This document shows positions 1 to 64,000 of a stretch of DNA of 64,000 nucleotides, piece after piece; the first letter of the stretch is position 1, and each line of letters begins with the position of its first letter. The stretch spans positions 310,001 through 374,000 of the forward strand of contig NZ_AP024202.1 in the NCBI RefSeq assembly GCF_021654855.1, given 5' to 3'. The stretch is from Thiomicrorhabdus immobilis. Lineage in GTDB: Bacteria; Pseudomonadota; Gammaproteobacteria; Thiomicrospirales; Thiomicrospiraceae. A program made the translations under genes and the position numbers. The notes below the pieces were generated by a model. That model searched no databases. It saw only the letters and a program-made list of their open reading frames with translations, and had not been told where the DNA came from.

Positions 1-1766
1 TCAATCGCTTTGGTGAATGCCGCATCAAGCTTGATGTAGTCCGGGCGAAGATCTTGTAGATAACGCATATTCCCCAGTCTTGTCCCGAAGTGGTCGATAC
101 CAATGTTTATCCCCAGCTTTCTCAGATTATGGATAAGCGGCCAAGCTTTAGGTTTCTGTTCGATTACCAGGCGTTCCGGCAGTTCAAATGCGATACGTGA
201 TGTTAATTTGGCGTTATCGGCTAATGTCTGTATCAAGGTTTTATGGAATTGTTCATTGTCCAATATCGCCTTGGATAGGTTGATGGAAAGCAGAGCGGTG
301 TCGGGGTGAGTTTTTAGGTGCTGAATGGCTAGATTGATAACCAGTAAATCGATTTCTGCAGTTTTATGAAACTGTTCGACAGTGGGCATAAAGTACGCCG
401 CAGAACGAATGGTGCCATCGGTATCTTTAAGTCGAATAAACAGCTCTTGGTCATGAACTTTGAGTTCGGTGTCGTAGGCACTTTGGTGAAACAGTAAGAA
501 ACGTTTGTCTTTAATCGCTTGAGTCAGTGATTGCTCCCAACTGCTGTCTAGATTGGATTGATCCAGGTTGGTATTGTAGTAAAAGAACGTGTTTGAACCC
601 TGTTTTTCGGCTTGTTCAATGGCAAAGTCTAAGTTACCCATGATTGGGCCTCGACTTTGGCCAGGTTGATAACTGGTATAGGCTAATGAGATGGATGTGC
701 TCGCATCATCCGCTTGGATTGTTTTTAAGATATTCGGCATGGACTGACAAATTGTTTTGGCCGATTCTTCTATTTGATGAGCCACCAGTCCAGGAAGAAC
801 CGCAACAAGTTCCGTTCCGTTTAGGCGAGCAAAGATGCTGTTTTCATGATGCAGACGGGTTTTCATCTCATCGGCAAGTGATTTCATCAGTTTATCGCCG
901 GCCAGGTAACCAAATTGATCGTTGAGTTCCTTGAGTTGATTGACTCGTATCAGGCAAATCACACCTGCAGGAACATCGTCATTTGGGTCAAGCAGGCTGT
1001 CTATAATCATTTCAAAATGGCGGCGATTACTCAGCTGGGTAACGCTATCCTGATAGGCCATCCTTTGTAGTTTTTCTGCGGTATTGGCATCTCTTTCGAA
1101 TACCGATTTTAGTTTGGTGACCATACCGTTCATGGCAGATACGACTTGTCTAAACTCGATGGTCGATGGCAAGTGCTGTTGAATCAGATACTCTTTTTTA
1201 ACGATCGCTTCTGCCTGTTTCTCCATATCTTTTAATGGTTTCAACATGATTTGCAGGGTGTAGATTGCAATCAGGATGGCGATTAGCGCCGCTAAACTGA
1301 ACCAGGCTAATAGGTTGGTCGCCGCTTTCCATAATTCAATGTAGGCGTAACCCGCATGGCTGGCTACGTTAATTGTACCAACTGGAATCCAGCCTGCTTG
1401 AACCAGTGCTTGTGCTTCGGGTGTGTGGAACTCTATGGCGTTGATGAACCAATCCGGTACGTCATCCATTGATTTTGCATTTTCACGTTGATATAGAATG
1501 TTGTTTTCCATATCGATTAAGTTGATATGTGAATAATAACCACGGTCAAAAACTGCGTTGATCATGGTTTCCATGCTGGAGATGTCTTCTGGGTTTTCTA
1601 TGCTGCTCAACGAAAGTCCCAGTGAAGTTGCGGTATCCTGAGCGTGTGACTGCAACTGCTCTTGTAAGAATTGTTTTGTGTTATTCAGGTTTAAGGTAAA
1701 AGTACCCAAGAGTAAGACAATTACCATTGAGGTGATGAAAAGAATCATTTGTTTATTTAAACTCAT
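1..1766 (-). CDS. lapD: LapD-like inner-membrane c-di-GMP receptor (partial, C-terminus off window)
   Basis: Translation of the minus strand from the ATG at 1766 gives an N-terminal membrane segment, a periplasmic LapD/MoxY-type domain, a second membrane segment near residues 150-170, a HAMP-like linker, then GGDEF and EAL domains. The frame stays open to position 1. Both enzymatic domains look dead: GGDEF is replaced by NGTEL (ARLNGTELVAVLPG) and EAL by ELF. The DDFGTG motif reads DHFGTR. Degenerate but recognisable domains are the hallmark of LapD, which binds c-di-GMP in the cytoplasm and sequesters LapG in the periplasm, so that a surface adhesin is retained. LapG is encoded 125 bp upstream, which supports the assignment. 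A good ribosome site (AAAGGA) precedes the ATG. Roughly the last part of the EAL domain is outside the window. The adhesin itself is not in view. Confidence 0.88.
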   Translation of the reverse strand, partial: MSLNKQMILFITSMVIVLLLGTFTLNLNNTKQFLQEQLQSHAQDTATSLGLSLSSIENPEDISSMETMINAVFDRGYYSHINLIDMENNILYQRENAKSMDDVPDWFINAIEFHTPEAQALVQAGWIPVGTINVASHAGYAYIELWKAATNLLAWFSLAALIAILIAIYTLQIMLKPLKDMEKQAEAIVKKEYLIQQHLPSTIEFRQVVSAMNGMVTKLKSVFERDANTAEKLQRMAYQDSVTQLSNRRHFEMIIDSLLDPNDDVPAGVICLIRVNQLKELNDQFGYLAGDKLMKSLADEMKTRLHHENSIFARLNGTELVAVLPGLVAHQIEESAKTICQSMPNILKTIQADDASTSISLAYTSYQPGQSRGPIMGNLDFAIEQAEKQGSNTFFYYNTNLDQSNLDSSWEQSLTQAIKDKRFLLFHQSAYDTELKVHDQELFIRLKDTDGTIRSAAYFMPTVEQFHKTAEIDLLVINLAIQHLKTHPDTALLSINLSKAILDNEQFHKTLIQTLADNAKLTSRIAFELPERLVIEQKPKAWPLIHNLRKLGINIGIDHFGTRLGNMRYLQDLRPDYIKLDAAFTKAI

Positions 1767-1891
1767 ACCTAAGTCCTTTGTAACACAGGGTGTTTTTCCC
1801 TGTATTTTAGCCTAATTTATTTTGTGTCTTCAGTGTTTACTCGATAAAGCGTTCAGTTCGCTAAACCTTCATTAAATCGTTTGTTGTCGTG

Positions 1892-2554
1892 TTATTGATT
1901 GTTCAATCTCTTGAGAAGGTTGTTCCAATTCTTCAGTTTGGATGTACCACCCGATACCGATTTACCTTTACCACGTTCACGAGCCAGCCAAAGGCCATCA
2001 CCATTAAAACTGTATATAGGCACCAGGTCTTTTCTGCTTGATGCTTGTAAAATGCGTTTGTTGATATTGTCGAGAACCAGGGGGATAGATTTCGGGGTTT
2101 TAAAATAGGTTAAAACCATATGTGCTTGGTTTAAACGAATGGCCTTAACATAAGTGATATAGAGTTTACTTTCAGGTACACCAAGCGCTTTGAGAGTGAA
2201 GTATTTTGCAATCGAGTAGTCTTCACAATCCCCTGCATCGGTTGCCAGCATTTCAAGGGGGGTTGCCCAATAATCTTTTTTGTTCCAATGGACGATATCG
2301 TCGATAAACTGCACTTGGTTGAAAAAGTTGTTCACCAACTCAAGCTTGTCTTCTTCAGATGCGTTTTGGTTTTTATCGACCAGTTCCTGCCATTGGGCAA
2401 GCCGGGCGGCGGCAGGAGAGCCGTATTTAGCTTTGGCTTGTTCGATTTCAAGCTGGCTAACAACTCTAGGCGCTTCACCTGCAATGACCAAAACCGCTGT
2501 TGAAGCGGTTAACAGGCATAGCAAGAGAAGTTGTTTAGACAGCAGAAAGTTCAT
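1892..2554 (-). CDS. lapG: LapG-like periplasmic cysteine protease (bacterial transglutaminase-like)
   Basis: 220 residues with an N-terminal hydrophobic signal (about residues 1-25). The family motif GDCEDYSIAKY carries the catalytic Cys (about C110). His in NQAHMVLTYF (about H145) and Asp in LVLDNI (about D162) complete the Cys-His-Asp triad. LapG cleaves the N-terminus of LapA/BpfA-type adhesins in the periplasm when c-di-GMP is low, and is held inactive by LapD, the next gene downstream. Acidic residues around the Cys (DAGDCED) fit the calcium-binding site known in LapG. A strong hairpin with a T-tract lies between the upstream OmpA-type gene and this one, so lapG-lapD may rely on read-through or on a promoter of their own. 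Confidence 0.9.
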   Translation of the reverse strand: MNFLLSKQLLLLCLLTASTAVLVIAGEAPRVVSQLEIEQAKAKYGSPAAARLAQWQELVDKNQNASEEDKLELVNNFFNQVQFIDDIVHWNKKDYWATPLEMLATDAGDCEDYSIAKYFTLKALGVPESKLYITYVKAIRLNQAHMVLTYFKTPKSIPLVLDNINKRILQASSRKDLVPIYSFNGDGLWLARERGKGKSVSGGTSKLKNWNNLLKRLNNQ

Positions 2555-2571
2555 GAAGCCAGTTTATCTAC

Positions 2572-2609
2572 TGGAAAAAATAAAGGCAACCATGAGGTTG
2601 CCTTTATTT
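2572..2609 (-). terminator. Rho-independent terminator after the OmpA/TSP3 gene
   Basis: A perfect 14-bp stem (2578-2591 pairing with 2596-2609) with a 4-nt loop. Read on the minus strand it is followed by a run of T residues (TTTTTTCC). It lies 25 bp downstream of the OmpA-type stop codon and just upstream of lapG. Confidence 0.8.
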
Positions 2610-2633
2610 ATGAGTGAAAACATGCTGAATACG

Positions 2634-3572
2634 TTATCGAACTAACATCGCTTTCGGGATGGTGGTTTTCGCATCGGCAGGTAATTGCGATTTTTGGATG
2701 ACTTTAATCTCTATGCGACGGTTCTTCTGCCGACCTTCAGCCGTTCGGTTGTCTGCGATAGGTTCCATTTCGCCTTTACCGTTGATGTAAATGCGGTCAG
2801 ATTCAAAGTTGAGTTGTTTTTGAATGAAAGCCTTGGTGCTATTCGCACGTCGCCAAGATAAACGTTCATTAACAGGCGCTTTTGCTTGCCAATCGGTATG
2901 TCCGGTGATGAGCAAAACTTCACCCTCTTTCAAATCGTTCAAGACACCAATGTCTGCTTTTAAGATTTTGACTTGGTCATCACGAATTTCATGTGCAAAT
3001 GAATCAAATACAATGTTGCTAAAGGTGATGGTTTTTGGCTCACAACCGTTTTTATTGACTAAAGTGCCAGCTGGAGTGTCAGGGCATAAATCATCCGCAT
3101 CGTTTACACCGTCTCTATCCGCATCATTAACCACTGCGCAACCCACGTCATTGACAGGGGTGCCTTCCGGGGTGCCTGGGCATTGGTCTTTACTGTCCAT
3201 GACGCCGTCATTATCCTCGTCCCCTTCACAGCCAAAACGATTGACCTTAACCCCTGGAGCCGTGTCCGGGCATTGGTCCAAACGATCGAATACGCCATCT
3301 TGGTCACTGTCTAGCTCGCAGCCTTTGGAGTCCACATCTACATGCAAAATAGTATTTGGACAGTGGTCAAGCTTGTCCTGAATACCATCTTGGTCTAAAT
3401 CTTTATAGGCATTTTCAACGATTGAAGCATCTTGGCTTGGAATGCTTTTTAGGGCTTCGGTTTCTTGACCGGCGGGATTGTAATCCAGGGGTAAAGGTTT
3501 GCTGTCGTCTGCTTGAGCGGTGTTGAAAAAACTCGCGAAACATAGTGCTAATAATGGAGTGAAGTGTTTCAT
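2634..3572 (-). CDS. OmpA-family outer-membrane protein with thrombospondin type-3 repeats
   Basis: 312 residues. A signal peptide (about 1-21, ending AQA) is followed by four calcium-binding type-3 repeats of the form DxDxDGxxDxxDxCPxT (about residues 58-180). A C-terminal OmpA peptidoglycan-binding domain follows (GHTDWQAKAPVNERLSWRRA, about residues 220-300). The protein should sit in the outer membrane or periplasm and anchor to peptidoglycan. An OmpA-type gene directly upstream of lapG and lapD matches the layout of the Shewanella bpf adhesin operon as I recall it, so a role in adhesin export or anchoring is a reasonable inference. No beta-barrel segment is obvious in this short protein. 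Confidence 0.85.
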   Translation of the reverse strand: MKHFTPLLALCFASFFNTAQADDSKPLPLDYNPAGQETEALKSIPSQDASIVENAYKDLDQDGIQDKLDHCPNTILHVDVDSKGCELDSDQDGVFDRLDQCPDTAPGVKVNRFGCEGDEDNDGVMDSKDQCPGTPEGTPVNDVGCAVVNDADRDGVNDADDLCPDTPAGTLVNKNGCEPKTITFSNIVFDSFAHEIRDDQVKILKADIGVLNDLKEGEVLLITGHTDWQAKAPVNERLSWRRANSTKAFIQKQLNFESDRIYINGKGEMEPIADNRTAEGRQKNRRIEIKVIQKSQLPADAKTTIPKAMLVR

Positions 3573-3672
3573 TTTCTTTTCTCAATGTCTTTGAATGTGA
3601 CTAGAAAGTATTTTTTATAAGCAATCATAACCTTTTTTCGAGAGTGAATACTAGGAAAAAATCTTCAAAAAT

Positions 3673-3711
3673 ACAGATAATTACGAAGCGAAATCCGCAG
3701 GGATTATCTGT
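3673..3711 (-). terminator. Probable terminator after the iron-type alcohol dehydrogenase
   Basis: Stem ACAGATAAT / ATTATCTGT (3673-3681 with 3703-3711), with a small inner GCG/CGC stem, followed on the minus strand by ATTTTTG. It lies about 20 bp past the dehydrogenase stop. Confidence 0.55.
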
Positions 3712-3730
3712 TTTCTTGAACTGGAATCGG

Positions 3731-4921
3731 TTAGATGGCTTTGTGTAACGCCTGAATTAATTGCGAGTCGCTCAAGGTGACTGAATTACCCAACATGCTG
3801 CCACTACGGCAATTTTCAATCACAGGTGTAATATTTTCTGTTGTCAGGCCAAAGTCGGCCAAGCCTTGAGGTGTATATTTGATTGCATATTCTTCTAATA
3901 ATGTGACCAGGCCTGGTAACAATTCATTAGCCGACTGGTTTGGGTTGAGAAGCAAGCTAACCTGTTCGTATTTAAGTAAAGTATCTAGTGCATGCTGGGT
4001 TGGTAATGCTTGTAGGCTTTCAATATTGGCTTGGGTAATCGGCGCTAATAGACGCGCGCAGACAATACCATGCGGTGCTTCAAAAAAGGCACCGATGGGT
4101 CCGGCTAACCCGTGCACGGCTCCCAGTCCGGCATTCGCCAAAGTGGTGCCCGATAAGGATGCAGCCAACATCAAATTGCTGTAACCGGTTTTTTGGCGTT
4201 GTTCATCATTGGAGTCTATGTCTGAAAAGGCGTCTTTAAACAGAGTCATGCCCTGCCAGGCTAAAGCATCGGTAATAGGGTTGGGTTTTAAGGTCGTATA
4301 GGATTCGAGCAACTGGGTGAATGCATCCATGCCGGTTGAATAGAGCACGTCCTTTGGGCAGGATATTAAGAGTTCTGGGTCCAACCAGGCCTGTTTGGCT
4401 AGCAGTTTATTGTCACGAAACGACTTCTTGAAATAACCGATTCTTGATAAAACCGCATTTTTAGTGGTTTCGCTTCCGGTGCCTGCTGTTGTCGGGATGG
4501 CAATAAAAGGGCAGGTTTCCACGTGAAACGGCTTGCCTGCACCAACGCCTTCTAGATAGTCCATCACCGATGTTTGGCTAGGAAGCAATCCGGCAACCGC
4601 TTTTGCGGCATCTAAAACGCTCCCGCCTCCCAAGCCAATCACCATGTCGCTATCGCTATCACACTCTTTAACGATATTGTCGACCACTTCCGGGGACGGT
4701 TCGCCAGAGACGATAAAATGTTTTACTTCGCAAAAGGATTCAAACGTTTGAAATAGAACATCTCCAAACTCACCAGGGTGCGCCAGAGTTTTGCTGGTAA
4801 TCAAAACCACCATCTCAGGCTTAGATTGTTGAATGCTTTCAATGAGTTTATGACGAATCCCCCAGCCAAAGTGGATAAGTGGCATCGGCGCGAATTCAAA
4901 TGGCATGATTGTCTGTGTCAT
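3731..4921 (-). CDS. Iron-containing alcohol dehydrogenase family protein
   Basis: 396 residues, the usual length of group III (iron-dependent) alcohol dehydrogenases. The NAD(P)-binding GGGSVLDAAKAVAG motif (about residue 98), TTAGTGSETTK, and the metal-binding region HGLAGPIGAFFEAPHG (about residues 270-285) are visible. The first ligand segment, usually DALTH, reads DAFTQ, so one of the classical metal-binding histidines is a glutamine. Some family members share this, but it leaves the metal and substrate uncertain. It starts 39 bp after the rep stop and is probably co-transcribed with it. A perfect copy of the ACCAGGCCTGGT palindrome lies inside the gene (3906-3917), where it encodes PGLV. 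The substrate cannot be named. Confidence 0.85.
   Translation of the reverse strand: MTQTIMPFEFAPMPLIHFGWGIRHKLIESIQQSKPEMVVLITSKTLAHPGEFGDVLFQTFESFCEVKHFIVSGEPSPEVVDNIVKECDSDSDMVIGLGGGSVLDAAKAVAGLLPSQTSVMDYLEGVGAGKPFHVETCPFIAIPTTAGTGSETTKNAVLSRIGYFKKSFRDNKLLAKQAWLDPELLISCPKDVLYSTGMDAFTQLLESYTTLKPNPITDALAWQGMTLFKDAFSDIDSNDEQRQKTGYSNLMLAASLSGTTLANAGLGAVHGLAGPIGAFFEAPHGIVCARLLAPITQANIESLQALPTQHALDTLLKYEQVSLLLNPNQSANELLPGLVTLLEEYAIKYTPQGLADFGLTTENITPVIENCRSGSMLGNSVTLSDSQLIQALHKAI
3906..3917. repeat. Iterated palindrome ACCAGGCCTGGT (intragenic copy)
   Basis: Perfect 12-bp copy inside the alcohol dehydrogenase gene. On the minus strand it is read as PGLV. Confidence 0.95.
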
Positions 4922-4960
4922 TGAAAGCTCCTTGAATAAGGTGAATGTTGTTGGTTAAGT

Positions 4961-6994
4961 TTAATTCTTTTTAAGGAAGGACTTCAAATTCGCTATATGG
5001 GCATTACCGGTTTGCAACTGCTCCTCTTTGGAAACCACTACACCCGGTTTACCTTCCCATTGTAACGATTCAGCGGGCAGTTCCTCTAAAAAACGACTCG
5101 GTTCACAGGCCATGTCTTCACCATATTTACGGCGTTTGGTGGCGTAAGTCATCGTTAAAGAGCGTTGTGCCCGGGTAATGCCAACATAAGCTAAACGGCG
5201 TTCTTCTTCCAGGCCTGGTGATTCCAGGTTTTGTTTGTGTGGCAGCAGCTCCTCTTCCATACCGATCAGGAAAACGTGTGGAAACTCGAGTCCTTTTGAC
5301 GCATGCAGGGTCATTAGGCTGACCATGTCATGCTCTTTTTCAGACTCATTGCGCTCCATCATGTCCATTAACGCCATATGGGTCACAATGGTTTCAAGAC
5401 GTTTCTCTTCACCATCTTCTTCCAAGGCCTTTTTGACGATACGTTCAATCCAAAGAATCAGGTCGCGTACGTTGTTGATTCTGCGTTCGGCACTTTTCGG
5501 GTTGCTAGCGTTTTCATGAATCCAGTTGTCGTACTCGATTTTTTCAACCAGTTGGCGCACAAAAGAGGGCACTTCTTCGCCTTGGGCGCTGTCCGCTTCT
5601 TGAATCCAGCCCAGCAGCTGTTGGCCGAAGTGTTGCACACGTTTCAAGGCTTTGTCCGAAAGAATGGTGGTCAGGCCAAATTCTTGAGTCGCATCGAATA
5701 GGCTGATACCTCGGCCGGTGGCATAGGTGGCCAATTTCTCCAAGGTTGATGCGCCTATTTCTCGGCGTGGCGTGTTGACAATTCTCAGGAACGCCGCGTC
5801 ATCATCCGGATTGACGATAATACGCAGATAACTCATCACATCTTTGATTTCGGCATGGTCAAAAAAGGACTTTCCACCAGAGATGACATACGGAATGTTC
5901 TGTTCACGCAACGCACGTTCCATTAAACGAGCTTGGTGGTTTCCTCGGTAAAGTATGGCGTAATCGCGGTTTTTGGTCTTATTCTTGAATTTATGCACAA
6001 TGATTTCTGAAACCACACGCTCGACTTCTTGGTTTTCATTGGCACAGGCGATGACACGCAAAGGGTCGCCGGCACCCATCTCACTCCATAGGGTTTTTTC
6101 AAACACGTGCGGGTTATTGGCAATCAACTGGTTGGCGGATTTCAAAATACGATTGGTAGAACGATAGTTCTGTTCAAGCTTAATCAGCTCTAACGCAGGA
6201 AAATCCTCCTTTAGCAGTGCCAAGTTTTCCGGTTGGGCTCCACGCCATGCATAGATCGATTGGTCGTCATCGCCCACCACGGTGAAACGTGCCTGTACTC
6301 CAACCAACTGTTTAACCAAAGCATACTGTGCGGCATTGGTATCTTGATACTCATCCACCAAGAGATAGCGTACTTTATTCTGCCACTTTTGCAGGATCTC
6401 CGGGTTTTCATTAAACAGTTTCACCGGTAAGCCAATCAAATCATCAAAGTCTACCGCATTGTAGGCCTTAAGCTGTTTTTGGTACGCCTGGTAAAGAATC
6501 GCACGCGCTTGTTGCTGTGCATCTTCGGCTTTGTTAATCGCCTCTTCCGGTGAGATGTGGGCGTTTTTCCAGTTGGAGATGTCCCACTGCACACCATCCA
6601 ATACTTCCGGGTCGATGGTTTGTCTAAGCATCAATTCTTTTAAGATTTGCCCGCTGTCTGCGGCATCCATAATCGAAAAGTTCGATTTATAACCTAACGC
6701 TTTATACTCACGGCGGATGATATTCAATCCTAAGTTGTGAAAAGTAGAAACGTTCAAACCCGTGGTGTTCTCGTTTTTCAACAACTTGGTCACACGCTCT
6801 TTCATCTCTTTGGCCGACTTGTTGGTAAAGGTCACGGCGTAGATATGGTGTGATTTGACATCACATTGGCGAATCAAATAAGCGATTTTTTCGGTAATTA
6901 CGCGTGTTTTACCCGAGCCAGCGCCGGCCAAAACCAGGGCGGGAGTATCAATGTGTTTTACAGCTTGGCGTTGTCTTTCGTTTAAACTATGCAT
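4961..6994 (-). CDS. rep: ATP-dependent DNA helicase Rep (UvrD/Rep superfamily 1)
   Basis: 677 residues, close to E. coli Rep. All superfamily 1 motifs are present: Walker A AGAGSGKTRV (about residues 22-31), Walker B LVDEYQDTN, motif III GDDDQSIYAWRGAQ, motif IV NYRS, motif V LMTLHASKGLEFPHVF and motif VI RRLAYVGITRAQRSL. Rep is a 3'-5' helicase that helps the replisome move past bound proteins. UvrD and PcrA are paralogues. Rep is preferred because of the compact 677-residue length, and because the C-terminus is short and lacks a PcrA/UvrD-type tail. A near copy of the palindrome (core 5209-5218) is read here as SPGLE. Confidence 0.9.
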   Translation of the reverse strand: MHSLNERQRQAVKHIDTPALVLAGAGSGKTRVITEKIAYLIRQCDVKSHHIYAVTFTNKSAKEMKERVTKLLKNENTTGLNVSTFHNLGLNIIRREYKALGYKSNFSIMDAADSGQILKELMLRQTIDPEVLDGVQWDISNWKNAHISPEEAINKAEDAQQQARAILYQAYQKQLKAYNAVDFDDLIGLPVKLFNENPEILQKWQNKVRYLLVDEYQDTNAAQYALVKQLVGVQARFTVVGDDDQSIYAWRGAQPENLALLKEDFPALELIKLEQNYRSTNRILKSANQLIANNPHVFEKTLWSEMGAGDPLRVIACANENQEVERVVSEIIVHKFKNKTKNRDYAILYRGNHQARLMERALREQNIPYVISGGKSFFDHAEIKDVMSYLRIIVNPDDDAAFLRIVNTPRREIGASTLEKLATYATGRGISLFDATQEFGLTTILSDKALKRVQHFGQQLLGWIQEADSAQGEEVPSFVRQLVEKIEYDNWIHENASNPKSAERRINNVRDLILWIERIVKKALEEDGEEKRLETIVTHMALMDMMERNESEKEHDMVSLMTLHASKGLEFPHVFLIGMEEELLPHKQNLESPGLEEERRLAYVGITRAQRSLTMTYATKRRKYGEDMACEPSRFLEELPAESLQWEGKPGVVVSKEEQLQTGNAHIANLKSFLKKN

Positions 6995-7088
6995 GGGTGA
7001 TTAAGTCGGGTACGCTTTTTAAATTCGAGGTTGTAGAAAAGGTACAATATGATAATTCAAATTGAACAAGATTACTTTGGGAAATAAC

Positions 7089-7673
7089 GTGGCAACAATA
7101 GAAGAATTAAAACAAGATTTACATATCCAGGCACATCTCGCAGGAAAAGACCTTAAATTTGCGACCACTTGGGGGATTTTCAGCCCACGAGAGATCGATT
7201 CGGGCACCGATCTTTTCTTGAAGTATTTGGAAATCAGGGACGATGAAATCGCTTTGGATATCGGTTGCGGTTATGGCCCAATCGGTTTGGCGATTGCCGC
7301 CAATGCGCCAAAAGGCCAAGTTCATATGGTGGATAAGGACTTTGTGGCTGTGGATTATGCCAATAAAAATGCGGCACTTAATGACCTGCCTAATGCAAAA
7401 GCCTATTTGTCGAATGGTTTGAGTGCGGTGCCTAAGGATATTCAGTTCACCACGGTGGTTTCCAATATCCCGGCTAAGGTGGGTAAGGAGATGTTAAGCA
7501 TCTTGTTGCATGACGTTCACCAGCAGTTGGCACCAGGCGGGCAGTTTGTGGTGGTGACCATCAATGGTTTAAGACAATACATGAAGCGTAATTTCATGGA
7601 AGTGTTCGGTAACTACGATAAAGTCAAGCAGGGCAAGGATTACACCATCTCACGCTGTGTTAAAGCATCTTAA
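7089..7673 (+). CDS. Class I SAM-dependent methyltransferase, RsmC-like 'small' domain
   Basis: 194 residues from a GTG start at 7089. That start has a purine-rich ribosome site (TTGGGAA) at a proper distance, and a plausible -10 lies upstream. A TTG at 7062 would add nine residues but has no ribosome site. The SAM-binding motif I is LDIGCGYGPIGLAIA, and the NPP-type catalytic region reads VVSNIPAKVGKEML, so the second Pro of the classical NPPF motif is altered. The fold matches the methyltransferase-small family (16S rRNA guanine methyltransferases RsmC/RsmD and related). The substrate could be rRNA but is not proven. It diverges from rep. A perfect 18-bp copy of the palindrome follows the stop codon. 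Confidence 0.75.
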   Translation: MATIEELKQDLHIQAHLAGKDLKFATTWGIFSPREIDSGTDLFLKYLEIRDDEIALDIGCGYGPIGLAIAANAPKGQVHMVDKDFVAVDYANKNAALNDLPNAKAYLSNGLSAVPKDIQFTTVVSNIPAKVGKEMLSILLHDVHQQLAPGGQFVVVTINGLRQYMKRNFMEVFGNYDKVKQGKDYTISRCVKAS

Positions 7674-7692
7674 GACGGTTTTTGTTGGATTA

Positions 7693-7710
7693 CTTACCAG
7701 GCCTGGTAAG
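7693..7710. repeat. Iterated palindrome, 18-bp extended copy
   Basis: CTTACCAGGCCTGGTAAG, a perfect 18-bp inverted repeat 20 bp after the methyltransferase stop. A T-rich stretch (ATTCATTTTT) follows, so it may also act as a weak terminator. Confidence 0.95.
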
Positions 7711-7777
7711 ATTCATTTTTAAAATAAAATACAAACAACGCGACATTATTTATATAAGCGTAAATCAGGAGTTATAG

Positions 7778-8785
7778 GTGAAATTGTTGTCCATGTTAAA
7801 TCTTTCAAAGCTGAGCTTTAAACCGAATACCATCGTTATGTTTACCTTGCTGTTCAGTCTTTTTTCAGTTTCACAGGTAGCCGAAGCCAAACGTTTTGGT
7901 GGCGGCGGCAGTTTTGGTTACAGCAAACAGGTTGCGCCAAAATCCTATAACACCGCACCTAAAGCGGCGCCAACCAAACCCGCGGCGAATGCTGGAACTG
8001 CAACTCGTCCAGCATCTGGGGCGTCAAAATGGCTTGGGCCTTTAGCCGGTTTAGCGGCTGGCGGCTTATTGGCCGCGATGTTGTTTGGTGATGGCTTTGA
8101 AGGTCTGCAGATGTTTGATATTCTTCTGTTCGCTTTAGTGGCTTTTGTCTTGTTTAAGCTATTTGCTAGTGCGAAACGCCGTCAAGCAGACTACGCCTAT
8201 CAAGAGATGGCGACTCCAGAAAGAGCTTCATCTCAAAACACCCCAGCTTATCAACAGCAAGCCGCTTATCGTGAAATGCGTACCGAGGCGCAAAATACGC
8301 CACACCAAGCTTCTATTGATAATGGCGGTTCCATTATTGGTGCCGATTTAGAAGATGGAATGGGGCAAGGGTTGAGTGACAACGCACAGTACTTGAACGA
8401 AATCCCCGCTTGGTTCGATCAACAAGGTTTTGTAGACGGCGCCAAGTCGCACTTTATGGCTTTGCAGAAAGCTTGGGATAATGTGGATTTATCGGAAATC
8501 GAGTCTTACTGTACGCCAGAGTTGTATCAGGCCTTACAGCAGGAGTTGCGTGGTGTACAACCGGGCGACAACCAAACTGTGGTGGACACTTTATATGCAG
8601 AAATAGCGGCTATGGCGGTCGATGCCGAGTATTTTGTGGTGAGCATCCGTTTCAGCGGGTTTATTCAAGAAGATACGGTTCAAGGAGCCCATGCCTTCAA
8701 TGAGATTTGGCATATTCGACGTTTGGCGAATGATGAAGGGAATTGGCAAGTTGCAGGTATTCAACAGGTGAGTGGTTCGTTATAA
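7778..8785 (+). CDS. Tim44-like domain membrane protein
   Basis: 335 residues from a GTG start with a good ribosome site (CAGGAG). An N-terminal signal or membrane segment (about residues 18-37, ending VAEA) is followed by a Gly-rich patch (RFGGGGSFGYSK) and an Ala/Pro-rich linker. Two membrane segments lie at about 88-105 and 112-130. The C-terminal soluble domain (about residues 200-335) resembles the Tim44/MRPL45 fold: a helical part DQQGFVDGAKSHFMALQKAW, then a beta-rich part VDAEYFVVSIRFSGFI. Such proteins are common in proteobacteria and their function is unknown. The name comes from the mitochondrial import factor and does not imply protein import here. The next gene, a lipoprotein, follows 57 bp later. 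Confidence 0.75.
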   Translation: MKLLSMLNLSKLSFKPNTIVMFTLLFSLFSVSQVAEAKRFGGGGSFGYSKQVAPKSYNTAPKAAPTKPAANAGTATRPASGASKWLGPLAGLAAGGLLAAMLFGDGFEGLQMFDILLFALVAFVLFKLFASAKRRQADYAYQEMATPERASSQNTPAYQQQAAYREMRTEAQNTPHQASIDNGGSIIGADLEDGMGQGLSDNAQYLNEIPAWFDQQGFVDGAKSHFMALQKAWDNVDLSEIESYCTPELYQALQQELRGVQPGDNQTVVDTLYAEIAAMAVDAEYFVVSIRFSGFIQEDTVQGAHAFNEIWHIRRLANDEGNWQVAGIQQVSGSL

Positions 8786-8842
8786 TCATTGACTTGTAAA
8801 TACGGTTTGCTATTTTTAACAGGCAGATAAGGTAGGGTGGTT

Positions 8843-9298
8843 ATGCGGAGTACATGGATTAAAGCGCCGTTTTTGGTAGCGATAATGTTAAGTCTATTAG
8901 CCTTGATTGGGTGCAGTAAAGCGCCTGTGCAAATTACCTCGGCTAAAGTGGTTAGCGGTTTAGACAAAGGGTCGGGTAACTTCGATAGGGTTTTGCAGAT
9001 CTGTTTTGACAAGCCATTGACCTCAACCTACTATCATAAGATTGCGATTATCACCAAAGAGAACGTCAAAATCACCGGGTTTGGCACCTTACGTCCATTA
9101 GCGTCCGATCCCGATAATAAATGCCACCTACGTAACGTCTATTTGTACATCCATAAGGATTCGCCAGTGGATGCACGTCAGTTGATTAAAGACTATGTCG
9201 TGCCGGGTAATATCCGTCAGGTTTTAGTGCAAATCTATAATGAAAAACCACAAGGTAAAGAGCTGCCAATCGCGGAGAAAATTTTTACCGATTTATAG
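8843..9298 (+). CDS. Predicted lipoprotein of unknown function
   Basis: 151 residues from the ATG at 8843, which has a ribosome site (AAGGTAGGG); a GTG two codons upstream is less likely. A typical lipoprotein signal ends in the lipobox LIGC-S (Cys about residue 25), so the mature protein should be lipid-anchored. The rest is a small, probably beta-rich domain with two cysteines (ICFDKP and NKCHLR). No family recognised. It lies downstream of the Tim44-like gene in the same direction, with 57 bp between them. Confidence 0.7.
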   Translation: MRSTWIKAPFLVAIMLSLLALIGCSKAPVQITSAKVVSGLDKGSGNFDRVLQICFDKPLTSTYYHKIAIITKENVKITGFGTLRPLASDPDNKCHLRNVYLYIHKDSPVDARQLIKDYVVPGNIRQVLVQIYNEKPQGKELPIAEKIFTDL

Positions 9299-9355
9299 GT
9301 GGGTTGGCTCACAGGTAGCCAATTTACAATGAATGTCATTCCAAATCTATACATC

Positions 9356-9367
9356 ACCAGGCCTGGT
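9356..9367. repeat. Iterated palindrome ACCAGGCCTGGT plus adjacent partial copy
   Basis: Perfect 12-bp copy in the gap between the lipoprotein gene and truD. Four bases later a second partial copy begins (TACCAGGCCT, 9371-9380). The two could pair as a longer hairpin with a T-run after it, giving a possible terminator for the upstream gene. Confidence 0.95.
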
Positions 9368-9448
9368 ATCTACCAGGCCTTTTCATTTGTGTTGGATGTT
9401 ATCAAGTACGAAGGCTGATGCATCTTTTAAAAGTTCTATGAGAATTCT

Positions 9449-10666
9449 ATGTCGCAACAATCAATTATGGTAAAGCAGGGCGATTTTTCAACCTTAGCCT
9501 ATGTTAATGGTCAGCCTCAGTTTAAAGGAAAGTTTAAAACCGTTCCTGAAGACTTTAAGGTCATTGAGCAGATCGCCTATGAGTTAAGTGGCGAAGGAGA
9601 GCATCTCTGGTGTTGGGTCGAAAAACGTGGAGAAAATACCGATTGGGTCGCGGGAAAGTTGGCCAACTGGGCGGGCACATCCAAGGCTAATGTAGGGTTT
9701 GCCGGGCAAAAAGACCGTCAGGCGGTCACTCGGCAATGGTTCAGTATTCAGCTGCCGGGTAAAGCCGACCCCAATCCAGATGATTTACATGTTGAGGGGG
9801 TGAAAATCCTCAAAATGGTTCGCCATAATCGCAAACTCCAGCGAGGAGGTTTGGCAGGGAACCGTTTTGAATTGGTTATTCGAGACATTGAACCTATCGT
9901 GCAAAACGAGGCGTTTTCGTTGGAGGCGGTCAAGCATGAACTGGAAACGCGATTACAGCAACTGGCTTTGATGGGTGTGCCCAATTATTTTGGTGAGCAA
10001 CGTTTCGGTCACAACGCCAATAACCTCAGAGAGGGTGAAAAACTGTTAACGGCAGACCCGCGTGATTCCTCGGCAAGAAAAGGCCGTGGAAAAAACCGTA
10101 GGGGCGGTAATCGTAATCAACAGAGTTTGTATATCTCCGCTTTGCGTTCTTGGATGTTCAATGATCTATTAAGCCAAAGAATTCAACAGCATGTCTGGAA
10201 CCAGGTTTTGCCAGGAGATATTGTACAGCTGACCGGTTCAAGCAAATGGTTTGTTGCGGATGATCAACAGGATTTGGCCGAACTTCAACAACGAGTTGTC
10301 GATGGGGATTTAAGCCCGACAGGTGGTTTGTTTGGAGATGGTGTCTTGCCGACACAAGCTCAAGCATTGGCGTTGGAGAGCAAAGTGGTCGAAAGTTACC
10401 AGGCCTGGTGTGATGGGTTAGCCAAAAACAGGGTCAAACAAGATAGAAGGGCGTTAATCTTGAAACCGGAGGGCTTGCAATGGTCTTTTGACGATTCAGA
10501 GCAGCAAACAGCGGGTTTGGGTGACGGTGATGGGCAAGCTGGATGTCATCGACCCGTATGCAACCTGCATTTAAGTTTCACCCTTCCAGCCGGCAGTTTT
10601 GCCACCATGGTATTGCGCGAAATTCTGCAGGTTGAAACTGTGAAAATTCATGCGAACGATGTTTAA
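9449..10666 (+). CDS. truD: tRNA pseudouridine(13) synthase TruD
   Basis: 405 residues. The TruD signature GFAGQKDRQAVTRQWFS (about residues 90-106) contains the catalytic Asp of the KDR motif. The C-terminal part SFTLPAGSFATMVLREIL is also typical. TruD makes pseudouridine at position 13 of tRNA-Glu. The protein is longer than E. coli TruD (349), partly through a basic insert near residue 210 (KGRGKNRRGGNRNQ) that is likely a flexible loop. A copy of the iterated palindrome (10398-10409) lies in frame and is read as YQAWC. There is no clear ribosome site in front of the ATG. Confidence 0.93.
   Translation: MSQQSIMVKQGDFSTLAYVNGQPQFKGKFKTVPEDFKVIEQIAYELSGEGEHLWCWVEKRGENTDWVAGKLANWAGTSKANVGFAGQKDRQAVTRQWFSIQLPGKADPNPDDLHVEGVKILKMVRHNRKLQRGGLAGNRFELVIRDIEPIVQNEAFSLEAVKHELETRLQQLALMGVPNYFGEQRFGHNANNLREGEKLLTADPRDSSARKGRGKNRRGGNRNQQSLYISALRSWMFNDLLSQRIQQHVWNQVLPGDIVQLTGSSKWFVADDQQDLAELQQRVVDGDLSPTGGLFGDGVLPTQAQALALESKVVESYQAWCDGLAKNRVKQDRRALILKPEGLQWSFDDSEQQTAGLGDGDGQAGCHRPVCNLHLSFTLPAGSFATMVLREILQVETVKIHANDV
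10398..10409. repeat. Iterated palindrome ACCAGGCCTGGT (intragenic copy)
   Basis: Perfect 12-bp copy inside truD, read as YQAW. This reading phase differs from the PGLV phase seen in the dehydrogenase and the CnoX-like gene. Confidence 0.95.
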
Positions 10667-10754
10667 ACTAGATTGGCGTGTTGTGATAGTAAGGTTACAA
10701 TAAGTTTGCTTTAAGTAATCCATTTTATTTAAACAGAATTTTCTCAACTAGCAA

Positions 10755-13640
10755 ATGACGGGTTTTATGTCTGAACTCAATAAAAAAATCACCCCGCTTA
10801 ACAGGCTTAAACTTTCCAGTTTTAAATTGCCGTTGTATTTCTGGTTGAGCATGCTGAGTTTCGCCATTGTTATCTCATCAATGGTCTATTACCTTATCCT
10901 GCAGAATGAATCCAGAATTGTGCAGGCAGCCCAAATTTCATCGAATGGGCTTGCCTCCTTTGTGGGCGATTATCTTGAAAAGCATCAGCTACTCGTCAAA
11001 TCGATTGCGTCACACCATCAAGATAGGATCTTACAGCTTTCAAAAGGCGGTGGTTACCCTTATGATCTGGCCGAAATTACCGAAGATATTCGATCACTTT
11101 TTCCGTCCCAAACCGAGTTTGCCATTATCAACCCAAAAGGTGACATCGTTATTGGCAGTAATCTTGATCAGATGGGGGAAAAGTGTCACACCTTAATTAA
11201 AGAAACCATGAAAAGTAGTGCTGCGGCTGTTTCTAGGGTGAGTGCACATCGTTCACCGAGTGGTGAATATCATTTTGACGTATTGTTTCCAATTATAGCC
11301 GCTGATGAAATGGCTGGTTTTTGGGTAAAGCTCTCTTTTAAGCCTTTAGAGCGCTTTATTGTAAATTTGAATATTAAAGAATATGACTTAGTCATCACCG
11401 AGCAAATGCCTCCCTATCACGTTTTGTTGGGTAAGGATATCACCAACAAAGCCCGTGCTCCTTTATCAGACAACTTTGAATACCTAGAGCAGGAATTGGA
11501 AGATATCGTCTTCAAGGATGTACTCGCTATTGCCCCTATTTCTAGCGTTGCCTGGCAGGTACGTGCCATTCAAAATACCGAGGTGTACCGCGAGCTTGTG
11601 GAAGACATCATCATTATCGCGCTTGCTGTGTTTTTAGCGGTTTTTTTCGTGGTTACGCTGGTTTATCTCTTTGTAAGAGGTGTGCATGAAGAGAAAGAGA
11701 AGATACGCCAAGATGCGGTACATGATCAGATGTTCAATGCCGGACCGACGATATTGTTAGAGAAACAAACCGACCAATATATGTCCATATTGTATGCTTC
11801 ACCCAATGTAAGCTCATTGTTCGGAAAAAGCTCGAAAGAGGTGGTTAAAACCCCTTATTTAGATTGGATTTGTCCGGATGATGCACTTATGGTTCGCCAA
11901 ACGTTACTCGATGCCTTTAAAGGGAAAACGTCAACGGTGGAAATGGTCTATCGGATAAAGAATGCCAATAATGAAGGGGCTAAATGGATTTACGATTTGA
12001 GTCATATTCTGTATAACTCAGCCGGAAAACCGGAAAGCATTCGTGGTTATATCACTTCGGTACACGCACAAAAAACCGCGGAAAAAAATGCAACCGACCT
12101 CATTCAATCGGTGCCTGAGGCTATCTTTGTTTTGGATTTGGACGGGAAAATCGTCAATACCAACCGTGCGGCTGAATATTTGCTGGCATGTGATAAAGAA
12201 GCACTGGTTAATGTGTTGTTTAGCCATTGGTTGGAAGCAGAGAGTTTGGTGCAGTACGAGCATGTAAAACGACAGTTTATAGGGGCTTTAACTCCCGAAA
12301 AAGAGCCTTTGCCAAATATCGATACCTTTTATTTAAGGGATTCGAAAGGCCATCAATTATCGGTAGAAATAAGTTTCAACCACATCGAGTTAAACGGTGA
12401 GCCGTTATTGGTTCAAGTGGTTCGTGACGTAACATTGCAAATGCAAGTACAACAGCAGTTAAGTTTTGCTAAAGAACAGGCCGAAGCTTTGGCGAAAGCC
12501 AGAAGCCGCTTCGTTGCCACCATCAGTCACGAGATAAGAACCCCGATGAATGGGGTTTTAGGTATGACCGATTTGTTGTTTGATACCGCGCTGACCCCTC
12601 AGCAAGAGCAATATCTGCAAGCCATTAAACATAGTGGAGATGTGCTGTTGAGTATCATCAATGAAGTGCTGGATTTTGCTAAATTAGATGAAGGCCAGGT
12701 CGTCTTGAACCAGGCGGAATTCAATCTTAAAGGGTCAATTGAGGAGACTTTGCATTTGCTATCCCCTATGGCCGAAGAAAAAGGTTTGGCACTCTCTTTC
12801 AATTATAGTGATCAATTACCTGAAAACTATCTGGGGGATGTTTTACGAATGCAGCAGTTGCTGTTCAATTTAGTGGGTAACGCCCTTAAGTTCACCGAAA
12901 CAGGGCAGGTTCAGATACAGGTAAGCCCTGTTGCTGGCGATATATCAAGGCTGCTGATTGAAGTCGTAGACAGTGGAATCGGAGTTGCCTCTGAACACTT
13001 GAATAAATTGTTTGATTCTTTCACTCAGGCCGATGAATCTACATCCAGGCAGTTTGGAGGCACCGGATTAGGATTGGCGATTTGTAAGCAATTGGTTGAT
13101 TTGATGGGTGGAAGCATAGGCGTGTCATCCGAGCTCAATAAGGGGAGCACCTTCTGGGTCAAGCTTCCTTTAGAGGCGACCCAGAGCGTGGATGAAACCC
13201 AAGGAAAAGATAAGCAAATTCACTTGCAAAACCCTGACGATTCTCCTTTGCCGTTAGCTGGAAAGACCGTTTTGTTGATTGAGGATAATTCAATTAACCA
13301 ACGAGTGATAGAAGCGTTTGTAGAACGCCTCGGCGCCAAGATTGATATTGCCGAAAACGGTTTGAAAGGGGTGGATTACTGGCGTTTGGATGCACATAAG
13401 TATCAGTTGATTTTGATGGATTGCCAGATGCCTGTCATGGATGGCTTTGAGGCGACCAAAATAATCCGTAAAGAGGAACGAATGAGTTTACAGAGCCATC
13501 CTATTCCCATTATCGCCTTAACCGCCAATGTGTTAACGGAAGACAAAGAAAAATGCTATCAAGTGGGGATGGACGACTTTTTAGCGAAGCCGATTAACCG
13601 AGAGCAGTTTGATGCCACTTTGATTAAATGGGCTGGATAA
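10755..13640 (+). CDS. Hybrid sensor histidine kinase (periplasmic sensor, PAS-PAS, HisKA, HATPase, REC)
   Basis: 961 residues. Membrane segments at about 27-47 and 284-306 enclose a periplasmic Cache-like sensor domain. Two PAS-like domains follow (about 325-440 and 445-565). The kinase core has the H-box [16 protein letters not shown] (His near residue 591) and ATPase boxes ([30 protein letters not shown]). The C-terminal receiver (about 838-955) carries the Asp in LILMDCQMPVMDG. There is no HPt domain, so a separate phosphotransfer protein is needed if the REC is a relay. The sensed signal is unknown. An in-frame ATG at 10767 is an alternative start. mobA begins 18 bp after the stop; the link between the two is probably positional only. 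Confidence 0.9.
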   Translation: MTGFMSELNKKITPLNRLKLSSFKLPLYFWLSMLSFAIVISSMVYYLILQNESRIVQAAQISSNGLASFVGDYLEKHQLLVKSIASHHQDRILQLSKGGGYPYDLAEITEDIRSLFPSQTEFAIINPKGDIVIGSNLDQMGEKCHTLIKETMKSSAAAVSRVSAHRSPSGEYHFDVLFPIIAADEMAGFWVKLSFKPLERFIVNLNIKEYDLVITEQMPPYHVLLGKDITNKARAPLSDNFEYLEQELEDIVFKDVLAIAPISSVAWQVRAIQNTEVYRELVEDIIIIALAVFLAVFFVVTLVYLFVRGVHEEKEKIRQDAVHDQMFNAGPTILLEKQTDQYMSILYASPNVSSLFGKSSKEVVKTPYLDWICPDDALMVRQTLLDAFKGKTSTVEMVYRIKNANNEGAKWIYDLSHILYNSAGKPESIRGYITSVHAQKTAEKNATDLIQSVPEAIFVLDLDGKIVNTNRAAEYLLACDKEALVNVLFSHWLEAESLVQYEHVKRQFIGALTPEKEPLPNIDTFYLRDSKGHQLSVEISFNHIELNGEPLLVQVVRDVTLQMQVQQQLSFAKEQAEALAKARSRFVATISHEIRTPMNGVLGMTDLLFDTALTPQQEQYLQAIKHSGDVLLSIINEVLDFAKLDEGQVVLNQAEFNLKGSIEETLHLLSPMAEEKGLALSFNYSDQLPENYLGDVLRMQQLLFNLVGNALKFTETGQVQIQVSPVAGDISRLLIEVVDSGIGVASEHLNKLFDSFTQADESTSRQFGGTGLGLAICKQLVDLMGGSIGVSSELNKGSTFWVKLPLEATQSVDETQGKDKQIHLQNPDDSPLPLAGKTVLLIEDNSINQRVIEAFVERLGAKIDIAENGLKGVDYWRLDAHKYQLILMDCQMPVMDGFEATKIIRKEERMSLQSHPIPIIALTANVLTEDKEKCYQVGMDDFLAKPINREQFDATLIKWAG

Positions 13641-13658
13641 ATTGGAATATTGCTCTGT

Positions 13659-14279
13659 ATGACTGCTAAGGTGTTTAGCGAAAACCTGTCTCCTACGTTC
13701 TCGGATATCAGTGGGGTTGTTATCGCGGGTGGTCGGGGAAGCCGAGTGGGTTATCAGCAAAAAGCGTTGCTAACCTACAAAGGTGAACCCATTCTAAAAC
13801 CGATTATGCACTCTTTGACGGAGCAGACGGTTTCGGTTTGGGTGAATGCCAATGCAGAGCTTGAACGCTATCATGGATTAACCCGACAGTTGTTTTCAGA
13901 TGAATACCAAGGGTTTCTCGGGCCTTTAGCAGGGATGCATGCTGCTTGGCAATATATTGAAACCGATTGGGCGGTGTTTGTGCCTTGCGACAATCCTAAC
14001 CTGCCGCATGACTTTGTAAACCGGTTGCTGGAAGCCTATCAGTCGCAAAACAACCCTTTAGTGGTGGTTGACGATGGCGAACGTATTCAGCCGTTGTATT
14101 TATTGATGCATCGCTCTATGCAAGACTCATTGAGTGAGGCAATCGCCAAGAATCATCTGAGTGTGAATCGCTGGGTGAAGGAAAACGCCCATACAACCGC
14201 AAATTTTGCAGACTGTTGTCCCGAAGCGTTCCAAAATATGAATACCTTAGCCAGTTTTGCCGAGGCGGAAATTTCTTAA
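13659..14279 (+). CDS. mobA: Molybdenum cofactor guanylyltransferase MobA
   Basis: 206 residues from the ATG at 13659; a TTG three codons upstream is possible but weaker. The nucleotide-binding motif VVIAGGRGSRVGYQQKALL near the N-terminus and FVPCDNPNLPHDFVNRLL (the PCDxP metal-binding motif) are diagnostic of the MobA nucleotidyltransferase fold. The enzyme attaches GMP to molybdopterin to make the dinucleotide cofactor used by DMSO-reductase-family enzymes. The usual Gly-Gly before DKG is replaced here by GYQQKA, a mild divergence. No molybdoenzyme or other moa/moe gene is in the window. Confidence 0.88.
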   Translation: MTAKVFSENLSPTFSDISGVVIAGGRGSRVGYQQKALLTYKGEPILKPIMHSLTEQTVSVWVNANAELERYHGLTRQLFSDEYQGFLGPLAGMHAAWQYIETDWAVFVPCDNPNLPHDFVNRLLEAYQSQNNPLVVVDDGERIQPLYLLMHRSMQDSLSEAIAKNHLSVNRWVKENAHTTANFADCCPEAFQNMNTLASFAEAEIS

Positions 14280-14282
14280 AAA

Positions 14283-14306
14283 AAAGCGACCAGGCCTGGT
14301 CGCTTT
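14283..14306. terminator. Convergent-gene terminator built on the iterated palindrome (24-bp perfect inverted repeat)
   Basis: The 12-bp palindrome at 14289-14300 is extended to a perfect 24-bp inverted repeat. It begins 4 bp after the mobA stop and lies between the convergent mobA and hisI genes. A-tracts on the left and a short T-tract on the right suit a bidirectional terminator. This is the longest extension of the palindrome in the window. Confidence 0.7.
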
Positions 14307-14320
14307 GAAAGCCTGAAAAA

Positions 14321-14761
14321 CTATTTTTTATAAAGTTCTTCCGGGTCAATCAACGGATTTGTGGTAATAATCGCTTTTTGACCAACAATTTGGGTATAAA
14401 AACAGCTTCTTCTTCCTGAGTGGCAAGCAGGGCCAGTTTGGTCTACTTGTAACAGGATGGTGTCACCATCACAGTCGAAACTCAGTGATTTCAATATTTG
14501 GACTTGGCCTGACTCTTCACCTTTTCGCCAGTAGTTTTGGCGTGAACGTGACCAATAACAAACACGTCCTGTTTCCAGTGTTTCCTGTAGCGATTTTTCA
14601 TTCATCCAAGCCATCATCAACACCTCTTTGCTGTCAAATTGCTGGGCAATAGCCGGAATCAAACCGTCCTGGTCGAATTTGATTTGGCTTTTTAAGGTTT
14701 CCCAATCAAATTCTTCACCTTGTTTGGCTTTTTCGAGTTGTTTGAAAGTCGTATCACACAT
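14321..14761 (-). CDS. hisI: Phosphoribosyl-AMP cyclohydrolase HisI
   Basis: 146 residues from the ATG at 14761. A TTG at 14773 would lengthen it by four residues and abut the exonuclease stop. Conserved motifs are [34 protein letters not shown] and the zinc-binding [15 protein letters not shown]. The enzyme opens the purine ring of phosphoribosyl-AMP in step 3 of histidine synthesis. It is monofunctional: the HisE pyrophosphohydrolase domain fused to it in E. coli is absent. No other his gene is nearby. It probably shares a transcript with the exonuclease gene just upstream. Confidence 0.93.
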
Positions 14762-14773
14762 CTGTAAATCCAA

Positions 14774-15841
14774 TCATTTGAGTTGAGCTAGCGCGGCAAA
14801 TGGGTTGTTGGTGATTTGCTCTTGTTGTTTTTTAGGCTTCTTCTCTTCCACTTTGGACTGTTTACCTTTTTCAAGCATGGCGTTGAAAAGCTCTACCGTA
14901 GCACGGGCATCCGCTAAGGCATCGTGGGCATCGCCAGGAAAAGGTTTGCCCAATACTTCCTCATAGGCCACGGTAAGCTTCGGGGTTTTAAAGAACCAAT
15001 ACATGTTTTCGCTGTGCCAGCGCATCGCACCGATCAGGTCTTTGCTCAATTCAGCCGCATCTAACCAGGTGTTGTAATCTAAATCGAACTTAAGCATCTT
15101 CTTTTCAGCACTTTTTTCTAGGTACATGAAGTCACTTTCTGTGCTGTAAGCCAAGACGATATCGGCCTCTAGTAAGGTGTCGTGAATCATATCCCAAGCT
15201 TGTCCAAGCGTAGGCTGGCCTTGAACCATCTCGGTGGTGATATTGTGTTTATCATTCTCTGGAATATCGTAACCCGGGTTGATCAACTGGTTGAACAGTT
15301 CTTTACCATTAATATCGCAGGCAGAAACCTGGATGATGTCCGCTTCAGGATCGGTCGAGATATTAGTGGCTTCAATATCAAGACAGACAATATTTTTGCC
15401 TTTCAGTTCCTTAGCGTGGGTTTTCAGTTTGAACAAAGCGTCATTACGGCTCTCTTGAATCAGTGGAATCACATCGGAAACACAAAACTCTTTGATGAGT
15501 TTTTCAAGGTTTTTAGAGAATTTGGTGATGGATTTGGTCAAGGCTTCACGTACCGCAGGATCTTCCGAGCAACGTTCAATAAAGCTATCTATAGAGAGAG
15601 TCTCTTCACCAATAATCAGCTTGCTTAAGGATTCAGCCACTAATTTTTTAGGGTTGTAATCAAACTTTTCCAGCGGCGGAATATAGATGCTCGCATTCAG
15701 TAATGACTTTTCGCCTTTAGCTGGTGAGGCCATGACTTCGACCCCTTTAATGTTTAAACCGTCGGAGGCCGCGACCGCGACAAGATACTCTTTGACAGGT
15801 TGGTTGCGCTTATCCAGCAAAATTAGTTGTGCATTGCTCAT
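14774..15841 (-). CDS. DEDDh 3'-5' exonuclease (DnaQ/RNase T family) with an extra N-terminal domain
   Basis: 355 residues. The C-terminal exonuclease domain (about residues 148-320) shows all catalytic positions: Asp and Glu in CLDIEAT, Asp in YSTESDFMYL, and His/Asp in GDAHDALADARAT. This is the fold of DNA polymerase III epsilon and RNase T. The first 145 or so residues form an additional helical domain (FIERCSEDPAVREALTKSITKF) that I do not recognise. A low-complexity Lys/Glu/Gln tail precedes the C-terminus. The substrate (DNA repair, RNA trimming) cannot be decided from sequence. It diverges from the PlcP-like gene; the 266-bp gap holds the latter's PHO-box-like repeats. Confidence 0.8.
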   Translation of the reverse strand: MSNAQLILLDKRNQPVKEYLVAVAASDGLNIKGVEVMASPAKGEKSLLNASIYIPPLEKFDYNPKKLVAESLSKLIIGEETLSIDSFIERCSEDPAVREALTKSITKFSKNLEKLIKEFCVSDVIPLIQESRNDALFKLKTHAKELKGKNIVCLDIEATNISTDPEADIIQVSACDINGKELFNQLINPGYDIPENDKHNITTEMVQGQPTLGQAWDMIHDTLLEADIVLAYSTESDFMYLEKSAEKKMLKFDLDYNTWLDAAELSKDLIGAMRWHSENMYWFFKTPKLTVAYEEVLGKPFPGDAHDALADARATVELFNAMLEKGKQSKVEEKKPKKQQEQITNNPFAALAQLK

Positions 15842-16030
15842 AATGAAGGGACTTTTAGTTAAAAATAGTGGCGAGTATTGTACCGTTTATGGCGACAGAT
15901 AACTATGACATCCTGCCTTTAATCGAGGATTGATTAACGTACTTCGTTCAATCTTTTAGTTAAGGCGTTAATTTAAGCTGTTGGGAGTGTTTTTTCTTAG
16001 GCGAAATCCAATGTCAGACTTGTTCTTGTA

Positions 16031-16059
16031 TGTTCATTTAAGCGTCATTTAACTGTCAA
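16031..16059 (+). promoter_or_regulatory. PHO-box-like tandem (three half-sites, 11-bp period) upstream of the PlcP-like gene
   Basis: Three direct half-sites, GTTCAT (16032), CGTCAT (16043) and TGTCAA (16054), are spaced exactly 11 bp apart with AT-rich 4-5 bp between them. This is the layout of PhoB binding sites (consensus CTGTCAT-AWAW-CTGTCAY). A possible -10, TAGACT (16070-16075), lies 10 bp after the last half-site, as in PhoB-activated promoters where the box replaces the -35. The assignment is an inference from pattern; phoB is not in the window. Confidence 0.7.
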
Positions 16060-16107
16060 AAAAAGTTTGTAGACTGTTTGGAATATTGAATTATTATTGA
16101 GTTTTAT

Positions 16108-16968
16108 ATGTCATCAAACCTTTCCCTAATGAATAACCTGGAAAACACGCTATTGCCCGATTGGATGGCTTCTATCGCCCAAGATGATTTTATATTGGCC
16201 GAAAATGATCATAAGAAACATGCCTATAGAACCATCTTTATTTCCGATGTGCATTTGGGGGCAAAAGGTTGTAAGGATGTGTTTCTGGCCGAGTTCCTAA
16301 AATATAACGAATGTGAAAAACTCTATTTGGTGGGCGATATTATCGATGGTTGGCGATTGAAGAAACGCATGTTTTGGCCGCAAAGCCATACCAATGTGAT
16401 CCGCAGGATCTTGACGATGTCCAAACGCGGTACCGATGTGGTCTATGTGACCGGAAACCATGATGATTTTTTACGGCGTTACTCCGGCTTGGATTTTGGC
16501 AATATCGAGCTGTGCGATGAGACGGTGTTCCAAGCCCAAAACGGTGAGCGATTTCTGGTCGTGCATGGTGATAAATATGATGGTGTCATTCAAACCCAGA
16601 AATGGCTCGCCTTATTGGGAGATTGGAGTTACGAAACCTTGATTATCATTAACCGTTACTTCAACCAACTTCGACGTAAATTCGGTATGGGGTATTGGTC
16701 GCTCTCTTCTTACGTGAAACACAAGGTTAAAGGGGCGGTTTCATTTATCTCCGCTTACGAAGAGGCGGTGGTCAAAGATTGCAAGGAACAGGGGTTTTCT
16801 GGTGTTATCTGCGGACATATCCATCATCCGGAAATCAGAATGATTGACGATGTTCAGTATTTGAATTGTGGCGATTGGGTCGAGTCCTGTACCGCGATTG
16901 TTGAGACTTTAGACGGCGAGATTAAGTTATTGCGTTGGGTTGAGATTAATCATCAGAATAATCAATGA
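16108..16968 (+). CDS. Calcineurin-like phosphoesterase, probable PlcP-type phospholipase C
   Basis: 286 residues with the full metallophosphoesterase motif set: SDVHLG, VGDIIDGW, TGNHDD, VVHGDKYD and CGHIHHPE. By motif it would be called UDP-2,3-diacylglucosamine diphosphatase (LpxH-like). The length and context favour PlcP, an LpxH-superfamily phospholipase C known from rhizobia and marine bacteria. PlcP removes phospholipid head groups under phosphate starvation and leaves diacylglycerol. Two observations support this: PHO-box-like repeats in front of the gene, and a convergent neighbour of the BtaA type, an enzyme that uses diacylglycerol. It lacks a signal peptide, as expected for a cytosolic membrane-associated enzyme. 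The LpxH reading cannot be excluded without a phylogeny. Confidence 0.75.
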   Translation: MSSNLSLMNNLENTLLPDWMASIAQDDFILAENDHKKHAYRTIFISDVHLGAKGCKDVFLAEFLKYNECEKLYLVGDIIDGWRLKKRMFWPQSHTNVIRRILTMSKRGTDVVYVTGNHDDFLRRYSGLDFGNIELCDETVFQAQNGERFLVVHGDKYDGVIQTQKWLALLGDWSYETLIIINRYFNQLRRKFGMGYWSLSSYVKHKVKGAVSFISAYEEAVVKDCKEQGFSGVICGHIHHPEIRMIDDVQYLNCGDWVESCTAIVETLDGEIKLLRWVEINHQNNQ

Positions 16969-16983
16969 ATATCAGAATCAAAC

Positions 16984-17014
16984 GCTAATTAAACGTTAAT
17001 TAAGGGCTAATTAA
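16984..17014. repeat. Three 11-bp direct repeats (GYTAATTAA units)
   Basis: GCTAATTAA (16984), GTTAATTAA (16995) and GCTAATTAA (17006) recur with an exact 11-bp period just after the PlcP-like stop. The core differs from a PHO box. Purpose unknown. Confidence 0.8.
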
Positions 17015-17042
17015 GAGTTTTAAAACACCAAAAATGAAAGCA

Positions 17043-17054
17043 ACCAGGCCTGGT
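17043..17054. repeat. Iterated palindrome ACCAGGCCTGGT (convergent gap)
   Basis: Perfect 12-bp copy between the convergent PlcP-like and GNAT-like genes. Confidence 0.95.
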
Positions 17055-17065
17055 AGAGTCTGTGT

Positions 17066-18181
17066 TTAAATCTGATTTTCGGCAAAGACCTTGGGTGCGA
17101 ATTTATTGAGCAGTTTGGCAAAACAAAGCATAATCAATTTACGTTTGCATGATAAGTGGTTAATGTAAAACGCCGTGTATTCAATCGTAGGCAAACCGCC
17201 ACGAGCGCTTTTAAAATTGCCCGCCCCGGAACTCAAGTTCATCATTTTTTCAGAATCATAAGTCTCTTTTAAAAGTACCGCCATCAATAGGCGGTAAAGC
17301 CCTAGATTTTTGGGTAGGTGGGTGTCGTAGCCAACCATGGGGGTGGTGATGATCTCTTGCTGGGTAAACAAGCCAATGGAGGCGATAATCCGTTGCGATT
17401 TAGGGTCTCTAAAACTGTGGAATCTCATCAAGCCCTTAAGGTGCATTTGATAAAGATAAGCCGCGGTAAATTGTGGATTGAATGAGGAGTGTTTTTCGAT
17501 AAACAGTTGCGTAAAGCAGTGTTCAATTTCAGTAAAATCCGCTTGCTGATGTTCTTCGGGTTTAAGGTGTTGTAAATGGGTTTTCTGCAACAATTTCTGG
17601 TCACGTTTAGTGTGGCTGCGTTGCCACCATTGGCGGTCCTTATTGTCAAAAAGATACACTTGGCGGGCCGGTATCATCAGCCAGCCTTGCGCTTTTAGGT
17701 TTTTGATTAGCTGGGGGTGGTTGTATGGATTTAACGAACGTATATTAAAACTGTGATGTGGATAACGTTGTATTAAATCAGCCGTCAACTTCTGCAGGCT
17801 TTGGTTTGACCAATTTGGCGGTAAATTGGTGGAAACCAACCAGTTGTTGATGGATAAGGTTTGGTTGATTTTAGCCCATTTCAACAGTTTATCCGCCAAA
17901 CGAATCGCTCCCCAAAACAACCGGCGCTGAGTTTTGGATTGAATCAGTGGTAATTCATCTTGTGCGTAAGAGATATAGGCTGTGTAAGGAGAACAGACGT
18001 AGCTGTTGTCATACTCTTCATGGTTCAAAGTGATGGGAACAGGCTGATTATCAATGGTAAGCATGTCGATTTGAGTGTGCACATTCGGTATGGCTTTATC
18101 AAGACCTAGGTTCAGTAAGATTTCGACATAGATTCTCGATGGATGAAAGGCGTTTAAACTGTCATTGCTACTGAACATCAT
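17066..18181 (-). CDS. GNAT/FemAB-like acyltransferase-fold protein paired with BtaA
   Basis: 371 residues with no signal peptide. The second half (about residues 215-345) resembles the acyl-CoA N-acyltransferase fold of FemAB/BioF2-type proteins: HSSFNPQFTAAYLYQMHLKG, then RIIASIGLFTQQEIITTPMVGYD, then a helix GLYRLLMAVLLKETY and an SSGAGNFKSARGG segment. Reading frame and gene direction match the BtaA-like gene 5 bp upstream, so the two are almost certainly one operon. No BtaB methyltransferase is present. A role in modifying the amino group of the BtaA product, by analogy with OlsB in ornithine-lipid synthesis, is attractive but is only an inference. The family call rests on eye-level similarity and is moderate. 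Confidence 0.6.
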   Translation of the reverse strand: MMFSSNDSLNAFHPSRIYVEILLNLGLDKAIPNVHTQIDMLTIDNQPVPITLNHEEYDNSYVCSPYTAYISYAQDELPLIQSKTQRRLFWGAIRLADKLLKWAKINQTLSINNWLVSTNLPPNWSNQSLQKLTADLIQRYPHHSFNIRSLNPYNHPQLIKNLKAQGWLMIPARQVYLFDNKDRQWWQRSHTKRDQKLLQKTHLQHLKPEEHQQADFTEIEHCFTQLFIEKHSSFNPQFTAAYLYQMHLKGLMRFHSFRDPKSQRIIASIGLFTQQEIITTPMVGYDTHLPKNLGLYRLLMAVLLKETYDSEKMMNLSSGAGNFKSARGGLPTIEYTAFYINHLSCKRKLIMLCFAKLLNKFAPKVFAENQI

Positions 18182-18186
18182 GGCTT

Positions 18187-19503
18187 TTATTCACCGAACA
18201 TTAAGGTTTGTTGTGAATGTTGCATTGATTGGTTGTGTGGTTTGCGAATATAGAGATGCACACCACCATAAATCCCCGAACGGTCTTGTTTTGTCCAGGC
18301 CTGGTTGTTTTCTTGGTTGGTTTGCCATTGGTTAAGGATCTCATCGGCTAGCTTGGTTTCCAATGGTGAGGTTTCACCTGCCGTTCTAAATACCACTCTC
18401 GCATTCGGCATAGCGGTGCGATTCACCTCTTGCCAAAGTTCGGTCAATTGGCGTTCATCCATCCAGTCTTGAGCATCCAAGAACAGGTAGGCGTTTAAGC
18501 TGTTGTCCGGTAATGATTTCAAACGTTCGGTCATAGAGGTATGGCTAACCTTGACCTTGCTCTGGTTGCTTTTTAAAACCGCAAAGGCCTCTTTTTTTAG
18601 ATATCGCGGTATGGCTTTGCGGTGTTTTATGTCGTATTCGCGATTAAATGCCTGCCAAGCAAAGTAGTTTTCATCTAACGGGAAGTCGCAAGCCAATTGA
18701 CGGGCACGTTCCTTGAGTAAGTTGTGCATGCCTAACTTTGAATCTTGAGACTGTTTATCCATTTCATCAAATTGTGCCGGAGGGATGCCTAGGCTATACA
18801 TGACCATGGAACGGTTGCATAGAAACTTGAGCAATTTAGTATCAAAGATTGGCGCAACATGCTGATCAAACCCTTGTTGTTGCTCTTCTAAGGTACGCGC
18901 CTGCATGATTTTAGAAATATCATAACCTAGACGTTTTCCGGTCCAGTGAATCAAGCCGATAAAATGACCCAAAAGACCGTGCTTATAAAAACCGTTGGTG
19001 AAATACGTAATACGTTTCTTGCTCCATGGTCTTTCCTTAGACTCCCAGTATGCCAAAGTTTCATTATCCAAGTGTGGCTTGATATAAGCCTCATAGCGGT
19101 CCAGGTTCTTTAGCAGATTGGCTTTGCCGAAAAAATCAAAAAAAGCTTCTGAATTAGGTAGGTGTTCAATCGCTACCAGTTTTAATTTGATTAAAGCAAT
19201 ATGGGCTTCATTTAGGTCAACCACTTCAATCAATTCAGGTTGTTCGGTTAAGTAATTCAAAACATTGCAACCGCCAGAAGAGATAGTAAAAACGCGTGAT
19301 TGATTGTTGATTTGTAAGGCTTGAATGTCCACTTCAGGATCTTCCCAAATCTGTGGATACACCAAACGGTCAAACCAGGTGGTGAACAATCGGTCTAAAA
19401 AGCCTTTACGACTGAATATGGAGGTGTTGTTTACAGCAGAATCAAGCAACGTTTTGGTTTTAGGAGTTTGGGTAAGCGCATCAAGTGTGGTCGATGAGTT
19501 CAT
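18187..19503 (-). CDS. btaA: BtaA-like S-adenosylmethionine:diacylglycerol 3-amino-3-carboxypropyltransferase (DUF3419)
   Basis: 438 residues. DUF3419/BtaA features are visible: the N-terminal segment WFDRLVYPQIWEDPEVDIQAL, the SAM-binding TISSGGCNVLNYL and VVDLNEAHIALIKLKL, and a second Rossmann-like part ending AYLFLDAQDWMDERQLTELW. BtaA transfers the 3-amino-3-carboxypropyl group of SAM to diacylglycerol, giving diacylglyceryl-homoserine, the precursor of betaine lipid DGTS. BtaB, which adds three methyl groups, is missing nearby. A PHO-box-like triple repeat lies 79-107 bp upstream. The gene contains a near copy of the palindrome (core 18295-18304), read as NQAWT. Together with the PlcP-like gene this suggests phospholipid replacement when phosphate is scarce. 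Confidence 0.8.
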   Translation of the reverse strand: MNSSTTLDALTQTPKTKTLLDSAVNNTSIFSRKGFLDRLFTTWFDRLVYPQIWEDPEVDIQALQINNQSRVFTISSGGCNVLNYLTEQPELIEVVDLNEAHIALIKLKLVAIEHLPNSEAFFDFFGKANLLKNLDRYEAYIKPHLDNETLAYWESKERPWSKKRITYFTNGFYKHGLLGHFIGLIHWTGKRLGYDISKIMQARTLEEQQQGFDQHVAPIFDTKLLKFLCNRSMVMYSLGIPPAQFDEMDKQSQDSKLGMHNLLKERARQLACDFPLDENYFAWQAFNREYDIKHRKAIPRYLKKEAFAVLKSNQSKVKVSHTSMTERLKSLPDNSLNAYLFLDAQDWMDERQLTELWQEVNRTAMPNARVVFRTAGETSPLETKLADEILNQWQTNQENNQAWTKQDRSGIYGGVHLYIRKPHNQSMQHSQQTLMFGE

Positions 19504-19581
19504 TTTCAGCCTTCTTTAAAAGTGGTAATGACTTTTGTGGAACTTAATGAGGCTATCTTACAGATTGGTTTTTACTGCAAT

Positions 19582-19610
19582 GTGACAGTTGTGTAACGGC
19601 TTGATGACGG
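19582..19610 (-). promoter_or_regulatory. PHO-box-like tandem (three half-sites, 11-bp period) upstream of btaA
   Basis: Read on the minus strand, CGTCAT, CGTTAC and TGTCAC occur with starts exactly 11 bp apart (plus-strand 19604-19609, 19593-19598, 19582-19587). They point towards btaA. A TAAGAT hexamer 21 bp downstream could be the -10 if a fourth, weaker half-site lies between. The same architecture precedes the PlcP-like gene. Confidence 0.65.
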
Positions 19611-19649
19611 GTGTTTCAGGAGTTAACAGGCCTGGTAATCTCTAAACTG

Positions 19650-19661
19650 ACCAGGCCTGGT
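19650..19661. repeat. Iterated palindrome ACCAGGCCTGGT with a near copy 20 bp to its left
   Basis: Perfect 12-bp copy, with AACAGGCCTGGTAA starting at 19625 as a one-mismatch neighbour. Both lie in the gap between glycerate kinase and btaA, where they could terminate the glycerate kinase transcript. Confidence 0.95.
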
Positions 19662-19721
19662 GGATTATTTAGAAAGGCGGACTCGAGGTTTATTTGGCTT
19701 TATTGCGACTTGTATGGTCTG

Positions 19722-20843
19722 TTATTTCAGAATTCTCATCACAGAATAAAGGGTTTGTTGTAAAAGATAAGGGGCATTGCCCATCGCCTCAAACTCGTTC
19801 ATGATTTTATTGACGATGCTAAAAATCGCTTTGAACTCAGGTAAGTCGTCAACCGAGCAGGTCAAACTGCCGCAAATGCCGATGGTCGGTACATTATGTT
19901 GGTTGCCGAGTTCGGCGATTCGTAGGGGGAGTTTGCCAAAACGGGTTTGGCTATCAAAACGACCTTCACCGGTGAAGATGTAATCGATTTTTTCGTTCGC
20001 TAAAAGTTCATCCAACTTAAGTGTGGCGTTGATGACATCAAAACCCGGAGTCAGTTTGGCATTCAACAACCCCATAAACCCGGCGGCCATGCCTCCGGCC
20101 GCACCGGAACCCGCTTCTAAATGCACCGGTTTTCCGGTGTGTTTTTCCAGAATCTGAGCGTAGTTTTCCAGAGCTTTTTCAAGCAGTTCAAGTTGCGCTG
20201 TCTGCGCGCCTTTTTGCGGGCCAAATACATAGGTTGCACCGTGTTCACCCAATAGCGGATTGGTGACATCGCAAGCGATTTCCCACTCGATGTCCAATAG
20301 ATGTGTTGGGATTTCACCAATCTTGGCTAGGTTTTTCAATGCGGCGCCACCCAAATTAATCGGCTGGTCTTTGCTGTCTAACAATGGCACGCCTAATGCC
20401 ATTAATGCTCCGACTCCACCATCATTGGTAGCGGAGCCACCCAAACCTAAGATGATCTTTTTAGCACCTAAATCAATCGCGGCCTGAATGATTTGTCCAG
20501 TACCGTAGGTGTGGGTGTTCAAAGGGTTTAAATCTGGACGCGGAATTTTGGTAATCCCCGACGCTTGCGCCATTTCAACAATAGCGGTTTGGGTATCGGC
20601 TTGCCAGGCAAATTTAGCTTTGACCTTTTTACCGAGCGGGCCAGCCACCCAAATCGACTTTTCCTCTCCCGCATCGGCAAAAGTAAAACTCTCTACAAAA
20701 CCTTCACCGCCATCTGACATCGGGCGTGAAAACACCACCGCATTGGGGTCAAAGTTGTGAATAACCTGGGTGGCGATTTCGCAGAACTGGGAGGCGTCTA
20801 ATGAACCTTTAAAACTATCGGGAGCAATGAGATAAGTCGACAT
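19722..20843 (-). CDS. Glycerate kinase (GlxK/GarK family)
   Basis: 373 residues, the usual size. Family motifs are IAPDSFKGSLDASQF at the N-terminus, RPMSDGGEGFVESF, GLGGSATNDGGVGALMALG and EAGSGAAGGMAAGF, and FTGEGRFDSQTRFGKLP near the C-terminus. The enzyme phosphorylates glycerate, usually to 2-phosphoglycerate. In an autotroph with Rubisco this could return photorespiratory glycerate to central metabolism, but no other glycolate-pathway gene is in view. It is transcribed away from the hybrid kinase at 21080. It lies upstream of btaA on the same strand but 218 bp away, with palindromes and the btaA PHO-box between, so it is probably a separate unit. Confidence 0.9.
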   Translation of the reverse strand: MSTYLIAPDSFKGSLDASQFCEIATQVIHNFDPNAVVFSRPMSDGGEGFVESFTFADAGEEKSIWVAGPLGKKVKAKFAWQADTQTAIVEMAQASGITKIPRPDLNPLNTHTYGTGQIIQAAIDLGAKKIILGLGGSATNDGGVGALMALGVPLLDSKDQPINLGGAALKNLAKIGEIPTHLLDIEWEIACDVTNPLLGEHGATYVFGPQKGAQTAQLELLEKALENYAQILEKHTGKPVHLEAGSGAAGGMAAGFMGLLNAKLTPGFDVINATLKLDELLANEKIDYIFTGEGRFDSQTRFGKLPLRIAELGNQHNVPTIGICGSLTCSVDDLPEFKAIFSIVNKIMNEFEAMGNAPYLLQQTLYSVMRILK

Positions 20844-21079
20844 AAATAAAACCTTTTTAGCGTAAATTTACTTTGTGGTGAGTTTATATATGAATGAATT
20901 ACGCCTTTGTAATCATTTGGATGGGTTTTTAACTTAATAGATTGTGTAATGAGTCTAGGGTAATTATAAAGATTACTTTTTCTTATAAAGAAAAGATTGA
21001 TGCCGTTTTTTTAATTGACTACCAAAAATTGAATAAAAAATGGCAAAATGAATATGCTGTCATTTTTTAGGAGCAAAAC

Positions 21080-24000
21080 ATGACGTTTGCCAAAGGTTTC
21101 CTGCAAAGCTTTATTTTTGTGTTTATGGTATCGCTATTGGTGGTATTTGTTTTTTTATCTTGGTACCAAAACGATCAAGCTGTAAAAAACGCAGAAATCA
21201 TAAAAAACCAAAATCAGCAATTAATTTCTAAAGGCTATGTTAATGCTCAAAATTGGGTCAATCATATGGTACAAAATACCCTTTTTTTGGCCAGTCAGCA
21301 ATCCCTCTCTGAGTTTTCTGAAGAGAAAAGAATCTCATATCTACAAAACCAGTTCTCTTCTTTTATTAGGTACCATAAAGAGTTGATGCAAGTCCGTTTT
21401 ATCGGTAATGACGGTTTTGAAAAAGTCCGAGTGAACCGTGAAGGAGACAATATTGTAGTGGTACCTAAAAATGCACTACAAAATAAATCTCACCGTGATT
21501 ATTTTATTGAATCAAGTAAATTAAACAATCAGTCTATTTTTATTTCTGAGTTTGATTTAAATATCGAATTTGGCCGCATTGAGGTGCCAATTAAACCTAC
21601 TATCAGGATTGCTAGCCCTGTTTTTGATAAGCAAGACAATCGCATTGGTTTGATTGTTATTAATTTCAATGGGAACTATTTGCTTGAGCAATTAACGGGT
21701 ATAAATAAATTTGGAAACCAAAAACTTTGGTTGGTCAATCAAAAAGGGGATTGGCTTATTCCGCCAGATGGTGCGCGGAGTTTTGGTCGTCTGCTCGGTT
21801 TTGAGAAAGATACTGTAGAAAAAAGTTTTCCGGGATTGGCAAAGCGACTATTCTCTGACCAAAAACAAGATGGAACTTGGGAAGAGGCGGGTTACTTCAT
21901 GGAAGTCAGGCAGATCGATCTTTTAGAAGATGGTGATTTGTTGGATGAGAACTCGGTTGTGAATAAGTCAGGACATTTCGAATTGATTGCCTCATTACCT
22001 AAACCCGAGCCCTGGTATTGGCACATTTTTGAATCAGATGCAGATATCAAACTGCTTATGAACTTGTTCGTATCACAATTGCTTTTGAGTTTGTTAATCG
22101 CGTACATATGGAGTCTAAAACGCTATACCGATAAAAAATTAATGAGTCAGAATTATTTGATTCGCTCTTTCTTTGATTATTCACCACAAGCTATGTTTAC
22201 CTTTAATGAAGACGGTGAAGTCACCAGTAAAAACCATCAGTCAATCGTATTCCTTAAACTTGTTGAATTAGTGCCTGAAAATATGCCCTTGGATTTTTGG
22301 TCAACCGAAGGGCGCAAGAATATATGGCAAGAAGTTGCCTCTAAACCTAAATTAGATGTAGACACCACGAGGCAATTTTCTCTCGAATTGAGAGGTGAAC
22401 GACGTGTCTATGAATGCCAGTGTTTTGTTATAGACCGCGGGTATCATTTTTCGCCATTGATTGCGGTTACCATCAAAGACATTAGTTCGTATAAACAATT
22501 GGAAGCGGAGTTGCAAGACCAAGGCTCACAATTAAAGGCCATTTTAGATACCGCTCCCGATGCGATTATTATGTCCGATGAAGAAGGGCGCATCACTTTG
22601 ACCAATCACCGTGCCCAGGAAATTTTTAAAATAAGTGAAGAGCAATTTCTTAAAACAAGAATTGATGACTTGGTTCCTTCGCCTTCAAGTAGTATTCATC
22701 ACTCTCTTAGAGAACAATTCTATAAAAACCCCTATAGTCGTATGATGAGTGATGGCATGGTTGTCCATGCCAAAGATTCAGGAGGGCGCATATTTGATGT
22801 AGAAATCAGCTTAAATAAGGTGGTTTTGCATGGAGTGGGTTATGTATTGAGCATTGTTAGAGACGTGACTAATCGAGTTAAATTAGAGCAACAATTACGT
22901 CAAAATCAAAAAATGGAAGCGATGGGGCAATTAACAGGTGGCATTGCCCATGACTTCAATAATCTCCTAACGACTATTCAAGGCAATATCGAACTTTCCA
23001 CGATGTTACTTGAAAAATCCGAATTGAATAAAAGCAAAGTAGTTAATTGCTTAGACACCGCCATGAGTGCATCGCAAAAGGCTTCTCGATTAACGCGTCG
23101 TTTACTCAGTTTCTCCAGAAAAGAAGCTAAAAGATTAGACGTGATGCATGTTAGTCAATATTTACAGCAGGAATTGACTTTAATCCAGTCCGCTCTCGGT
23201 AAACTCATTGAGCTACACTTTTTCCCAAATAACGATATTTGGCCAATAGAAGTCGATCCTGAAGAGTTTATGTCTAGTATAGTCAACTTGGCAACCAATG
23301 CGCGTGATGCGATGGATAAAGGTGGTGACGTATTTATTGAAATGAATAATGTAAGCATTGTTGAGCAAAGTGAGAGTCTGTCGCAAAAAAATATCCCTGT
23401 TGGGGATTATGTGGTTTTAAGTTTTTCCGATCGTGGTCCTGGTATCGCTCCGGAAATTATAGATTCAATTTTTGAACCTTTCTTTACGACGAAATCAAAA
23501 AACCGCGGAACGGGGTTAGGATTAGCTCAAGTCTTTGCATTTACTAGCCAGTCGAAAGGCCATATAAGGGTCTATTCGGAGCTTGGAGTTGGAACATCGT
23601 TCAAGTTTTATTTCCCAAAAAGCAGTAAAGATTTTTCTGAGGTAATCAAGTTGCAGGAGACCTCTGAGACTCAAAACTCTGTGCCTACGCCTCCTGCAAT
23701 AGAAAGCCAGGGTTTGGAGTTGTCTAAACCGAGCGAAGTGAATCATGGTAGAGTTTTGGTAGTGGATGATGAAGTCGATGTGATGTCCGTTGCAAAAGCC
23801 TACCTTGAGTATGCAGGGTATGAAGTTGTGACCGCCGATAGTGGAAAAATGGCGTTAGAAGTCTTAGAAAAAGAGCACTTTGATTTAATTATTACCGATG
23901 TGATTATGCCAGGGATGACGGGATTTGAATTGTTAGAAGAAGTCGAAAAGCGTTTTCCTGATTTACCTAGTATTGTCTGTTCCGGTTTTTCTGAAGAGCT

Positions 24001-24115
24001 TTTGAAGCAGTACGGTGAAAAAGAAGAGGGATTGAAGGTTTTAGATAAACCTTATTCCAGAGTTCAATTAATTGGTTTGGTAGAAAAGATACTGAATTCT
24101 GAGGAGAATAATTAA
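21080..24115 (+). CDS. Hybrid sensor histidine kinase (Cache sensor, PAS, HisKA, HATPase, REC)
   Basis: 1011 residues. Membrane segments at about 10-30 and 330-350 flank a large periplasmic double-Cache-like sensor. Two PAS-like segments follow; the second (about 485-605) is clear. The H-box is GGIAHDFNNLLTTIQG (His near 623), the form used by NtrB/PdhS-type kinases, with the ATPase boxes NLATNARDAMDKGG, DRGPGI and GTGLGLAQVFAF. A C-terminal receiver (about 892-1005) has Asp in LIITDVIMPGMTG. The next gene starts 2 bp after the stop, so this kinase almost certainly partners the REC-EAL protein. A ribosome site (AGGAGC) precedes the ATG. Confidence 0.92.
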   Translation: MTFAKGFLQSFIFVFMVSLLVVFVFLSWYQNDQAVKNAEIIKNQNQQLISKGYVNAQNWVNHMVQNTLFLASQQSLSEFSEEKRISYLQNQFSSFIRYHKELMQVRFIGNDGFEKVRVNREGDNIVVVPKNALQNKSHRDYFIESSKLNNQSIFISEFDLNIEFGRIEVPIKPTIRIASPVFDKQDNRIGLIVINFNGNYLLEQLTGINKFGNQKLWLVNQKGDWLIPPDGARSFGRLLGFEKDTVEKSFPGLAKRLFSDQKQDGTWEEAGYFMEVRQIDLLEDGDLLDENSVVNKSGHFELIASLPKPEPWYWHIFESDADIKLLMNLFVSQLLLSLLIAYIWSLKRYTDKKLMSQNYLIRSFFDYSPQAMFTFNEDGEVTSKNHQSIVFLKLVELVPENMPLDFWSTEGRKNIWQEVASKPKLDVDTTRQFSLELRGERRVYECQCFVIDRGYHFSPLIAVTIKDISSYKQLEAELQDQGSQLKAILDTAPDAIIMSDEEGRITLTNHRAQEIFKISEEQFLKTRIDDLVPSPSSSIHHSLREQFYKNPYSRMMSDGMVVHAKDSGGRIFDVEISLNKVVLHGVGYVLSIVRDVTNRVKLEQQLRQNQKMEAMGQLTGGIAHDFNNLLTTIQGNIELSTMLLEKSELNKSKVVNCLDTAMSASQKASRLTRRLLSFSRKEAKRLDVMHVSQYLQQELTLIQSALGKLIELHFFPNNDIWPIEVDPEEFMSSIVNLATNARDAMDKGGDVFIEMNNVSIVEQSESLSQKNIPVGDYVVLSFSDRGPGIAPEIIDSIFEPFFTTKSKNRGTGLGLAQVFAFTSQSKGHIRVYSELGVGTSFKFYFPKSSKDFSEVIKLQETSETQNSVPTPPAIESQGLELSKPSEVNHGRVLVVDDEVDVMSVAKAYLEYAGYEVVTADSGKMALEVLEKEHFDLIITDVIMPGMTGFELLEEVEKRFPDLPSIVCSGFSEELLKQYGEKEEGLKVLDKPYSRVQLIGLVEKILNSEENN

Positions 24116-24117
24116 CC

Positions 24118-26457
24118 ATGGCGGTAAAACTACTGGTTGTTGATGATGACGATACAATTTGCGATCTCGTGGTTAATGCTTGCGACTTAATTGGTATTGA
24201 AGCGGGTAAAGAATCTAATCCATTAAGTTTATCCAAATCTCATGTTAATGATTATTTACTTTGGTTTTTAGATTTAAACATGCCCGAACGGGATGGTATT
24301 GAGGTGATTCGCTGGCTTGCTGAAAATAAATATAAAGGCATGTTGGTATTGATGAGTGGTTTTGACCGTTCTGTTTTATTGAGTGCCGAACGGCTTGCCC
24401 AAGCGCATCATTTGAATATCGTCGGCCATATAGAAAAACCTTTTAGTTTACGTAACGTACAGCTTTTAATTGAAGAAGCGGTAGAGGATTTTGAGCCACA
24501 AATATTGGATAAGCCACATTCGAATCCAAGATTGGAATTAAGTCCTTATGCCATTGAAGAGTTAATTGCGCAAAATCGTATTGTGGTTCATTACCAACCA
24601 CAAGTTGAATTAGCGACGGGGCGTTTGATTGGGTTTGAAGCTTTAGTTAGGTTAAAAACAATGGCTGGCGAACTCGTTATGCCAAATGATTTTATTGAGT
24701 TAGCTGAAAAACAAGGATTGATTCAAGCATTAACCCGGAGTGTGGTTTGTGAAGCCTTGAGTGGTTTTGAAAAAATGCTGAAAAAGTTTGCCAAACTGAC
24801 GTTATCGATAAACCTCTCGGCATTGGACTTGGAGGATAAAGGCTTGGCGAACTGGCTCGAGGAGCAAGTAAACCAGTATCAAATTATGCACAGTAAGGTC
24901 ATTTTTGAAGTCACTGAAAGTAAAGAGATTTTTGCTATTACTGATGCGTTGGATATTCTGAATAGATTACGTTTAAAGGGGTTTAATCTCTCCTTGGATG
25001 ACTATGGAACCGGTTCTGCCGTATTGAGTCAGGTACATCATTTGCCCTTGACCGAGCTTAAGATAGATCGTGCTTTTGTCAAAAATGTGTTGTTTGATGA
25101 AAAGTCACAAGTCTTGATTAAAAATGTTATTTCTATGTGTAAAGACCTACGCTTAGATGTGGTTTGTGAAGGTATTGAAAATCAACAAACTGCAGATTTG
25201 TTGGTGGGTTATGGAGCTAAAATCGGACAAGGTTATTTATATGCTAAACCAATGTCCGTTGATGATGCTTTAGAGTTAATAGAAGGTCATCAGCAGAATA
25301 TGTCGTTAGACTCGGTCTGTTTAACGAGTGGTGATGAAAGCAATATTCCGCATCAAATTTCATTGAAACCCGCTGATTTGGATGGTCAAGAGGCGGTAGC
25401 GTTTTATGAACAATCGGTCTTGTCTAACAAGCCAAATCCAAAAAGCTTCTTATCCTACTCACTGCCTTTAACCGGTAACTTTTCTTTTATTGGAATCTCA
25501 GAAAAATATGGTGCGATTTTGGCCTATTTAGAACTGTTTGCAAATCAAGGCCAAACCGATATAGGCTTAGAATTTTTTGACGATGCATCAGAATTAGCGC
25601 AATTAAAAGAGAATTTAACTCAGCGGGTTTCGGTAAACAGTTTAGGTTCGGTAGGGGCTACTTTCCCGTTTCAACATTCTGAAGAGTTTGTTGAATTTGC
25701 CAGCACCTTGAAAACGCCTATCTTAGCGCCTTTTAATGGTTGTAAGGCGTTAAGGGTTGAGACAGTGGATAATGTTTACAACATTAAAGCCGGAATTGAA
25801 CAAGAGTTAATGGCTATCGCCAAGAAATTCAATGCGAGTGGTCAACGTTCAATCATGGTTCATGCCCCTGTAAGCCTTAAACAGAATCCGGTGGAGTTTT
25901 TTAAGCAGATAAGTCATGTTGAGATTATTGAGTTTTTGCCGCAGAACGCCGAGGAAACCTTGAAAAAAATCAAAGAAATACGTCCTATCAACGTGATGTT
26001 TTTCGGTTCGGCAAAAAGCCTTTTGCAGATGGTTGAGGCACTGGAGAATGAGGAAATTAATTTCTATAGTACGTCCCTGATCGGATTTGGTACTTTGAAG
26101 AAGCTACTTATTAGAAAGCCGAAAGTCAAAGTTTGGGTCACGTCGACTATACCTGATTACCAGGGAAATGATCACACGGCAACAGAGTTTAGAAAGGTCG
26201 CACAAAAATATAATTGTCCGGTGAAGTATATAAATAGCATTTGTTACGACATGTATCTGTCGACAAAGTTTTTGCTGGAAACTTATGTAAGTAGTCACCA
26301 AGATAGAGGGGATATTGAAAGTCGTGTGGAAGGTTTTGAAAGGGCGTTAAAAAATACTTTTGGATTTGACTTAGGCATGGAATGTCCTTTGAGTTGGAAT
26401 CCTCAAAACCGTAGTTTTTCAAACGCGGTTTATTTTATAAACATAAATGAATATTGA
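24118..26457 (+). CDS. REC-EAL c-di-GMP phosphodiesterase with a C-terminal type-1 periplasmic-binding-protein-like domain
   Basis: 779 residues, no signal peptide. Residues 1-125 form a receiver domain (LLVVDDDDTIC; Asp in LWFLDLNMPERDG). Residues 140-395 form an EAL domain with intact catalytic motifs (GFEALVRL, SINLS, FEVTES, LDDYGTGSAVL, KIDRAF, CEGIE), so phosphodiesterase activity is likely. From about residue 440 to the end the sequence resembles a Leu/Ile/Val-type substrate-binding protein: SLPLTGNFSFIGISEKYGA, LEFFDDASELAQLKENLTQR, then GSVGATFPFQHSEEF and a second lobe. Such domains are normally periplasmic; here the layout puts it in the cytoplasm, as in AmiC. The gene follows the hybrid kinase by 2 bp. 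The binding-protein call is by eye and needs a fold search. Confidence 0.8.
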   Translation: MAVKLLVVDDDDTICDLVVNACDLIGIEAGKESNPLSLSKSHVNDYLLWFLDLNMPERDGIEVIRWLAENKYKGMLVLMSGFDRSVLLSAERLAQAHHLNIVGHIEKPFSLRNVQLLIEEAVEDFEPQILDKPHSNPRLELSPYAIEELIAQNRIVVHYQPQVELATGRLIGFEALVRLKTMAGELVMPNDFIELAEKQGLIQALTRSVVCEALSGFEKMLKKFAKLTLSINLSALDLEDKGLANWLEEQVNQYQIMHSKVIFEVTESKEIFAITDALDILNRLRLKGFNLSLDDYGTGSAVLSQVHHLPLTELKIDRAFVKNVLFDEKSQVLIKNVISMCKDLRLDVVCEGIENQQTADLLVGYGAKIGQGYLYAKPMSVDDALELIEGHQQNMSLDSVCLTSGDESNIPHQISLKPADLDGQEAVAFYEQSVLSNKPNPKSFLSYSLPLTGNFSFIGISEKYGAILAYLELFANQGQTDIGLEFFDDASELAQLKENLTQRVSVNSLGSVGATFPFQHSEEFVEFASTLKTPILAPFNGCKALRVETVDNVYNIKAGIEQELMAIAKKFNASGQRSIMVHAPVSLKQNPVEFFKQISHVEIIEFLPQNAEETLKKIKEIRPINVMFFGSAKSLLQMVEALENEEINFYSTSLIGFGTLKKLLIRKPKVKVWVTSTIPDYQGNDHTATEFRKVAQKYNCPVKYINSICYDMYLSTKFLLETYVSSHQDRGDIESRVEGFERALKNTFGFDLGMECPLSWNPQNRSFSNAVYFININEY

Positions 26458-26651
26458 GTTATTGTTCGGTTTATCAGGCTGATTCTTCTCTTCAATTGAA
26501 TCCCAATCCACTTTAGAGAGTTCTCTCTGATATGTCTTAATTCGCCTTCATTCGCTAGAATTTTTCAACGTCGATCATGTCGGTTTAAGATGATATCAGA
26601 TTAAGCCAACTTGAATTTACGGTTCAGATTTGTTTGAATATGTAACCAATT

Positions 26652-26891
26652 TCATAACCCACAAGGTTTAGCTATCTTTTTTTCAGTTGTATTACATACA
26701 CTGTCATTTGCGTTTAGGCGCTTTTCTATAGACCCATTTTGGTCAAGTCTAATCCAAAGGACGCGTCCTGAGGAATCAATCGTATGGCGTTTGCCCCCTA
26801 ATGAATTGTCTTGTTTGGCAAGGGTTCGGCGTATTCCATTTTCCTTAATACCGTAAACATCAAAAGGTTTACCGAGTATTTTCTATTTCAT
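26652..26891 (-). pseudogene. Possible remnant of a small gene (in-frame stop at codon 3)
   Basis: An open frame of about 76 codons ends with TGA at 26652. The only in-frame ATG, at 26891, is followed by AAA and then TAG, and no other start codon of the usual kind exists in the frame. The translation looks protein-like (IRRTLAKQDNSLGGKRH, then SSGRVLWIRLDQNGSIEKRL), with polar, non-repetitive composition. It may be a gene broken by a nonsense mutation, or chance coding. No family recognised. Confidence 0.3.
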
Positions 26892-26951
26892 TTTTGATTG
26901 ATTGAAACCCATTTATGCCAATAAGCATGATTAACATTACCCGAGTATTTT
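26869..26951. repeat. Direct repeat TTACC(C)GAGTATTTT in front of ectA
   Basis: TTACCGAGTATTTT (26869-26882) recurs as TTACCCGAGTATTTT (26937-26951), 68 bp apart and with one inserted base. The second copy overlaps the ribosome-binding region of ectA. It could be a pair of operator sites or a duplication scar. Confidence 0.6.
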
Positions 26952-26952
26952 T

Positions 26953-27528
26953 ATGGAGTATGACCCCAAAACCACATTTTTAAAACCCGAGCCAACGACA
27001 CATTGCGATTTTCTCTTCCGTACGCCCAAGCTGCAAGACGGTATGGCCTTATACCATCTAGTGAAAAGTTGCCCGCCGTTGGACCTCAATTCTAGTTACT
27101 TGTATTTTTTACAATCGAGTCATTTCGCCGACAGCTGTATGTTGGCTGAACTTAATGGTGAGGTTGTCGGTTTTGTTTCGGCCTATCGCAGGCCTGATGA
27201 TTTGCAAAACCTGTTTATCTGGCAAGTAGCGGTATCACCTACTGCACGAGGTAAAGGCTTGGCAAAACGTTTAATAAGCGAATTGCTAGCCAAGCAAATG
27301 CAGTCTCAAATCGCACTCACCGCAGTGAGTTGCACCATCGCTCCAAGCAATAAGGCTTCACAAGGGCTGTTTAAATCCTTGGCAAAACAGTACGGCTTAA
27401 CTTTAGAGGTTTGCGACTTCATCAAGCAGGAACATTTTGCAGGCCAGGAGCACGAAGCGGAACAGGAATACACTTTGCGAGCACCGCAAAGCCAGCCGCT
27501 CAACATTTTTTTAAATTTTAGGAGTTAG
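26953..27528 (+). CDS. ectA: L-2,4-diaminobutyrate acetyltransferase EctA
   Basis: 191 residues, GNAT family. The acetyl-CoA-binding motif VAVSPTARGKGLAKRLISELL (about residues 95-115) and the EctA-typical FRTPKLQDGMALYHLVKSCPPLDLNSSYLY N-terminal region are clear. EctA acetylates diaminobutyrate in the second step of ectoine synthesis. It opens an operon with ectB 6 bp downstream. The ATG lies only a few bases after the second copy of a direct repeat that may control the operon. The ribosome site is weak. Confidence 0.96.
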   Translation: MEYDPKTTFLKPEPTTHCDFLFRTPKLQDGMALYHLVKSCPPLDLNSSYLYFLQSSHFADSCMLAELNGEVVGFVSAYRRPDDLQNLFIWQVAVSPTARGKGLAKRLISELLAKQMQSQIALTAVSCTIAPSNKASQGLFKSLAKQYGLTLEVCDFIKQEHFAGQEHEAEQEYTLRAPQSQPLNIFLNFRS

Positions 27529-27534
27529 TTAACT

Positions 27535-28803
27535 ATGTCGTTAAGTATTTTTAATGAATATGAATCAGAAGTAAGAGGGTATGTTCGTTCATTCCCAACC
27601 GTTTTTAAAAAGTCGAAAATGGCTGAGATTTGGGACGAGGACGGTAAACGATACATCGATTTTTTTGCAGGGGCCGGAGCGTTGAATTACGGTCATAACA
27701 ACCCAATCATCAATGACGCCGTCATCGAATATATGCAAAACGATGGTATCGGGCATGCGTTGGATATGGCGACTGTGGCCAAACGAGAGTTTATGGAAGT
27801 GTTTGTGAATAACATTCTAAAGCCACGTGATTTGGACTATAAGTTGCAGTTTGTCGGTCCTACCGGAACCAATGCGGTGGAAACCGCGTTGAAAATTGCC
27901 CGTAAGGTCAAAGGTCGTAAACAAGTCATCTCATTCACCAATGGTTTTCACGGTATGTCGATGGGTTCATTGAGTATCACCGGTAACCGTTATTACCATG
28001 ATGAAAGTTATGGTGTCCCAGGCTATACCACACAGGTGCCGTTTCACAATTATCTGGGCGATAAGGTCGATACGGTCGCCTATCTGCGTAAGATTTTAGA
28101 AGATGACTCCTCTGGAACCGAGTTGCCTGCGGCGATTGTGCTGGAAACCATTCAGGCTGAAGGCGGGATTAACGTCGCGGGTGAAGAGTGGTTGCGTTCA
28201 TTACGTCAGATTTGTGATGATTTGGATATCCTGATGATTGCCGATGAAATTCAAATCGGTAACGGACGTGCCGGTGAGTTCTTTAGTTTTGAGCGAGCGG
28301 GCATTGTGCCTGATATCGTCACGCTTTCTAAATCAATCGGAGCCGGTCATCCGATGTCTTTGGTGCTGTTAAAACCGGAGTTGGATAAATGGAGTCCGGG
28401 CGAACACTCTGGAACCTTTAGGGGAAATAACCTGGCTTTTGTGGCGCAAACCGCGGTGCTAAAGCATTTTTGGCAAGATAGACAGTTTGAGATGGAAACC
28501 AAGTTCAAATCTCGATTAGTCGAACGCAGAATGCAGGATTTGGCCTTAACATTTCCAGCCTTAATCAGAGAAATCCGCGGCCACGGCATGATTTGGGGAG
28601 CGGAGTTTAAAAAGCCGGAATTAACCAGCTTGATTTGCACACAAGCCTTTGAAGACGGTTTGGTGATTGAAACCGCAGGTGCGGACAGTGAAGTGATTAA
28701 ATTCTTGGGACCGTTGGTCATCACTGAGGAGTTGATTAATGAGGGGTTTGACATATTGGAGTCAGCGATTCGTAAAGTATTGGCGAACGGTGTGGCAGCA
28801 TGA
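27535..28803 (+). CDS. ectB: Diaminobutyrate--2-oxoglutarate aminotransferase EctB
   Basis: 422 residues, class III PLP-dependent aminotransferase. Visible landmarks are the substrate/PLP region FVGPTGTNAVETALKIARK, ETIQAEGGINVA, the PLP-phosphate Asp in IADEIQIGNGRAG and the Schiff-base Lys in TLSKSIGAGHPMSLVL. EctB converts aspartate semialdehyde to diaminobutyrate, the first committed step of ectoine synthesis. It starts after an AGGAG ribosome site and its stop overlaps the ectC start (ATGA). Confidence 0.97.
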   Translation: MSLSIFNEYESEVRGYVRSFPTVFKKSKMAEIWDEDGKRYIDFFAGAGALNYGHNNPIINDAVIEYMQNDGIGHALDMATVAKREFMEVFVNNILKPRDLDYKLQFVGPTGTNAVETALKIARKVKGRKQVISFTNGFHGMSMGSLSITGNRYYHDESYGVPGYTTQVPFHNYLGDKVDTVAYLRKILEDDSSGTELPAAIVLETIQAEGGINVAGEEWLRSLRQICDDLDILMIADEIQIGNGRAGEFFSFERAGIVPDIVTLSKSIGAGHPMSLVLLKPELDKWSPGEHSGTFRGNNLAFVAQTAVLKHFWQDRQFEMETKFKSRLVERRMQDLALTFPALIREIRGHGMIWGAEFKKPELTSLICTQAFEDGLVIETAGADSEVIKFLGPLVITEELINEGFDILESAIRKVLANGVAA

Positions 28804-29198
28804 TTGTAAAGAATTTATATGACGATGTGATTGGCACCGATGCCGATGTGGACAGTAAACAGTGGAACAGTCGTCGTTTACTGTTAGCTAAGGATGGCAT
28901 GGGGTTTTCGCTTCATGACACCTTGATTAAGCCGAATGAGGATTTGCACCTTTGGTATAAAAATCATCTAGAAGCGGTTTACTGCATTGAAGGTCAAGGC
29001 GAGATTTACGATAAGGCCACCGGGGTAACACACCCGATTCGTGAGGGTACGGTATACGCCCTGAACAACCATGACCAACACATTCTCAAGGCCAATAAAG
29101 GTGTGGGGATGAGGATGGTGTGTGTGTTTAACCCACCGGTAACCGGGCGTGAAACCCATGATGCAGACGGTTCTTATAATTTACCGGAACCCAACTAA
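28800..29198 (+). CDS. ectC: L-ectoine synthase EctC
   Basis: 132 residues, the usual length, cupin fold. Diagnostic stretches are the N-terminal MIVKNLYDDVIGTDADVDSK, WYKNHLEAVYCIEGQGEI (metal-binding cupin motif 1) and TVYALNNHDQHILKA (motif 2). EctC closes the ring of N-acetyl-diaminobutyrate to give ectoine, a compatible solute. It overlaps ectB by 4 bp (ATGA), which suggests translational coupling. No ectD hydroxylase follows, so ectoine rather than hydroxyectoine should be the product. Confidence 0.97.
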   Translation: MIVKNLYDDVIGTDADVDSKQWNSRRLLLAKDGMGFSLHDTLIKPNEDLHLWYKNHLEAVYCIEGQGEIYDKATGVTHPIREGTVYALNNHDQHILKANKGVGMRMVCVFNPPVTGRETHDADGSYNLPEPN

Positions 29199-29232
29199 AC
29201 GGTGTTGGTTTTGAATACAAAGTCATAGAGAT

Positions 29233-29250
29233 CTTACCAGGCCTGGTAAG
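29233..29250. repeat. Iterated palindrome, 18-bp extended copy (within the ect operon)
   Basis: CTTACCAGGCCTGGTAAG, identical to the copy at 7693, in the 114-bp gap between ectC and ask. With no T-tract after it, it could act as a partial terminator, an mRNA processing or stability element, or a protein site. Confidence 0.95.
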
Positions 29251-29312
29251 ACACCAACTTATTCAAAACCGCATTCGTTTTTCTGCATTTATTCAAATTT
29301 AAAAAGAGAACC

Positions 29313-30758
29313 ATGACACAACAAACCAACAACACCTTGAGTGTTGAAAAAATTGGCGGTACTTCAATGAGTGAATACCTTGCCGTTCGTGACAATATCA
29401 TCCGTTATCCAAAATCTGCTTATCAACGTATTTTCGTGGTTTCCGCTTATGGCGGTGTAACCGACCTATTGTTGGAGCAAAAGAAAACCGGCACACCAGG
29501 TGTCTATGGGTTATTTGCCAATGACGATGTTGACGCGAATTGGCAAGCGGCTCTGGAGGAGTTGGCCAACCGCCTAAACGAAATCAATGCCACGCTATTC
29601 ACTGATCCTAGTCTGTTGGTCGAAGCCAATAAATTCATTAATAGACGTATATTAGAAACCGAGCAACTGCTGACCTATCTGCAAGACTTATGCAGTCACG
29701 GGCACTTCTCGCTTGAAGCTCATCTACTGACGGTAAGGGAGCTGTTGGCCAGTTTAGGTGAAGCTCACAGTGCGTACAATCTCGCCAGCCTTTTGCAATC
29801 AGAGGGTATTGATGCCCGGTTTATCGATTTAACCGGCTGGCAGGCCAATGAGCCGATGCAGTTGGATGAGATGATCCTCGAGAACTTGCAAGGGATAGAT
29901 TTCGATAACACCTTGCCGATTGTGACCGGTTACAGTCACTGTAAAGAAAACCTGATGCAGACCTATGACCGAGGTTATAGCGAAATGACGTTTAGTCGTA
30001 TCGCGGTGCTGATGAAAGCCAGTGAAGCGGTGATTCACAAAGAGTATCACTTAAGCAGCGCAGACCCCAGGTTGGTAGGGGAACAACAGGTCATACCCAT
30101 TGGCAGAACCAATTACGATATCGCCGACCAATTGGCCAACTTGGGTATGGAAGCCATTCACCCTCGAGCAGCTAAAGGGTTACGCCAGGCAAAAATTCCT
30201 CTACGGATTAAAAACACTTTTGAGCCCGACCATCAAGGCACCTTGATAACCGATGAATACGTCAGTGATTCACCTAAGGTCGAGATCATTGCCGGCATGT
30301 CGAGATTGCTGGCGGTGGAGGTGTTTGACCAAGAGATGATGGGAAACCGCGGTGCCTATGAGGAAACGATTCAAGAAATCACCCAACGTTTGCAGTGCGA
30401 TGTGATTAATAAAGACTTCAATGCCAATACCATCACGCTGTATATAAACGACTCTTTGAAAAAGGTCAGTCGTCTCTCGCAACAACTGCAAAGCCGGTTG
30501 GCTACCGCCTCGGTGCAAACCAGCAAAGTGGCATTGGCCTCCGCGATGGGCAGTGATATGCGCATTAAAGGCTTTTTGGCTCGTGCAGTGGGAACGCTTT
30601 ACCAAGAGGGGATAAATATCGAAGCGATTCACCAAAATACCCGACAAGTCGAGATGCAGTTTTTCGTTAATGAAAACGACTTTGAAAAAACCGTTAAGGC
30701 GTTACACAGCACCTTAATCGAATCTCATAACCATGGAGTGGCCATATGCGAACATTAA
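29313..30758 (+). CDS. ask: Ectoine-pathway aspartate kinase (Ask_Ect)
   Basis: 481 residues. The N-terminal kinase motif reads VEKIGGTSMSEY, differing from the KFGGTS of housekeeping aspartokinases, as in the specialised Ask_Ect group found in ect operons. The kinase domain runs to about residue 310, followed by two ACT domains (LAVEVFDQEMMGNRGAYEET and GSDMRIKGFLARAVGTLYQEGINIEAIHQ). The enzyme makes aspartyl-phosphate for the ectoine precursor aspartate semialdehyde, probably free of normal amino-acid feedback. It follows ectC by 114 bp, with an 18-bp palindrome in between. The next gene overlaps its end by 13 bp. Confidence 0.93.
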   Translation: MTQQTNNTLSVEKIGGTSMSEYLAVRDNIIRYPKSAYQRIFVVSAYGGVTDLLLEQKKTGTPGVYGLFANDDVDANWQAALEELANRLNEINATLFTDPSLLVEANKFINRRILETEQLLTYLQDLCSHGHFSLEAHLLTVRELLASLGEAHSAYNLASLLQSEGIDARFIDLTGWQANEPMQLDEMILENLQGIDFDNTLPIVTGYSHCKENLMQTYDRGYSEMTFSRIAVLMKASEAVIHKEYHLSSADPRLVGEQQVIPIGRTNYDIADQLANLGMEAIHPRAAKGLRQAKIPLRIKNTFEPDHQGTLITDEYVSDSPKVEIIAGMSRLLAVEVFDQEMMGNRGAYEETIQEITQRLQCDVINKDFNANTITLYINDSLKKVSRLSQQLQSRLATASVQTSKVALASAMGSDMRIKGFLARAVGTLYQEGINIEAIHQNTRQVEMQFFVNENDFEKTVKALHSTLIESHNHGVAICEH

Positions 30759-31639
30759 TTTTTGTACTGGTACTTTTGTGGGTTCCGCTGGTCCATGCCG
30801 TTGAACTTAAACACGATAGCCAAACCCAAGATGTCAATACTCTCAGTAAACCGATGTATAACCCATTTGTAGAACGTTATGTGATGGATGAGTTACGTCA
30901 ACTGAGGGTGGAGATGAATGACTTGGAAGTCGGACTTACCAAAGAGGTGGTCAATAGAGAACTTACCGCCGTGAACCAGGCGGTTGGTTATGCGACCGAT
31001 ACCGTCACCTATTTTTTCTATTTGATTGCGGGAATCTCTTCGGTATTGTTGCTGGTAGGTTGGAGCTCCTTACGTGATGTGAAAGAGCGTGTGCATACTT
31101 TAGCGGACACCAAAGTCACCGAGGTTATTGAAACCTACGAGGCCAGATTGAAGGCGCTAGAAGAGGAGTTGAACCGTAAATCTCGAGGCATCACTTCTGC
31201 CCAAAAACGCCTGAGTCAACACCAGGATATCCACAGCTTATGGTTGAAAGCGGGGCAAGAGCCGATTCTAAGTAATCGGTTAGCGATTTACGATGAAATC
31301 CTAGAGTTAGACCCTGAAAACACCGAAGCCATGACCTATAAAGCCGATGTGTTATTGGAGATGAATGAACCGCTGTGGGCCATCAATCTCTGCCAGCAAG
31401 CGTTGAAAATCGACCCTGAAAATAGACACGCCTTTTACCAGTTAGCTGGCGCTTATGCCTTGTTGAACCAACCTGGTGAAGCGCTCGATTATCTCCAAAA
31501 AGCGATAGAAGATACGGACGGTTTACTGGAAGAGGTCAAAGCGGACCCTATCTTTGCCAGCCTATTGGAGCTTCCCGGTTTTCAGTCGTTGTTGAAGAGC
31601 AAACAGTACCAATCGGAAAAGCATCATGCCGATGAATAA
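30746..31639 (+). CDS. Unknown membrane-anchored TPR protein in the ectoine operon
   Basis: 297 residues. An N-terminal signal (about residues 1-18, ending VHA), a central membrane segment (VTYFFYLIAGISSVLLLVGW, about residues 89-108), a charged coiled-coil stretch (ETYEARLKALEEELNRKS) and C-terminal TPR-like repeats (NTEAMTYKADVLLEMNEP; NRHAFYQLAGAYALLNQPG) are visible. The TPR part should be cytoplasmic if the signal is cleaved. The start lies 13 bp inside ask, so expression is coupled to ectoine synthesis. I know no such protein as a standard part of the ectoine pathway. A scaffold for the enzymes or a partner of the downstream transporter are guesses. Confidence 0.75.
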   Translation: MRTLIFVLVLLWVPLVHAVELKHDSQTQDVNTLSKPMYNPFVERYVMDELRQLRVEMNDLEVGLTKEVVNRELTAVNQAVGYATDTVTYFFYLIAGISSVLLLVGWSSLRDVKERVHTLADTKVTEVIETYEARLKALEEELNRKSRGITSAQKRLSQHQDIHSLWLKAGQEPILSNRLAIYDEILELDPENTEAMTYKADVLLEMNEPLWAINLCQQALKIDPENRHAFYQLAGAYALLNQPGEALDYLQKAIEDTDGLLEEVKADPIFASLLELPGFQSLLKSKQYQSEKHHADE

Positions 31640-31696
31640 GATACTTTTTCGCACTGAAGAAAGTGAAGTATCACTGAAATTGAGTGGTCTTTTGCC

Positions 31697-33142
31697 ATGA
31701 TATTGACCACCTTTGTGTTATTTCTATTGGTGTTTTTTGCTGTCGGTTTATCTAGTTACTGGGCCAGTCGAAAAACCACAAGTGACTACTTGGTTGCAGG
31801 TAAAAACATGTCGCCCGCTTTGGTTGGCTTGTCGGCAGTAGCCACCAATAATAGCGGGTTTATGTTTATAGGCATGATTGGCGCCACCTATAGCATGGGA
31901 TTGTCCTCTATTTGGATTATGGTCGGTTGGATTTTTGGCGATTGGTTGGCGCAGAGGCATACAGTGCCGGTGATTCAGGATATTGGCCACAAACGGCAGG
32001 TACACTCGTTTAGTGGATTGTTGACCTATTGGATTCTCCAAAATGGTACTTCTTCTCAACTAGAGCAACAAGATGATTCAAACCGTCCAGCAAGACGTTT
32101 CAGACAAATTGTCGGTCTGTTTACGGTAGTGTTTCTTACTGTGTACGCGGCGGCTCAATTAAAAGCCGGTAGTAAAGCAACAGAAGTCTTGTTGGATTGG
32201 TCGCCAGAAACGGGGGTGATTCTATCGGCGATTATGATTTTTTTCTACAGTATGGCGGGCGGTTTACGGGCCTCTATTTGGACCGATGTCGCACAGTCGA
32301 TTGTCATGTTGAGCGGTATGGCGTTGATGGTGGTGTTTGGTGTTCAAGCGGTGGGTGGCCCTATCGTTTTTTGGCAGGCATTGCATGGCGTTTCAGGCTC
32401 TTATGTCGCTTGGTTTCCACAAGGTTTTGGCTTTATCGAGGCTGGGCTATTTGTATTAGGCTGGGTGGCTGGTGGAATGGGGGTGCTAGGTCAGCCACAT
32501 ATTATCATCCGTTTTATGACCTTGTCTAAGGACTATACGGCCAAACAGATGCAACGGTATTATTACGGGTGGTTTATCATTTTCTATGGTTTGACCATTT
32601 TGGCAGGCCTGGTCAGTCGAATACTGATGCCGGAATTGACGAGTTTTGATGCCGAATTGGCTTTACCGTCGCTGGCTGAGCAATTGATGCCCGAGATTTT
32701 TGTCGGATTGATTTTGGCGGCTTTATTTGCGGCCACCATGTCGACTGTCGACTCGTTAGTGCTTTCGTGTTCAGCTGCTTTAAGTCGAGATTTAACCCGT
32801 CAACCAATCGAATCCCTGTTTTTGACAAAAGTGGCGACTGCCTTCATTTTATTGGCCGCGTTGAGTTTAGCTTTGAGCAATAATCAAACGGTATTCAGTT
32901 TGGTGTTGGACGCTTGGGGTTGGTTAGGTTCAGCATTCGCACCGTTGATGTTGTGGTTGGCTTGGGGGCGACGCATCACTCTGGGTTGGGCAATGGCAAG
33001 CATGTTGTTCGGCATGATGGTGTTTGCGGTGTTCGCTTATGGCGGCCTGTTAAGTCAGATTTATTCCATTACGTTTGGCTTTATCGGCGGTTTTGCTGTA
33101 CTTATTTTTAGCCAGTCTGCGGGTAAACGCCGTTCTATCTGA
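31697..33142 (+). CDS. Sodium:solute symporter (SSS family)
   Basis: 481 residues with about 13 hydrophobic membrane helices. The family features are the N-terminal SSYWASRKTTSDYLVAGKNMSPALVGLSAVATNNSGFMFIG region (helix 2, sodium site), GWVAGGMGVLGQPHIIIRFM and ATMSTVDSLVLSCSAALSRD (helix 8, sodium-binding Ser). It resembles the PutP (proline) branch by eye. It lies 57 bp after the TPR gene, at the end of the ectoine gene run, which suggests uptake of a compatible solute such as proline or ectoine. The substrate is inferred from context only. A near copy of the palindrome occurs at 32604, read as AGLV. Confidence 0.85.
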   Translation: MILTTFVLFLLVFFAVGLSSYWASRKTTSDYLVAGKNMSPALVGLSAVATNNSGFMFIGMIGATYSMGLSSIWIMVGWIFGDWLAQRHTVPVIQDIGHKRQVHSFSGLLTYWILQNGTSSQLEQQDDSNRPARRFRQIVGLFTVVFLTVYAAAQLKAGSKATEVLLDWSPETGVILSAIMIFFYSMAGGLRASIWTDVAQSIVMLSGMALMVVFGVQAVGGPIVFWQALHGVSGSYVAWFPQGFGFIEAGLFVLGWVAGGMGVLGQPHIIIRFMTLSKDYTAKQMQRYYYGWFIIFYGLTILAGLVSRILMPELTSFDAELALPSLAEQLMPEIFVGLILAALFAATMSTVDSLVLSCSAALSRDLTRQPIESLFLTKVATAFILLAALSLALSNNQTVFSLVLDAWGWLGSAFAPLMLWLAWGRRITLGWAMASMLFGMMVFAVFAYGGLLSQIYSITFGFIGGFAVLIFSQSAGKRRSI

Positions 33143-33184
33143 ACTTGTTCAATTAAAACCGCCCGCAAACCTCATGTCTGTTTT

Positions 33185-33196
33185 ACCAGGCCTGGT
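33185..33196. repeat. Iterated palindrome ACCAGGCCTGGT (convergent gap)
   Basis: Perfect 12-bp copy in the 57-bp gap between the convergent symporter and redoxin genes. It is placed where a shared terminator would be expected. Confidence 0.95.
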
Positions 33197-33199
33197 GAG

Positions 33200-33754
33200 T
33201 TACTTCCATTTTATGGAGCAGCCCATTGACGGGATTTGCTCTAAAGGCCCTTGTCCGGTTTGGGCCACTTGTTTCATGGCTTCCAGTAAATCCCTACGAA
33301 CACCTTCAGGTGAAGTCTCTTTGCGAGATTCATCTAAACGACCGCGATACTGTAATTTCAAATCGGCATTGTAGCCAAAGAAATCCGGTGTGCAGACAGC
33401 GCCATAGGCTTTTGCCACTTGCTGTGTTTCATCCAAGACGTAAGGGAATGGAAACGCCCATTTTTCAGCAATAACTTGCATGTTTTCAAAAGAGTCTTCT
33501 TCGTATTCATTTGGGTCGTTTGACATAATGGCAATGCTGTTGATGCCAAAGTCATCACGCAAGATACGGGTGTCTTCAACTAAACGCTGTTGAATCGCTT
33601 TAACGTATGGGCAGTGATTACAGATGAACATGATTAACAGGCCGTTTTTACCTTTGGCTTTATCCAAAGTCCAGTTTTGACCATCTACACCAGGCAAATC
33701 GAATTGCATGGCGGGAGCGTTAAAATCACAAATTGGGGTTGTAAGACTGACCAT
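33200..33754 (-). CDS. Thioredoxin-like / AhpC-TSA redoxin family protein
   Basis: 184 residues with the redoxin fold: MQFDLPGVDGQNWTLDKAKGKNGLLIMFICNHCPYVKAIQ. The CNHC pair is a thioredoxin-type CXXC motif, followed by YVKAIQQRL as seen in this widespread thioredoxin-like family. The middle part (AIMSNDPNEYEEDSFENM) and FGYNADLKLQYRGRLDES are also typical of it. There is no signal peptide, so it should be a cytosolic thiol reductase or peroxidase. The exact substrate is unknown. It is convergent with the symporter gene. Confidence 0.82.
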   Translation of the reverse strand: MVSLTTPICDFNAPAMQFDLPGVDGQNWTLDKAKGKNGLLIMFICNHCPYVKAIQQRLVEDTRILRDDFGINSIAIMSNDPNEYEEDSFENMQVIAEKWAFPFPYVLDETQQVAKAYGAVCTPDFFGYNADLKLQYRGRLDESRKETSPEGVRRDLLEAMKQVAQTGQGPLEQIPSMGCSIKWK

Positions 33755-33959
33755 TGGAAAATCCTTGAGTTAAATAGAAATTAAAAAATATTTTACAGAA
33801 AAGTGAGCCGGTTTGAACGGCTATTGTCTGTTATCACGGTGGCTAAGTTGTAGTATTTTAAAGAATTCTTTGCATTGATAAATTTTTCTTGCGAGAGACT
33901 AAGCGTTGGGTCGTGTTTAATAGAGACAATATAATATTTAGGTATGGAATTTATAATCG

Positions 33960-34856
33960 ATGGCATTTGTCTCTGTTTCAAGTTATTTTGTGGATCGACC
34001 GAGAGCGAAGATGGCTCTGTTTTTAGGAGCGGTTGCTCTTTATCCAATTATTTTTTATATGTCTCATGGCCGTGTTGGCAATGCAATCATCATTTTAAGC
34101 GCCCTACCTGTTTTTATCGCAGCCTACTGTTATGGAATCAAATATGGTTTGGTCGCAAGCCTACTCGTTTTACCGATTAATTATTTTTTTCTGTCCATGT
34201 CTGGGTTTGACGGTATGGCGGAGTTGCGTCCGGAAAGGTTTATCGGTTTGCATGTTTTAATTTTGGTCGGAAGTCTTATGCTAGGTTATTCCAGCCTAAT
34301 GCAAAAACGCCTTAAACATGAGGTTCAGCAGCGTAAAGAAATAGAAGAGCGGTTGAAATACCTAGCACATTATGATCAGTTGACCGGCGTCGCCAACCGT
34401 TATTATGGCGATGAACTGATGCAAAAGATGTTAACTAAGGCGAAAATTGAGAAATCTCGTTTCATGATTATTTTTATCGACTTGAACGATTTTAAACTAT
34501 TGAACGATCAATACGGTCATCACATAGGTGATTTGGCATTGCAAACTTTGGCAGATAAGTTAAAAGTCTGTGTTGGGAGTGATGGGGTGGTGGTGCGTAA
34601 TGGCGGCGATGAATTTTTTGTTTTATTGGAACCGAGTGAAAGTTTTGACATGTTGGATGAGGTTATAGGAACCATTCAACGGGTGTTCTCTAGACCGGTG
34701 GTTTTAGAAGACCATATCGTTGATTTGTCACTGAGTTACGGTATGGCGACTTATCCGGATGACGCGGATAATCAAGAAGATTTGATTAGAAAGGCCGATC
34801 AGCAGATGTACCAGTTCAAACAAAAAAGAAAAGTGAATATAAACAAGATTGCATAA
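33960..34856 (+). CDS. Diguanylate cyclase with N-terminal membrane domain
   Basis: 298 residues. Four hydrophobic helices (about residues 18-33, 38-58, 60-80 and 93-112) form a small membrane module of unknown ligand. A GGDEF domain follows (about 130-295) with the intact active motif RNGGDEFFVLLEP (about residue 213) and substrate segments HYDQLTGVANRYY and FIDLNDFKLLNDQYGH. No RxxD inhibitory site is evident at the expected distance. The enzyme should make c-di-GMP. An in-frame ATG at 34011, preceded by a purine-rich stretch, is an alternative start and would remove 17 residues. It is convergent with sodB and shares a terminator with it. Confidence 0.88.
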   Translation: MAFVSVSSYFVDRPRAKMALFLGAVALYPIIFYMSHGRVGNAIIILSALPVFIAAYCYGIKYGLVASLLVLPINYFFLSMSGFDGMAELRPERFIGLHVLILVGSLMLGYSSLMQKRLKHEVQQRKEIEERLKYLAHYDQLTGVANRYYGDELMQKMLTKAKIEKSRFMIIFIDLNDFKLLNDQYGHHIGDLALQTLADKLKVCVGSDGVVVRNGGDEFFVLLEPSESFDMLDEVIGTIQRVFSRPVVLEDHIVDLSLSYGMATYPDDADNQEDLIRKADQQMYQFKQKRKVNINKIA

Positions 34857-34885
34857 AAAAGCCCCGTAAATACGGGGCTCTTAAT
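34855..34885. terminator. Bidirectional terminator between the diguanylate cyclase and sodB
   Basis: Stem AGCCCCGTA / TACGGGGCT (34860-34868 with 34871-34879). The minus-strand side has a strong T-run (CTTTTTTATGC), so it mainly serves sodB. The plus side is weaker (CTCTTAATTT). Confidence 0.8.
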
Positions 34886-34901
34886 TTACTGTGGCCGTTA
34901 C

Positions 34902-35510
34902 TTATTTAGCGGCTGAATATAGCTCAGAAACTTTATTCCAGTTAACCACATCCCACCAAGCTTGCATGTAAGCTGGGCGTAGGTTTTGGTAACGTAGGTA
35001 GTAAGCGTGTTCCCAAACGTCTAAACCTAAAATTGGCGTACCTTTAGTGTCTGCACAATCCATCAATGGGTTGTCTTGGTTCGGTGTAGAAGAGATTTCT
35101 AACTTGCCATCTGCAGAAACCGTCAACCAAGCCCAGCCAGAACCGAAACGTGTTGCCCCTGCTGTGTTGAATTTTTCTTTCATGGCGTCAAAACCACCAA
35201 AAGTCGCATTGATGTCATCTGCTAGAGCGCCAGTAGGCGCGCCCATGCTATCACCTGTCATCACTTCCCAGAAGAAAGAGTGGTTCCAGTGTCCACCACC
35301 GTTGTTACGCACAGCTGGAGGTAAAGTACCTGCTTTAGCCATCATCTCTTCTAAAGACTGGTCCGCTAATTCAGTGTCAGCAATCGCATTGTTTAGGTTG
35401 GTGATGTAAGTGTTGTGGTGTTTCGTGTGGTGGATTTCCATTGTACGAGCATCAATAGATACTTCTAAAGCGTCGTAGTCATAAGGTAGATCTGGAAGAG
35501 TAAAAGCCAT
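34902..35510 (-). CDS. sodB: Superoxide dismutase, iron type
   Basis: 202 residues from the ATG at 35510, which follows a good ribosome site (GGAAATCACC). Longer in-frame starts exist but lack support. The metal ligands are in [12 protein letters not shown] (first His), [13 protein letters not shown] (second His) and [13 protein letters not shown] (Asp and third His). The sequence [13 protein letters not shown] and overall pattern fit the iron form better than the manganese form. It converts superoxide to hydrogen peroxide and oxygen in the cytoplasm. Transcription ends at the strong hairpin just downstream. Confidence 0.94.
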
Positions 35511-35648
35511 GGTGATTTCCTTGTATTTTAATTCAAGCGATAAAAGCTCTATTGTATTCACAAAAGTCGCTTTGTAAATACTTGAGCGATTTAATTGGTT
35601 ATTATTGTTTTGGTATCGTTTTGCTTGGTTGCCAGAGAATGATTTGGC

Positions 35649-35945
35649 TTAACAGATATTGTCTAAACGTTCTGGCGGTGGAGCCATGTCACCCATTTTT
35701 TCAATCTCGTTAGGCGGCATTTGCATAAAGTACCCTTTGGTTTGAATCGATTTCAGAACCGTAGCGGCATCTTCTCGAGCCAACTTCTTTTCTGCGGTCA
35801 GTTCAAAGTCGATAACGTGTTGAGGTTCGCCAAACATGACCAGTAACTCTTTTGGTAGTTCTTCCAAACCGGTTTCTTGTGGAACAAAAAGATAAAGTTC
35901 CGCTTTTTTTGGGCTTCTAAACGCTGAAATATTGATAGCAGACAT
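35649..35945 (-). CDS. YcgL domain protein
   Basis: 98 residues. It matches the small YcgL family by the N-terminal pattern FRSPKKAELYLFVPQETGLEELPKELL, the FGEPQHVIDFEL strand and the C-terminal GYFMQMPPNEI. The E. coli protein is uncharacterised, and no catalytic residues stand out. It stands alone on the minus strand, divergent from the NDUFA9-like gene. Confidence 0.8.
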   Translation of the reverse strand: MSAINISAFRSPKKAELYLFVPQETGLEELPKELLVMFGEPQHVIDFELTAEKKLAREDAATVLKSIQTKGYFMQMPPNEIEKMGDMAPPPERLDNIC

Positions 35946-36085
35946 GGGTAAATCCTATTTTAATTTTGCGCGTATTGTAACAAATTACAGTTGCTTAATC
36001 AGGGCTTTAAGTCGATAAAAGCTTGACCTTACATCAGCATTTACTTATTCTTACTCGGTTTGTTTCAAGAAAATTGGATAATAAA

Positions 36086-37057
36086 ATGTTATTAGGAAAT
36101 AAAGTCAGTGTATTTGGTGGGACAGGTTTTGTAGGCAGAGCCGTGGTTAATGAACTGTCAAAAGCCGGTTATGAGATCAAAGTAGTGGTTCGTCGTCCTG
36201 AGCGTTTTAGAGAGTTTTTACTCTATCCTAATACCACTTTGCACACCTTAGAATCTTTTGATAATGCAGCGCAGTTAACTGCCGCAGTGAAAGGTGCGGA
36301 TATCGTGATTAATTTGATAACCGACCGCTCCACAGGTACGGAGATGATCGAGCAAGCGGATTTGACGGCAGTTACCCAAAAAATCAAATCGGCGACTGAG
36401 TCTGCTGGTGTGAAACGTGTATTGAGTTTATCGCAAATTGGTGCCAGTACCGATGCTCCAAATTCTGATTGGTTTGGTATCTTGGGTGAGGTGGGTAACC
36501 TAATGCACAATGTAGCATCGGCCAAGGTGACTATCTTGAAACCAAGTTTGTTGATTGGAGCTGGAGATGACACCACCGCCCGTTTTGTCACACAACTGAA
36601 CCGTATGGATTTATTGATGGTCGCCCAATCAAACACTGTTGTGCAGCCATTATGGATCAAGGATTTTGCCCAGGCCGCAGTGGCTATCATTAAAGATGAA
36701 TCGACTTTTGATAAGAAGTTGGAGATGGTCGGTGAAGAGCGTTTGACTATGAAGCAGTTGGGTGAGCTGGTCGCGGAATTGATGCAGAAAGATGCGATTG
36801 TTTTCCCTATGTGCAAGTTAAACGCCAAACTTATGGCGGCTTTCGGTGCGTTTGCTCCGATTGCTTCGGTTTCAAAGTCACAGCTATTGATGTTGTCCAA
36901 AGACATGGTGAGTGACGCTGACTTTGAAACGCAGTTTGGTTTTGCACCAAGTAGTTTAGAGTGGGCGATTTCAACTTATGCATCACCGCATGATATCCGT
37001 GAACGTTATAATTTCTATCGCAAAGAAGCCGGAAGGGATGTCAAAGAGTTGGTGTAA
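36086..37057 (+). CDS. NDUFA9-like NAD(P)-binding Rossmann protein (atypical short-chain dehydrogenase)
   Basis: 323 residues from the ATG at 36086; upstream in-frame TTG codons have no ribosome site. The nucleotide-binding motif VFGGTGFVGRAVVNELSKAGYEIKVVVRRPER is at the extreme N-terminus. GADIVINLIT, RVLSLSQIGA and TILKPSLLIGAGDD follow. This is the pattern of complex I NDUFA9-type and related atypical SDR proteins. The classical YxxxK catalytic motif is not seen, so it may bind a nucleotide without classical catalysis. Bacterial members are often linked to quinone or respiratory-chain upkeep, but nothing nearby confirms this. A clear terminator follows. Confidence 0.8.
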   Translation: MLLGNKVSVFGGTGFVGRAVVNELSKAGYEIKVVVRRPERFREFLLYPNTTLHTLESFDNAAQLTAAVKGADIVINLITDRSTGTEMIEQADLTAVTQKIKSATESAGVKRVLSLSQIGASTDAPNSDWFGILGEVGNLMHNVASAKVTILKPSLLIGAGDDTTARFVTQLNRMDLLMVAQSNTVVQPLWIKDFAQAAVAIIKDESTFDKKLEMVGEERLTMKQLGELVAELMQKDAIVFPMCKLNAKLMAAFGAFAPIASVSKSQLLMLSKDMVSDADFETQFGFAPSSLEWAISTYASPHDIRERYNFYRKEAGRDVKELV

Positions 37058-37084
37058 CTCTTTTTCAAATAAAAAGTTAAGATT

Positions 37085-37111
37085 AAAAAACCGTCAACAA
37101 GACGGTTTTTT
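37085..37111 (+). terminator. Rho-independent terminator
   Basis: Stem AAAAAACCGTC / GACGGTTTTTT (37085-37095 with 37101-37111) with a 5-nt loop and a T-run. It ends the NDUFA9-like transcript. Confidence 0.88.
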
Positions 37112-37183
37112 GGTTTTAGGCTATGATGTTTTGGAAAGATTGGGCGATAAATTTCATATTCAATAAATTTAGGTTGGCAATTC

Positions 37184-38434
37184 ATGCAGATTTTTTTGGT
37201 GGGTGGTGCAGTTAGGGATGCGCTGTTAGGCGGTAAGGCTTACGACCGTGATTGGGTAGTGGTAGGTGCGACACCAGAACAGATGTTGGCGCAAGGCTAT
37301 CAACAGGTGGGTAAAGATTTTCCGGTATTTCTGCATCCTGAAACTAAAGAGGAATATGCGTTAGCCCGAACCGAGCGTAAAGCCGGTGTCGGTTATCATG
37401 GCTTTGAGGTGTTTGCCGATCCAAATGTAACTCTTGAAGAGGATTTGATTCGCCGCGACTTGACCATTAATGCGATGGCTCAAGATACTGAGGGTAAGGT
37501 AATCGACCCTTATTCAGGCCTGGAAGATTTGCAAAACCGTATTTTAAGGCACGTTTCAGATGCGTTTGCCGAAGATCCGTTAAGGGTGTTAAGGGTCGCA
37601 CGCTTTGCAGCTAAACTTGCACCTTATGGTTTTGAGTTGGCGCCAGAAACTCAGACGCTGATGACCGATATGGTGGCTTCGGGTGAGCTGGAGGATTTAA
37701 CTCCTGAACGGGTTTGGCAAGAGGTTTTCAAAGCCTTAGGTACGCAAAAGCCGAGTGTGTTTTTTGAGGTTTTGGATAAGGTCGGTGCGGTAGAGGTGTT
37801 GTTCCCCGAGTTGTATAACTTGCACGGGGTTACCCAGCCGATAAAACATCACCCTGAAGGCGATGTTTGGATTCACACCATGATGGTGTTGGATGCCGCT
37901 GCTAAATTATCCCCCTTAGAAGAGGTTCGGTTTGCGGCTTTGGTGCACGATTTGGGTAAAGGCATTACCCCTAAAGAGCTTTGGCCAAGCCATAAGGGGC
38001 ACGAAAAAGCTGGAGTGCCGTTGGTTCAGGCCTTAGGTTCACGATACAGGTTGCCGAAAAAGCTGCAAATCATGGCGGAAAAGGTGACGGAGTATCATGG
38101 TTTGATTCACCAGGGGTTAAACTCGGAAGGGTTGCCTCACCTTAAACCTCAGACTTTTCTAAAGGTGCTAAAGGCTTGTACGGCCTTAAAAAACCCTGAA
38201 GGCTTTAAAGATATTTTATTGGCTTGTGAGGCCGATGCCAAAGGCCGTTTGGGTTTTGAAGAGCAATTTTATCGACAAGCCCCTTTTTGGTTGGGGGTTT
38301 TAGATGCCGCTTTACGAATCAATAACCAAGAGATTTTAGCCACCGGTGTGCAAGGAGCAGAAATCGCCGAGGCGATTGAGCAAGCCAGAGTCGAGCGAAT
38401 TAAAGCCTTTATTCACACTTATTCGTCGAAATAA
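37184..38434 (+). CDS. cca: CCA-adding tRNA nucleotidyltransferase with HD domain
   Basis: 416 residues. The nucleotidyltransferase head [25 protein letters not shown] holds the metal-binding Asp pair (DRD). RRDLTINAM and [15 protein letters not shown] are family motifs. A C-terminal HD phosphohydrolase domain follows ([17 protein letters not shown] and [11 protein letters not shown]), as in the E. coli enzyme. It adds and repairs the CCA end of tRNAs. A partial copy of the palindrome (37515) is read as SGLE. Confidence 0.95.
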
Positions 38435-38465
38435 CAAAATATTAAGGTTAAACTTTACCAGTCCC

Positions 38466-38477
38466 ACCAGGCCTGGT
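38466..38477. repeat. Iterated palindrome ACCAGGCCTGGT
   Basis: Perfect 12-bp copy 32 bp after the cca stop, preceded by a half copy (TTTACCAGT). It lies between cca and the RND adaptor gene. Confidence 0.95.
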
Positions 38478-38531
38478 AAGTTGCTTGAAAGCCGCTTATG
38501 TAATGACACTTAACTTTGAAAGAGTAAAACC

Positions 38532-39764
38532 ATGTTTCAAAAACTAAAACGCCGTCTGATTCCCGTTTTGATTATTGCGGCCGCGATTGTCTTGTTTGTC
38601 TATATGAAATCGACCAAACCTGTGCAAAAGCCGGTCAACGTGCAAGAGAAGGTATGGATGGTGGAGAGCATGAAGGCTCAGTTTGAAGACCTTTCCCCAG
38701 TACAAACCTTGTATGGCAAGGTTGAGTCCAATGCGTTGGTTGCGGCTTCCGCTCCTGTGGCGGGGGTGATTGAGCAGGTGTTGGTCAAGGAGGGGCAAAA
38801 TGTCGTTAAAGGTCAGGCTTTGGTTGCAATCAGTCAGGCGGATTTGATGATTCCGCTTGCTCAAGCGAAAGCCGAGGTGGCCAACGCCACAGCGCAACTT
38901 AAATTACAGAAATTGACTAATGAAGCCAACCAGCAGCGTTATGAGCATGAATCAAAGGTTTTGAAGTTGAAGCAGGTTGCGGTAACACGTGCCCAGCAAT
39001 TGATGTCTAAGAATTTAGCGTCACAATCGTCGGTAGACGCAGCCAATGAGGCTTTGGTTAGACAAGAATATGTGGTGGTGGGTGCTAAGTTGGCGGTGCA
39101 GGAGAATCAATTGAAAATCAGCCAAACCCAAGCCGCTTTGGATAAGGCAAAAGCCGCTTTACAGCAAGCTGAACTGAATGTGAAACGTGGTCAATTGATT
39201 GCACCTTATGATGCCCGTATCGCCCAAGTGAATGTGAGTGAGGGTTCGCGTGTGAATGCGGGTGTGGTGATGGTGAGTTTTTATGCCTTGGATAGCCTTG
39301 AATTACGCGCTAAATTGCCGGTTTCGCAGTTGCCTGGTGTCACTAAGGCGTTGCAGCAGAATATCCCGTTACATGCTTATTACCAAACCGCTGATTCAGA
39401 AGAGCGATTCAAACTGTTACGTTTGGCGGGCGAAGCCTCTACCAGTGGTGTGGATGCATTTTTTGCGTTGCCCAAGTCGTTGTCTGAACTTCGTCCTGGC
39501 GAACTTATGGAAGTGAATTTAAAGGGTGTGGCGCAGAATAATGTGGTTGCAGTGCCTTACAGTGCTATCTATGGCAGCAACCGTCTGTATTTGATTGTGG
39601 ATGGGCGTTTACAGTCGCATACGGTCGAGATGAAAGGTGAAGTGTTGCGTGCTGGGCGTTTGTGGGCATTGGTCAAACCGGATTTTGCCGAAGGTTCAAA
39701 AATTTGTTTGACCCATTTGCCAAATGCAACAACCGGGTTAAAGGTCTCTGAGGTGGTTCAATGA
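38532..39764 (+). CDS. RND efflux periplasmic adaptor (membrane fusion protein)
   Basis: 410 residues. A basic N-terminus and one membrane anchor (IPVLIIAAAIVLFVYM) are followed by the biotinyl-lipoyl-like half VAASAPVAGVIEQVLVKEGQNVVKGQALVAI (about residues 70-100). A long helical hairpin covers about 105-220. The second lipoyl half LIAPYDARIAQVNVSEGSRVNAGVVMV (about 233-260) and a beta-barrel domain follow. It bridges the inner-membrane pump and an outer-membrane channel. The pump gene overlaps its stop by 4 bp. No TolC-type gene is adjacent, so an unlinked channel must be used. The exported compound is unknown. Confidence 0.9.
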   Translation: MFQKLKRRLIPVLIIAAAIVLFVYMKSTKPVQKPVNVQEKVWMVESMKAQFEDLSPVQTLYGKVESNALVAASAPVAGVIEQVLVKEGQNVVKGQALVAISQADLMIPLAQAKAEVANATAQLKLQKLTNEANQQRYEHESKVLKLKQVAVTRAQQLMSKNLASQSSVDAANEALVRQEYVVVGAKLAVQENQLKISQTQAALDKAKAALQQAELNVKRGQLIAPYDARIAQVNVSEGSRVNAGVVMVSFYALDSLELRAKLPVSQLPGVTKALQQNIPLHAYYQTADSEERFKLLRLAGEASTSGVDAFFALPKSLSELRPGELMEVNLKGVAQNNVVAVPYSAIYGSNRLYLIVDGRLQSHTVEMKGEVLRAGRLWALVKPDFAEGSKICLTHLPNATTGLKVSEVVQ

Positions 39765-42700
39765 GCCAGTTTGAATCTCTAGAGAGGGATGATAAGGATA
39801 TCCATCCAAAGGAAAAAGCCTTTAAATCCAGTGGTATCATCGGGATGTTTGCCCGCCATAAAGTGGCGCCGAACCTGTTGATGTTGATTATGATCCTTTC
39901 CGGAATTGTCGCATTGATGAAATTGAATGTGCAGTTCTTTCCCTCGTTTGAATTGGACTACGCTTCGGTTCGTGTTATTTGGCCAGGAGCCAATGCTCAG
40001 GATGTGGAGAAAAGCATCACTGATCCAGTTGAGCGTGTCTTGCGAAACCTGGATAACCTTGATGAGATGACCTCGACCTCATCGCTTGGGATTTCCTCGA
40101 TATCTTTGAAGTTCAAAGAAGGTACCGATATGATCGAGGCGATCGATCAAATCAATCAGCGGGTCGGAGAGTTAAGGAATTTACCGCAAGATTCACAAAA
40201 GCCGATTATAGAACGTGTGGTTCGTTATGAGTCTATCGCCCGTATATTATTGGTTTCTGATAAAGGTAGCCTGGAAGAACTGCGTCCTTTGGCGAGAAGT
40301 TTTGAGCGGCAGTTATTGGATGCGGGGATTGATAAGGTCAATTTTAAAGGGCTTCCTGAAGAGGAGATGGCGGTTGAAATCCCCCAGGCCGCTTTGGAAC
40401 AGCATAATTTAACTTTGGAGTCGATTGGTAATCAGTTAGCCGGCATGAGTCGTGATTATCCTGCAGGCTCGGTGGGTGACAGTGATAGCGTCAGAGACTT
40501 ACGCGCCTTGGAGCAAAAGCGAGATGAAGTCGCTTTTGAGCAAATGCCGTTGGTGGTCAATGACTCCGAAAACCTCTCATTGGGTGATATTGGGCAAATT
40601 GAGCGGCGCCCAATCAAGGATGCGCCTTATCTGACGGTCGAGGGTTCGACCGCGATAGAAATGCAGTTGATGCGCTCTGAGAGCGGCGATACCTTGAAAT
40701 CTTCTAAGATTATGCAAAACTGGTTGCTGGATGCCAAAGCGCAGTTGCCGGAAGGGGTGCATTTACAAGTCTATGACGAAACTTGGTCGTTAGTGAATCA
40801 ACGGATTATGTTGCTGGTCAATAATGGTGTTGGCGGCTTGCTGTTGGTTGTTTTGATTCTGTATATCTTTATGAATGGACGGGTGGCCTTTTGGGTTGCG
40901 GTGGGAATTCCTGTCTCCTTTATGGCCACCTTGATGATTATGTATTTGGCAGGCGGTTCCATCAATATGGTGAGTCTGTTCGGTCTGATTATGGCTTTGG
41001 GAATCATCGTTGATGATGCCATCGTGGTCGGTGAAGATGCATTATCCCATCATGAGATGGGTGAGCCGGATTTACAGGCGGCTGAAGGTGGTGCTCATCG
41101 AATGTTAGGCCCGGTTACCGCGTCTTCATTAACCACGGTGGCAGCATTTTTGCCTCTGATGATGATTGGTGGCGAGATGGGGAATATCTTATTTGCGATT
41201 CCTTTGGTGATTATTGCGGTAATCTTTGCGTCATTGATTGAAAGTTTTACCATCCTTCCTGGGCATTTGAAACATGCGCTTAAAGGCGTGAAAAAAGCCG
41301 AGCCGGGTTCGATTCGTTACCGTTTAGAACATGCTATCGACCATTTTAGGCATCATCAATTCAGAAACGTCATCCGTTGGGTGTTGAAGAATCGTTCAAT
41401 TACTTTGGCGACGACTTTGGCGTTGATGATTTTTGTGGTCAGTCTATTGGCAGGAGGTAGACTTGGTTTTGTGTTCTTCCCTTCACCCGAGTCCACTAAA
41501 ATTAATGCCGATGTGCGTTTTGTGGCAGGTACACCAAGTTCGGTTTCAGCAGATTATGTGGATAGACTGTATGCCGCTCTGATTAAGACCGAGCAGGAGT
41601 TGGAGCCTGGGATTTTAAAGGCGGTGATTGTCCACTACAATGAAACCACCAGTCAGCCTGGCGCGAACTACGGTGGTATCAATATCGAGTTGGTTGAACC
41701 GGATTTACGCTCAACACGTAATGCCGCATTTATTAAAGCTTGGCAGAAAAACGCCGGTAATGCACCAGGCCTGGACACGTTGACGATTGCTTCGCCAAGA
41801 AATGGTCCGCCGGGAAGTGATGTGGATATCCGCTTAACCGGTGCTGATCCAATGACATTGAAGCAGGCCTCTTTGGATTTACAGCAGGTCTTGGGGCAAA
41901 TCCAAGGGGTGAGCGGTGTGCGTGATGACCTTCCTTTTGGGCGTGATCAGTTGATTTACCGTTTGACACCGCAAGGTGAAGCGCTTGGCTTCACTTATGT
42001 TTCCTTGGGGCGTCAATTGTCGGATGCTTTCTCGGGTCGTTTGGTGCAGATTTTTACCGATGGTGAAGATGAAGTCGAGGTGCGTGTTCAATATCCAAAA
42101 TCGGAGCAGGTCTCTTTAGCAACTATCAATAAAATGCAGGTGGTTTCGCCAGCCGGTGAACGGGTATCGTTGAATACCGTGGCAAATTGGACGACCCAAC
42201 GGGGCTTTGACGCGATTCGTCATGTCGATGGACAACTTGCGGTCACGGTTTTGGGTGATGTCGATTCCAATGCCAATAACCCTAATGCCATTTTGGGCTC
42301 TTTACAGCAAACGGCTTTACCTGAATTGGAAGCACAATATGGTATCAGTTACTCTCTAGAAGGGCAGAATGCACGCCAAGCTGAGGCGATGGCGGATATG
42401 AAAATCGGTCTTTTGATTGGCTTGTCGATGATTTATATTGTGTTGGCTTGGGTGTTTGGTTCTTACGGTTGGCCTTTGGTGGTGATGATGGCGATACCGT
42501 TTGGATTGGTGGGTGCGATTCTCGGTCACTGGTGGATGGGGCTGGATATGACGATTCTTTCTTTATTCGGTTTTTTTGGTTTATCGGGTATCGTGGTGAA
42601 CGATTCGATTATTCTGGTCAGTTTTTACAAGAGCTTGCGGGCAAGTGGTGTCGCAATCAATAAAGCTTTGGAAGAGGCGGCTGTGCAAAGAGTGCGGGCG

Positions 42701-42934
42701 GTATTGCTAACCTCTTTAACCACCATTGCCGGTTTAACACCGTTGTTGTTTGAAACGTCTTTGCAAGCCCAGTTCTTAATACCGATGGCAACCGCAATTG
42801 CGTTTGGTTTAATGTTTTCTACTTTCTTGATTTTATTGGTGTTGCCGGCAATGCTTTCAATTTATGAGCATTTTTTAGAAAAACGCCAGCAGAACAATAA
42901 ACTCTTTCGTGAAGAAAAATCTGCCAGTGCTTAA
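39761..42934 (+). CDS. RND efflux transporter, inner-membrane pump
   Basis: 1057 residues with the two-fold RND repeat: a membrane helix at about 30-50, a large periplasmic loop, helices 2-6 from about 345, helix 7 near 545, a second loop and the final helices from about 885. The proton-relay signature in helix 4 is LFGLIMALGIIVDDAIVVGEDALSH with both Asp residues. FFGLSGIVVNDSIILVSFY is its second-half mirror. The type resembles multidrug/acriflavine pumps. The ATG overlaps the adaptor stop (ATGA). A partial palindrome copy (core 41765-41774) is read as APGLD. A terminator at 42987-43010 ends the operon. Confidence 0.92.
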   Translation: MSQFESLERDDKDIHPKEKAFKSSGIIGMFARHKVAPNLLMLIMILSGIVALMKLNVQFFPSFELDYASVRVIWPGANAQDVEKSITDPVERVLRNLDNLDEMTSTSSLGISSISLKFKEGTDMIEAIDQINQRVGELRNLPQDSQKPIIERVVRYESIARILLVSDKGSLEELRPLARSFERQLLDAGIDKVNFKGLPEEEMAVEIPQAALEQHNLTLESIGNQLAGMSRDYPAGSVGDSDSVRDLRALEQKRDEVAFEQMPLVVNDSENLSLGDIGQIERRPIKDAPYLTVEGSTAIEMQLMRSESGDTLKSSKIMQNWLLDAKAQLPEGVHLQVYDETWSLVNQRIMLLVNNGVGGLLLVVLILYIFMNGRVAFWVAVGIPVSFMATLMIMYLAGGSINMVSLFGLIMALGIIVDDAIVVGEDALSHHEMGEPDLQAAEGGAHRMLGPVTASSLTTVAAFLPLMMIGGEMGNILFAIPLVIIAVIFASLIESFTILPGHLKHALKGVKKAEPGSIRYRLEHAIDHFRHHQFRNVIRWVLKNRSITLATTLALMIFVVSLLAGGRLGFVFFPSPESTKINADVRFVAGTPSSVSADYVDRLYAALIKTEQELEPGILKAVIVHYNETTSQPGANYGGINIELVEPDLRSTRNAAFIKAWQKNAGNAPGLDTLTIASPRNGPPGSDVDIRLTGADPMTLKQASLDLQQVLGQIQGVSGVRDDLPFGRDQLIYRLTPQGEALGFTYVSLGRQLSDAFSGRLVQIFTDGEDEVEVRVQYPKSEQVSLATINKMQVVSPAGERVSLNTVANWTTQRGFDAIRHVDGQLAVTVLGDVDSNANNPNAILGSLQQTALPELEAQYGISYSLEGQNARQAEAMADMKIGLLIGLSMIYIVLAWVFGSYGWPLVVMMAIPFGLVGAILGHWWMGLDMTILSLFGFFGLSGIVVNDSIILVSFYKSLRASGVAINKALEEAAVQRVRAVLLTSLTTIAGLTPLLFETSLQAQFLIPMATAIAFGLMFSTFLILLVLPAMLSIYEHFLEKRQQNNKLFREEKSASA

Positions 42935-43312
42935 TCATGCCAGTGACTGATGTTATCTGGTTGTAATCAGATTTTAATGTTTATGTAACCCAGGTTTATC
43001 CTGGGTTTTTTATATTGCTTGGGTTCGAGAGCAAAAGAAGGTTTGACAGTTTGAAAGCACTCCGTATCGGTTTTTCTGTTTTAGTTTGTCCGAATCAAGG
43101 TGTTTGATATCAATTATCTGTTCGAAAAAAGCAATGAATAGATAAGAAAACTTGATGATTTTGTCATTTTAAGAGAGAATAATCGTCCAAATTTATATTG
43201 CGGCTATTTTTGTAAGGAATTTTCAATCAGTTGATGGTGTTAAGTAACCCGCTGATTGTTAGGCAAATTTAGGCGGCAAGTACCGAATTTTTAAAATAGT
43301 TGAGGAAGTTGT
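42935..43312. other. 378-bp gap upstream of tkt
   Basis: It contains the RND operon terminator and then a long leader before transketolase, including a possible hairpin CAATCAG / CTGATTG (43224-43230 with 43252-43258). No small gene is convincing. A promoter for the carbon-metabolism block is expected here but I could not place it with confidence. Confidence 0.5.
42987..43010 (+). terminator. Rho-independent terminator of the RND operon
   Basis: Stem AACCCAGG / CCTGGGTT (42987-42994 with 43000-43007), 5-nt loop, then TTTTT. It lies about 50 bp after the pump stop. Confidence 0.85.
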
Positions 43313-45301
43313 ATGGCAACTCGTAGAGATCTAGCAAATGCTATCCGTGCGTTAAGTATGGATGCAGTTCAAAAAGCAAATTCTGGTCACCCTGGTGCAC
43401 CGATGGGTATGGCGGATATCGCTGAAGTTCTGTGGAATAGCCACATGAAATTCAATCCGACAAACTCTAAGTGGGCAGATCGCGATCGTTTTGTACTTTC
43501 AAACGGTCACGGCTCAATGCTTATGTATTCTCTATTGCACCTTTCTGGTTATGACCTAAGCATGGACGATATCAAGCAGTTCCGTCAGTTACACGCTAAA
43601 ACAGCGGGTCACCCAGAGTATGGTTATGCTGAAGGTATTGAAACTACAACTGGTCCTTTAGGTCAGGGTATCACTAACGCGGTTGGTATGGCGATTGCAG
43701 AGCGTACTTTAGCGGCACAGTTCAACAAGCCTGGTCACGAAATCGTAGACCACAACACTTATGTGTTCATGGGTGATGGTTGTTTAATGGAAGGCCTTTC
43801 TCACGAAGCGTGTGCAATGGCTGGTACTTTAGGTCTTGGTAAGTTAATCGCTTTCTGGGATGACAACGACATCTCTATCGATGGTAACATCGGTGACTGG
43901 ATGGAAAAAGGCGTTCCTGGACGTTTCGTTTCTTATGACTGGCACGTTATTCCTAACGTTGATGGTCACGATGCTGATGCAATCAATGCGGCAATCGAAG
44001 AAGCTAAGAAAGTAACAGACAAGCCTACGCTTATCTGTACTAAGACGGTTATCGGTTTCGGTTCTCCTAACAAGTGTGGAACTTACTCTTGTCACGGTGC
44101 ACCTTTAGGTGATGAAGAAATCGCTCTAGCTCGTAAAGAACTTGGTTGGACTGCAGGTCCATTCGAAATTCCAGAAGATATCTATGCTGGTTGGGATCAC
44201 AAAGCACAAGGTGCTAAAGATGAAGCGGCTTGGAATGAAAAATTTGCAGCTTATAAAGCGGCTTATCCAGCAGAAGCGGCTGAATTCGAACGTCGTATGG
44301 CGGGTGAATTACCAGCTAACTTCGAAGTAGATATGGATGCGTTCATCGCTAAGACTCAGGCTGAAATGCCTAAGATTGCTTCTCGTCAAGCTTCACAGAA
44401 AACAATCGAAGAACTAGGTAACCTATTACCAGAGATGTTCGGTGGTTCTGCTGACTTGACTGGTTCTAACTTAACCAACTGGTCTAAGATGGTTAAAGTG
44501 AACAAAGAGAACGCGAACGGTAACTACCTATCTTGGGGTGTACGTGAATTCGGTATGGCTCACATGATGAACGGTATGGTTCTTCATGGTGGTTTCAAAG
44601 TGTTCGGTGGAACTTTCTTCATGTTCATGGAGTTCATGCGTAACGCCTTACGTATGTCTGCATTGATGAAAATCGGTACTATCTATGTTTACACTCACGA
44701 CTCTATCGGTCTAGGTGAAGATGGTCCTACTCACCAGCCTGTTGAGCAGTTAGCGACAATGCGTGTTATCCCTAACTTCCAAACTTGGCGTGGTTGTGAT
44801 GCGGTTGAGTCTGCTGTTTCTTGGAAACGTGCAATCATGCGTAGTGATGCTCCGACTGCATTGGTATTCTCTCGTCAGGCTCTTGAGCCAATGGAGCGTA
44901 CACCTGAGCAAGTTAAGAACATCGAAAAAGGTGGTTATGTACTGAAAGATTGTGAAGGTACACCTGATATCATCTTTATCGCGACGGGTTCTGAAGTGGG
45001 TCTAGCGGTTGAATCTGCAGCGACAATGAGCGAAAAAGTTCGTATCGTTTCTATGCCTTGTACCGATGCTTATGACGAGCAAGATCAAGCGTATAAGGAT
45101 TCTGTTCTTATCCCTGGTGTTAAGCGTGTTGCAATCGAAGCGGGTGTGGCTGATGGTTGGTATAAATATGTTGGTCTTGAAGGTGGTACGGTTTGTATGT
45201 CTACTTTCGGTGAATCAGCACCAGCTGACGAGCTATTCAAAGAGTTCGGTTTCACAGTAGAGAACGTTGTTGCTACAGCGAAAAAAGTATTAGGTAAATA
45301 A
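43313..45301 (+). CDS. tkt: Transketolase
   Basis: 662 residues. Thiamine-diphosphate features include [42 protein letters not shown], the GDGCLMEG metal-binding motif and [19 protein letters not shown]. Transketolase moves two-carbon units in the regenerative phase of the Calvin cycle and in the pentose-phosphate pathway. In this neighbourhood (gap, pgk, fba downstream; cbbQ/cbbO further on) a Calvin-cycle role is likely. Codon choice differs from neighbouring genes, with GGT, CGT and AAC-rich usage typical of a highly expressed gene. The ribosome site is GAGGAAGT. Confidence 0.96.
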
Positions 45302-45305
45302 TCCA

Positions 45306-45330
45306 TTAGCCATCATTAAAAGATGGCTAA
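45306..45330 (+). terminator. Hairpin after tkt (possible attenuator or weak terminator)
   Basis: Stem TTAGCCATC / GATGGCTAA (45306-45314 with 45322-45330) right after the tkt stop, followed only by GTTGTTT. It is likely a partial terminator or 3'-end stabiliser, because gap lies 117 bp downstream. Confidence 0.5.
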
Positions 45331-45368
45331 GTTGTTTACTGGATAGATCTTTAAATTTTTTATTAAGT

Positions 45369-45400
45369 CAGGCCTGGTAATTATTTAGCAGGCCTGGTAA
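45369..45400. repeat. Two truncated copies of the iterated palindrome in tandem
   Basis: CAGGCCTGGTAA occurs at 45369-45380 and again at 45389-45400, 20 bp apart in direct orientation, just before the gap start. Each lacks the left AC of the full 12-mer. Confidence 0.85.
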
Positions 45401-45412
45401 CAATTGGAGTAA

Positions 45413-46417
<1,005 letters not shown>

Positions 46418-46445
46418 TCATTGATTCATCTCATTAGCGGCTGAT

Positions 46446-46530
46446 TTCTTCGTTGGGTTTCGGTCGTGTACTATTTGTACACTTCCTCAACCCGCCTTGA
46501 ACTCAACTCGCTACTGAGCGAATCGAAGAA
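46446..46530 (+). ncRNA. Candidate branched RNA structure between gap and pgk
   Basis: An outer stem TTCTTCG / CGAAGAA (46446-46452 with 46524-46530) encloses two arms. One arm has GGGTT / AACCC (46455-46459 with 46489-46493) and inside it GTGTAC / GTACAC with a 5-nt loop (46466-46482). The other is TCGCT-ACTG-AGCGA (46508-46521). Together they would fold as a three-way junction. It could be an mRNA processing or stability element, a small RNA, or a dispersed intergenic repeat. Function unknown. Confidence 0.45.
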
Positions 46531-46684
46531 TTATTTCTTATGTAAATTTGGGGTAGTTTTACTGCTCCAAATTAAATTTTCTTGTTTGTATTTAGCGTTG
46601 CTAAGTATAAAAAAGTAAGTTTAATTATTAATCAAATACCTTTCTGTTCGTGAAAGGTTTTTCAACCTGAAAAGAGGACTCAAC

Positions 46685-47869
46685 ATGTCTGTAATTAAGA
46701 TGTCTGATCTAGATTTAGCTGGTAAACGCGTATTGATTCGTGAAGACCTAAACGTTCCAGTTAAAGACGGTAAAGTAACTTCTGATGCGCGTATCCGTGC
46801 TTCATTACCTACAATCAAAATGGCAGCTGACGCTGGTGCTAAGGTAATGTTAATGTCTCACCTTGGTCGTCCAACTGAAGGTGAATATGCTGAAGAGTTC
46901 TCTCTTGCCCCAGTTGCTGCAGACCTTTCTGCTAAACTAGGTAAAGAAGTTCGTCTAGTTAAAGATTACCTAGATGGTGGTTTTGATGTGGCTGACGGTG
47001 AAGTGGTTCTTTTAGAAAACGTTCGTTTCAACGTTGGTGAAAAGAAGAACGATGAAGAATTATCTAAAAAATACGCAGCACTTTGTGATGTGTATGTAAT
47101 GGATGCTTTCGGTACAGCTCACCGTGCACAAGCTTCTACTCACGGTGCTGGTGCATTTGCTGATACAGCTTGTGCAGGTCCTTTATTAGCGGCTGAATTA
47201 GATGCTTTAGGTAAGGCTCTAAACAACCCGGCACGTCCAATGGTTGCTATCGTTGGTGGTTCTAAAGTTTCTACTAAATTGACTGTTCTAGAATCTTTAT
47301 CTGAGAAAGTAGACCAGTTAGTTGTGGGTGGTGGTATTGCCAACACGTTCATCGAAGCAGCGGGTTACAATGTTGGTAAGTCTCTTTCTGAAACTGACTT
47401 AGTCCCTACTTGTAACAAACTGAATGAAATCATGAATGCTCGTGGTGCAGCGATTCCTTTAGCTTCAGACGTAGTTTGTGGTAAAGAGTTCTCTGAATCT
47501 GCAGCCGCTGAGACTAAGAACGTTTCTGAAGTAGCTGATGACGATATGATTTTTGATATCGGTCCTGATTCTGCAGCTGAACTTGCTGAAATCATCAAAA
47601 ACGCGGGTACGGTTGTATGGAACGGCCCAGTAGGTGTGTTTGAGTTTGACCAGTTTGGTGAAGGGACTAAAGCGATCTCTATGGCGATTGCTGAATCTTC
47701 AGCGTTCTCTATCGCAGGTGGTGGTGATACTTTAGCGGCAATCGACAAGTACAATATTGCAGATAAAGTTTCTTACATCTCTACGGGTGGTGGTGCTTTC
47801 CTTGAGTTCCTAGAAGGTAAAGAACTACCAGCTGTGACTATGCTAGAAGCAGCTGCGGCTAAAAAATAA
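46685..47869 (+). CDS. pgk: Phosphoglycerate kinase
   Basis: 394 residues. Typical segments are [31 protein letters not shown] at the N-terminus, [36 protein letters not shown] and, for ATP binding, [10 protein letters not shown] and [14 protein letters not shown], with GGGDTLAAI near the end. The enzyme phosphorylates 3-phosphoglycerate in the Calvin cycle. A strong AGAGGA ribosome site precedes the ATG. The 267-bp gap before it holds a folded element. A terminator and a palindrome pair follow. Confidence 0.97.
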
Positions 47870-47886
47870 TTCGTTCGTCGAATTTG

Positions 47887-47923
47887 ACCAGGCCTGGTGA
47901 GTTTAAAACCCACCAGGCCTGGT
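47887..47923. repeat. Pair of perfect iterated palindromes forming a long hairpin
   Basis: ACCAGGCCTGGT occurs at 47887-47898 and again at 47912-47923, 13 bp apart. The flanks are also inversely repeated (GTGAGTTT and AAACCCAC, one mismatch), so the pair can fold as a single long hairpin of about 17 bp per arm. It is in the pgk-pyk gap. Confidence 0.95.
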
Positions 47924-47931
47924 TCTGTAAG

Positions 47932-47962
47932 CACTCTAAAATAGTTTAGGGTGTTTCATTTT
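47932..47962 (+). terminator. Probable rho-independent terminator after pgk
   Basis: Stem CACTCTAAA / TTTAGGGTG (47932-47940 with 47945-47953, one G-T pair), 4-nt loop, then TTTCATTTT. It separates pgk from pyk. Confidence 0.7.
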
Positions 47963-48029
47963 AATGTAATCCTGGTTTGTTAAGATTTTCAGTTCACGAA
48001 AGAGGGTGACTCGGTAAGTAAACACCTTT

Positions 48030-48064
48030 GATACATCAGCCAAAGAATGGCTGTTCTGGGTATC
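48030..48064 (+). promoter_or_regulatory. Nested hairpin in the pyk leader
   Basis: CAGCCA / TGGCTG (48037-48042 with 48048-48053) sits inside GATAC / GTATC (48030-48034 with 48060-48064), about 70 bp before the pyk start. There is no T-run, so it is not a simple terminator. A leader or stability element is possible. Confidence 0.4.
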
Positions 48065-48134
48065 GGAGTTTATTTTGCGAGACATCTTTTTTGGACATTA
48101 ACAAACTCCAAATTTTTATAAGGTAAAAACAAAA

Positions 48135-49577
48135 ATGCCAAGTGGTTTAAGAAGAACAAAAATTGTTGCAACTTTAGGTCCTGCTACGGATCGTGAAGGC
48201 GAATTAGAAAAAATTATTAAAGCTGGAGTTGACGTAGTACGTATCAATATGTCTCACGGCCTTCCAGAAGAGCATATCGGTCGTGCTCAAGCCGTTCGTG
48301 AAATGGCAGAAAAATTTGACAGACAAGTTGGTGTATTAGTCGACCTTCAAGGGCCTAAGATTCGTATTGCACGTTTTGCGGATGACAAAATCTTCTTAAA
48401 AGCAGGTGATAAGTTTGCGTTCGATAATGCCGTAGGCAACAACGATGGTAACCAGCATGAAGTTGGTCTGACCTATAAAAACCTTCCTTACGATGTAAAA
48501 GAAGGTGACAAGTTGCTACTTGATGATGGTCGTTTGGTCTTTCAAGTAGATAATGTTGAAGGTGAACGTGTTAATACCACAACGATTGTGGGTGGTACTT
48601 TATCGAACAATAAAGGTATCAACCTTTCCGGTGGTGGTTTATCTGCTGCGGCATTAACCGATAAAGACAAAGAAGACATTATCACCGCAGCAGAGATCAA
48701 AGCGGATTACCTAGCATTATCTTTCCCGCGTTCTGCTGAAGATGTTGAATATTGCCGTTCTTTAGCGTCAAAAGCAGGATTGAACTGCAGTATCGTTTCT
48801 AAAGTTGAACGTGCGGAAGCGGTTGCTGATGACGCGACTTTAGACGGTATTATTTTAGCATCTGACGTTATCATGATTGCTCGTGGTGACTTAGGTGTTG
48901 AAGTGGGTGATGCGCAACTTCCTGCTCTACAGAAAAAAATGATTAAGCGTGCCCGTCAGTTGAACCGTGTCACTATCACAGCGACTCAGATGATGGAAAC
49001 CATGATTGAAAATGCGATTCCAACGCGTGCTGAGGTGTTTGACGTAGCTAACGCGGTTATGGATGGTACGGATGCGGTAATGCTTTCTGGTGAAACGGCT
49101 ACCGGACATTCACCAAGTTTGGTTATCCAGACTATGGGTAATATCTGTCGTGAAGCTGAGAAATCTCGTACTTCTCGTGAATCTACTCACCGTATCGATG
49201 AGTCATTCACAGCGGTGGATGAAACCATCGCTATGGCGGCGATGTATTCAGCAAACCACTTTGGTGTGAAATGTATCGCAGCATTAACCGAATCCGGTAA
49301 TACGGCATTGTTAATGTCACGTATCAGTTCTGGTATGCCAATCATTGCGATGACACCACACTTGGATACACGTCGTAAGGTAACTTTATTCCGCGGTGTT
49401 TACCCATCAACATTAACGTATGATGGTCTGAACGATGAAGAAGTGAAAGCGTCGATTATGGATCGTATTAAAGAATTCGGTATCGCCCAGTCTGGTGACC
49501 TGATTCTGATGACTCGTGGTGAAGTAAACGGCGCCATGGGTGGAACAAACAAAATGGAAATTGTGAAACTTCCATAA
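48135..49577 (+). CDS. pyk: Pyruvate kinase
   Basis: 480 residues. The N-terminal KIVATLGPATDREGELEKII, VLVDLQGPKIRI, the catalytic-site MIARGDLGVEVG and TATQMMETMIENAIPTRAE, then GTDAVMLSGETATGHSP are diagnostic. It transfers phosphate from phosphoenolpyruvate to ADP. It is the only gene of this block with no Calvin-cycle step, and links fixed carbon to pyruvate. Its codon use is less extreme than that of gap and fba. A terminator upstream and a separate leader suggest its own promoter. Confidence 0.96.
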   Translation: MPSGLRRTKIVATLGPATDREGELEKIIKAGVDVVRINMSHGLPEEHIGRAQAVREMAEKFDRQVGVLVDLQGPKIRIARFADDKIFLKAGDKFAFDNAVGNNDGNQHEVGLTYKNLPYDVKEGDKLLLDDGRLVFQVDNVEGERVNTTTIVGGTLSNNKGINLSGGGLSAAALTDKDKEDIITAAEIKADYLALSFPRSAEDVEYCRSLASKAGLNCSIVSKVERAEAVADDATLDGIILASDVIMIARGDLGVEVGDAQLPALQKKMIKRARQLNRVTITATQMMETMIENAIPTRAEVFDVANAVMDGTDAVMLSGETATGHSPSLVIQTMGNICREAEKSRTSRESTHRIDESFTAVDETIAMAAMYSANHFGVKCIAALTESGNTALLMSRISSGMPIIAMTPHLDTRRKVTLFRGVYPSTLTYDGLNDEEVKASIMDRIKEFGIAQSGDLILMTRGEVNGAMGGTNKMEIVKLP

Positions 49578-49723
49578 ATTGTAAATTTATATAGATTTGA
49601 ATAGCAATGGCCCAATCATCGGTTGAGCCATTATTTGAGTTGGCTAGCTTCTAAATTTTTGAAAAGCTTGTTAAACTACAAAGATAATATTTTTTTGAAA
49701 AACCAACTAGAGGAGTCTCGCAC

Positions 49724-50788
49724 ATGGCGATGATTACACTTCGTGAATTAATGGACTACGCAGCAGAACACAATTTTGGTATGCCTGCGTTTAACGTAAA
49801 CAACATGGAACAAGTTCGTGCAATCATGCGCGCTGCTGACGCTGTAGATTCTCCAGTAATCCTTCAGGGTTCTGCTGGTGCACGTAAGTACGCTGGTGAG
49901 CCAATGCTTCGTCATATGATCGCTGCTGCGGTTGAAATGTTCCCTAACGTTCCAGTTGTAATGCACCAGGATCACGGTTCTGATGTTGGCGTATGTCTAC
50001 GTGCAATCCAGTCTGGTTTTACATCGGTAATGATGGATGGTTCTTTAGAAGCGGACATGAAAACACCTGCTTCTTATGAATACAACGCTGGCATCACTGC
50101 TGAAGTTGTAAAAATCGCTCACGCTGGTGGTGTTTCTGTTGAAGGTGAACTAGGATGCCTAGGTTCTCTAGAGACTGGTAAGATGGGTGAAGAAGATGGT
50201 CACGGTTCTGATGAAGTTCTAGATCACTCTTCTCTATTGACTGATCCTGAAGAAGCGGCACAATTCGTTAAAGATACTAACGTTGACTGTTTAGCGGTAG
50301 CGGTTGGTACTTCTCACGGTGCTTACAAGTTCACTTCTAAGCCATCTGACGATGTTCTTAAAATTGACCAAATCAAGAAAATCCACGAGCGTATTCCTGA
50401 TACTCACATCGTAATGCACGGTTCTTCTTCTGTTCCAGAAGAGTGGTTGGAAATCATCAACAACTACGGTGGTGATATGGGTCAAACTTACGGTGTTCCT
50501 GTTGAAGCAATCGTTGAAGGTATCAAATATGGTGTTCGTAAAGTTAACATCGATACTGACTTACGTATGGCTTCTACTGGTGCAATCCGTAAGCACCTTG
50601 CTGAAAACGCTTCTAACTTCGATCCTCGTAAATTCTACAATGCTGCAGAAAACGCGATGATGGAAATCTGTAAAGCACGTTTCGAAGCCTTTGGTTGTGC
50701 AGGTCACGGTTCTAAAATCAAGTCACTTGGTTTAGAAGAGATGCAAGCTCGTTATGCTTCTGGTTCATTGAACCAAACTGTTCGTTAA
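49724..50788 (+). CDS. fba: Fructose-bisphosphate aldolase, class II
   Basis: 354 residues. The zinc-binding and catalytic segments are [66 protein letters not shown] and [13 protein letters not shown], all as in the Calvin-cycle (CbbA-like) class II group. It condenses triose phosphates to fructose-1,6-bisphosphate, and can also make sedoheptulose bisphosphate. A strong ribosome site (AGAGGAG) and biased codons suggest high expression. A clear terminator follows. Confidence 0.96.
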
Positions 50789-51139
50789 TCGATAGATTGA
50801 TTGGCAAGAAAAAACCCGCGTAAGCGGGTTTTTTTTTAGCTATTTTTTATATTCTGAATAGTCTAGCCATCCTCTATTGATACAAGGTTTTAATGGCATT
50901 AAATATGCTTTGTGACGCATAATAAAATACAATCATGTAGTTGAATCACTTAATTGCGAATATATAATTACGTAATGATTTGAACCTGATTAATATAGCC
51001 AATGCTCAATAGCCAATGGTTATGTTGCAGATTGATTGGCAATATAAAGCCAGCTTTTGGATTATGCTGGGTCAGTCATTGTACTTTTATCGAAGAATCA
51101 TTATCAGAAGAATAATTTTTAAAACCTAAGGGACTTTCT
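50789..51139. other. 351-bp gap upstream of the chemoreceptor gene
   Basis: The fba terminator lies at its left end. The rest is AT-rich, with no convincing small gene. A GG/GC pair near 51040 recalls a sigma-54 promoter but has the wrong spacing. Confidence 0.5.
50811..50837 (+). terminator. Rho-independent terminator after fba
   Basis: Stem AAAACCCGC / GCGGGTTTT (50811-50819 with 50824-50832), 4-nt loop, then a long T-run. Confidence 0.92.
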
Positions 51140-53725
51140 ATGTTTAAAACGATTAGAGCGAAATTGATTGCAGGCTTCTCGCTTATCACTTTGTTGATTA
51201 TTCTTTCAGCGGTTTTTAGCGTCATCAATATCAATGAATCAGCAAAAGGTTTTAAGGATTACCGTGGTATGGCTAAGGCATCCTTGATTTCGAGCGGTGT
51301 ACAAACCAATATGTTGATGGTTCGTATGAATCTTAAGGATTATCTACAGCATAATGTTCAAAAAGAAGTTGATGAATTTAATCAATATTACGAAAAAACA
51401 GATAGTTTCATCAAAGACGCTAAACAGATAATCACTGACCCAGAACGCAATAGAATGATTGATGAGATTGCGCAGGGCTTGGTGGCTTATCGTGAACACT
51501 TTGCCAAAGTGCAACAATTGATGACAAAGCGTGATGAGATTGTAAACAACAGTTTTGATGTGAATGGACCAAAACTAGAACAGCTGTTAACTCAAGTCAT
51601 GCAAGAGTCGGCAGAAGCAGATAACAATGAAGTGGCAATTGTTACCAGTAAGGCATTAAGAAGTTTGATGTTGGGGCGTTTATATACCTCTAAATTCATT
51701 TATAACCATACTGAACAGGCGATGAATCGTGTGATGCTTGAGTTTGAAACTTTAGACAATCATATGGAGCAATTGATTAACCTTGTCGAAGATGGTGAAC
51801 TTAAGGGCAAGCTGATCAAGAGTCTGGAATTGATAAATTACTATTCTGCCTCAGTGGTTGAGTTCAATGAGTTGATCAATAACTTAGATGATGTGATAAA
51901 CAACAAACTGAATGTGATTGGACCGCATATCGCTAAATTAGCAGAAGATATCAAATCGTCATTGAAAGCCGATCAGGATAAAATCGGACCTGAAGTGCAA
52001 GCTAATAATGAAAATATCATTAATATCATGATAGTTTCAGCCTTGGTGGTCGCAATCATCGCCGCATTAATCGCCTTCTTCCTGCCTCGTTCGATTGCCA
52101 ACGGTTTGGCTAGCATCCAAAAAGTATTGTTGAGAATCAGTAAAAGTGGCGACTTTAGCATTAGAGCGGATGCTGAACGTGAAGACGAAGTGGGTGATAT
52201 GGGGCAAGCAGTCAATACCCTGCTTACCGATATGCAAAAAGCGATTAATGAAGCCAATGACGTCATTACGGCCATTTCCAAAGGGGATTTCAGTCAGCGT
52301 GTCACTGCCGAACTGAGTGGCGACTTGAATATGCTAAAAGAAGGTATCAATGGTTCTGCGGATTCCATCAACAGCACGATGACACAGTTGAGTGCTGTAA
52401 TGGAATCGATGAGTCAAGGTGATTTTAACGTGATCATTAACGCCGATGTAGAAGGTCAATTTTTGCAAATGGTGCAGAACACACGTCATACCTTACAAAC
52501 ATTGAATGATACGATTGCAGATATCGTCAATATCATGGAATGTATGGAAAAAGGGGACTTTGACCAGCGAGTGACCATTGAAGCGCATGGTGATTTGTTA
52601 CGCCTAAAAGAAGGGGTTAACAATTCGATGGATTCCATCCAGTCAGCCATGCTAGACATTACAAGAATTGTCGTAGCGCAGTCTGAAGGGGATTTGACAC
52701 AGAGTATTGAAGCTGAGTATTTTGGTCAGCTAGATACATTGAAACAAGCGGTAAATACCAGCTCGAGAAAATTGGTAGAGGTGGTCAGTAAGGCGCTGGA
52801 AGCGACCAATATTGTAGGTACCGCGGCTGAGGAAGTTGCACGAGGTGCGGCTGATTTAAGTCAACGTGTCCAAGAGCAGGCCGCGGCATTGGAAGAAACT
52901 TCTGCCACTATGGATGAGATGAATTCGGCGGTACAAGGTAATACTGAAAATGCCCAACAAGCCAGTCATGTTGCCAAAGAGGTTCAAGATAAAGCCCATA
53001 AGGGGGTTGAGGTCATGACGCAAACGATTGATGCAATGGATTCCATTCAGCAATCAAGTCATAAGATAGCCGATATCGTCACCCTGATAGATGGTATCGC
53101 ATTTCAAACCAATTTATTGGCCTTGAATGCAGCCGTTGAGGCCGCAAGAGCAGGTGACCATGGTCGAGGTTTTGCTGTTGTTGCAGGTGAAGTACGCGCA
53201 TTGGCACAGAAATCCGCTGAAGCGGCTAAAGATATTAAAAAATTGATTGATGAGAGTGTGACGCGGATCGATGATGGGACTCGTTTGGCGGGAGAGTCAG
53301 GTGATGTGTTAACTGAAATCAATAATTCAATCGAAACCGTCTCAAAAATGATTACCCAGATTGCTGAAGCTTCCGAAGAACAAGCAAAAGGAGTCAGCCA
53401 AGTTCATCAAGCAGTGAGTCAAATCGATGATGTTACCCAGCAAAATGCCGCTTTAGTCGAAGAGACCTCAGCCGCGGCTGAGAGCATGAATGAACAGTCG
53501 GATAACTTACGCCATGAGATGGCATTTTTCCATACCGGAAAATCAGATAGTCGTGACAATGGAGGAGCGGTTGTTTTGGCAATAGCCGACACGGTGGTTG
53601 CGCCTGTTCCAGGCAAGGTATCGCAATCCAATCAACCACCAGGATTAGTAAAGCCAACATCGTCTAAGGAGAATTTATCAAAGTTAGCTGCCTCCGATTC
53701 TGATCAGGAGTGGGAAGACTTCTAA
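51140..53725 (+). CDS. Methyl-accepting chemotaxis protein with a tandem HAMP array
   Basis: 861 residues. A first membrane helix (about 11-30), a helical periplasmic sensor and a second helix (about 294-316) are followed by a series of HAMP-like units. Repeated cores (ISKGDFSQRV, MSQGDFNVII, MEKGDFDQRV, QSEGDLTQSI) indicate four or five units to about residue 560. The signalling hairpin tip is IDGIAFQTNLLALNAAVEAARAG with RGFAVVAGEVRALAQKSAEAAKDI. The extreme C-terminus EWEDF matches the WxxF pentapeptide that tethers CheR methyltransferase. The ligand is unknown. No che genes are adjacent. Confidence 0.93.
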   Translation: MFKTIRAKLIAGFSLITLLIILSAVFSVININESAKGFKDYRGMAKASLISSGVQTNMLMVRMNLKDYLQHNVQKEVDEFNQYYEKTDSFIKDAKQIITDPERNRMIDEIAQGLVAYREHFAKVQQLMTKRDEIVNNSFDVNGPKLEQLLTQVMQESAEADNNEVAIVTSKALRSLMLGRLYTSKFIYNHTEQAMNRVMLEFETLDNHMEQLINLVEDGELKGKLIKSLELINYYSASVVEFNELINNLDDVINNKLNVIGPHIAKLAEDIKSSLKADQDKIGPEVQANNENIINIMIVSALVVAIIAALIAFFLPRSIANGLASIQKVLLRISKSGDFSIRADAEREDEVGDMGQAVNTLLTDMQKAINEANDVITAISKGDFSQRVTAELSGDLNMLKEGINGSADSINSTMTQLSAVMESMSQGDFNVIINADVEGQFLQMVQNTRHTLQTLNDTIADIVNIMECMEKGDFDQRVTIEAHGDLLRLKEGVNNSMDSIQSAMLDITRIVVAQSEGDLTQSIEAEYFGQLDTLKQAVNTSSRKLVEVVSKALEATNIVGTAAEEVARGAADLSQRVQEQAAALEETSATMDEMNSAVQGNTENAQQASHVAKEVQDKAHKGVEVMTQTIDAMDSIQQSSHKIADIVTLIDGIAFQTNLLALNAAVEAARAGDHGRGFAVVAGEVRALAQKSAEAAKDIKKLIDESVTRIDDGTRLAGESGDVLTEINNSIETVSKMITQIAEASEEQAKGVSQVHQAVSQIDDVTQQNAALVEETSAAAESMNEQSDNLRHEMAFFHTGKSDSRDNGGAVVLAIADTVVAPVPGKVSQSNQPPGLVKPTSSKENLSKLAASDSDQEWEDF

Positions 53726-53750
53726 TCAAAGGGTTTAGCTCTTTAGGTTA

Positions 53751-53781
53751 AAAAAAAGCGCCTTAAATGGCGCTTTTTTTA
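53751..53781 (+). terminator. Rho-independent terminator after the chemoreceptor gene
   Basis: Stem AAAAGCGCC / GGCGCTTTT (53754-53762 with 53769-53777) followed by TTT. Confidence 0.9.
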
Positions 53782-54019
53782 TAAACAAAATTCTGTGTTG
53801 GAAAGGTGCGATTGGGGAAAATACGAGTGAATCGTGAATGTGATTATGACAACTATAAATGATTGTAAGCAAACCACCTAAAGTGTCTTGATATAATCCC
53901 CATCAATCTATTAATCATCATTGCTAAATCAAGCCTGCTTAACGTTTACAAGCTAACTGAATAAAAGGTTAGGGCTAAGTGGCCGATAGCTAATATTACA
54001 CCCAAATGAGAGGTACACA

Positions 54020-54892
54020 ATGGATAAGACTATCCATAATTACGAAGTTTCCCAAGGTAACTTTAACTCCATCGTTATCATGAACTCATACAAGTTACCT
54101 GTGTTTGCACTGTTTATGAGCCCGAGCATTGGTGCTTGTATTACGCTTGAAAATAATATGGCTAATTTGGCAGAAGAGTTTGCCGGGCAGTTCATATTGG
54201 CTCGAGTCGATGTTGATATGGAACCAGATTTGCGTGAAGAATACCAAATTCAAAACGTACCTACCTTGAAAATATTCAAAGATGGTCAGATGGTTCATCA
54301 AGAAGTAGGTTTGCTAAATGAACAAGAATTAGCGGACTTGATGAAAGCTCAAGGTTTTTATCGACAGTCCGATGAGATGCGTGAACAAGCGCGACAAAAA
54401 CACATCTCAGGCGATACTTCGGCGGCGATTCAATTGTTAACAGAAGCGATACAGCAGGACCCAAGCAATACACGTGTTGCTATGGATATGATCCAGATTC
54501 TATTAGATATTAATATTGTTGACCAGGCGAAAACCTTATTTAACCGTTTACCGAATAAAGATAAAGAATCTGTCATAGGTAAATCATTGATTGGTCAGAT
54601 TACATTTAAAGACTTGGCTGCCAATACACCAGGCCTGGTAGCTTTGGTAAATCAAGTTCAATCAGAGCCAGGAAACTTTGATGCACGTTTTGATTTAGCG
54701 CTTTGTTATGTCGCCGAACATGGTTATGAAGAAGCGATGAATCAAATCTTTGAAATCTTGGATAAAGAGCCTGGTTATAAGCAAGGTGCAGCGCAGGAGC
54801 TGGCGGTTACCATCATAAATATGCTTGAACCCAACAACCCTCAATTGGCACAGGATTCACGAAGAATTTTAAGCAATATGCTAGCTCAGTAA
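54020..54892 (+). CDS. CnoX/YbbN-like thioredoxin-TPR chaperone
   Basis: 290 residues. An N-terminal thioredoxin fold (about 5-115: VFALFMSPSIGACITLENN, ARVDVDMEPDLREEYQIQNVPTLKIFKDG) is followed by TPR repeats to the end. The active-site segment reads SIGAC where thioredoxins have WCGPC, so only the second Cys remains and normal disulfide reduction is unlikely. E. coli CnoX also lacks a standard CXXC and acts as a holdase that hands clients to GroEL. A perfect palindrome copy lies in frame at 54628 (TPGLV). No partner genes are adjacent. Confidence 0.85.
   Translation: MDKTIHNYEVSQGNFNSIVIMNSYKLPVFALFMSPSIGACITLENNMANLAEEFAGQFILARVDVDMEPDLREEYQIQNVPTLKIFKDGQMVHQEVGLLNEQELADLMKAQGFYRQSDEMREQARQKHISGDTSAAIQLLTEAIQQDPSNTRVAMDMIQILLDINIVDQAKTLFNRLPNKDKESVIGKSLIGQITFKDLAANTPGLVALVNQVQSEPGNFDARFDLALCYVAEHGYEEAMNQIFEILDKEPGYKQGAAQELAVTIINMLEPNNPQLAQDSRRILSNMLAQ
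54628..54639. repeat. Iterated palindrome ACCAGGCCTGGT (intragenic copy)
   Basis: Perfect 12-bp copy inside the CnoX-like gene, read as TPGLV. Confidence 0.95.
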
Positions 54893-54991
54893 ATGCTCAT
54901 GGGTAAAAATGGCATTACTTTGAAAATTAGGATGCTTCATAAGGTTTAATTTATTATCATGGTCATGAAATAAGTAATTGATAAGCATGTT

Positions 54992-56092
54992 ATGAATAAT
55001 CCTAATGTAAAACGAAAAACCATTCTTTGTGTCGACGATACCCCTGCAAACTTGAGTTTGTTAAATGAGTCTTTAAAGAATCATTACAAACTCAAGTTGG
55101 TTAATAGCGGTAAAAAGGCGATCAGTCTATTAGAGCGTTCAGCGGACGAGAATCTTATTGATTTGATTCTATTGGATGTGATGATGCCTGAGATGGATGG
55201 CTATGAAGTGTGTAAAATGGTTAAGTCACATCCTTCATGGTGTCATATCCCAATCATATTCATAACGGCTAAGAGTTCACCTGAAGACGAACAACGAGCT
55301 TTGCGTGAAGGTGGTAGTGACTTTATTCCTAAACCGATAAATCCGGATGTGCTTTTATCGAGGATTCGTACTCATTTAGAATTAAGCGAATATCATAAAA
55401 AATTACGTGAAGATAATGCCAATCTTGAGCAAATGCTCAACGCAAGACTTTCGGATATCTATCAATTACAACAAGCCACTTTGACGGTGATGATCTCTCT
55501 TGCCGAGTTTCGTGATGAAGAAACCGGCAATCACATTAAGCGTACTCAAACCTATATTCAATTATTAGCCGAAGCGACCAACAATAGTTACCCTGATTTA
55601 GGATTGGATGAAAATTATATCAACCTTATCGTACAAGCGGCCCCTTTACATGATGTAGGAAAGATAACCACACCTGACCATATTTTGCTAAAACCGGGAA
55701 AACTGACCGCCGATGAATTTGAAATCATGAAGCAGCATGCCCAGAAGGGTGCGGATATTTTAAGAGCGGCTGCTAATGAAATGGGTTCTTATGGCGGGTT
55801 TTTGGAGGTTGCTCAAGAAATCGCCATCAGTCATCATGAAAAGTGGGATGGAAATGGTTATCCAAAAGGGCTCGCTGGTGAGAACATCCCCATAAGTGGA
55901 CGTTTGATGGCAGTGGTCGATGTGTATGATGCCTTACGTTCTACACGCCCATATAAAAAAGCTTTTAGCCATCAAGAGGCCATGGAAATTATCATTCAAG
56001 GTGCAAATAAACACTTTGATGCACGTTTGGTTCAATGTTTTCAATCTATTGAACAGCAGGTGAGTGAGATTGCAGAACAGCTTAAGGATTGA
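54992..56092 (+). CDS. Response regulator with HD-GYP c-di-GMP phosphodiesterase domain
   Basis: 366 residues. The receiver domain (about 8-125) has ILCVDDTPANLSLL and the phospho-acceptor Asp in LILLDVMMPEMDG, and Lys in DFIPKPINP. A helical linker leads to the HD-GYP domain (about 160-350): LHDVGKITTPDHILLKPGKL and HHEKWDGNGYPKGLAGENIP are intact, so c-di-GMP hydrolysis is likely. It lies 21 bp upstream of a giant hybrid kinase, the probable phosphodonor. The ATG at 54992 has a weak ribosome site. Confidence 0.93.
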   Translation: MNNPNVKRKTILCVDDTPANLSLLNESLKNHYKLKLVNSGKKAISLLERSADENLIDLILLDVMMPEMDGYEVCKMVKSHPSWCHIPIIFITAKSSPEDEQRALREGGSDFIPKPINPDVLLSRIRTHLELSEYHKKLREDNANLEQMLNARLSDIYQLQQATLTVMISLAEFRDEETGNHIKRTQTYIQLLAEATNNSYPDLGLDENYINLIVQAAPLHDVGKITTPDHILLKPGKLTADEFEIMKQHAQKGADILRAAANEMGSYGGFLEVAQEIAISHHEKWDGNGYPKGLAGENIPISGRLMAVVDVYDALRSTRPYKKAFSHQEAMEIIIQGANKHFDARLVQCFQSIEQQVSEIAEQLKD

Positions 56093-56113
56093 GTTAATTT
56101 CAAGGATGTCTAG

Positions 56114-59100
56114 GTGAAACAAGAAAATGCTATAAAAAAAATTAGCTCGGATTTAAGGTTTGTTCTATACCTAACAATCATTCTTAGTCTTTTCGCAGTA
56201 TGGTCGTTTGGTAAGGATTTAGTTAAACAGTATCATTTCCTGTACCACTATCAATCCATTCAGTCAGTGATTGATTTAAATAAGGCCATCTCTTTTGAAA
56301 GTGCACGTCGTTTAGTGTTGAATTTTACAAAAAACGATGAACAGTCCAAAGAGGTGGAAGCCCTTTCAAAAGAGACCGATAAACAGTATCAAAAATTCAT
56401 TGAAAACAAGTATCTGTCAGAAGAAGATCGTGCAGATTTAGCCATCTTTCAACGCCACTATACCGATTATATCGCCCTGAGAGGACCGCAGAAAAAGTGC
56501 GTTGAGTACGATGAATGTTTTCAAAAACTTGAAGAACTCAGATATCGAAGCGATATCCTTCGTAAGGATTTGACCGGCCGCTATGAAAGGATGGCTTTAA
56601 AAGTTCCGATTGTTGAACGAGATGTCACCGTAAAGATGCAGCTTTTATCGCATATGATTGTATGGCGGAATGAACTCCATCGAGTTGTCTCTATTATCCG
56701 AAGCTATCAAGAAACTGCGGATCCTTTGATTTTACCTCTGCTTGAACAAGCGAATTATGAATTCAACTCTGAACAAACTTTGTTAAAACAGATGTCGGAG
56801 AGTTATACAGAAGAATTAATCCCTGAAATTCAATTGCAATTGAAGCGTTTAAAGCAAGATTTTAACGAGTTACAGGTGAACTTTACGACTCAAATTCTTG
56901 ATAAAAAGATAACGGTTGCAACGGATAAGCCTTTTAGAGATGGGGTGGGCTTACCTCTTTTGAATGAAGCTGACAAGGCTATCGAGCTGTTTTACCAGCA
57001 TTCATTAAAGCACTATTGCAGCCATTTTAGATACAATATTTTGATCTTGATTGCGGGAATCCTGTTAATTGTTTTTTCTTTAGTGACCGTTGTTAAGGTT
57101 ACTCAAAGAGTTAGGGAAAAAGCATTATTACCCCTCCAGCAAAATGAGGCCATTTTAGCGAGTGCCGCATCCGGTATCATTCAAATCGATGCCAAAGGCA
57201 TCATCAATCGAGTCAATAATAAAGCGCTTGAAATTTTCGGCTATACAGAAAAAGAGATGCTTGGCCAAAATGTCAAAATGCTCATGCCAGCCCCAGAGGC
57301 TCGGCATCATGATGGTTACATACAAAGTCAAGTAAGGACCGGCATTAACAAGATTATCGGTTCTGGTCGAGAGGTTAGAGGTGTTAAGAGTGATGGTGAA
57401 GAGTTCCCGTTACATTTAGCGATAAGCCGTATAGACCAAGAGGATGCGGTTGGCTTTATCGGTATTGTCACTGACCTTACGGAACGTGATAGCGAGCGTT
57501 TAGCCACCCAAACACGTAATAAGCTATTAAGTGCTTTGCGATTAGCCACTGAAGAATTTGTGGCCGATGCTTCTGACAGTACAGGTGTTTGGGACGACCT
57601 TCTTACCTCTTTGTTGGAGATAACGGAGAGTGAATACGGCTTTATTGGCGAGGTGGTCTATGAAGAAGATGGCAAACGCTGTTTAAAGCTACACGCCATT
57701 ACCAATATCTCTTGGGATCAAGAATCTCAAGCCCTGTTTGAAAAACTCAAGTCACAGGATATGTTGTTATGTAACCGTGAGAACATGATTGGTCAAGTTA
57801 TCCATTCGGAAGCAAGAATCATCAGTAATGATGTGAGCCATGACCCTCGTGCTAGTTTCATCCCTCCCGGCCACCCAGAACTAAGACGTTTTATGGGAGT
57901 TCCAATATTCCATGGTTCCGAGTTGATTGGAATGTATGGTATTGCAAATGGAAAGGACGAATATACACATGACTTGGCAGATTTTCTAGAGCCATTCAAC
58001 GCCACTTGCGGTGTTATCGTTGCGGGTATGCAACAAGCTGCAAAACAGAAGGTTTTATTAAAAAACCTTGAAGTTGCCAAGCTAGAGGCAGAGTCTGCCA
58101 TGGTGCTTAAGTCAGACTTTTTAGCGAATATGAGCCATGAAATCCGTACTCCAATGAACGCTATTTTAGGTTTGTCGCATCTGACTTTAAATGCAGGGCT
58201 TAATGAGAAACAGTACGATTACGTAAATAAAATTCATCGTGCGGCCAACAGTCTTTTGCATATTATCAATGATATTTTAGATTTTTCTAAAATAGAGTCC
58301 GGCAAAATGGTGTTGGAAAAAATCCCCGTCCAAATAGAAGAGATCATTGAGGATAGCCTGCTTCCTGTGCAAACATTAGCGGCTCAAAAGCATTTAGAGA
58401 TTTTTGTTACCTTACCTCCAAATTTAAATCATTGTAGTCAACCGCTTCTATTAGGTGATCCGGTAAGGATTGTGCAAATCTTGATTAACCTGTTGAGTAA
58501 TGCTGTTAAGTTTACCGATTCCGGTTATATCGCCTTGGAAATCGAATTGGTTCAACAGCATGAAGATGAATGGCTTATTGACTTCCATGTTCAAGACACC
58601 GGGGTTGGGATGTCGGAGTCACAAGTGGATAAATTATTTGAAGCGTTTACCCAAGCAGATGCTTCAACTACCCGTAAATACGGTGGAACCGGTCTCGGTT
58701 TAGCGATATCTAGAAATTTAGCCAGAGAGATGAGGGGTGATGTCAGCGTCACTAGTGCAGAAAATAGCGGAAGTACTTTTAGCTTACGTATTCCTTTTAG
58801 TAAAGTCGGTAAGGTTCCTGTAGGGGATTGTCCAATCATCACCGAGGTTGTCTGGGTTGTGGATGATGAGCCTATTTCGCTTAATCAGATGCAGGTTCAA
58901 CTTGAAAGCTTTGAGATGAAAGTCAGAACATTTGATAATGGTCTGGCTTTGCTTGAGGCTTTAAAACAGGCTGAAGAATATCCTGACTGGTTATTTATCG
59001 ATTGGATCATGCCCAATATGAACGGCTTTGAAGTGATTCAGCAGATCAAGGTTTTGTATCCTGAGCTGATCGATAGAGTTGTGATGATGTCATTTTATGA

Positions 59101-60310
59101 TTGGAACAAGCTGCAAACCTTAGCGGAATCCAATCATGTTAAATATTGTCTGGCAAAACCGATTTTACCAAGCCATTTTTCTCGTTTGTTTTCCAAAGGT
59201 GATGAATCTGTACAAAGATTTGGTGTGGTTTCAGCCGCGAGTAATGTACCGAATTTTGAAGGGCAACGGATTCTTTTGGTTGAGGATAATCTAATCAATC
59301 AACAGATAGCGGAAGAGTTGCTCAAGCCAACCAATGCGATTATTACGGTTGCGGATAATGGCGAACAGGCTCTTTATCAGCTCACACAAGCCAATATGGT
59401 GTTTGATGCGGTATTGATGGATATACAGATGCCTGTTATGGATGGGATTGAAGCGACACGCCAGATTCGCTCTTATTCGCAGTTTGCTGAATTGCCTATC
59501 ATTGCAATGACGGCCCATGCGTTTAAAGAAGAGATTGACCGCTGTATGAGTGTTGGTATGAACGCCCATGTAACCAAGCCAGTCATTCCGCAAAAGCTGT
59601 ATGCAACATTAAGTGAAATGCTCAATATCACCGAGGCACTTGAGGTGATAGATGACAGTAACGATTCTGATGAAAAGCCATTGCCGCTACCGGAGGGAGA
59701 GGGTTTAAAAGTCTACGAAAGTAGACAGCTTTTAGATGTGGGAGATGAGTTTTTCGAGAAAATGTTATTCACCTTTCTTGAAACACATCAGCAAACTCCA
59801 GAACAGTTGCAACAGTTGATCTTGGCTGAAGATTGGTCTGCAGCTGAACGTGTCGCACATACATTGAAAGGACTTGCTTCAACCCTTGGGTATATTGGCT
59901 TAGAGGAACATTTACAAGAAATCGAAACATTATCGAATCAATGTTCTCTTGAGCTGGGTAAGCCGTCATCCGAAACAAAAGCGTTACTGTTAGCTAAGCT
60001 CTCGTTATTCACTCAAGCTCATAGTGATAGTTGGCAATGTTCCCAAGGGTTTATCAAGTCCTATCTTGAGTCTCGTGATCTTGATCCTAATTATGAAGCC
60101 GAACCTGCGTTTGATGAGGCTAACTGGCTTGATATAAAGACGGTTCTGATTGATTATCTGAAAGACTACGATGGCCAGGTATTGGAATATTGGAAGGAAA
60201 ATTTGGCCATAATCCAGAATGCATTGGGTGAAACAGATTGTTCCAGAATCGAAGCCGCGATTGATAACTTTGAATTTGATGAAGCGATTGGGCTTTTAGA
60301 GTCGAATTAA
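56114..60310 (+). CDS. Hybrid sensor histidine kinase (PAS, GAF, HisKA, HATPase, two REC, HPt)
   Basis: 1398 residues from a GTG with a good ribosome site (AAGGATG). Membrane helices at about 15-33 and 308-330 bracket a helical periplasmic sensor. Then come PAS ([20 protein letters not shown], about 345-455), GAF (about 480-640), H-box [18 protein letters not shown] (His near 676), the ATPase domain ([22 protein letters not shown]), REC1 (about 913-1030, Asp in [12 protein letters not shown]), REC2 (about 1053-1170, Asp in [11 protein letters not shown]) and an HPt domain ([16 protein letters not shown], His near 1250). All phosphorelay parts are in one chain. The adjacent HD-GYP regulator is the likely output. 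Confidence 0.93.
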
Positions 60311-60353
60311 GGTTAAGTATCTGAATAGCAGAAAATATTAACTTAGCTGACAA

Positions 60354-60386
60354 TAAAAAACCGCCTAGATTCTGGCGGTTTTTTTA
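60354..60386 (+). terminator. Rho-independent terminator after the hybrid kinase
   Basis: Stem AAAAAACCGCC / GGCGGTTTTTT (60355-60365 with 60374-60384) with an 8-nt loop and a T-run. The A-tract side could also serve the convergent gene at 60432. Confidence 0.9.
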
Positions 60387-60431
60387 TGAGTAATAAAGGG
60401 CAATTAGGTTTTTAACTATGGTTTTTTGCCG

Positions 60432-60995
60432 TTAAACATAGTCGCTACTATCCAACTCTTCCATATCCGTGCTGCTGAAACGACAAACGTTTACGCTAAT
60501 GTAGTCGTCATAGGCGCTACCTGAAGAGACCCAGTTTTTGACCTTGTTCTCAACCGCCTGTGAAAGCACCTTTTCATTCAAAACCAGACAGAAGCCATAC
60601 TTGAATCTTGGGCTTTCATTGGTTTCGACAATGACGTCGCTCCCTTCAACAAATAACTTAACCGTCGCTTCCTGACCAGGCATGGTCACAAAAGCATTGG
60701 CACCATGCTCTTTGATCAAGTTCTGTAATTGGTTGTTGAAATGCATTTTGCTGATAGGGTTGTATTGGTAGTACTCTTGGATTAGGTCTTCAGCACGTTC
60801 GATTAATGACGCTTTCAATGCATCGCTTGAATCGAAGCTTTCATCACCGAGTTCAAAAATAACATAAGCTTGTTGTGACTTCCCTAAGGTTAGTCCCTTG
60901 TCTTCGTGAATGATTAGAGCAGCACCATCTAAAATTTCCTGATAGTTTTCATCAGAAAAATCGTTTAGAGCTTGGGTAAATTGTTCTGCGTTCAT
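60432..60995 (-). CDS. Hypothetical protein downstream of cbbO
   Basis: 187 residues, acidic, no signal peptide and no membrane segment. The predicted make-up is mixed helix and strand (MNAEQFTQALNDFSDENYQEI, QAYVIFELGDESFDSSDALKASL, VNVCRFSSTDMEELDSSDYV). I do not recognise a family or catalytic motif. It is on the same strand as cbbQ-cbbO but lies after their terminator, so it is probably transcribed on its own. Its clean length and ribosome site (AGGAATG) support a real gene. Confidence 0.65.
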   Translation of the reverse strand: MNAEQFTQALNDFSDENYQEILDGAALIIHEDKGLTLGKSQQAYVIFELGDESFDSSDALKASLIERAEDLIQEYYQYNPISKMHFNNQLQNLIKEHGANAFVTMPGQEATVKLFVEGSDVIVETNESPRFKYGFCLVLNEKVLSQAVENKVKNWVSSGSAYDDYISVNVCRFSSTDMEELDSSDYV

Positions 60996-61049
60996 GGTTT
61001 TGCATTCCTAAATGGTTTTGTAATTCGATAATTCTATCAGAATTAAAAA

Positions 61050-61084
61050 TAAAAAAACCTTAGTCAGAGGCTGACTAAGGTTTT
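61050..61084 (-). terminator. Rho-independent terminator of the cbbQ-cbbO operon
   Basis: A 14-bp stem (61054-61067 with 61071-61084; core CCTTAGTCAG / CTGACTAAGG) with a 3-nt loop and a long T-run on the minus strand. It lies 30 bp past the cbbO stop. Confidence 0.9.
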
Positions 61085-61113
61085 AGTTGAGTCAGTTGAA
61101 TTGACTGAAAATA

Positions 61114-63447
61114 TCAAGTTGTCAGGTTGGCAAACAACTGTGGCAGTTTCTCAGGCAGTTTCAAAACATCATCAACAATCGCATAACGGTTCTGTCCAAA
61201 GATATTATGAACATATTTATCCGCATACTGGTCGATCGTTAAGCAGTATGAATGAATCCCGTTACTCTGCAGCTCTTCAACCGCTTTTTTAGCATCTTGT
61301 TTAAGATACTGAGCATCTTGTTCATCGATATCAGCCGGTTCACCATCTGTGATTACCAGCAGTAGTTTTTGCTTACTGTTCTGCTGTTGTAAATAGTGTC
61401 CTGCATGACGCATTGCACCACCCATACGGGTTGATAATCCACCTTTCATACCTGCCAAACGTGCATGAACTTCAGAATCAAATGAATCATCAAACTGTTT
61501 GAAGCGCACATATTGTAAGTCATGGCGTCCATCTGATGAGAAGCCGTGTACTGCAAACTGATCCCCAATACCATTGATCGCATGCGATACTAAAATAGCA
61601 GCTTCCTGAGTGACCTCAAGGATGGTGCGATCTGTATCAGCAATGGTTTCATTGGTTGATTCAGATAAATCCAATAGGATGACCACCGATACCTCACGAG
61701 AACGAATCACGTTTTTCATGGTGATTCTTGGATCAGGTTCTTGTCCCATACGGATTGAAGTGATTGCCTCAACACACGCATTCAAATCCAGTTCATCACC
61801 ATCTTCCAAACGGCGGATACGTTGTAAACCGACCGCTTGCAACTTATCAACAATCTGCTTGATACGGTGGGCAATCCCTTTATTAGCCTCTAAAATACGG
61901 TTATAAAGTTCTGGATCACCTTTTTTAGCGCGACGCTCGTACAGTGTTACCCAGTTTGGACGGTTAAGCTGAACACGGTAATCCCACTCATGATAGTGAT
62001 AAGGATCAGAAACCGGTTCTATCCCTTCCATCTCATTGTAGGAGATACCATTATCTTCATACGGCATCAGTTCTGAGCCTAAAACCCAAACCTCATCATG
62101 GTCAACATCAACCAATTCGGAATCGATCTCATTGATCATTTCCATCACGGATACATGTTTACGCACCGTTTCTTGGTAACCAGATGAACCGGCTTCCATC
62201 TCCGCCCACTCTTCTGACGCCCAAACGAAACGGTTGTCATCACGGTAGCCAAAACGCTGTTTATTCAACTCGGTTAAAGAAACCCATTTATTGGTAGAAA
62301 TGTTCAATACGTTATGTAATAGAATTCCTAAATCCCATGACCATTTCTCATTGTCGAGATTGTCTTCGATTTCAGCATAGAACTTGTCGGCAACAATCAT
62401 CAACTGCTCATCTTGCAAATCGAAGTCTTTGTTCATCAACTTGATTGCAAGCTGCTCAAGACGATAAGCATTTGACTTAGGATCTAAATCGGTCTGCTCT
62501 TGACTCGCTCTAATGACTTTCATCCACAGGTTTCTTAGGCCTGGGAAGTTTTTAATGGCATTGTATTCAACACGGGCATCTTCAATGATTTCAATAAAGA
62601 ACATCTGCTGAGGAGTCAACTGTTCCATTGAAATGGCCGCTTTACTGTACACCAGGTGTGACGCCAAGTGAGCCGCCATCGCACGATACAATTCACCACC
62701 TTTAACGTCGCCTAAATCATTCAAAGCATCCGGTAGGTGCAATGCCATGTTTTGGAAGTAGGGTTTGAAGTCTTCAAAGTCAGCCGCTGCAGGACGAATG
62801 AAAAAATCACGCGCCCAAAACGCACGTAAATAAAAGTTGATTGGTCGATGGTAGTCGATGAACAATGAACCTTTACGTTGTTGCTGGAATACGGCTTTTG
62901 AATCTTCTGATTCCAATCCAAAGTATTTGATTTGCGCAGGGAAATTACGAGCATGTGCTTGCGCTCCCCATTGCGCCCAGCGGCGTAAGCCCGACACGGT
63001 AACCTTGGTCATCATGTCGTCCATGTTTGAAAGCATCGGACGCATACCACGTGGTGTTTTAGAACCAATCTGGTAGATCAAGGCGAGATATTGTCTTGTT
63101 AAATCAATATCGTGGGTTTTTTCCGCAACCATCGGTAATGAGTCTAAAACCAGCGAAATAACTTCACCAGACATAACCGATGAAAGTTTCATGACGGTTT
63201 CATGGATATCATCCAGAATTTCATCATCCACTTTTGCAATGACTTGAGGAACCGCTTCAAGATAGCTGATAACAACATCTTGACCTTTACCAAGGTACGC
63301 AATGGCGTTGGCGTTATCCAGCCACTCTTCACGAGAGTGCTCATTCATGTAGTGAGAAGCTTCTTGGATCAGAGCGTCAAGCATGTCCTCAAGTTGAGGG
63401 ATGCTTTTAATCAGTGATGCTTTGACTTCTTCTAGATCAAAACTCAT
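61114..63447 (-). CDS. cbbO: Rubisco activase subunit CbbO (VWA domain)
   Basis: 777 residues, the usual size of CbbO. The N-terminal three-quarters match CbbO/NorD-type proteins. The C-terminal von Willebrand A domain (from about residue 585) has the MIDAS motif DLSES plus a following Thr and Asp (VVILLDLSESTNE ... DRTILE, LVITDGEPADID). CbbO is the adaptor that binds inhibited Rubisco while the CbbQ ATPase ring removes the bound sugar phosphate. The cbbQ gene lies 67 bp upstream on the same strand. The gap between them holds a palindrome copy. NorD is a paralogue, excluded by the carbon-fixation context rather than by a decisive residue. Confidence 0.9.
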   Translation of the reverse strand: MSFDLEEVKASLIKSIPQLEDMLDALIQEASHYMNEHSREEWLDNANAIAYLGKGQDVVISYLEAVPQVIAKVDDEILDDIHETVMKLSSVMSGEVISLVLDSLPMVAEKTHDIDLTRQYLALIYQIGSKTPRGMRPMLSNMDDMMTKVTVSGLRRWAQWGAQAHARNFPAQIKYFGLESEDSKAVFQQQRKGSLFIDYHRPINFYLRAFWARDFFIRPAAADFEDFKPYFQNMALHLPDALNDLGDVKGGELYRAMAAHLASHLVYSKAAISMEQLTPQQMFFIEIIEDARVEYNAIKNFPGLRNLWMKVIRASQEQTDLDPKSNAYRLEQLAIKLMNKDFDLQDEQLMIVADKFYAEIEDNLDNEKWSWDLGILLHNVLNISTNKWVSLTELNKQRFGYRDDNRFVWASEEWAEMEAGSSGYQETVRKHVSVMEMINEIDSELVDVDHDEVWVLGSELMPYEDNGISYNEMEGIEPVSDPYHYHEWDYRVQLNRPNWVTLYERRAKKGDPELYNRILEANKGIAHRIKQIVDKLQAVGLQRIRRLEDGDELDLNACVEAITSIRMGQEPDPRITMKNVIRSREVSVVILLDLSESTNETIADTDRTILEVTQEAAILVSHAINGIGDQFAVHGFSSDGRHDLQYVRFKQFDDSFDSEVHARLAGMKGGLSTRMGGAMRHAGHYLQQQNSKQKLLLVITDGEPADIDEQDAQYLKQDAKKAVEELQSNGIHSYCLTIDQYADKYVHNIFGQNRYAIVDDVLKLPEKLPQLFANLTT

Positions 63448-63484
63448 AACATTATCCTTTACATTTTATGCTTGGGCCTGGTTG

Positions 63485-63500
63485 TTACCAGGCCTGGTAA
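63485..63500. repeat. Iterated palindrome, 16-bp copy between cbbQ and cbbO
   Basis: TTACCAGGCCTGGTAA, perfect over 16 bp, preceded by a fragment GGGCCTGGTTG. It sits inside an operon, so it is unlikely to be a full terminator. Confidence 0.95.
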
Positions 63501-63514
63501 GAGAGAATCAACTC

Positions 63515-64000
63515 TTATTCAAAAAATGTATCGACCGTTGTTAATAGGGTATCTAAGATATCGTCATCGTCAGTCAATGGTGTTACCAGTGCCATAGTAC
63601 ATGCTTTCTTAGGATCAACACCTTTATTGATTAACTGTCCTGCGTATACCAATAGACGAGTAGACATACCTTCATCTAGACCATGGCCTTTAAGATTACG
63701 TGAACGCTGTGCAATTTGAACTAGCTTTTCAGCCGTCGCCAAATCAATTCCAGCTTCTTTCGCTACGATATCTGCTTCAATCGCTTCTTCTGGGTAATCA
63801 AAGCGGAATCCACCAAAACGCTGCTTAGTTGATTGTTTTAAATCTTTCATCATTGACTGGTAGCCAGGGTTATACGAGATAACCAACTGGAAGTCAGGGT
63901 GTGCTTCAACTAATTCGCCTTTTTTATCCAAAGGTAAAATGCGACGGTGGTCTGTCAACGGGTGAATAACAACCGTAGTATCTTGACGCGCTTCAACAAC
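63515..64000 (-). CDS. cbbQ: Rubisco activase ATPase CbbQ (partial, N-terminus off window)
   Basis: The minus-strand frame is open to the end of the window; the visible part begins with [23 protein letters not shown] and runs to a stop at 63515 (161 residues). [24 protein letters not shown] is the sensor-1 to arginine-finger stretch of MoxR/CbbQ-type AAA+ proteins. The C-terminal helical domain ([15 protein letters not shown]) follows. Walker A and B motifs lie outside the window. CbbQ hexamers use ATP to reactivate Rubisco together with CbbO. Rubisco genes probably lie just beyond position 64000. Confidence 0.9.

Follow-up and report, generated by a model that had tools for sequence, protein, structure and literature searches.

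This locus raises the question of what a 12-bp palindrome, ACCAGGCCTGGT, repeated many times over a short piece of the chromosome of a marine sulfur bacterium, is there for. The window (the whole stretch of DNA analysed, 64 kb) contains 14 perfect copies, each starting exactly where the sequence-only reading had placed it; no copy appears in 100 dinucleotide shuffles of the window. As that reading also held, 11 of the 14 lie outside called genes. The exceptions are the copies at 3906–3917, inside an iron-containing alcohol dehydrogenase-like gene (3731–4921, minus strand), at 10398–10409, within truD (9449–10666, plus strand), and at 54628–54639, within a thioredoxin/TPR gene (54020–54892, plus strand). 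Convergent gaps hold the copies at 14289–14300, where the dyad reaches AAAGCG...CGCTTT, at 17043–17054 and at 33185–33196, which has a stop 3 nt away. Stop codons precede the gap copies at 7696–7707 and 63487–63498 by 22 and 16 nt, respectively. The copy at 9356–9367 is located in the gap preceding truD, and the gap behind the phosphoglycerate kinase gene contains a pair, 47887–47898 and 47912–47923; the copies at 19650–19661, 29236–29247 and 38466–38477 are also found in gaps. No Rfam family matches the window above its gathering score.

Degenerate copies accompany the perfect ones. Of ten listed earlier, eight are confirmed with at most two mismatches and at most two bases from the place given; the other two, at 37515 and 62536, contain AGGCCTGG, yet differ from the 12-mer at more than two positions. 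Five of the confirmed copies carry one mismatch: 5208–5219, inside the rep helicase gene (4961–6994, minus strand), 18294–18305 and 41764–41775, both coding, 19625–19636, 25 bp from the next copy at 19650, and 45387–45398. The last is the second member of a gap pair 20 bp apart, the first being the two-mismatch copy at 45367–45378. Two mismatches are also present in the coding copy at 32602–32613 and in that at 9372–9383, which adjoins the copy at 9356 and with it is able to fold as a hairpin. Three further degenerate copies, all coding, were absent from the earlier list: 4384–4395 (one mismatch), 43724–43735 (two, one of them in the core) and 60675–60686 (one, altering the core).

The whole Thiomicrorhabdus-like genome of 2,539,444 bp contains 446 copies of ACCAGGCCTGGT and none of the backward control. 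Markov models of order 1–5, built on a 464-kb sample of this genome, give an expectation of 0.015–0.044 copies for the sample, where 92 are found; scaled to the whole genome, the expectation is about 0.1–0.2. The genome-wide count is far above the Markov expectation and the copies are not confined to the window, in line with the sequence-only reading. A perfect copy occurs about every 5.7 kb and a core about every 3.1 kb, and 20 samples of 20 kb hold 2–10 core copies each with a variance below the mean, which indicates that the copies are spread along the chromosome.

The complete motif comprises about 24 bp, AAAnYnACCAGGCCTGGTnRnTTT, with a GGCC centre, ACC..GGT arms and, on either side, a purine followed by a T-tract; it is alike in genes and gaps, and sequence constraint ends at about 24 bp. 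Of 184 arms, 174 have a purine at flank position +2, and positions +4 to +6 are T-rich, in coding copies likewise. Perfect copies outnumber one-off copies in the 464-kb sample (92 versus 46), and in 37 of the 46 the mismatch falls on one of the two outermost arm positions. The two CCWGG sites, described earlier as overlapping, are in fact adjacent (CCAGG and CCTGG).

The 92 copies of the sample comprise 49 intergenic, 42 coding and one on an edge, the intergenic density being about 8-fold the genic one. The preference for gaps seen in the window therefore stands, but the 79% intergenic share found there exceeds that of the larger sample. Within the gaps, 36 of 49 copies lie no more than 80 nt past a stop, against 29.6% expected, and 14 of 47 placed copies fall in convergent gaps, which make up 46 of 275 gaps. 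Among the 42 coding copies, 15 have a gene end no more than 100 nt away, where 7.8 (all genes) or 9.1 (same genes) would be expected; a terminal bias in genes is reported for Pasteurellaceae in an excerpt of PMC2346458. The CAGGCCTG core occurs 93 times in genes, against 7.4 times expected from protein and codon usage; the copies within genes are imposed on codon choice. One sample from another genus (G035) runs contrary to the intergenic preference, with 21 of 22 core copies coding.

Counts of the CAGGCCTG core are bimodal over 62 genomes of the family, with 236–1173 copies in 32 genomes and 0–74 in the other 30; the order-level count covers the same 62 genomes. About half of the genomes in the family have accumulated the motif genome-wide, as a nucleotide sequence; it is nearly absent from close relatives, and its spelling differs by species. 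The alternative spellings include ACCGGCCGGT and a looser CAGGCCTG form tending to AACAGGCCTGTT. T. cannonii uses an asymmetric spelling, AAACTCAACAGGCCGGGT; among five genomes modelled, the motif is asymmetric only in this species and palindromic in the window's genome. Thirteen of 15 coding copies of this one-sided version share one orientation. In a one-gene tree, genomes of like spelling pair together in part.

At three coding sites followed through 21 genomes, copies arose by substitution, with no insertion at the copy. At the 3906 site, a perfect copy occupies the same protein position in seven of the eight sampled genus members of the ACCAGG spelling (own genome included); G010 has no perfect copy and G017 has a one-mismatch copy. 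At the 5208 site, the peptide ESPGLEE is identical in all 21 genomes and is spelled with CCAGGCCT only in the eight genus members of the ACCAGG spelling. The gap orthologous to that of the 7696 site contains no copy in G015, the nearest relative sampled. In places, different spellings occupy the same gap in the relatives compared; in T. cannonii, the gap of the 19650 site carries AACAGGCCGGGT as an inverted pair. In the truD gap, T. cannonii has a copy that departs by one base from the consensus of this species, and three of 15 motif-bearing genomes are without a core copy. Among viral contigs, the 14-mer ACCAGGCCTGGTAA matched 46 stretches, 44 with one 12-mer and two (L270 and L288) with two; no virus with a host-like motif set was found in the matched stretches.

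Enrichment, a strict consensus, a bias to gaps and gene ends, and dialects are together the hallmarks of the uptake signals USS and DUS, and therefore favour an uptake-tag family; the flanks, the origin by substitution, the codon-level excess and the one-sided form of T. cannonii also count in its favour. According to excerpts of PMC1626085, USS and DUS typically have more perfect than one-off copies, unlike regulator sites. The earlier comparison with HIP1 and uptake sequences proves apt, as enrichment, strong consensus and varied spellings in relatives fit this class, and the idea of DNA uptake gains support. We give about an even chance to a reading in which the palindrome forms the centre of a tag for the uptake of self DNA, present genome-wide and USS/DUS-like but of independent origin and symmetric. 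More tentatively, and with a little less than even confidence, it may represent a third uptake-tag family that evolved independently within the chemolithoautotrophic Thiomicrospira–Hydrogenovibrio–Thiomicrorhabdus group and is the first with a palindromic tag; at least four spellings would be turning over, one lineage would have become one-sided, and the receptor would differ from ComP. The excerpted literature searched describes tags for the uptake of self DNA in only two families. Among the literature matches listed, the 12-mer ACCAGGCCTGGT appears in no publication, and there is no report of an over-represented palindrome of this kind or of uptake or competence in these bacteria; one promising match mentions natural transformation solely among its references.

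According to this proposal, the uptake machinery would include a DNA-binding receptor that prefers the motif, and fragments carrying it would enter and recombine more often. Such a transformation drive would make and keep copies where protein and promoter constraints permit, mostly just past stops. A change in receptor specificity would lead to conversion of sites to a new spelling, and a loss of uptake to their decay.

All but one of 34 motif-bearing genomes (33, own included) have the competence gene product ComEC, as do 23 of 28 motif-poor ones; being present in both classes, it does not separate them. The ComP_DUS profile (PF16732) is over its cut-off in none of 62 genomes, and 14 control genomes are silent too, so the sensitivity of this search is unproven; the one weak match is in the motif-poor G019. 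GspH/FimT was rejected as the receptor, being found in three genomes only, barely over cut-off and all motif-poor. The PilY1 profile gave no match, with controls equally silent. A prepilin pattern, applied to 11 genomes, detects four-gene clusters, which by eye resemble the pseudopilins of type II secretion, and other, unassigned pilins; both groups occur in motif-bearing and motif-poor genomes alike and were discarded as receptors. The ComP_DUS, GspH/FimT and prepilin-pattern searches thus supply no receptor candidate. This result weighs against the uptake tag, as do the lack of competence reports among the matches listed, the non-palindromic form described for known USS and DUS, the presence of ComEC in both classes, the mostly coding copies of G035 and the exceptions in the truD gap.

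The main rival to an uptake tag is a methylation-linked repeat of the HIP1 type, in which an orphan methyltransferase acting on a subsequence (GGCC or similar) would be coupled to a biased process such as mismatch repair, the palindrome being a by-product and the spellings following methyltransferase changes. HIP1 is described in excerpts of PMC4390886 as an extremely enriched palindrome that alternates replace in some lineages and whose one-off variants gather at outer positions, all of which is also seen here. This explanation does not predict the T-tract flanks or the one-sided T. cannonii form, and the window's genome matches neither PF00145 nor PF01555, which leaves the earlier suggestion of Dcm-type methylation without its cytosine methyltransferase. 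Neither family tracks the motif: PF00145 (Dcm/C5 enzymes) is over cut-off in six of 14 motif-bearing and six of 11 motif-poor genus members among the 25 searched, and PF01555 (N4/N6 methyltransferases) in four of 17 and five of 15 among 32; both were rejected. Another family, PF02086, includes a GGCC enzyme of Anabaena, according to its excerpted description. On this evidence, a HIP1-type origin is unlikely, albeit worth serious consideration. The symmetry of the motif suits a dimeric intracellular protein equally as well as an uptake tag, and the perfect dyad, the symmetric AT flanks, a length of about 24 bp typical of a dimer and the distribution along the chromosome (2–10 cores per 20-kb sample) would fit binding sites that selection maintains along the whole chromosome for a nucleoid or chromosome-organising protein. 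Regulator sites, however, do not show perfect copies outnumbering one-off copies 2 to 1; the enrichment is thousands-fold, against about 6.7-fold over expectation for Chi of E. coli (excerpts of PMC1939737), position is skewed to after stops and gene ends, the T. cannonii form is asymmetric and many relatives are without the motif. We regard this explanation as improbable.

The placement past stops and in convergent gaps would also suit a transcription terminator or RNA 3′-end element, as would the ability of some copies to pair with a second half-copy, and four of six motif-poor relatives carry a different hairpin plus T-run in the truD gap (judged by eye, unfolded). Yet 42 of 92 copies are within genes with flanks alike, and the sequence itself is fixed, beyond mere pairing. 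The earlier label of uptake-sequence terminators thus holds for a minority of the intergenic copies within 120 nt past a stop (a T-run at only seven of 37 and a second half-copy at seven of 37). Termination as the primary function is very improbable; such a role would more plausibly be a side use, as is the case in Neisseria and Haemophilus. Least probable, and barely credible, is that a transposase has distributed the palindrome as a short mobile or REP-like element: a palindrome in high copy number would be expected of such an element, but there is no constraint past about 24 bp, and the three coding sites examined show no insertion where the copy lies.

If the uptake-tag reading is true, such tags would have arisen a third time, here in symmetric form and with spelling changes inside one genus, and the origin of uptake bias, receptor co-evolution and species barriers would become testable in free-living vent bacteria. 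If the motif is methylation-linked instead, it would constitute a HIP-like system outside cyanobacteria, an equally useful outcome, since close relatives differ in whether they have the motif and in how they spell it.

Among known systems, Chi sites are likewise short words found genome-wide, but are described as asymmetric and only mildly enriched. Cyanobacterial HIP1 and its alternates share palindromy, huge enrichment and replacement in some lineages; HIP1 differs in its 8-bp length and its tie to GATC/CGATCG methyltransferases, as excerpted from PMC4390886, against no PF00145 or PF01555 match here. Known USS and DUS are described as not palindromic in the excerpted literature. The DUS of Neisseriaceae is similar in its 10–13 bp scale, its eight dialects around a conserved core and its inverted pairs linked to terminators; it differs, as described there, in having no AT flank and in its known receptor, ComP, none being over cut-off here. 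The USS of Pasteurellaceae is described as asymmetric, with flanks on one side and about one copy per kb, whereas the palindrome, a putative uptake tag, is symmetric in most species sampled. The two have in common hundreds of near-perfect copies, a strong consensus, an AT-rich flank, an intergenic preference, a gene-end bias, an origin by substitution and spellings that vary by clade.

All 14 perfect copies of the 12-bp palindrome counted in the window by the sequence-only reading are present where it placed them; dinucleotide shuffling of the window, repeated 100 times, yielded none. The window spans bases 310001-374000 of the genome (2,539,444 bp, one contig), which contains 446 copies of the 12-mer and no copy of the reversed pattern, used as a control. 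A 464-kb sample, made up of the window plus 20 stretches of 20 kb each, contains 92 copies, against 0.015–0.044 predicted by Markov models (orders 1–5) for which the inner core of the palindrome (CAGGCCTG) was masked during training; the count proposed earlier as a check is thus far above expectation. Among the first 100 places listed, the longest stretch free of the 12-mer measures 34.9 kb (G000:C1:410570-445494, in the window's genome) and could be acquired DNA.

Constraint around the 92 sample copies extends past the 12 bp. At the second base outside the 12-mer, 174 of the 184 arms have a purine, and T occupies the fourth, fifth and sixth bases in 110, 117 and 98 arms, respectively; the full motif is therefore AAAnYnACCAGGCCTGGTnRnTTT. 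The flanks of the 42 coding copies are much like those of the 49 intergenic copies, except that the fourth base on the 3′ side is less often T (17/42). This resemblance indicates that the flanks are part of double-helix recognition and not a terminator feature. The sample also contains 46 exact one-mismatch copies, half of the perfect count; the mismatch falls in the outer two arm positions in 37 of them, and the CAGGCCTG core is nearly invariant.

Genes were called with a simple codon-usage caller of our own, the second version of which was used for density ratios. Noncoding DNA makes up 12.5% of the sample, yet it carries 49 of the 92 copies, and the 12-mer is 8.4 times, and the core 4.7 times, as dense between genes as within them. 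As many as 36 of the 49 intergenic copies lie at most 80 nt downstream of a stop codon (expectation 29.6%), and 15 of the 42 coding copies are no more than 100 nt from a gene end (7.8 expected from all genes, 9.1 from the same genes). A mainly terminator role was rejected; a T-run was found at 7 and a second half-copy at 7 of the 37 intergenic copies located up to 120 nt past a stop codon. Within the sample genes, CAGGCCTG occurs 93 times versus 7.4 expected from the encoded proteins and codon usage, and eight control words reach 0 to 1.7 times their own expectation in the same test; thus, the motif is imposed on genes at the nucleotide level.

In 58 genomes, including the window's own, the 12-mer ranges from 0 to 718 copies within the genus; 21 genomes of other families in the class have 0 or 1. 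Counts of CAGGCCTG divide 62 family genomes (the order-level set is the same 62) into 32 with 236–1173 copies and 30 with 0–74. Core-rich genomes account for 15 of the 32 in the genus of the window, 7 of the 11 in g6, all 9 in g5 and the single one in g3; there are none among the nine genomes of three other genera. According to unbiased k-mer counts, two of the 30 core-poor genomes bear another form: ACCGGCCGGT flanked by T-tracts in G023 and AAACTCAACAGGCCGGGT, with one-sided conservation, in T. cannonii HH3 (G020). Genomes G005 and G025 have a strict CAGGCCTG with a tendency to AACAGGCCTGTT and looser arms, and G017 resembles them in the 20 kb examined. No 12-mer reached at least four copies in 40 kb of each of the motif-poor genomes G026, G024, G031, G003, G013, G014 and G019.

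The 22-kb motif-free locus L020 of Hydrogenovibrio sp. JE_KL2 contains 20 GGCC and 70 CCGG sites; GGCC is seemingly avoided, perhaps via restriction, which could link with motif loss. Stretch L130 (G030:C1:1-20000) has 44 GGCC and no CCGG in 20 kb, which looks like restriction avoidance of CCGG. Stretches L139–L140 (G036:C1:1-40000) carry a repeat built of CCAGAACCAGAA units, with several overlapping 10-mers at 15–18 copies. In the 31-kb viral-collection contig IMGVR_UViG_3300005470_000015, the stretches L261 and L270 have three 12-mers between them, and the core occurs four times in L270; the contig may consist of, or include, DNA from a motif-bearing host bacterium.

Orthologous gaps, whose comparison had also been suggested, were examined in the Rep neighbourhood of 21 genomes, 15 motif-bearing and six motif-poor. 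The window's Rep helicase is 85–94% identical to its counterparts in Thiomicrorhabdus records, Thiomicrospira sp. WV30_bin5 and Hydrogenovibrio sp. UBA650, which marks the source as a sulfur bacterium of Thiomicrorhabdus type. The gap between the window gene at 8837-9298 and truD contains a core copy in 12 of the 15 motif-bearing genomes and in none of the six motif-poor ones. The core is CAGGCCTG, but CCGGCCGG in G023, where we place it just within truD; the other three motif-bearing genomes have half-motifs (G030, G010) or neither (G005). Arm sequences differ between genomes, as with AGCAGGCCTGGT in G017 and G025 and CCCAGGCCTGGT in G061, and the T. cannonii copy, AACAGGCCTGGT, is one base from its own consensus. 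The gap at 19504-19721 is a clearer case, with two copies in the window's genome, ACCAGGCCTGCT in G005, a GACAGGCCTGTT form in G017 and, in T. cannonii, its own AACAGGCCGGGT as an inverted pair. The site in the gap at 7696 is absent in G015, the nearest relative sampled, which shows site turnover.

All 21 genomes share the Rep peptide ESPGLEE unchanged. The codons that specify it include CCAGGCCT only in the eight genus members of the ACCAGG spelling, six of which have CCAGGCCTGGA; all others lack it, including motif-bearing genomes of other spellings and both g6 genomes. At two further coding sites, protein alignments revealed no insertion at the copy, the exceptions being a deletion adjoining one site in G018 and a few extra upstream residues in some copy-less genomes. 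Copies seem to be made through substitution. A single-gene Rep tree (29 rows, with good support for 11 of the 26 inner branches) pairs T. cannonii with G005, groups JE_KL2 with motif-bearing G061 and G070, and places two MAGs with motif-free 22-kb loci next to T. arctica. Such groupings of unlike motif states suggest that motif loss and spelling change probably occurred more than once.

The thousands-fold enrichment, the excess of perfect over one-off copies and the imposition at codon level, together with spellings that differ among relatives, point to molecular drive, not ordinary protein sites; a dimeric protein binding the chromosome is a possible reading. A like combination of traits, plus a methylation link, is described for HIP1 in PMC4390886, and the D12 methyltransferase family, beyond the two families searched here, includes a GGCC enzyme of Anabaena. 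The HIP reading, and with it the methylation idea of the sequence-only reading, is weakened but keeps some probability: neither PF00145 nor PF01555 had a match in the window's genome, and both fit the motif poorly in the genus (6/14 motif-bearing versus 6/11 motif-poor genomes and 4/17 versus 5/15, respectively).

Another proposal of the sequence-only reading, a DNA-uptake signal, is the one we favour, at about even chances: the motif may be a transformation-driven uptake tag. Several observations count against this reading. PMC1939737 describes uptake sequences as non-palindromic, unlike the motif here; ComEC also occurs in 23 of 28 motif-poor genomes; and 21 of 22 core copies in the G035 sample lie inside genes. 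No report of competence in these bacteria was among the literature matches listed, a profile search with silent controls found no ComP above the cut-off, and no receptor candidate emerged among the pilins. Two pilin-related loci were seen in the window's genome. L232 (G000:C1:2370000-2389999) has four consecutive pseudopilin genes, type II secretion-like, at 12279-14378; by pattern, a similar cluster was found in motif-poor G019 and G024 and not in motif-poor G003 and G063. L233 (G000:C1:2022000-2036000) has an unusual pilin-like gene group at 4884-10973, with products of 519 aa and 213 aa among them, and similar genes occur in motif-bearing and motif-poor genomes alike.

In favour of the uptake tag, 33 of the 34 genomes with any motif form encode ComEC, the window's own among them; the exception is G006, an 82% complete draft. 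The combination of traits pointing to drive resembles that reported for USS and DUS in PMC1626085 and PMC3630211. Shared with uptake sequences are the intergenic preference, the AT-rich flank and, in T. cannonii, a bias of coding copies to one strand (13 of 15), as well as the gene-end bias and occasional terminator use described in PMC2346458 and PMC1852404, respectively.
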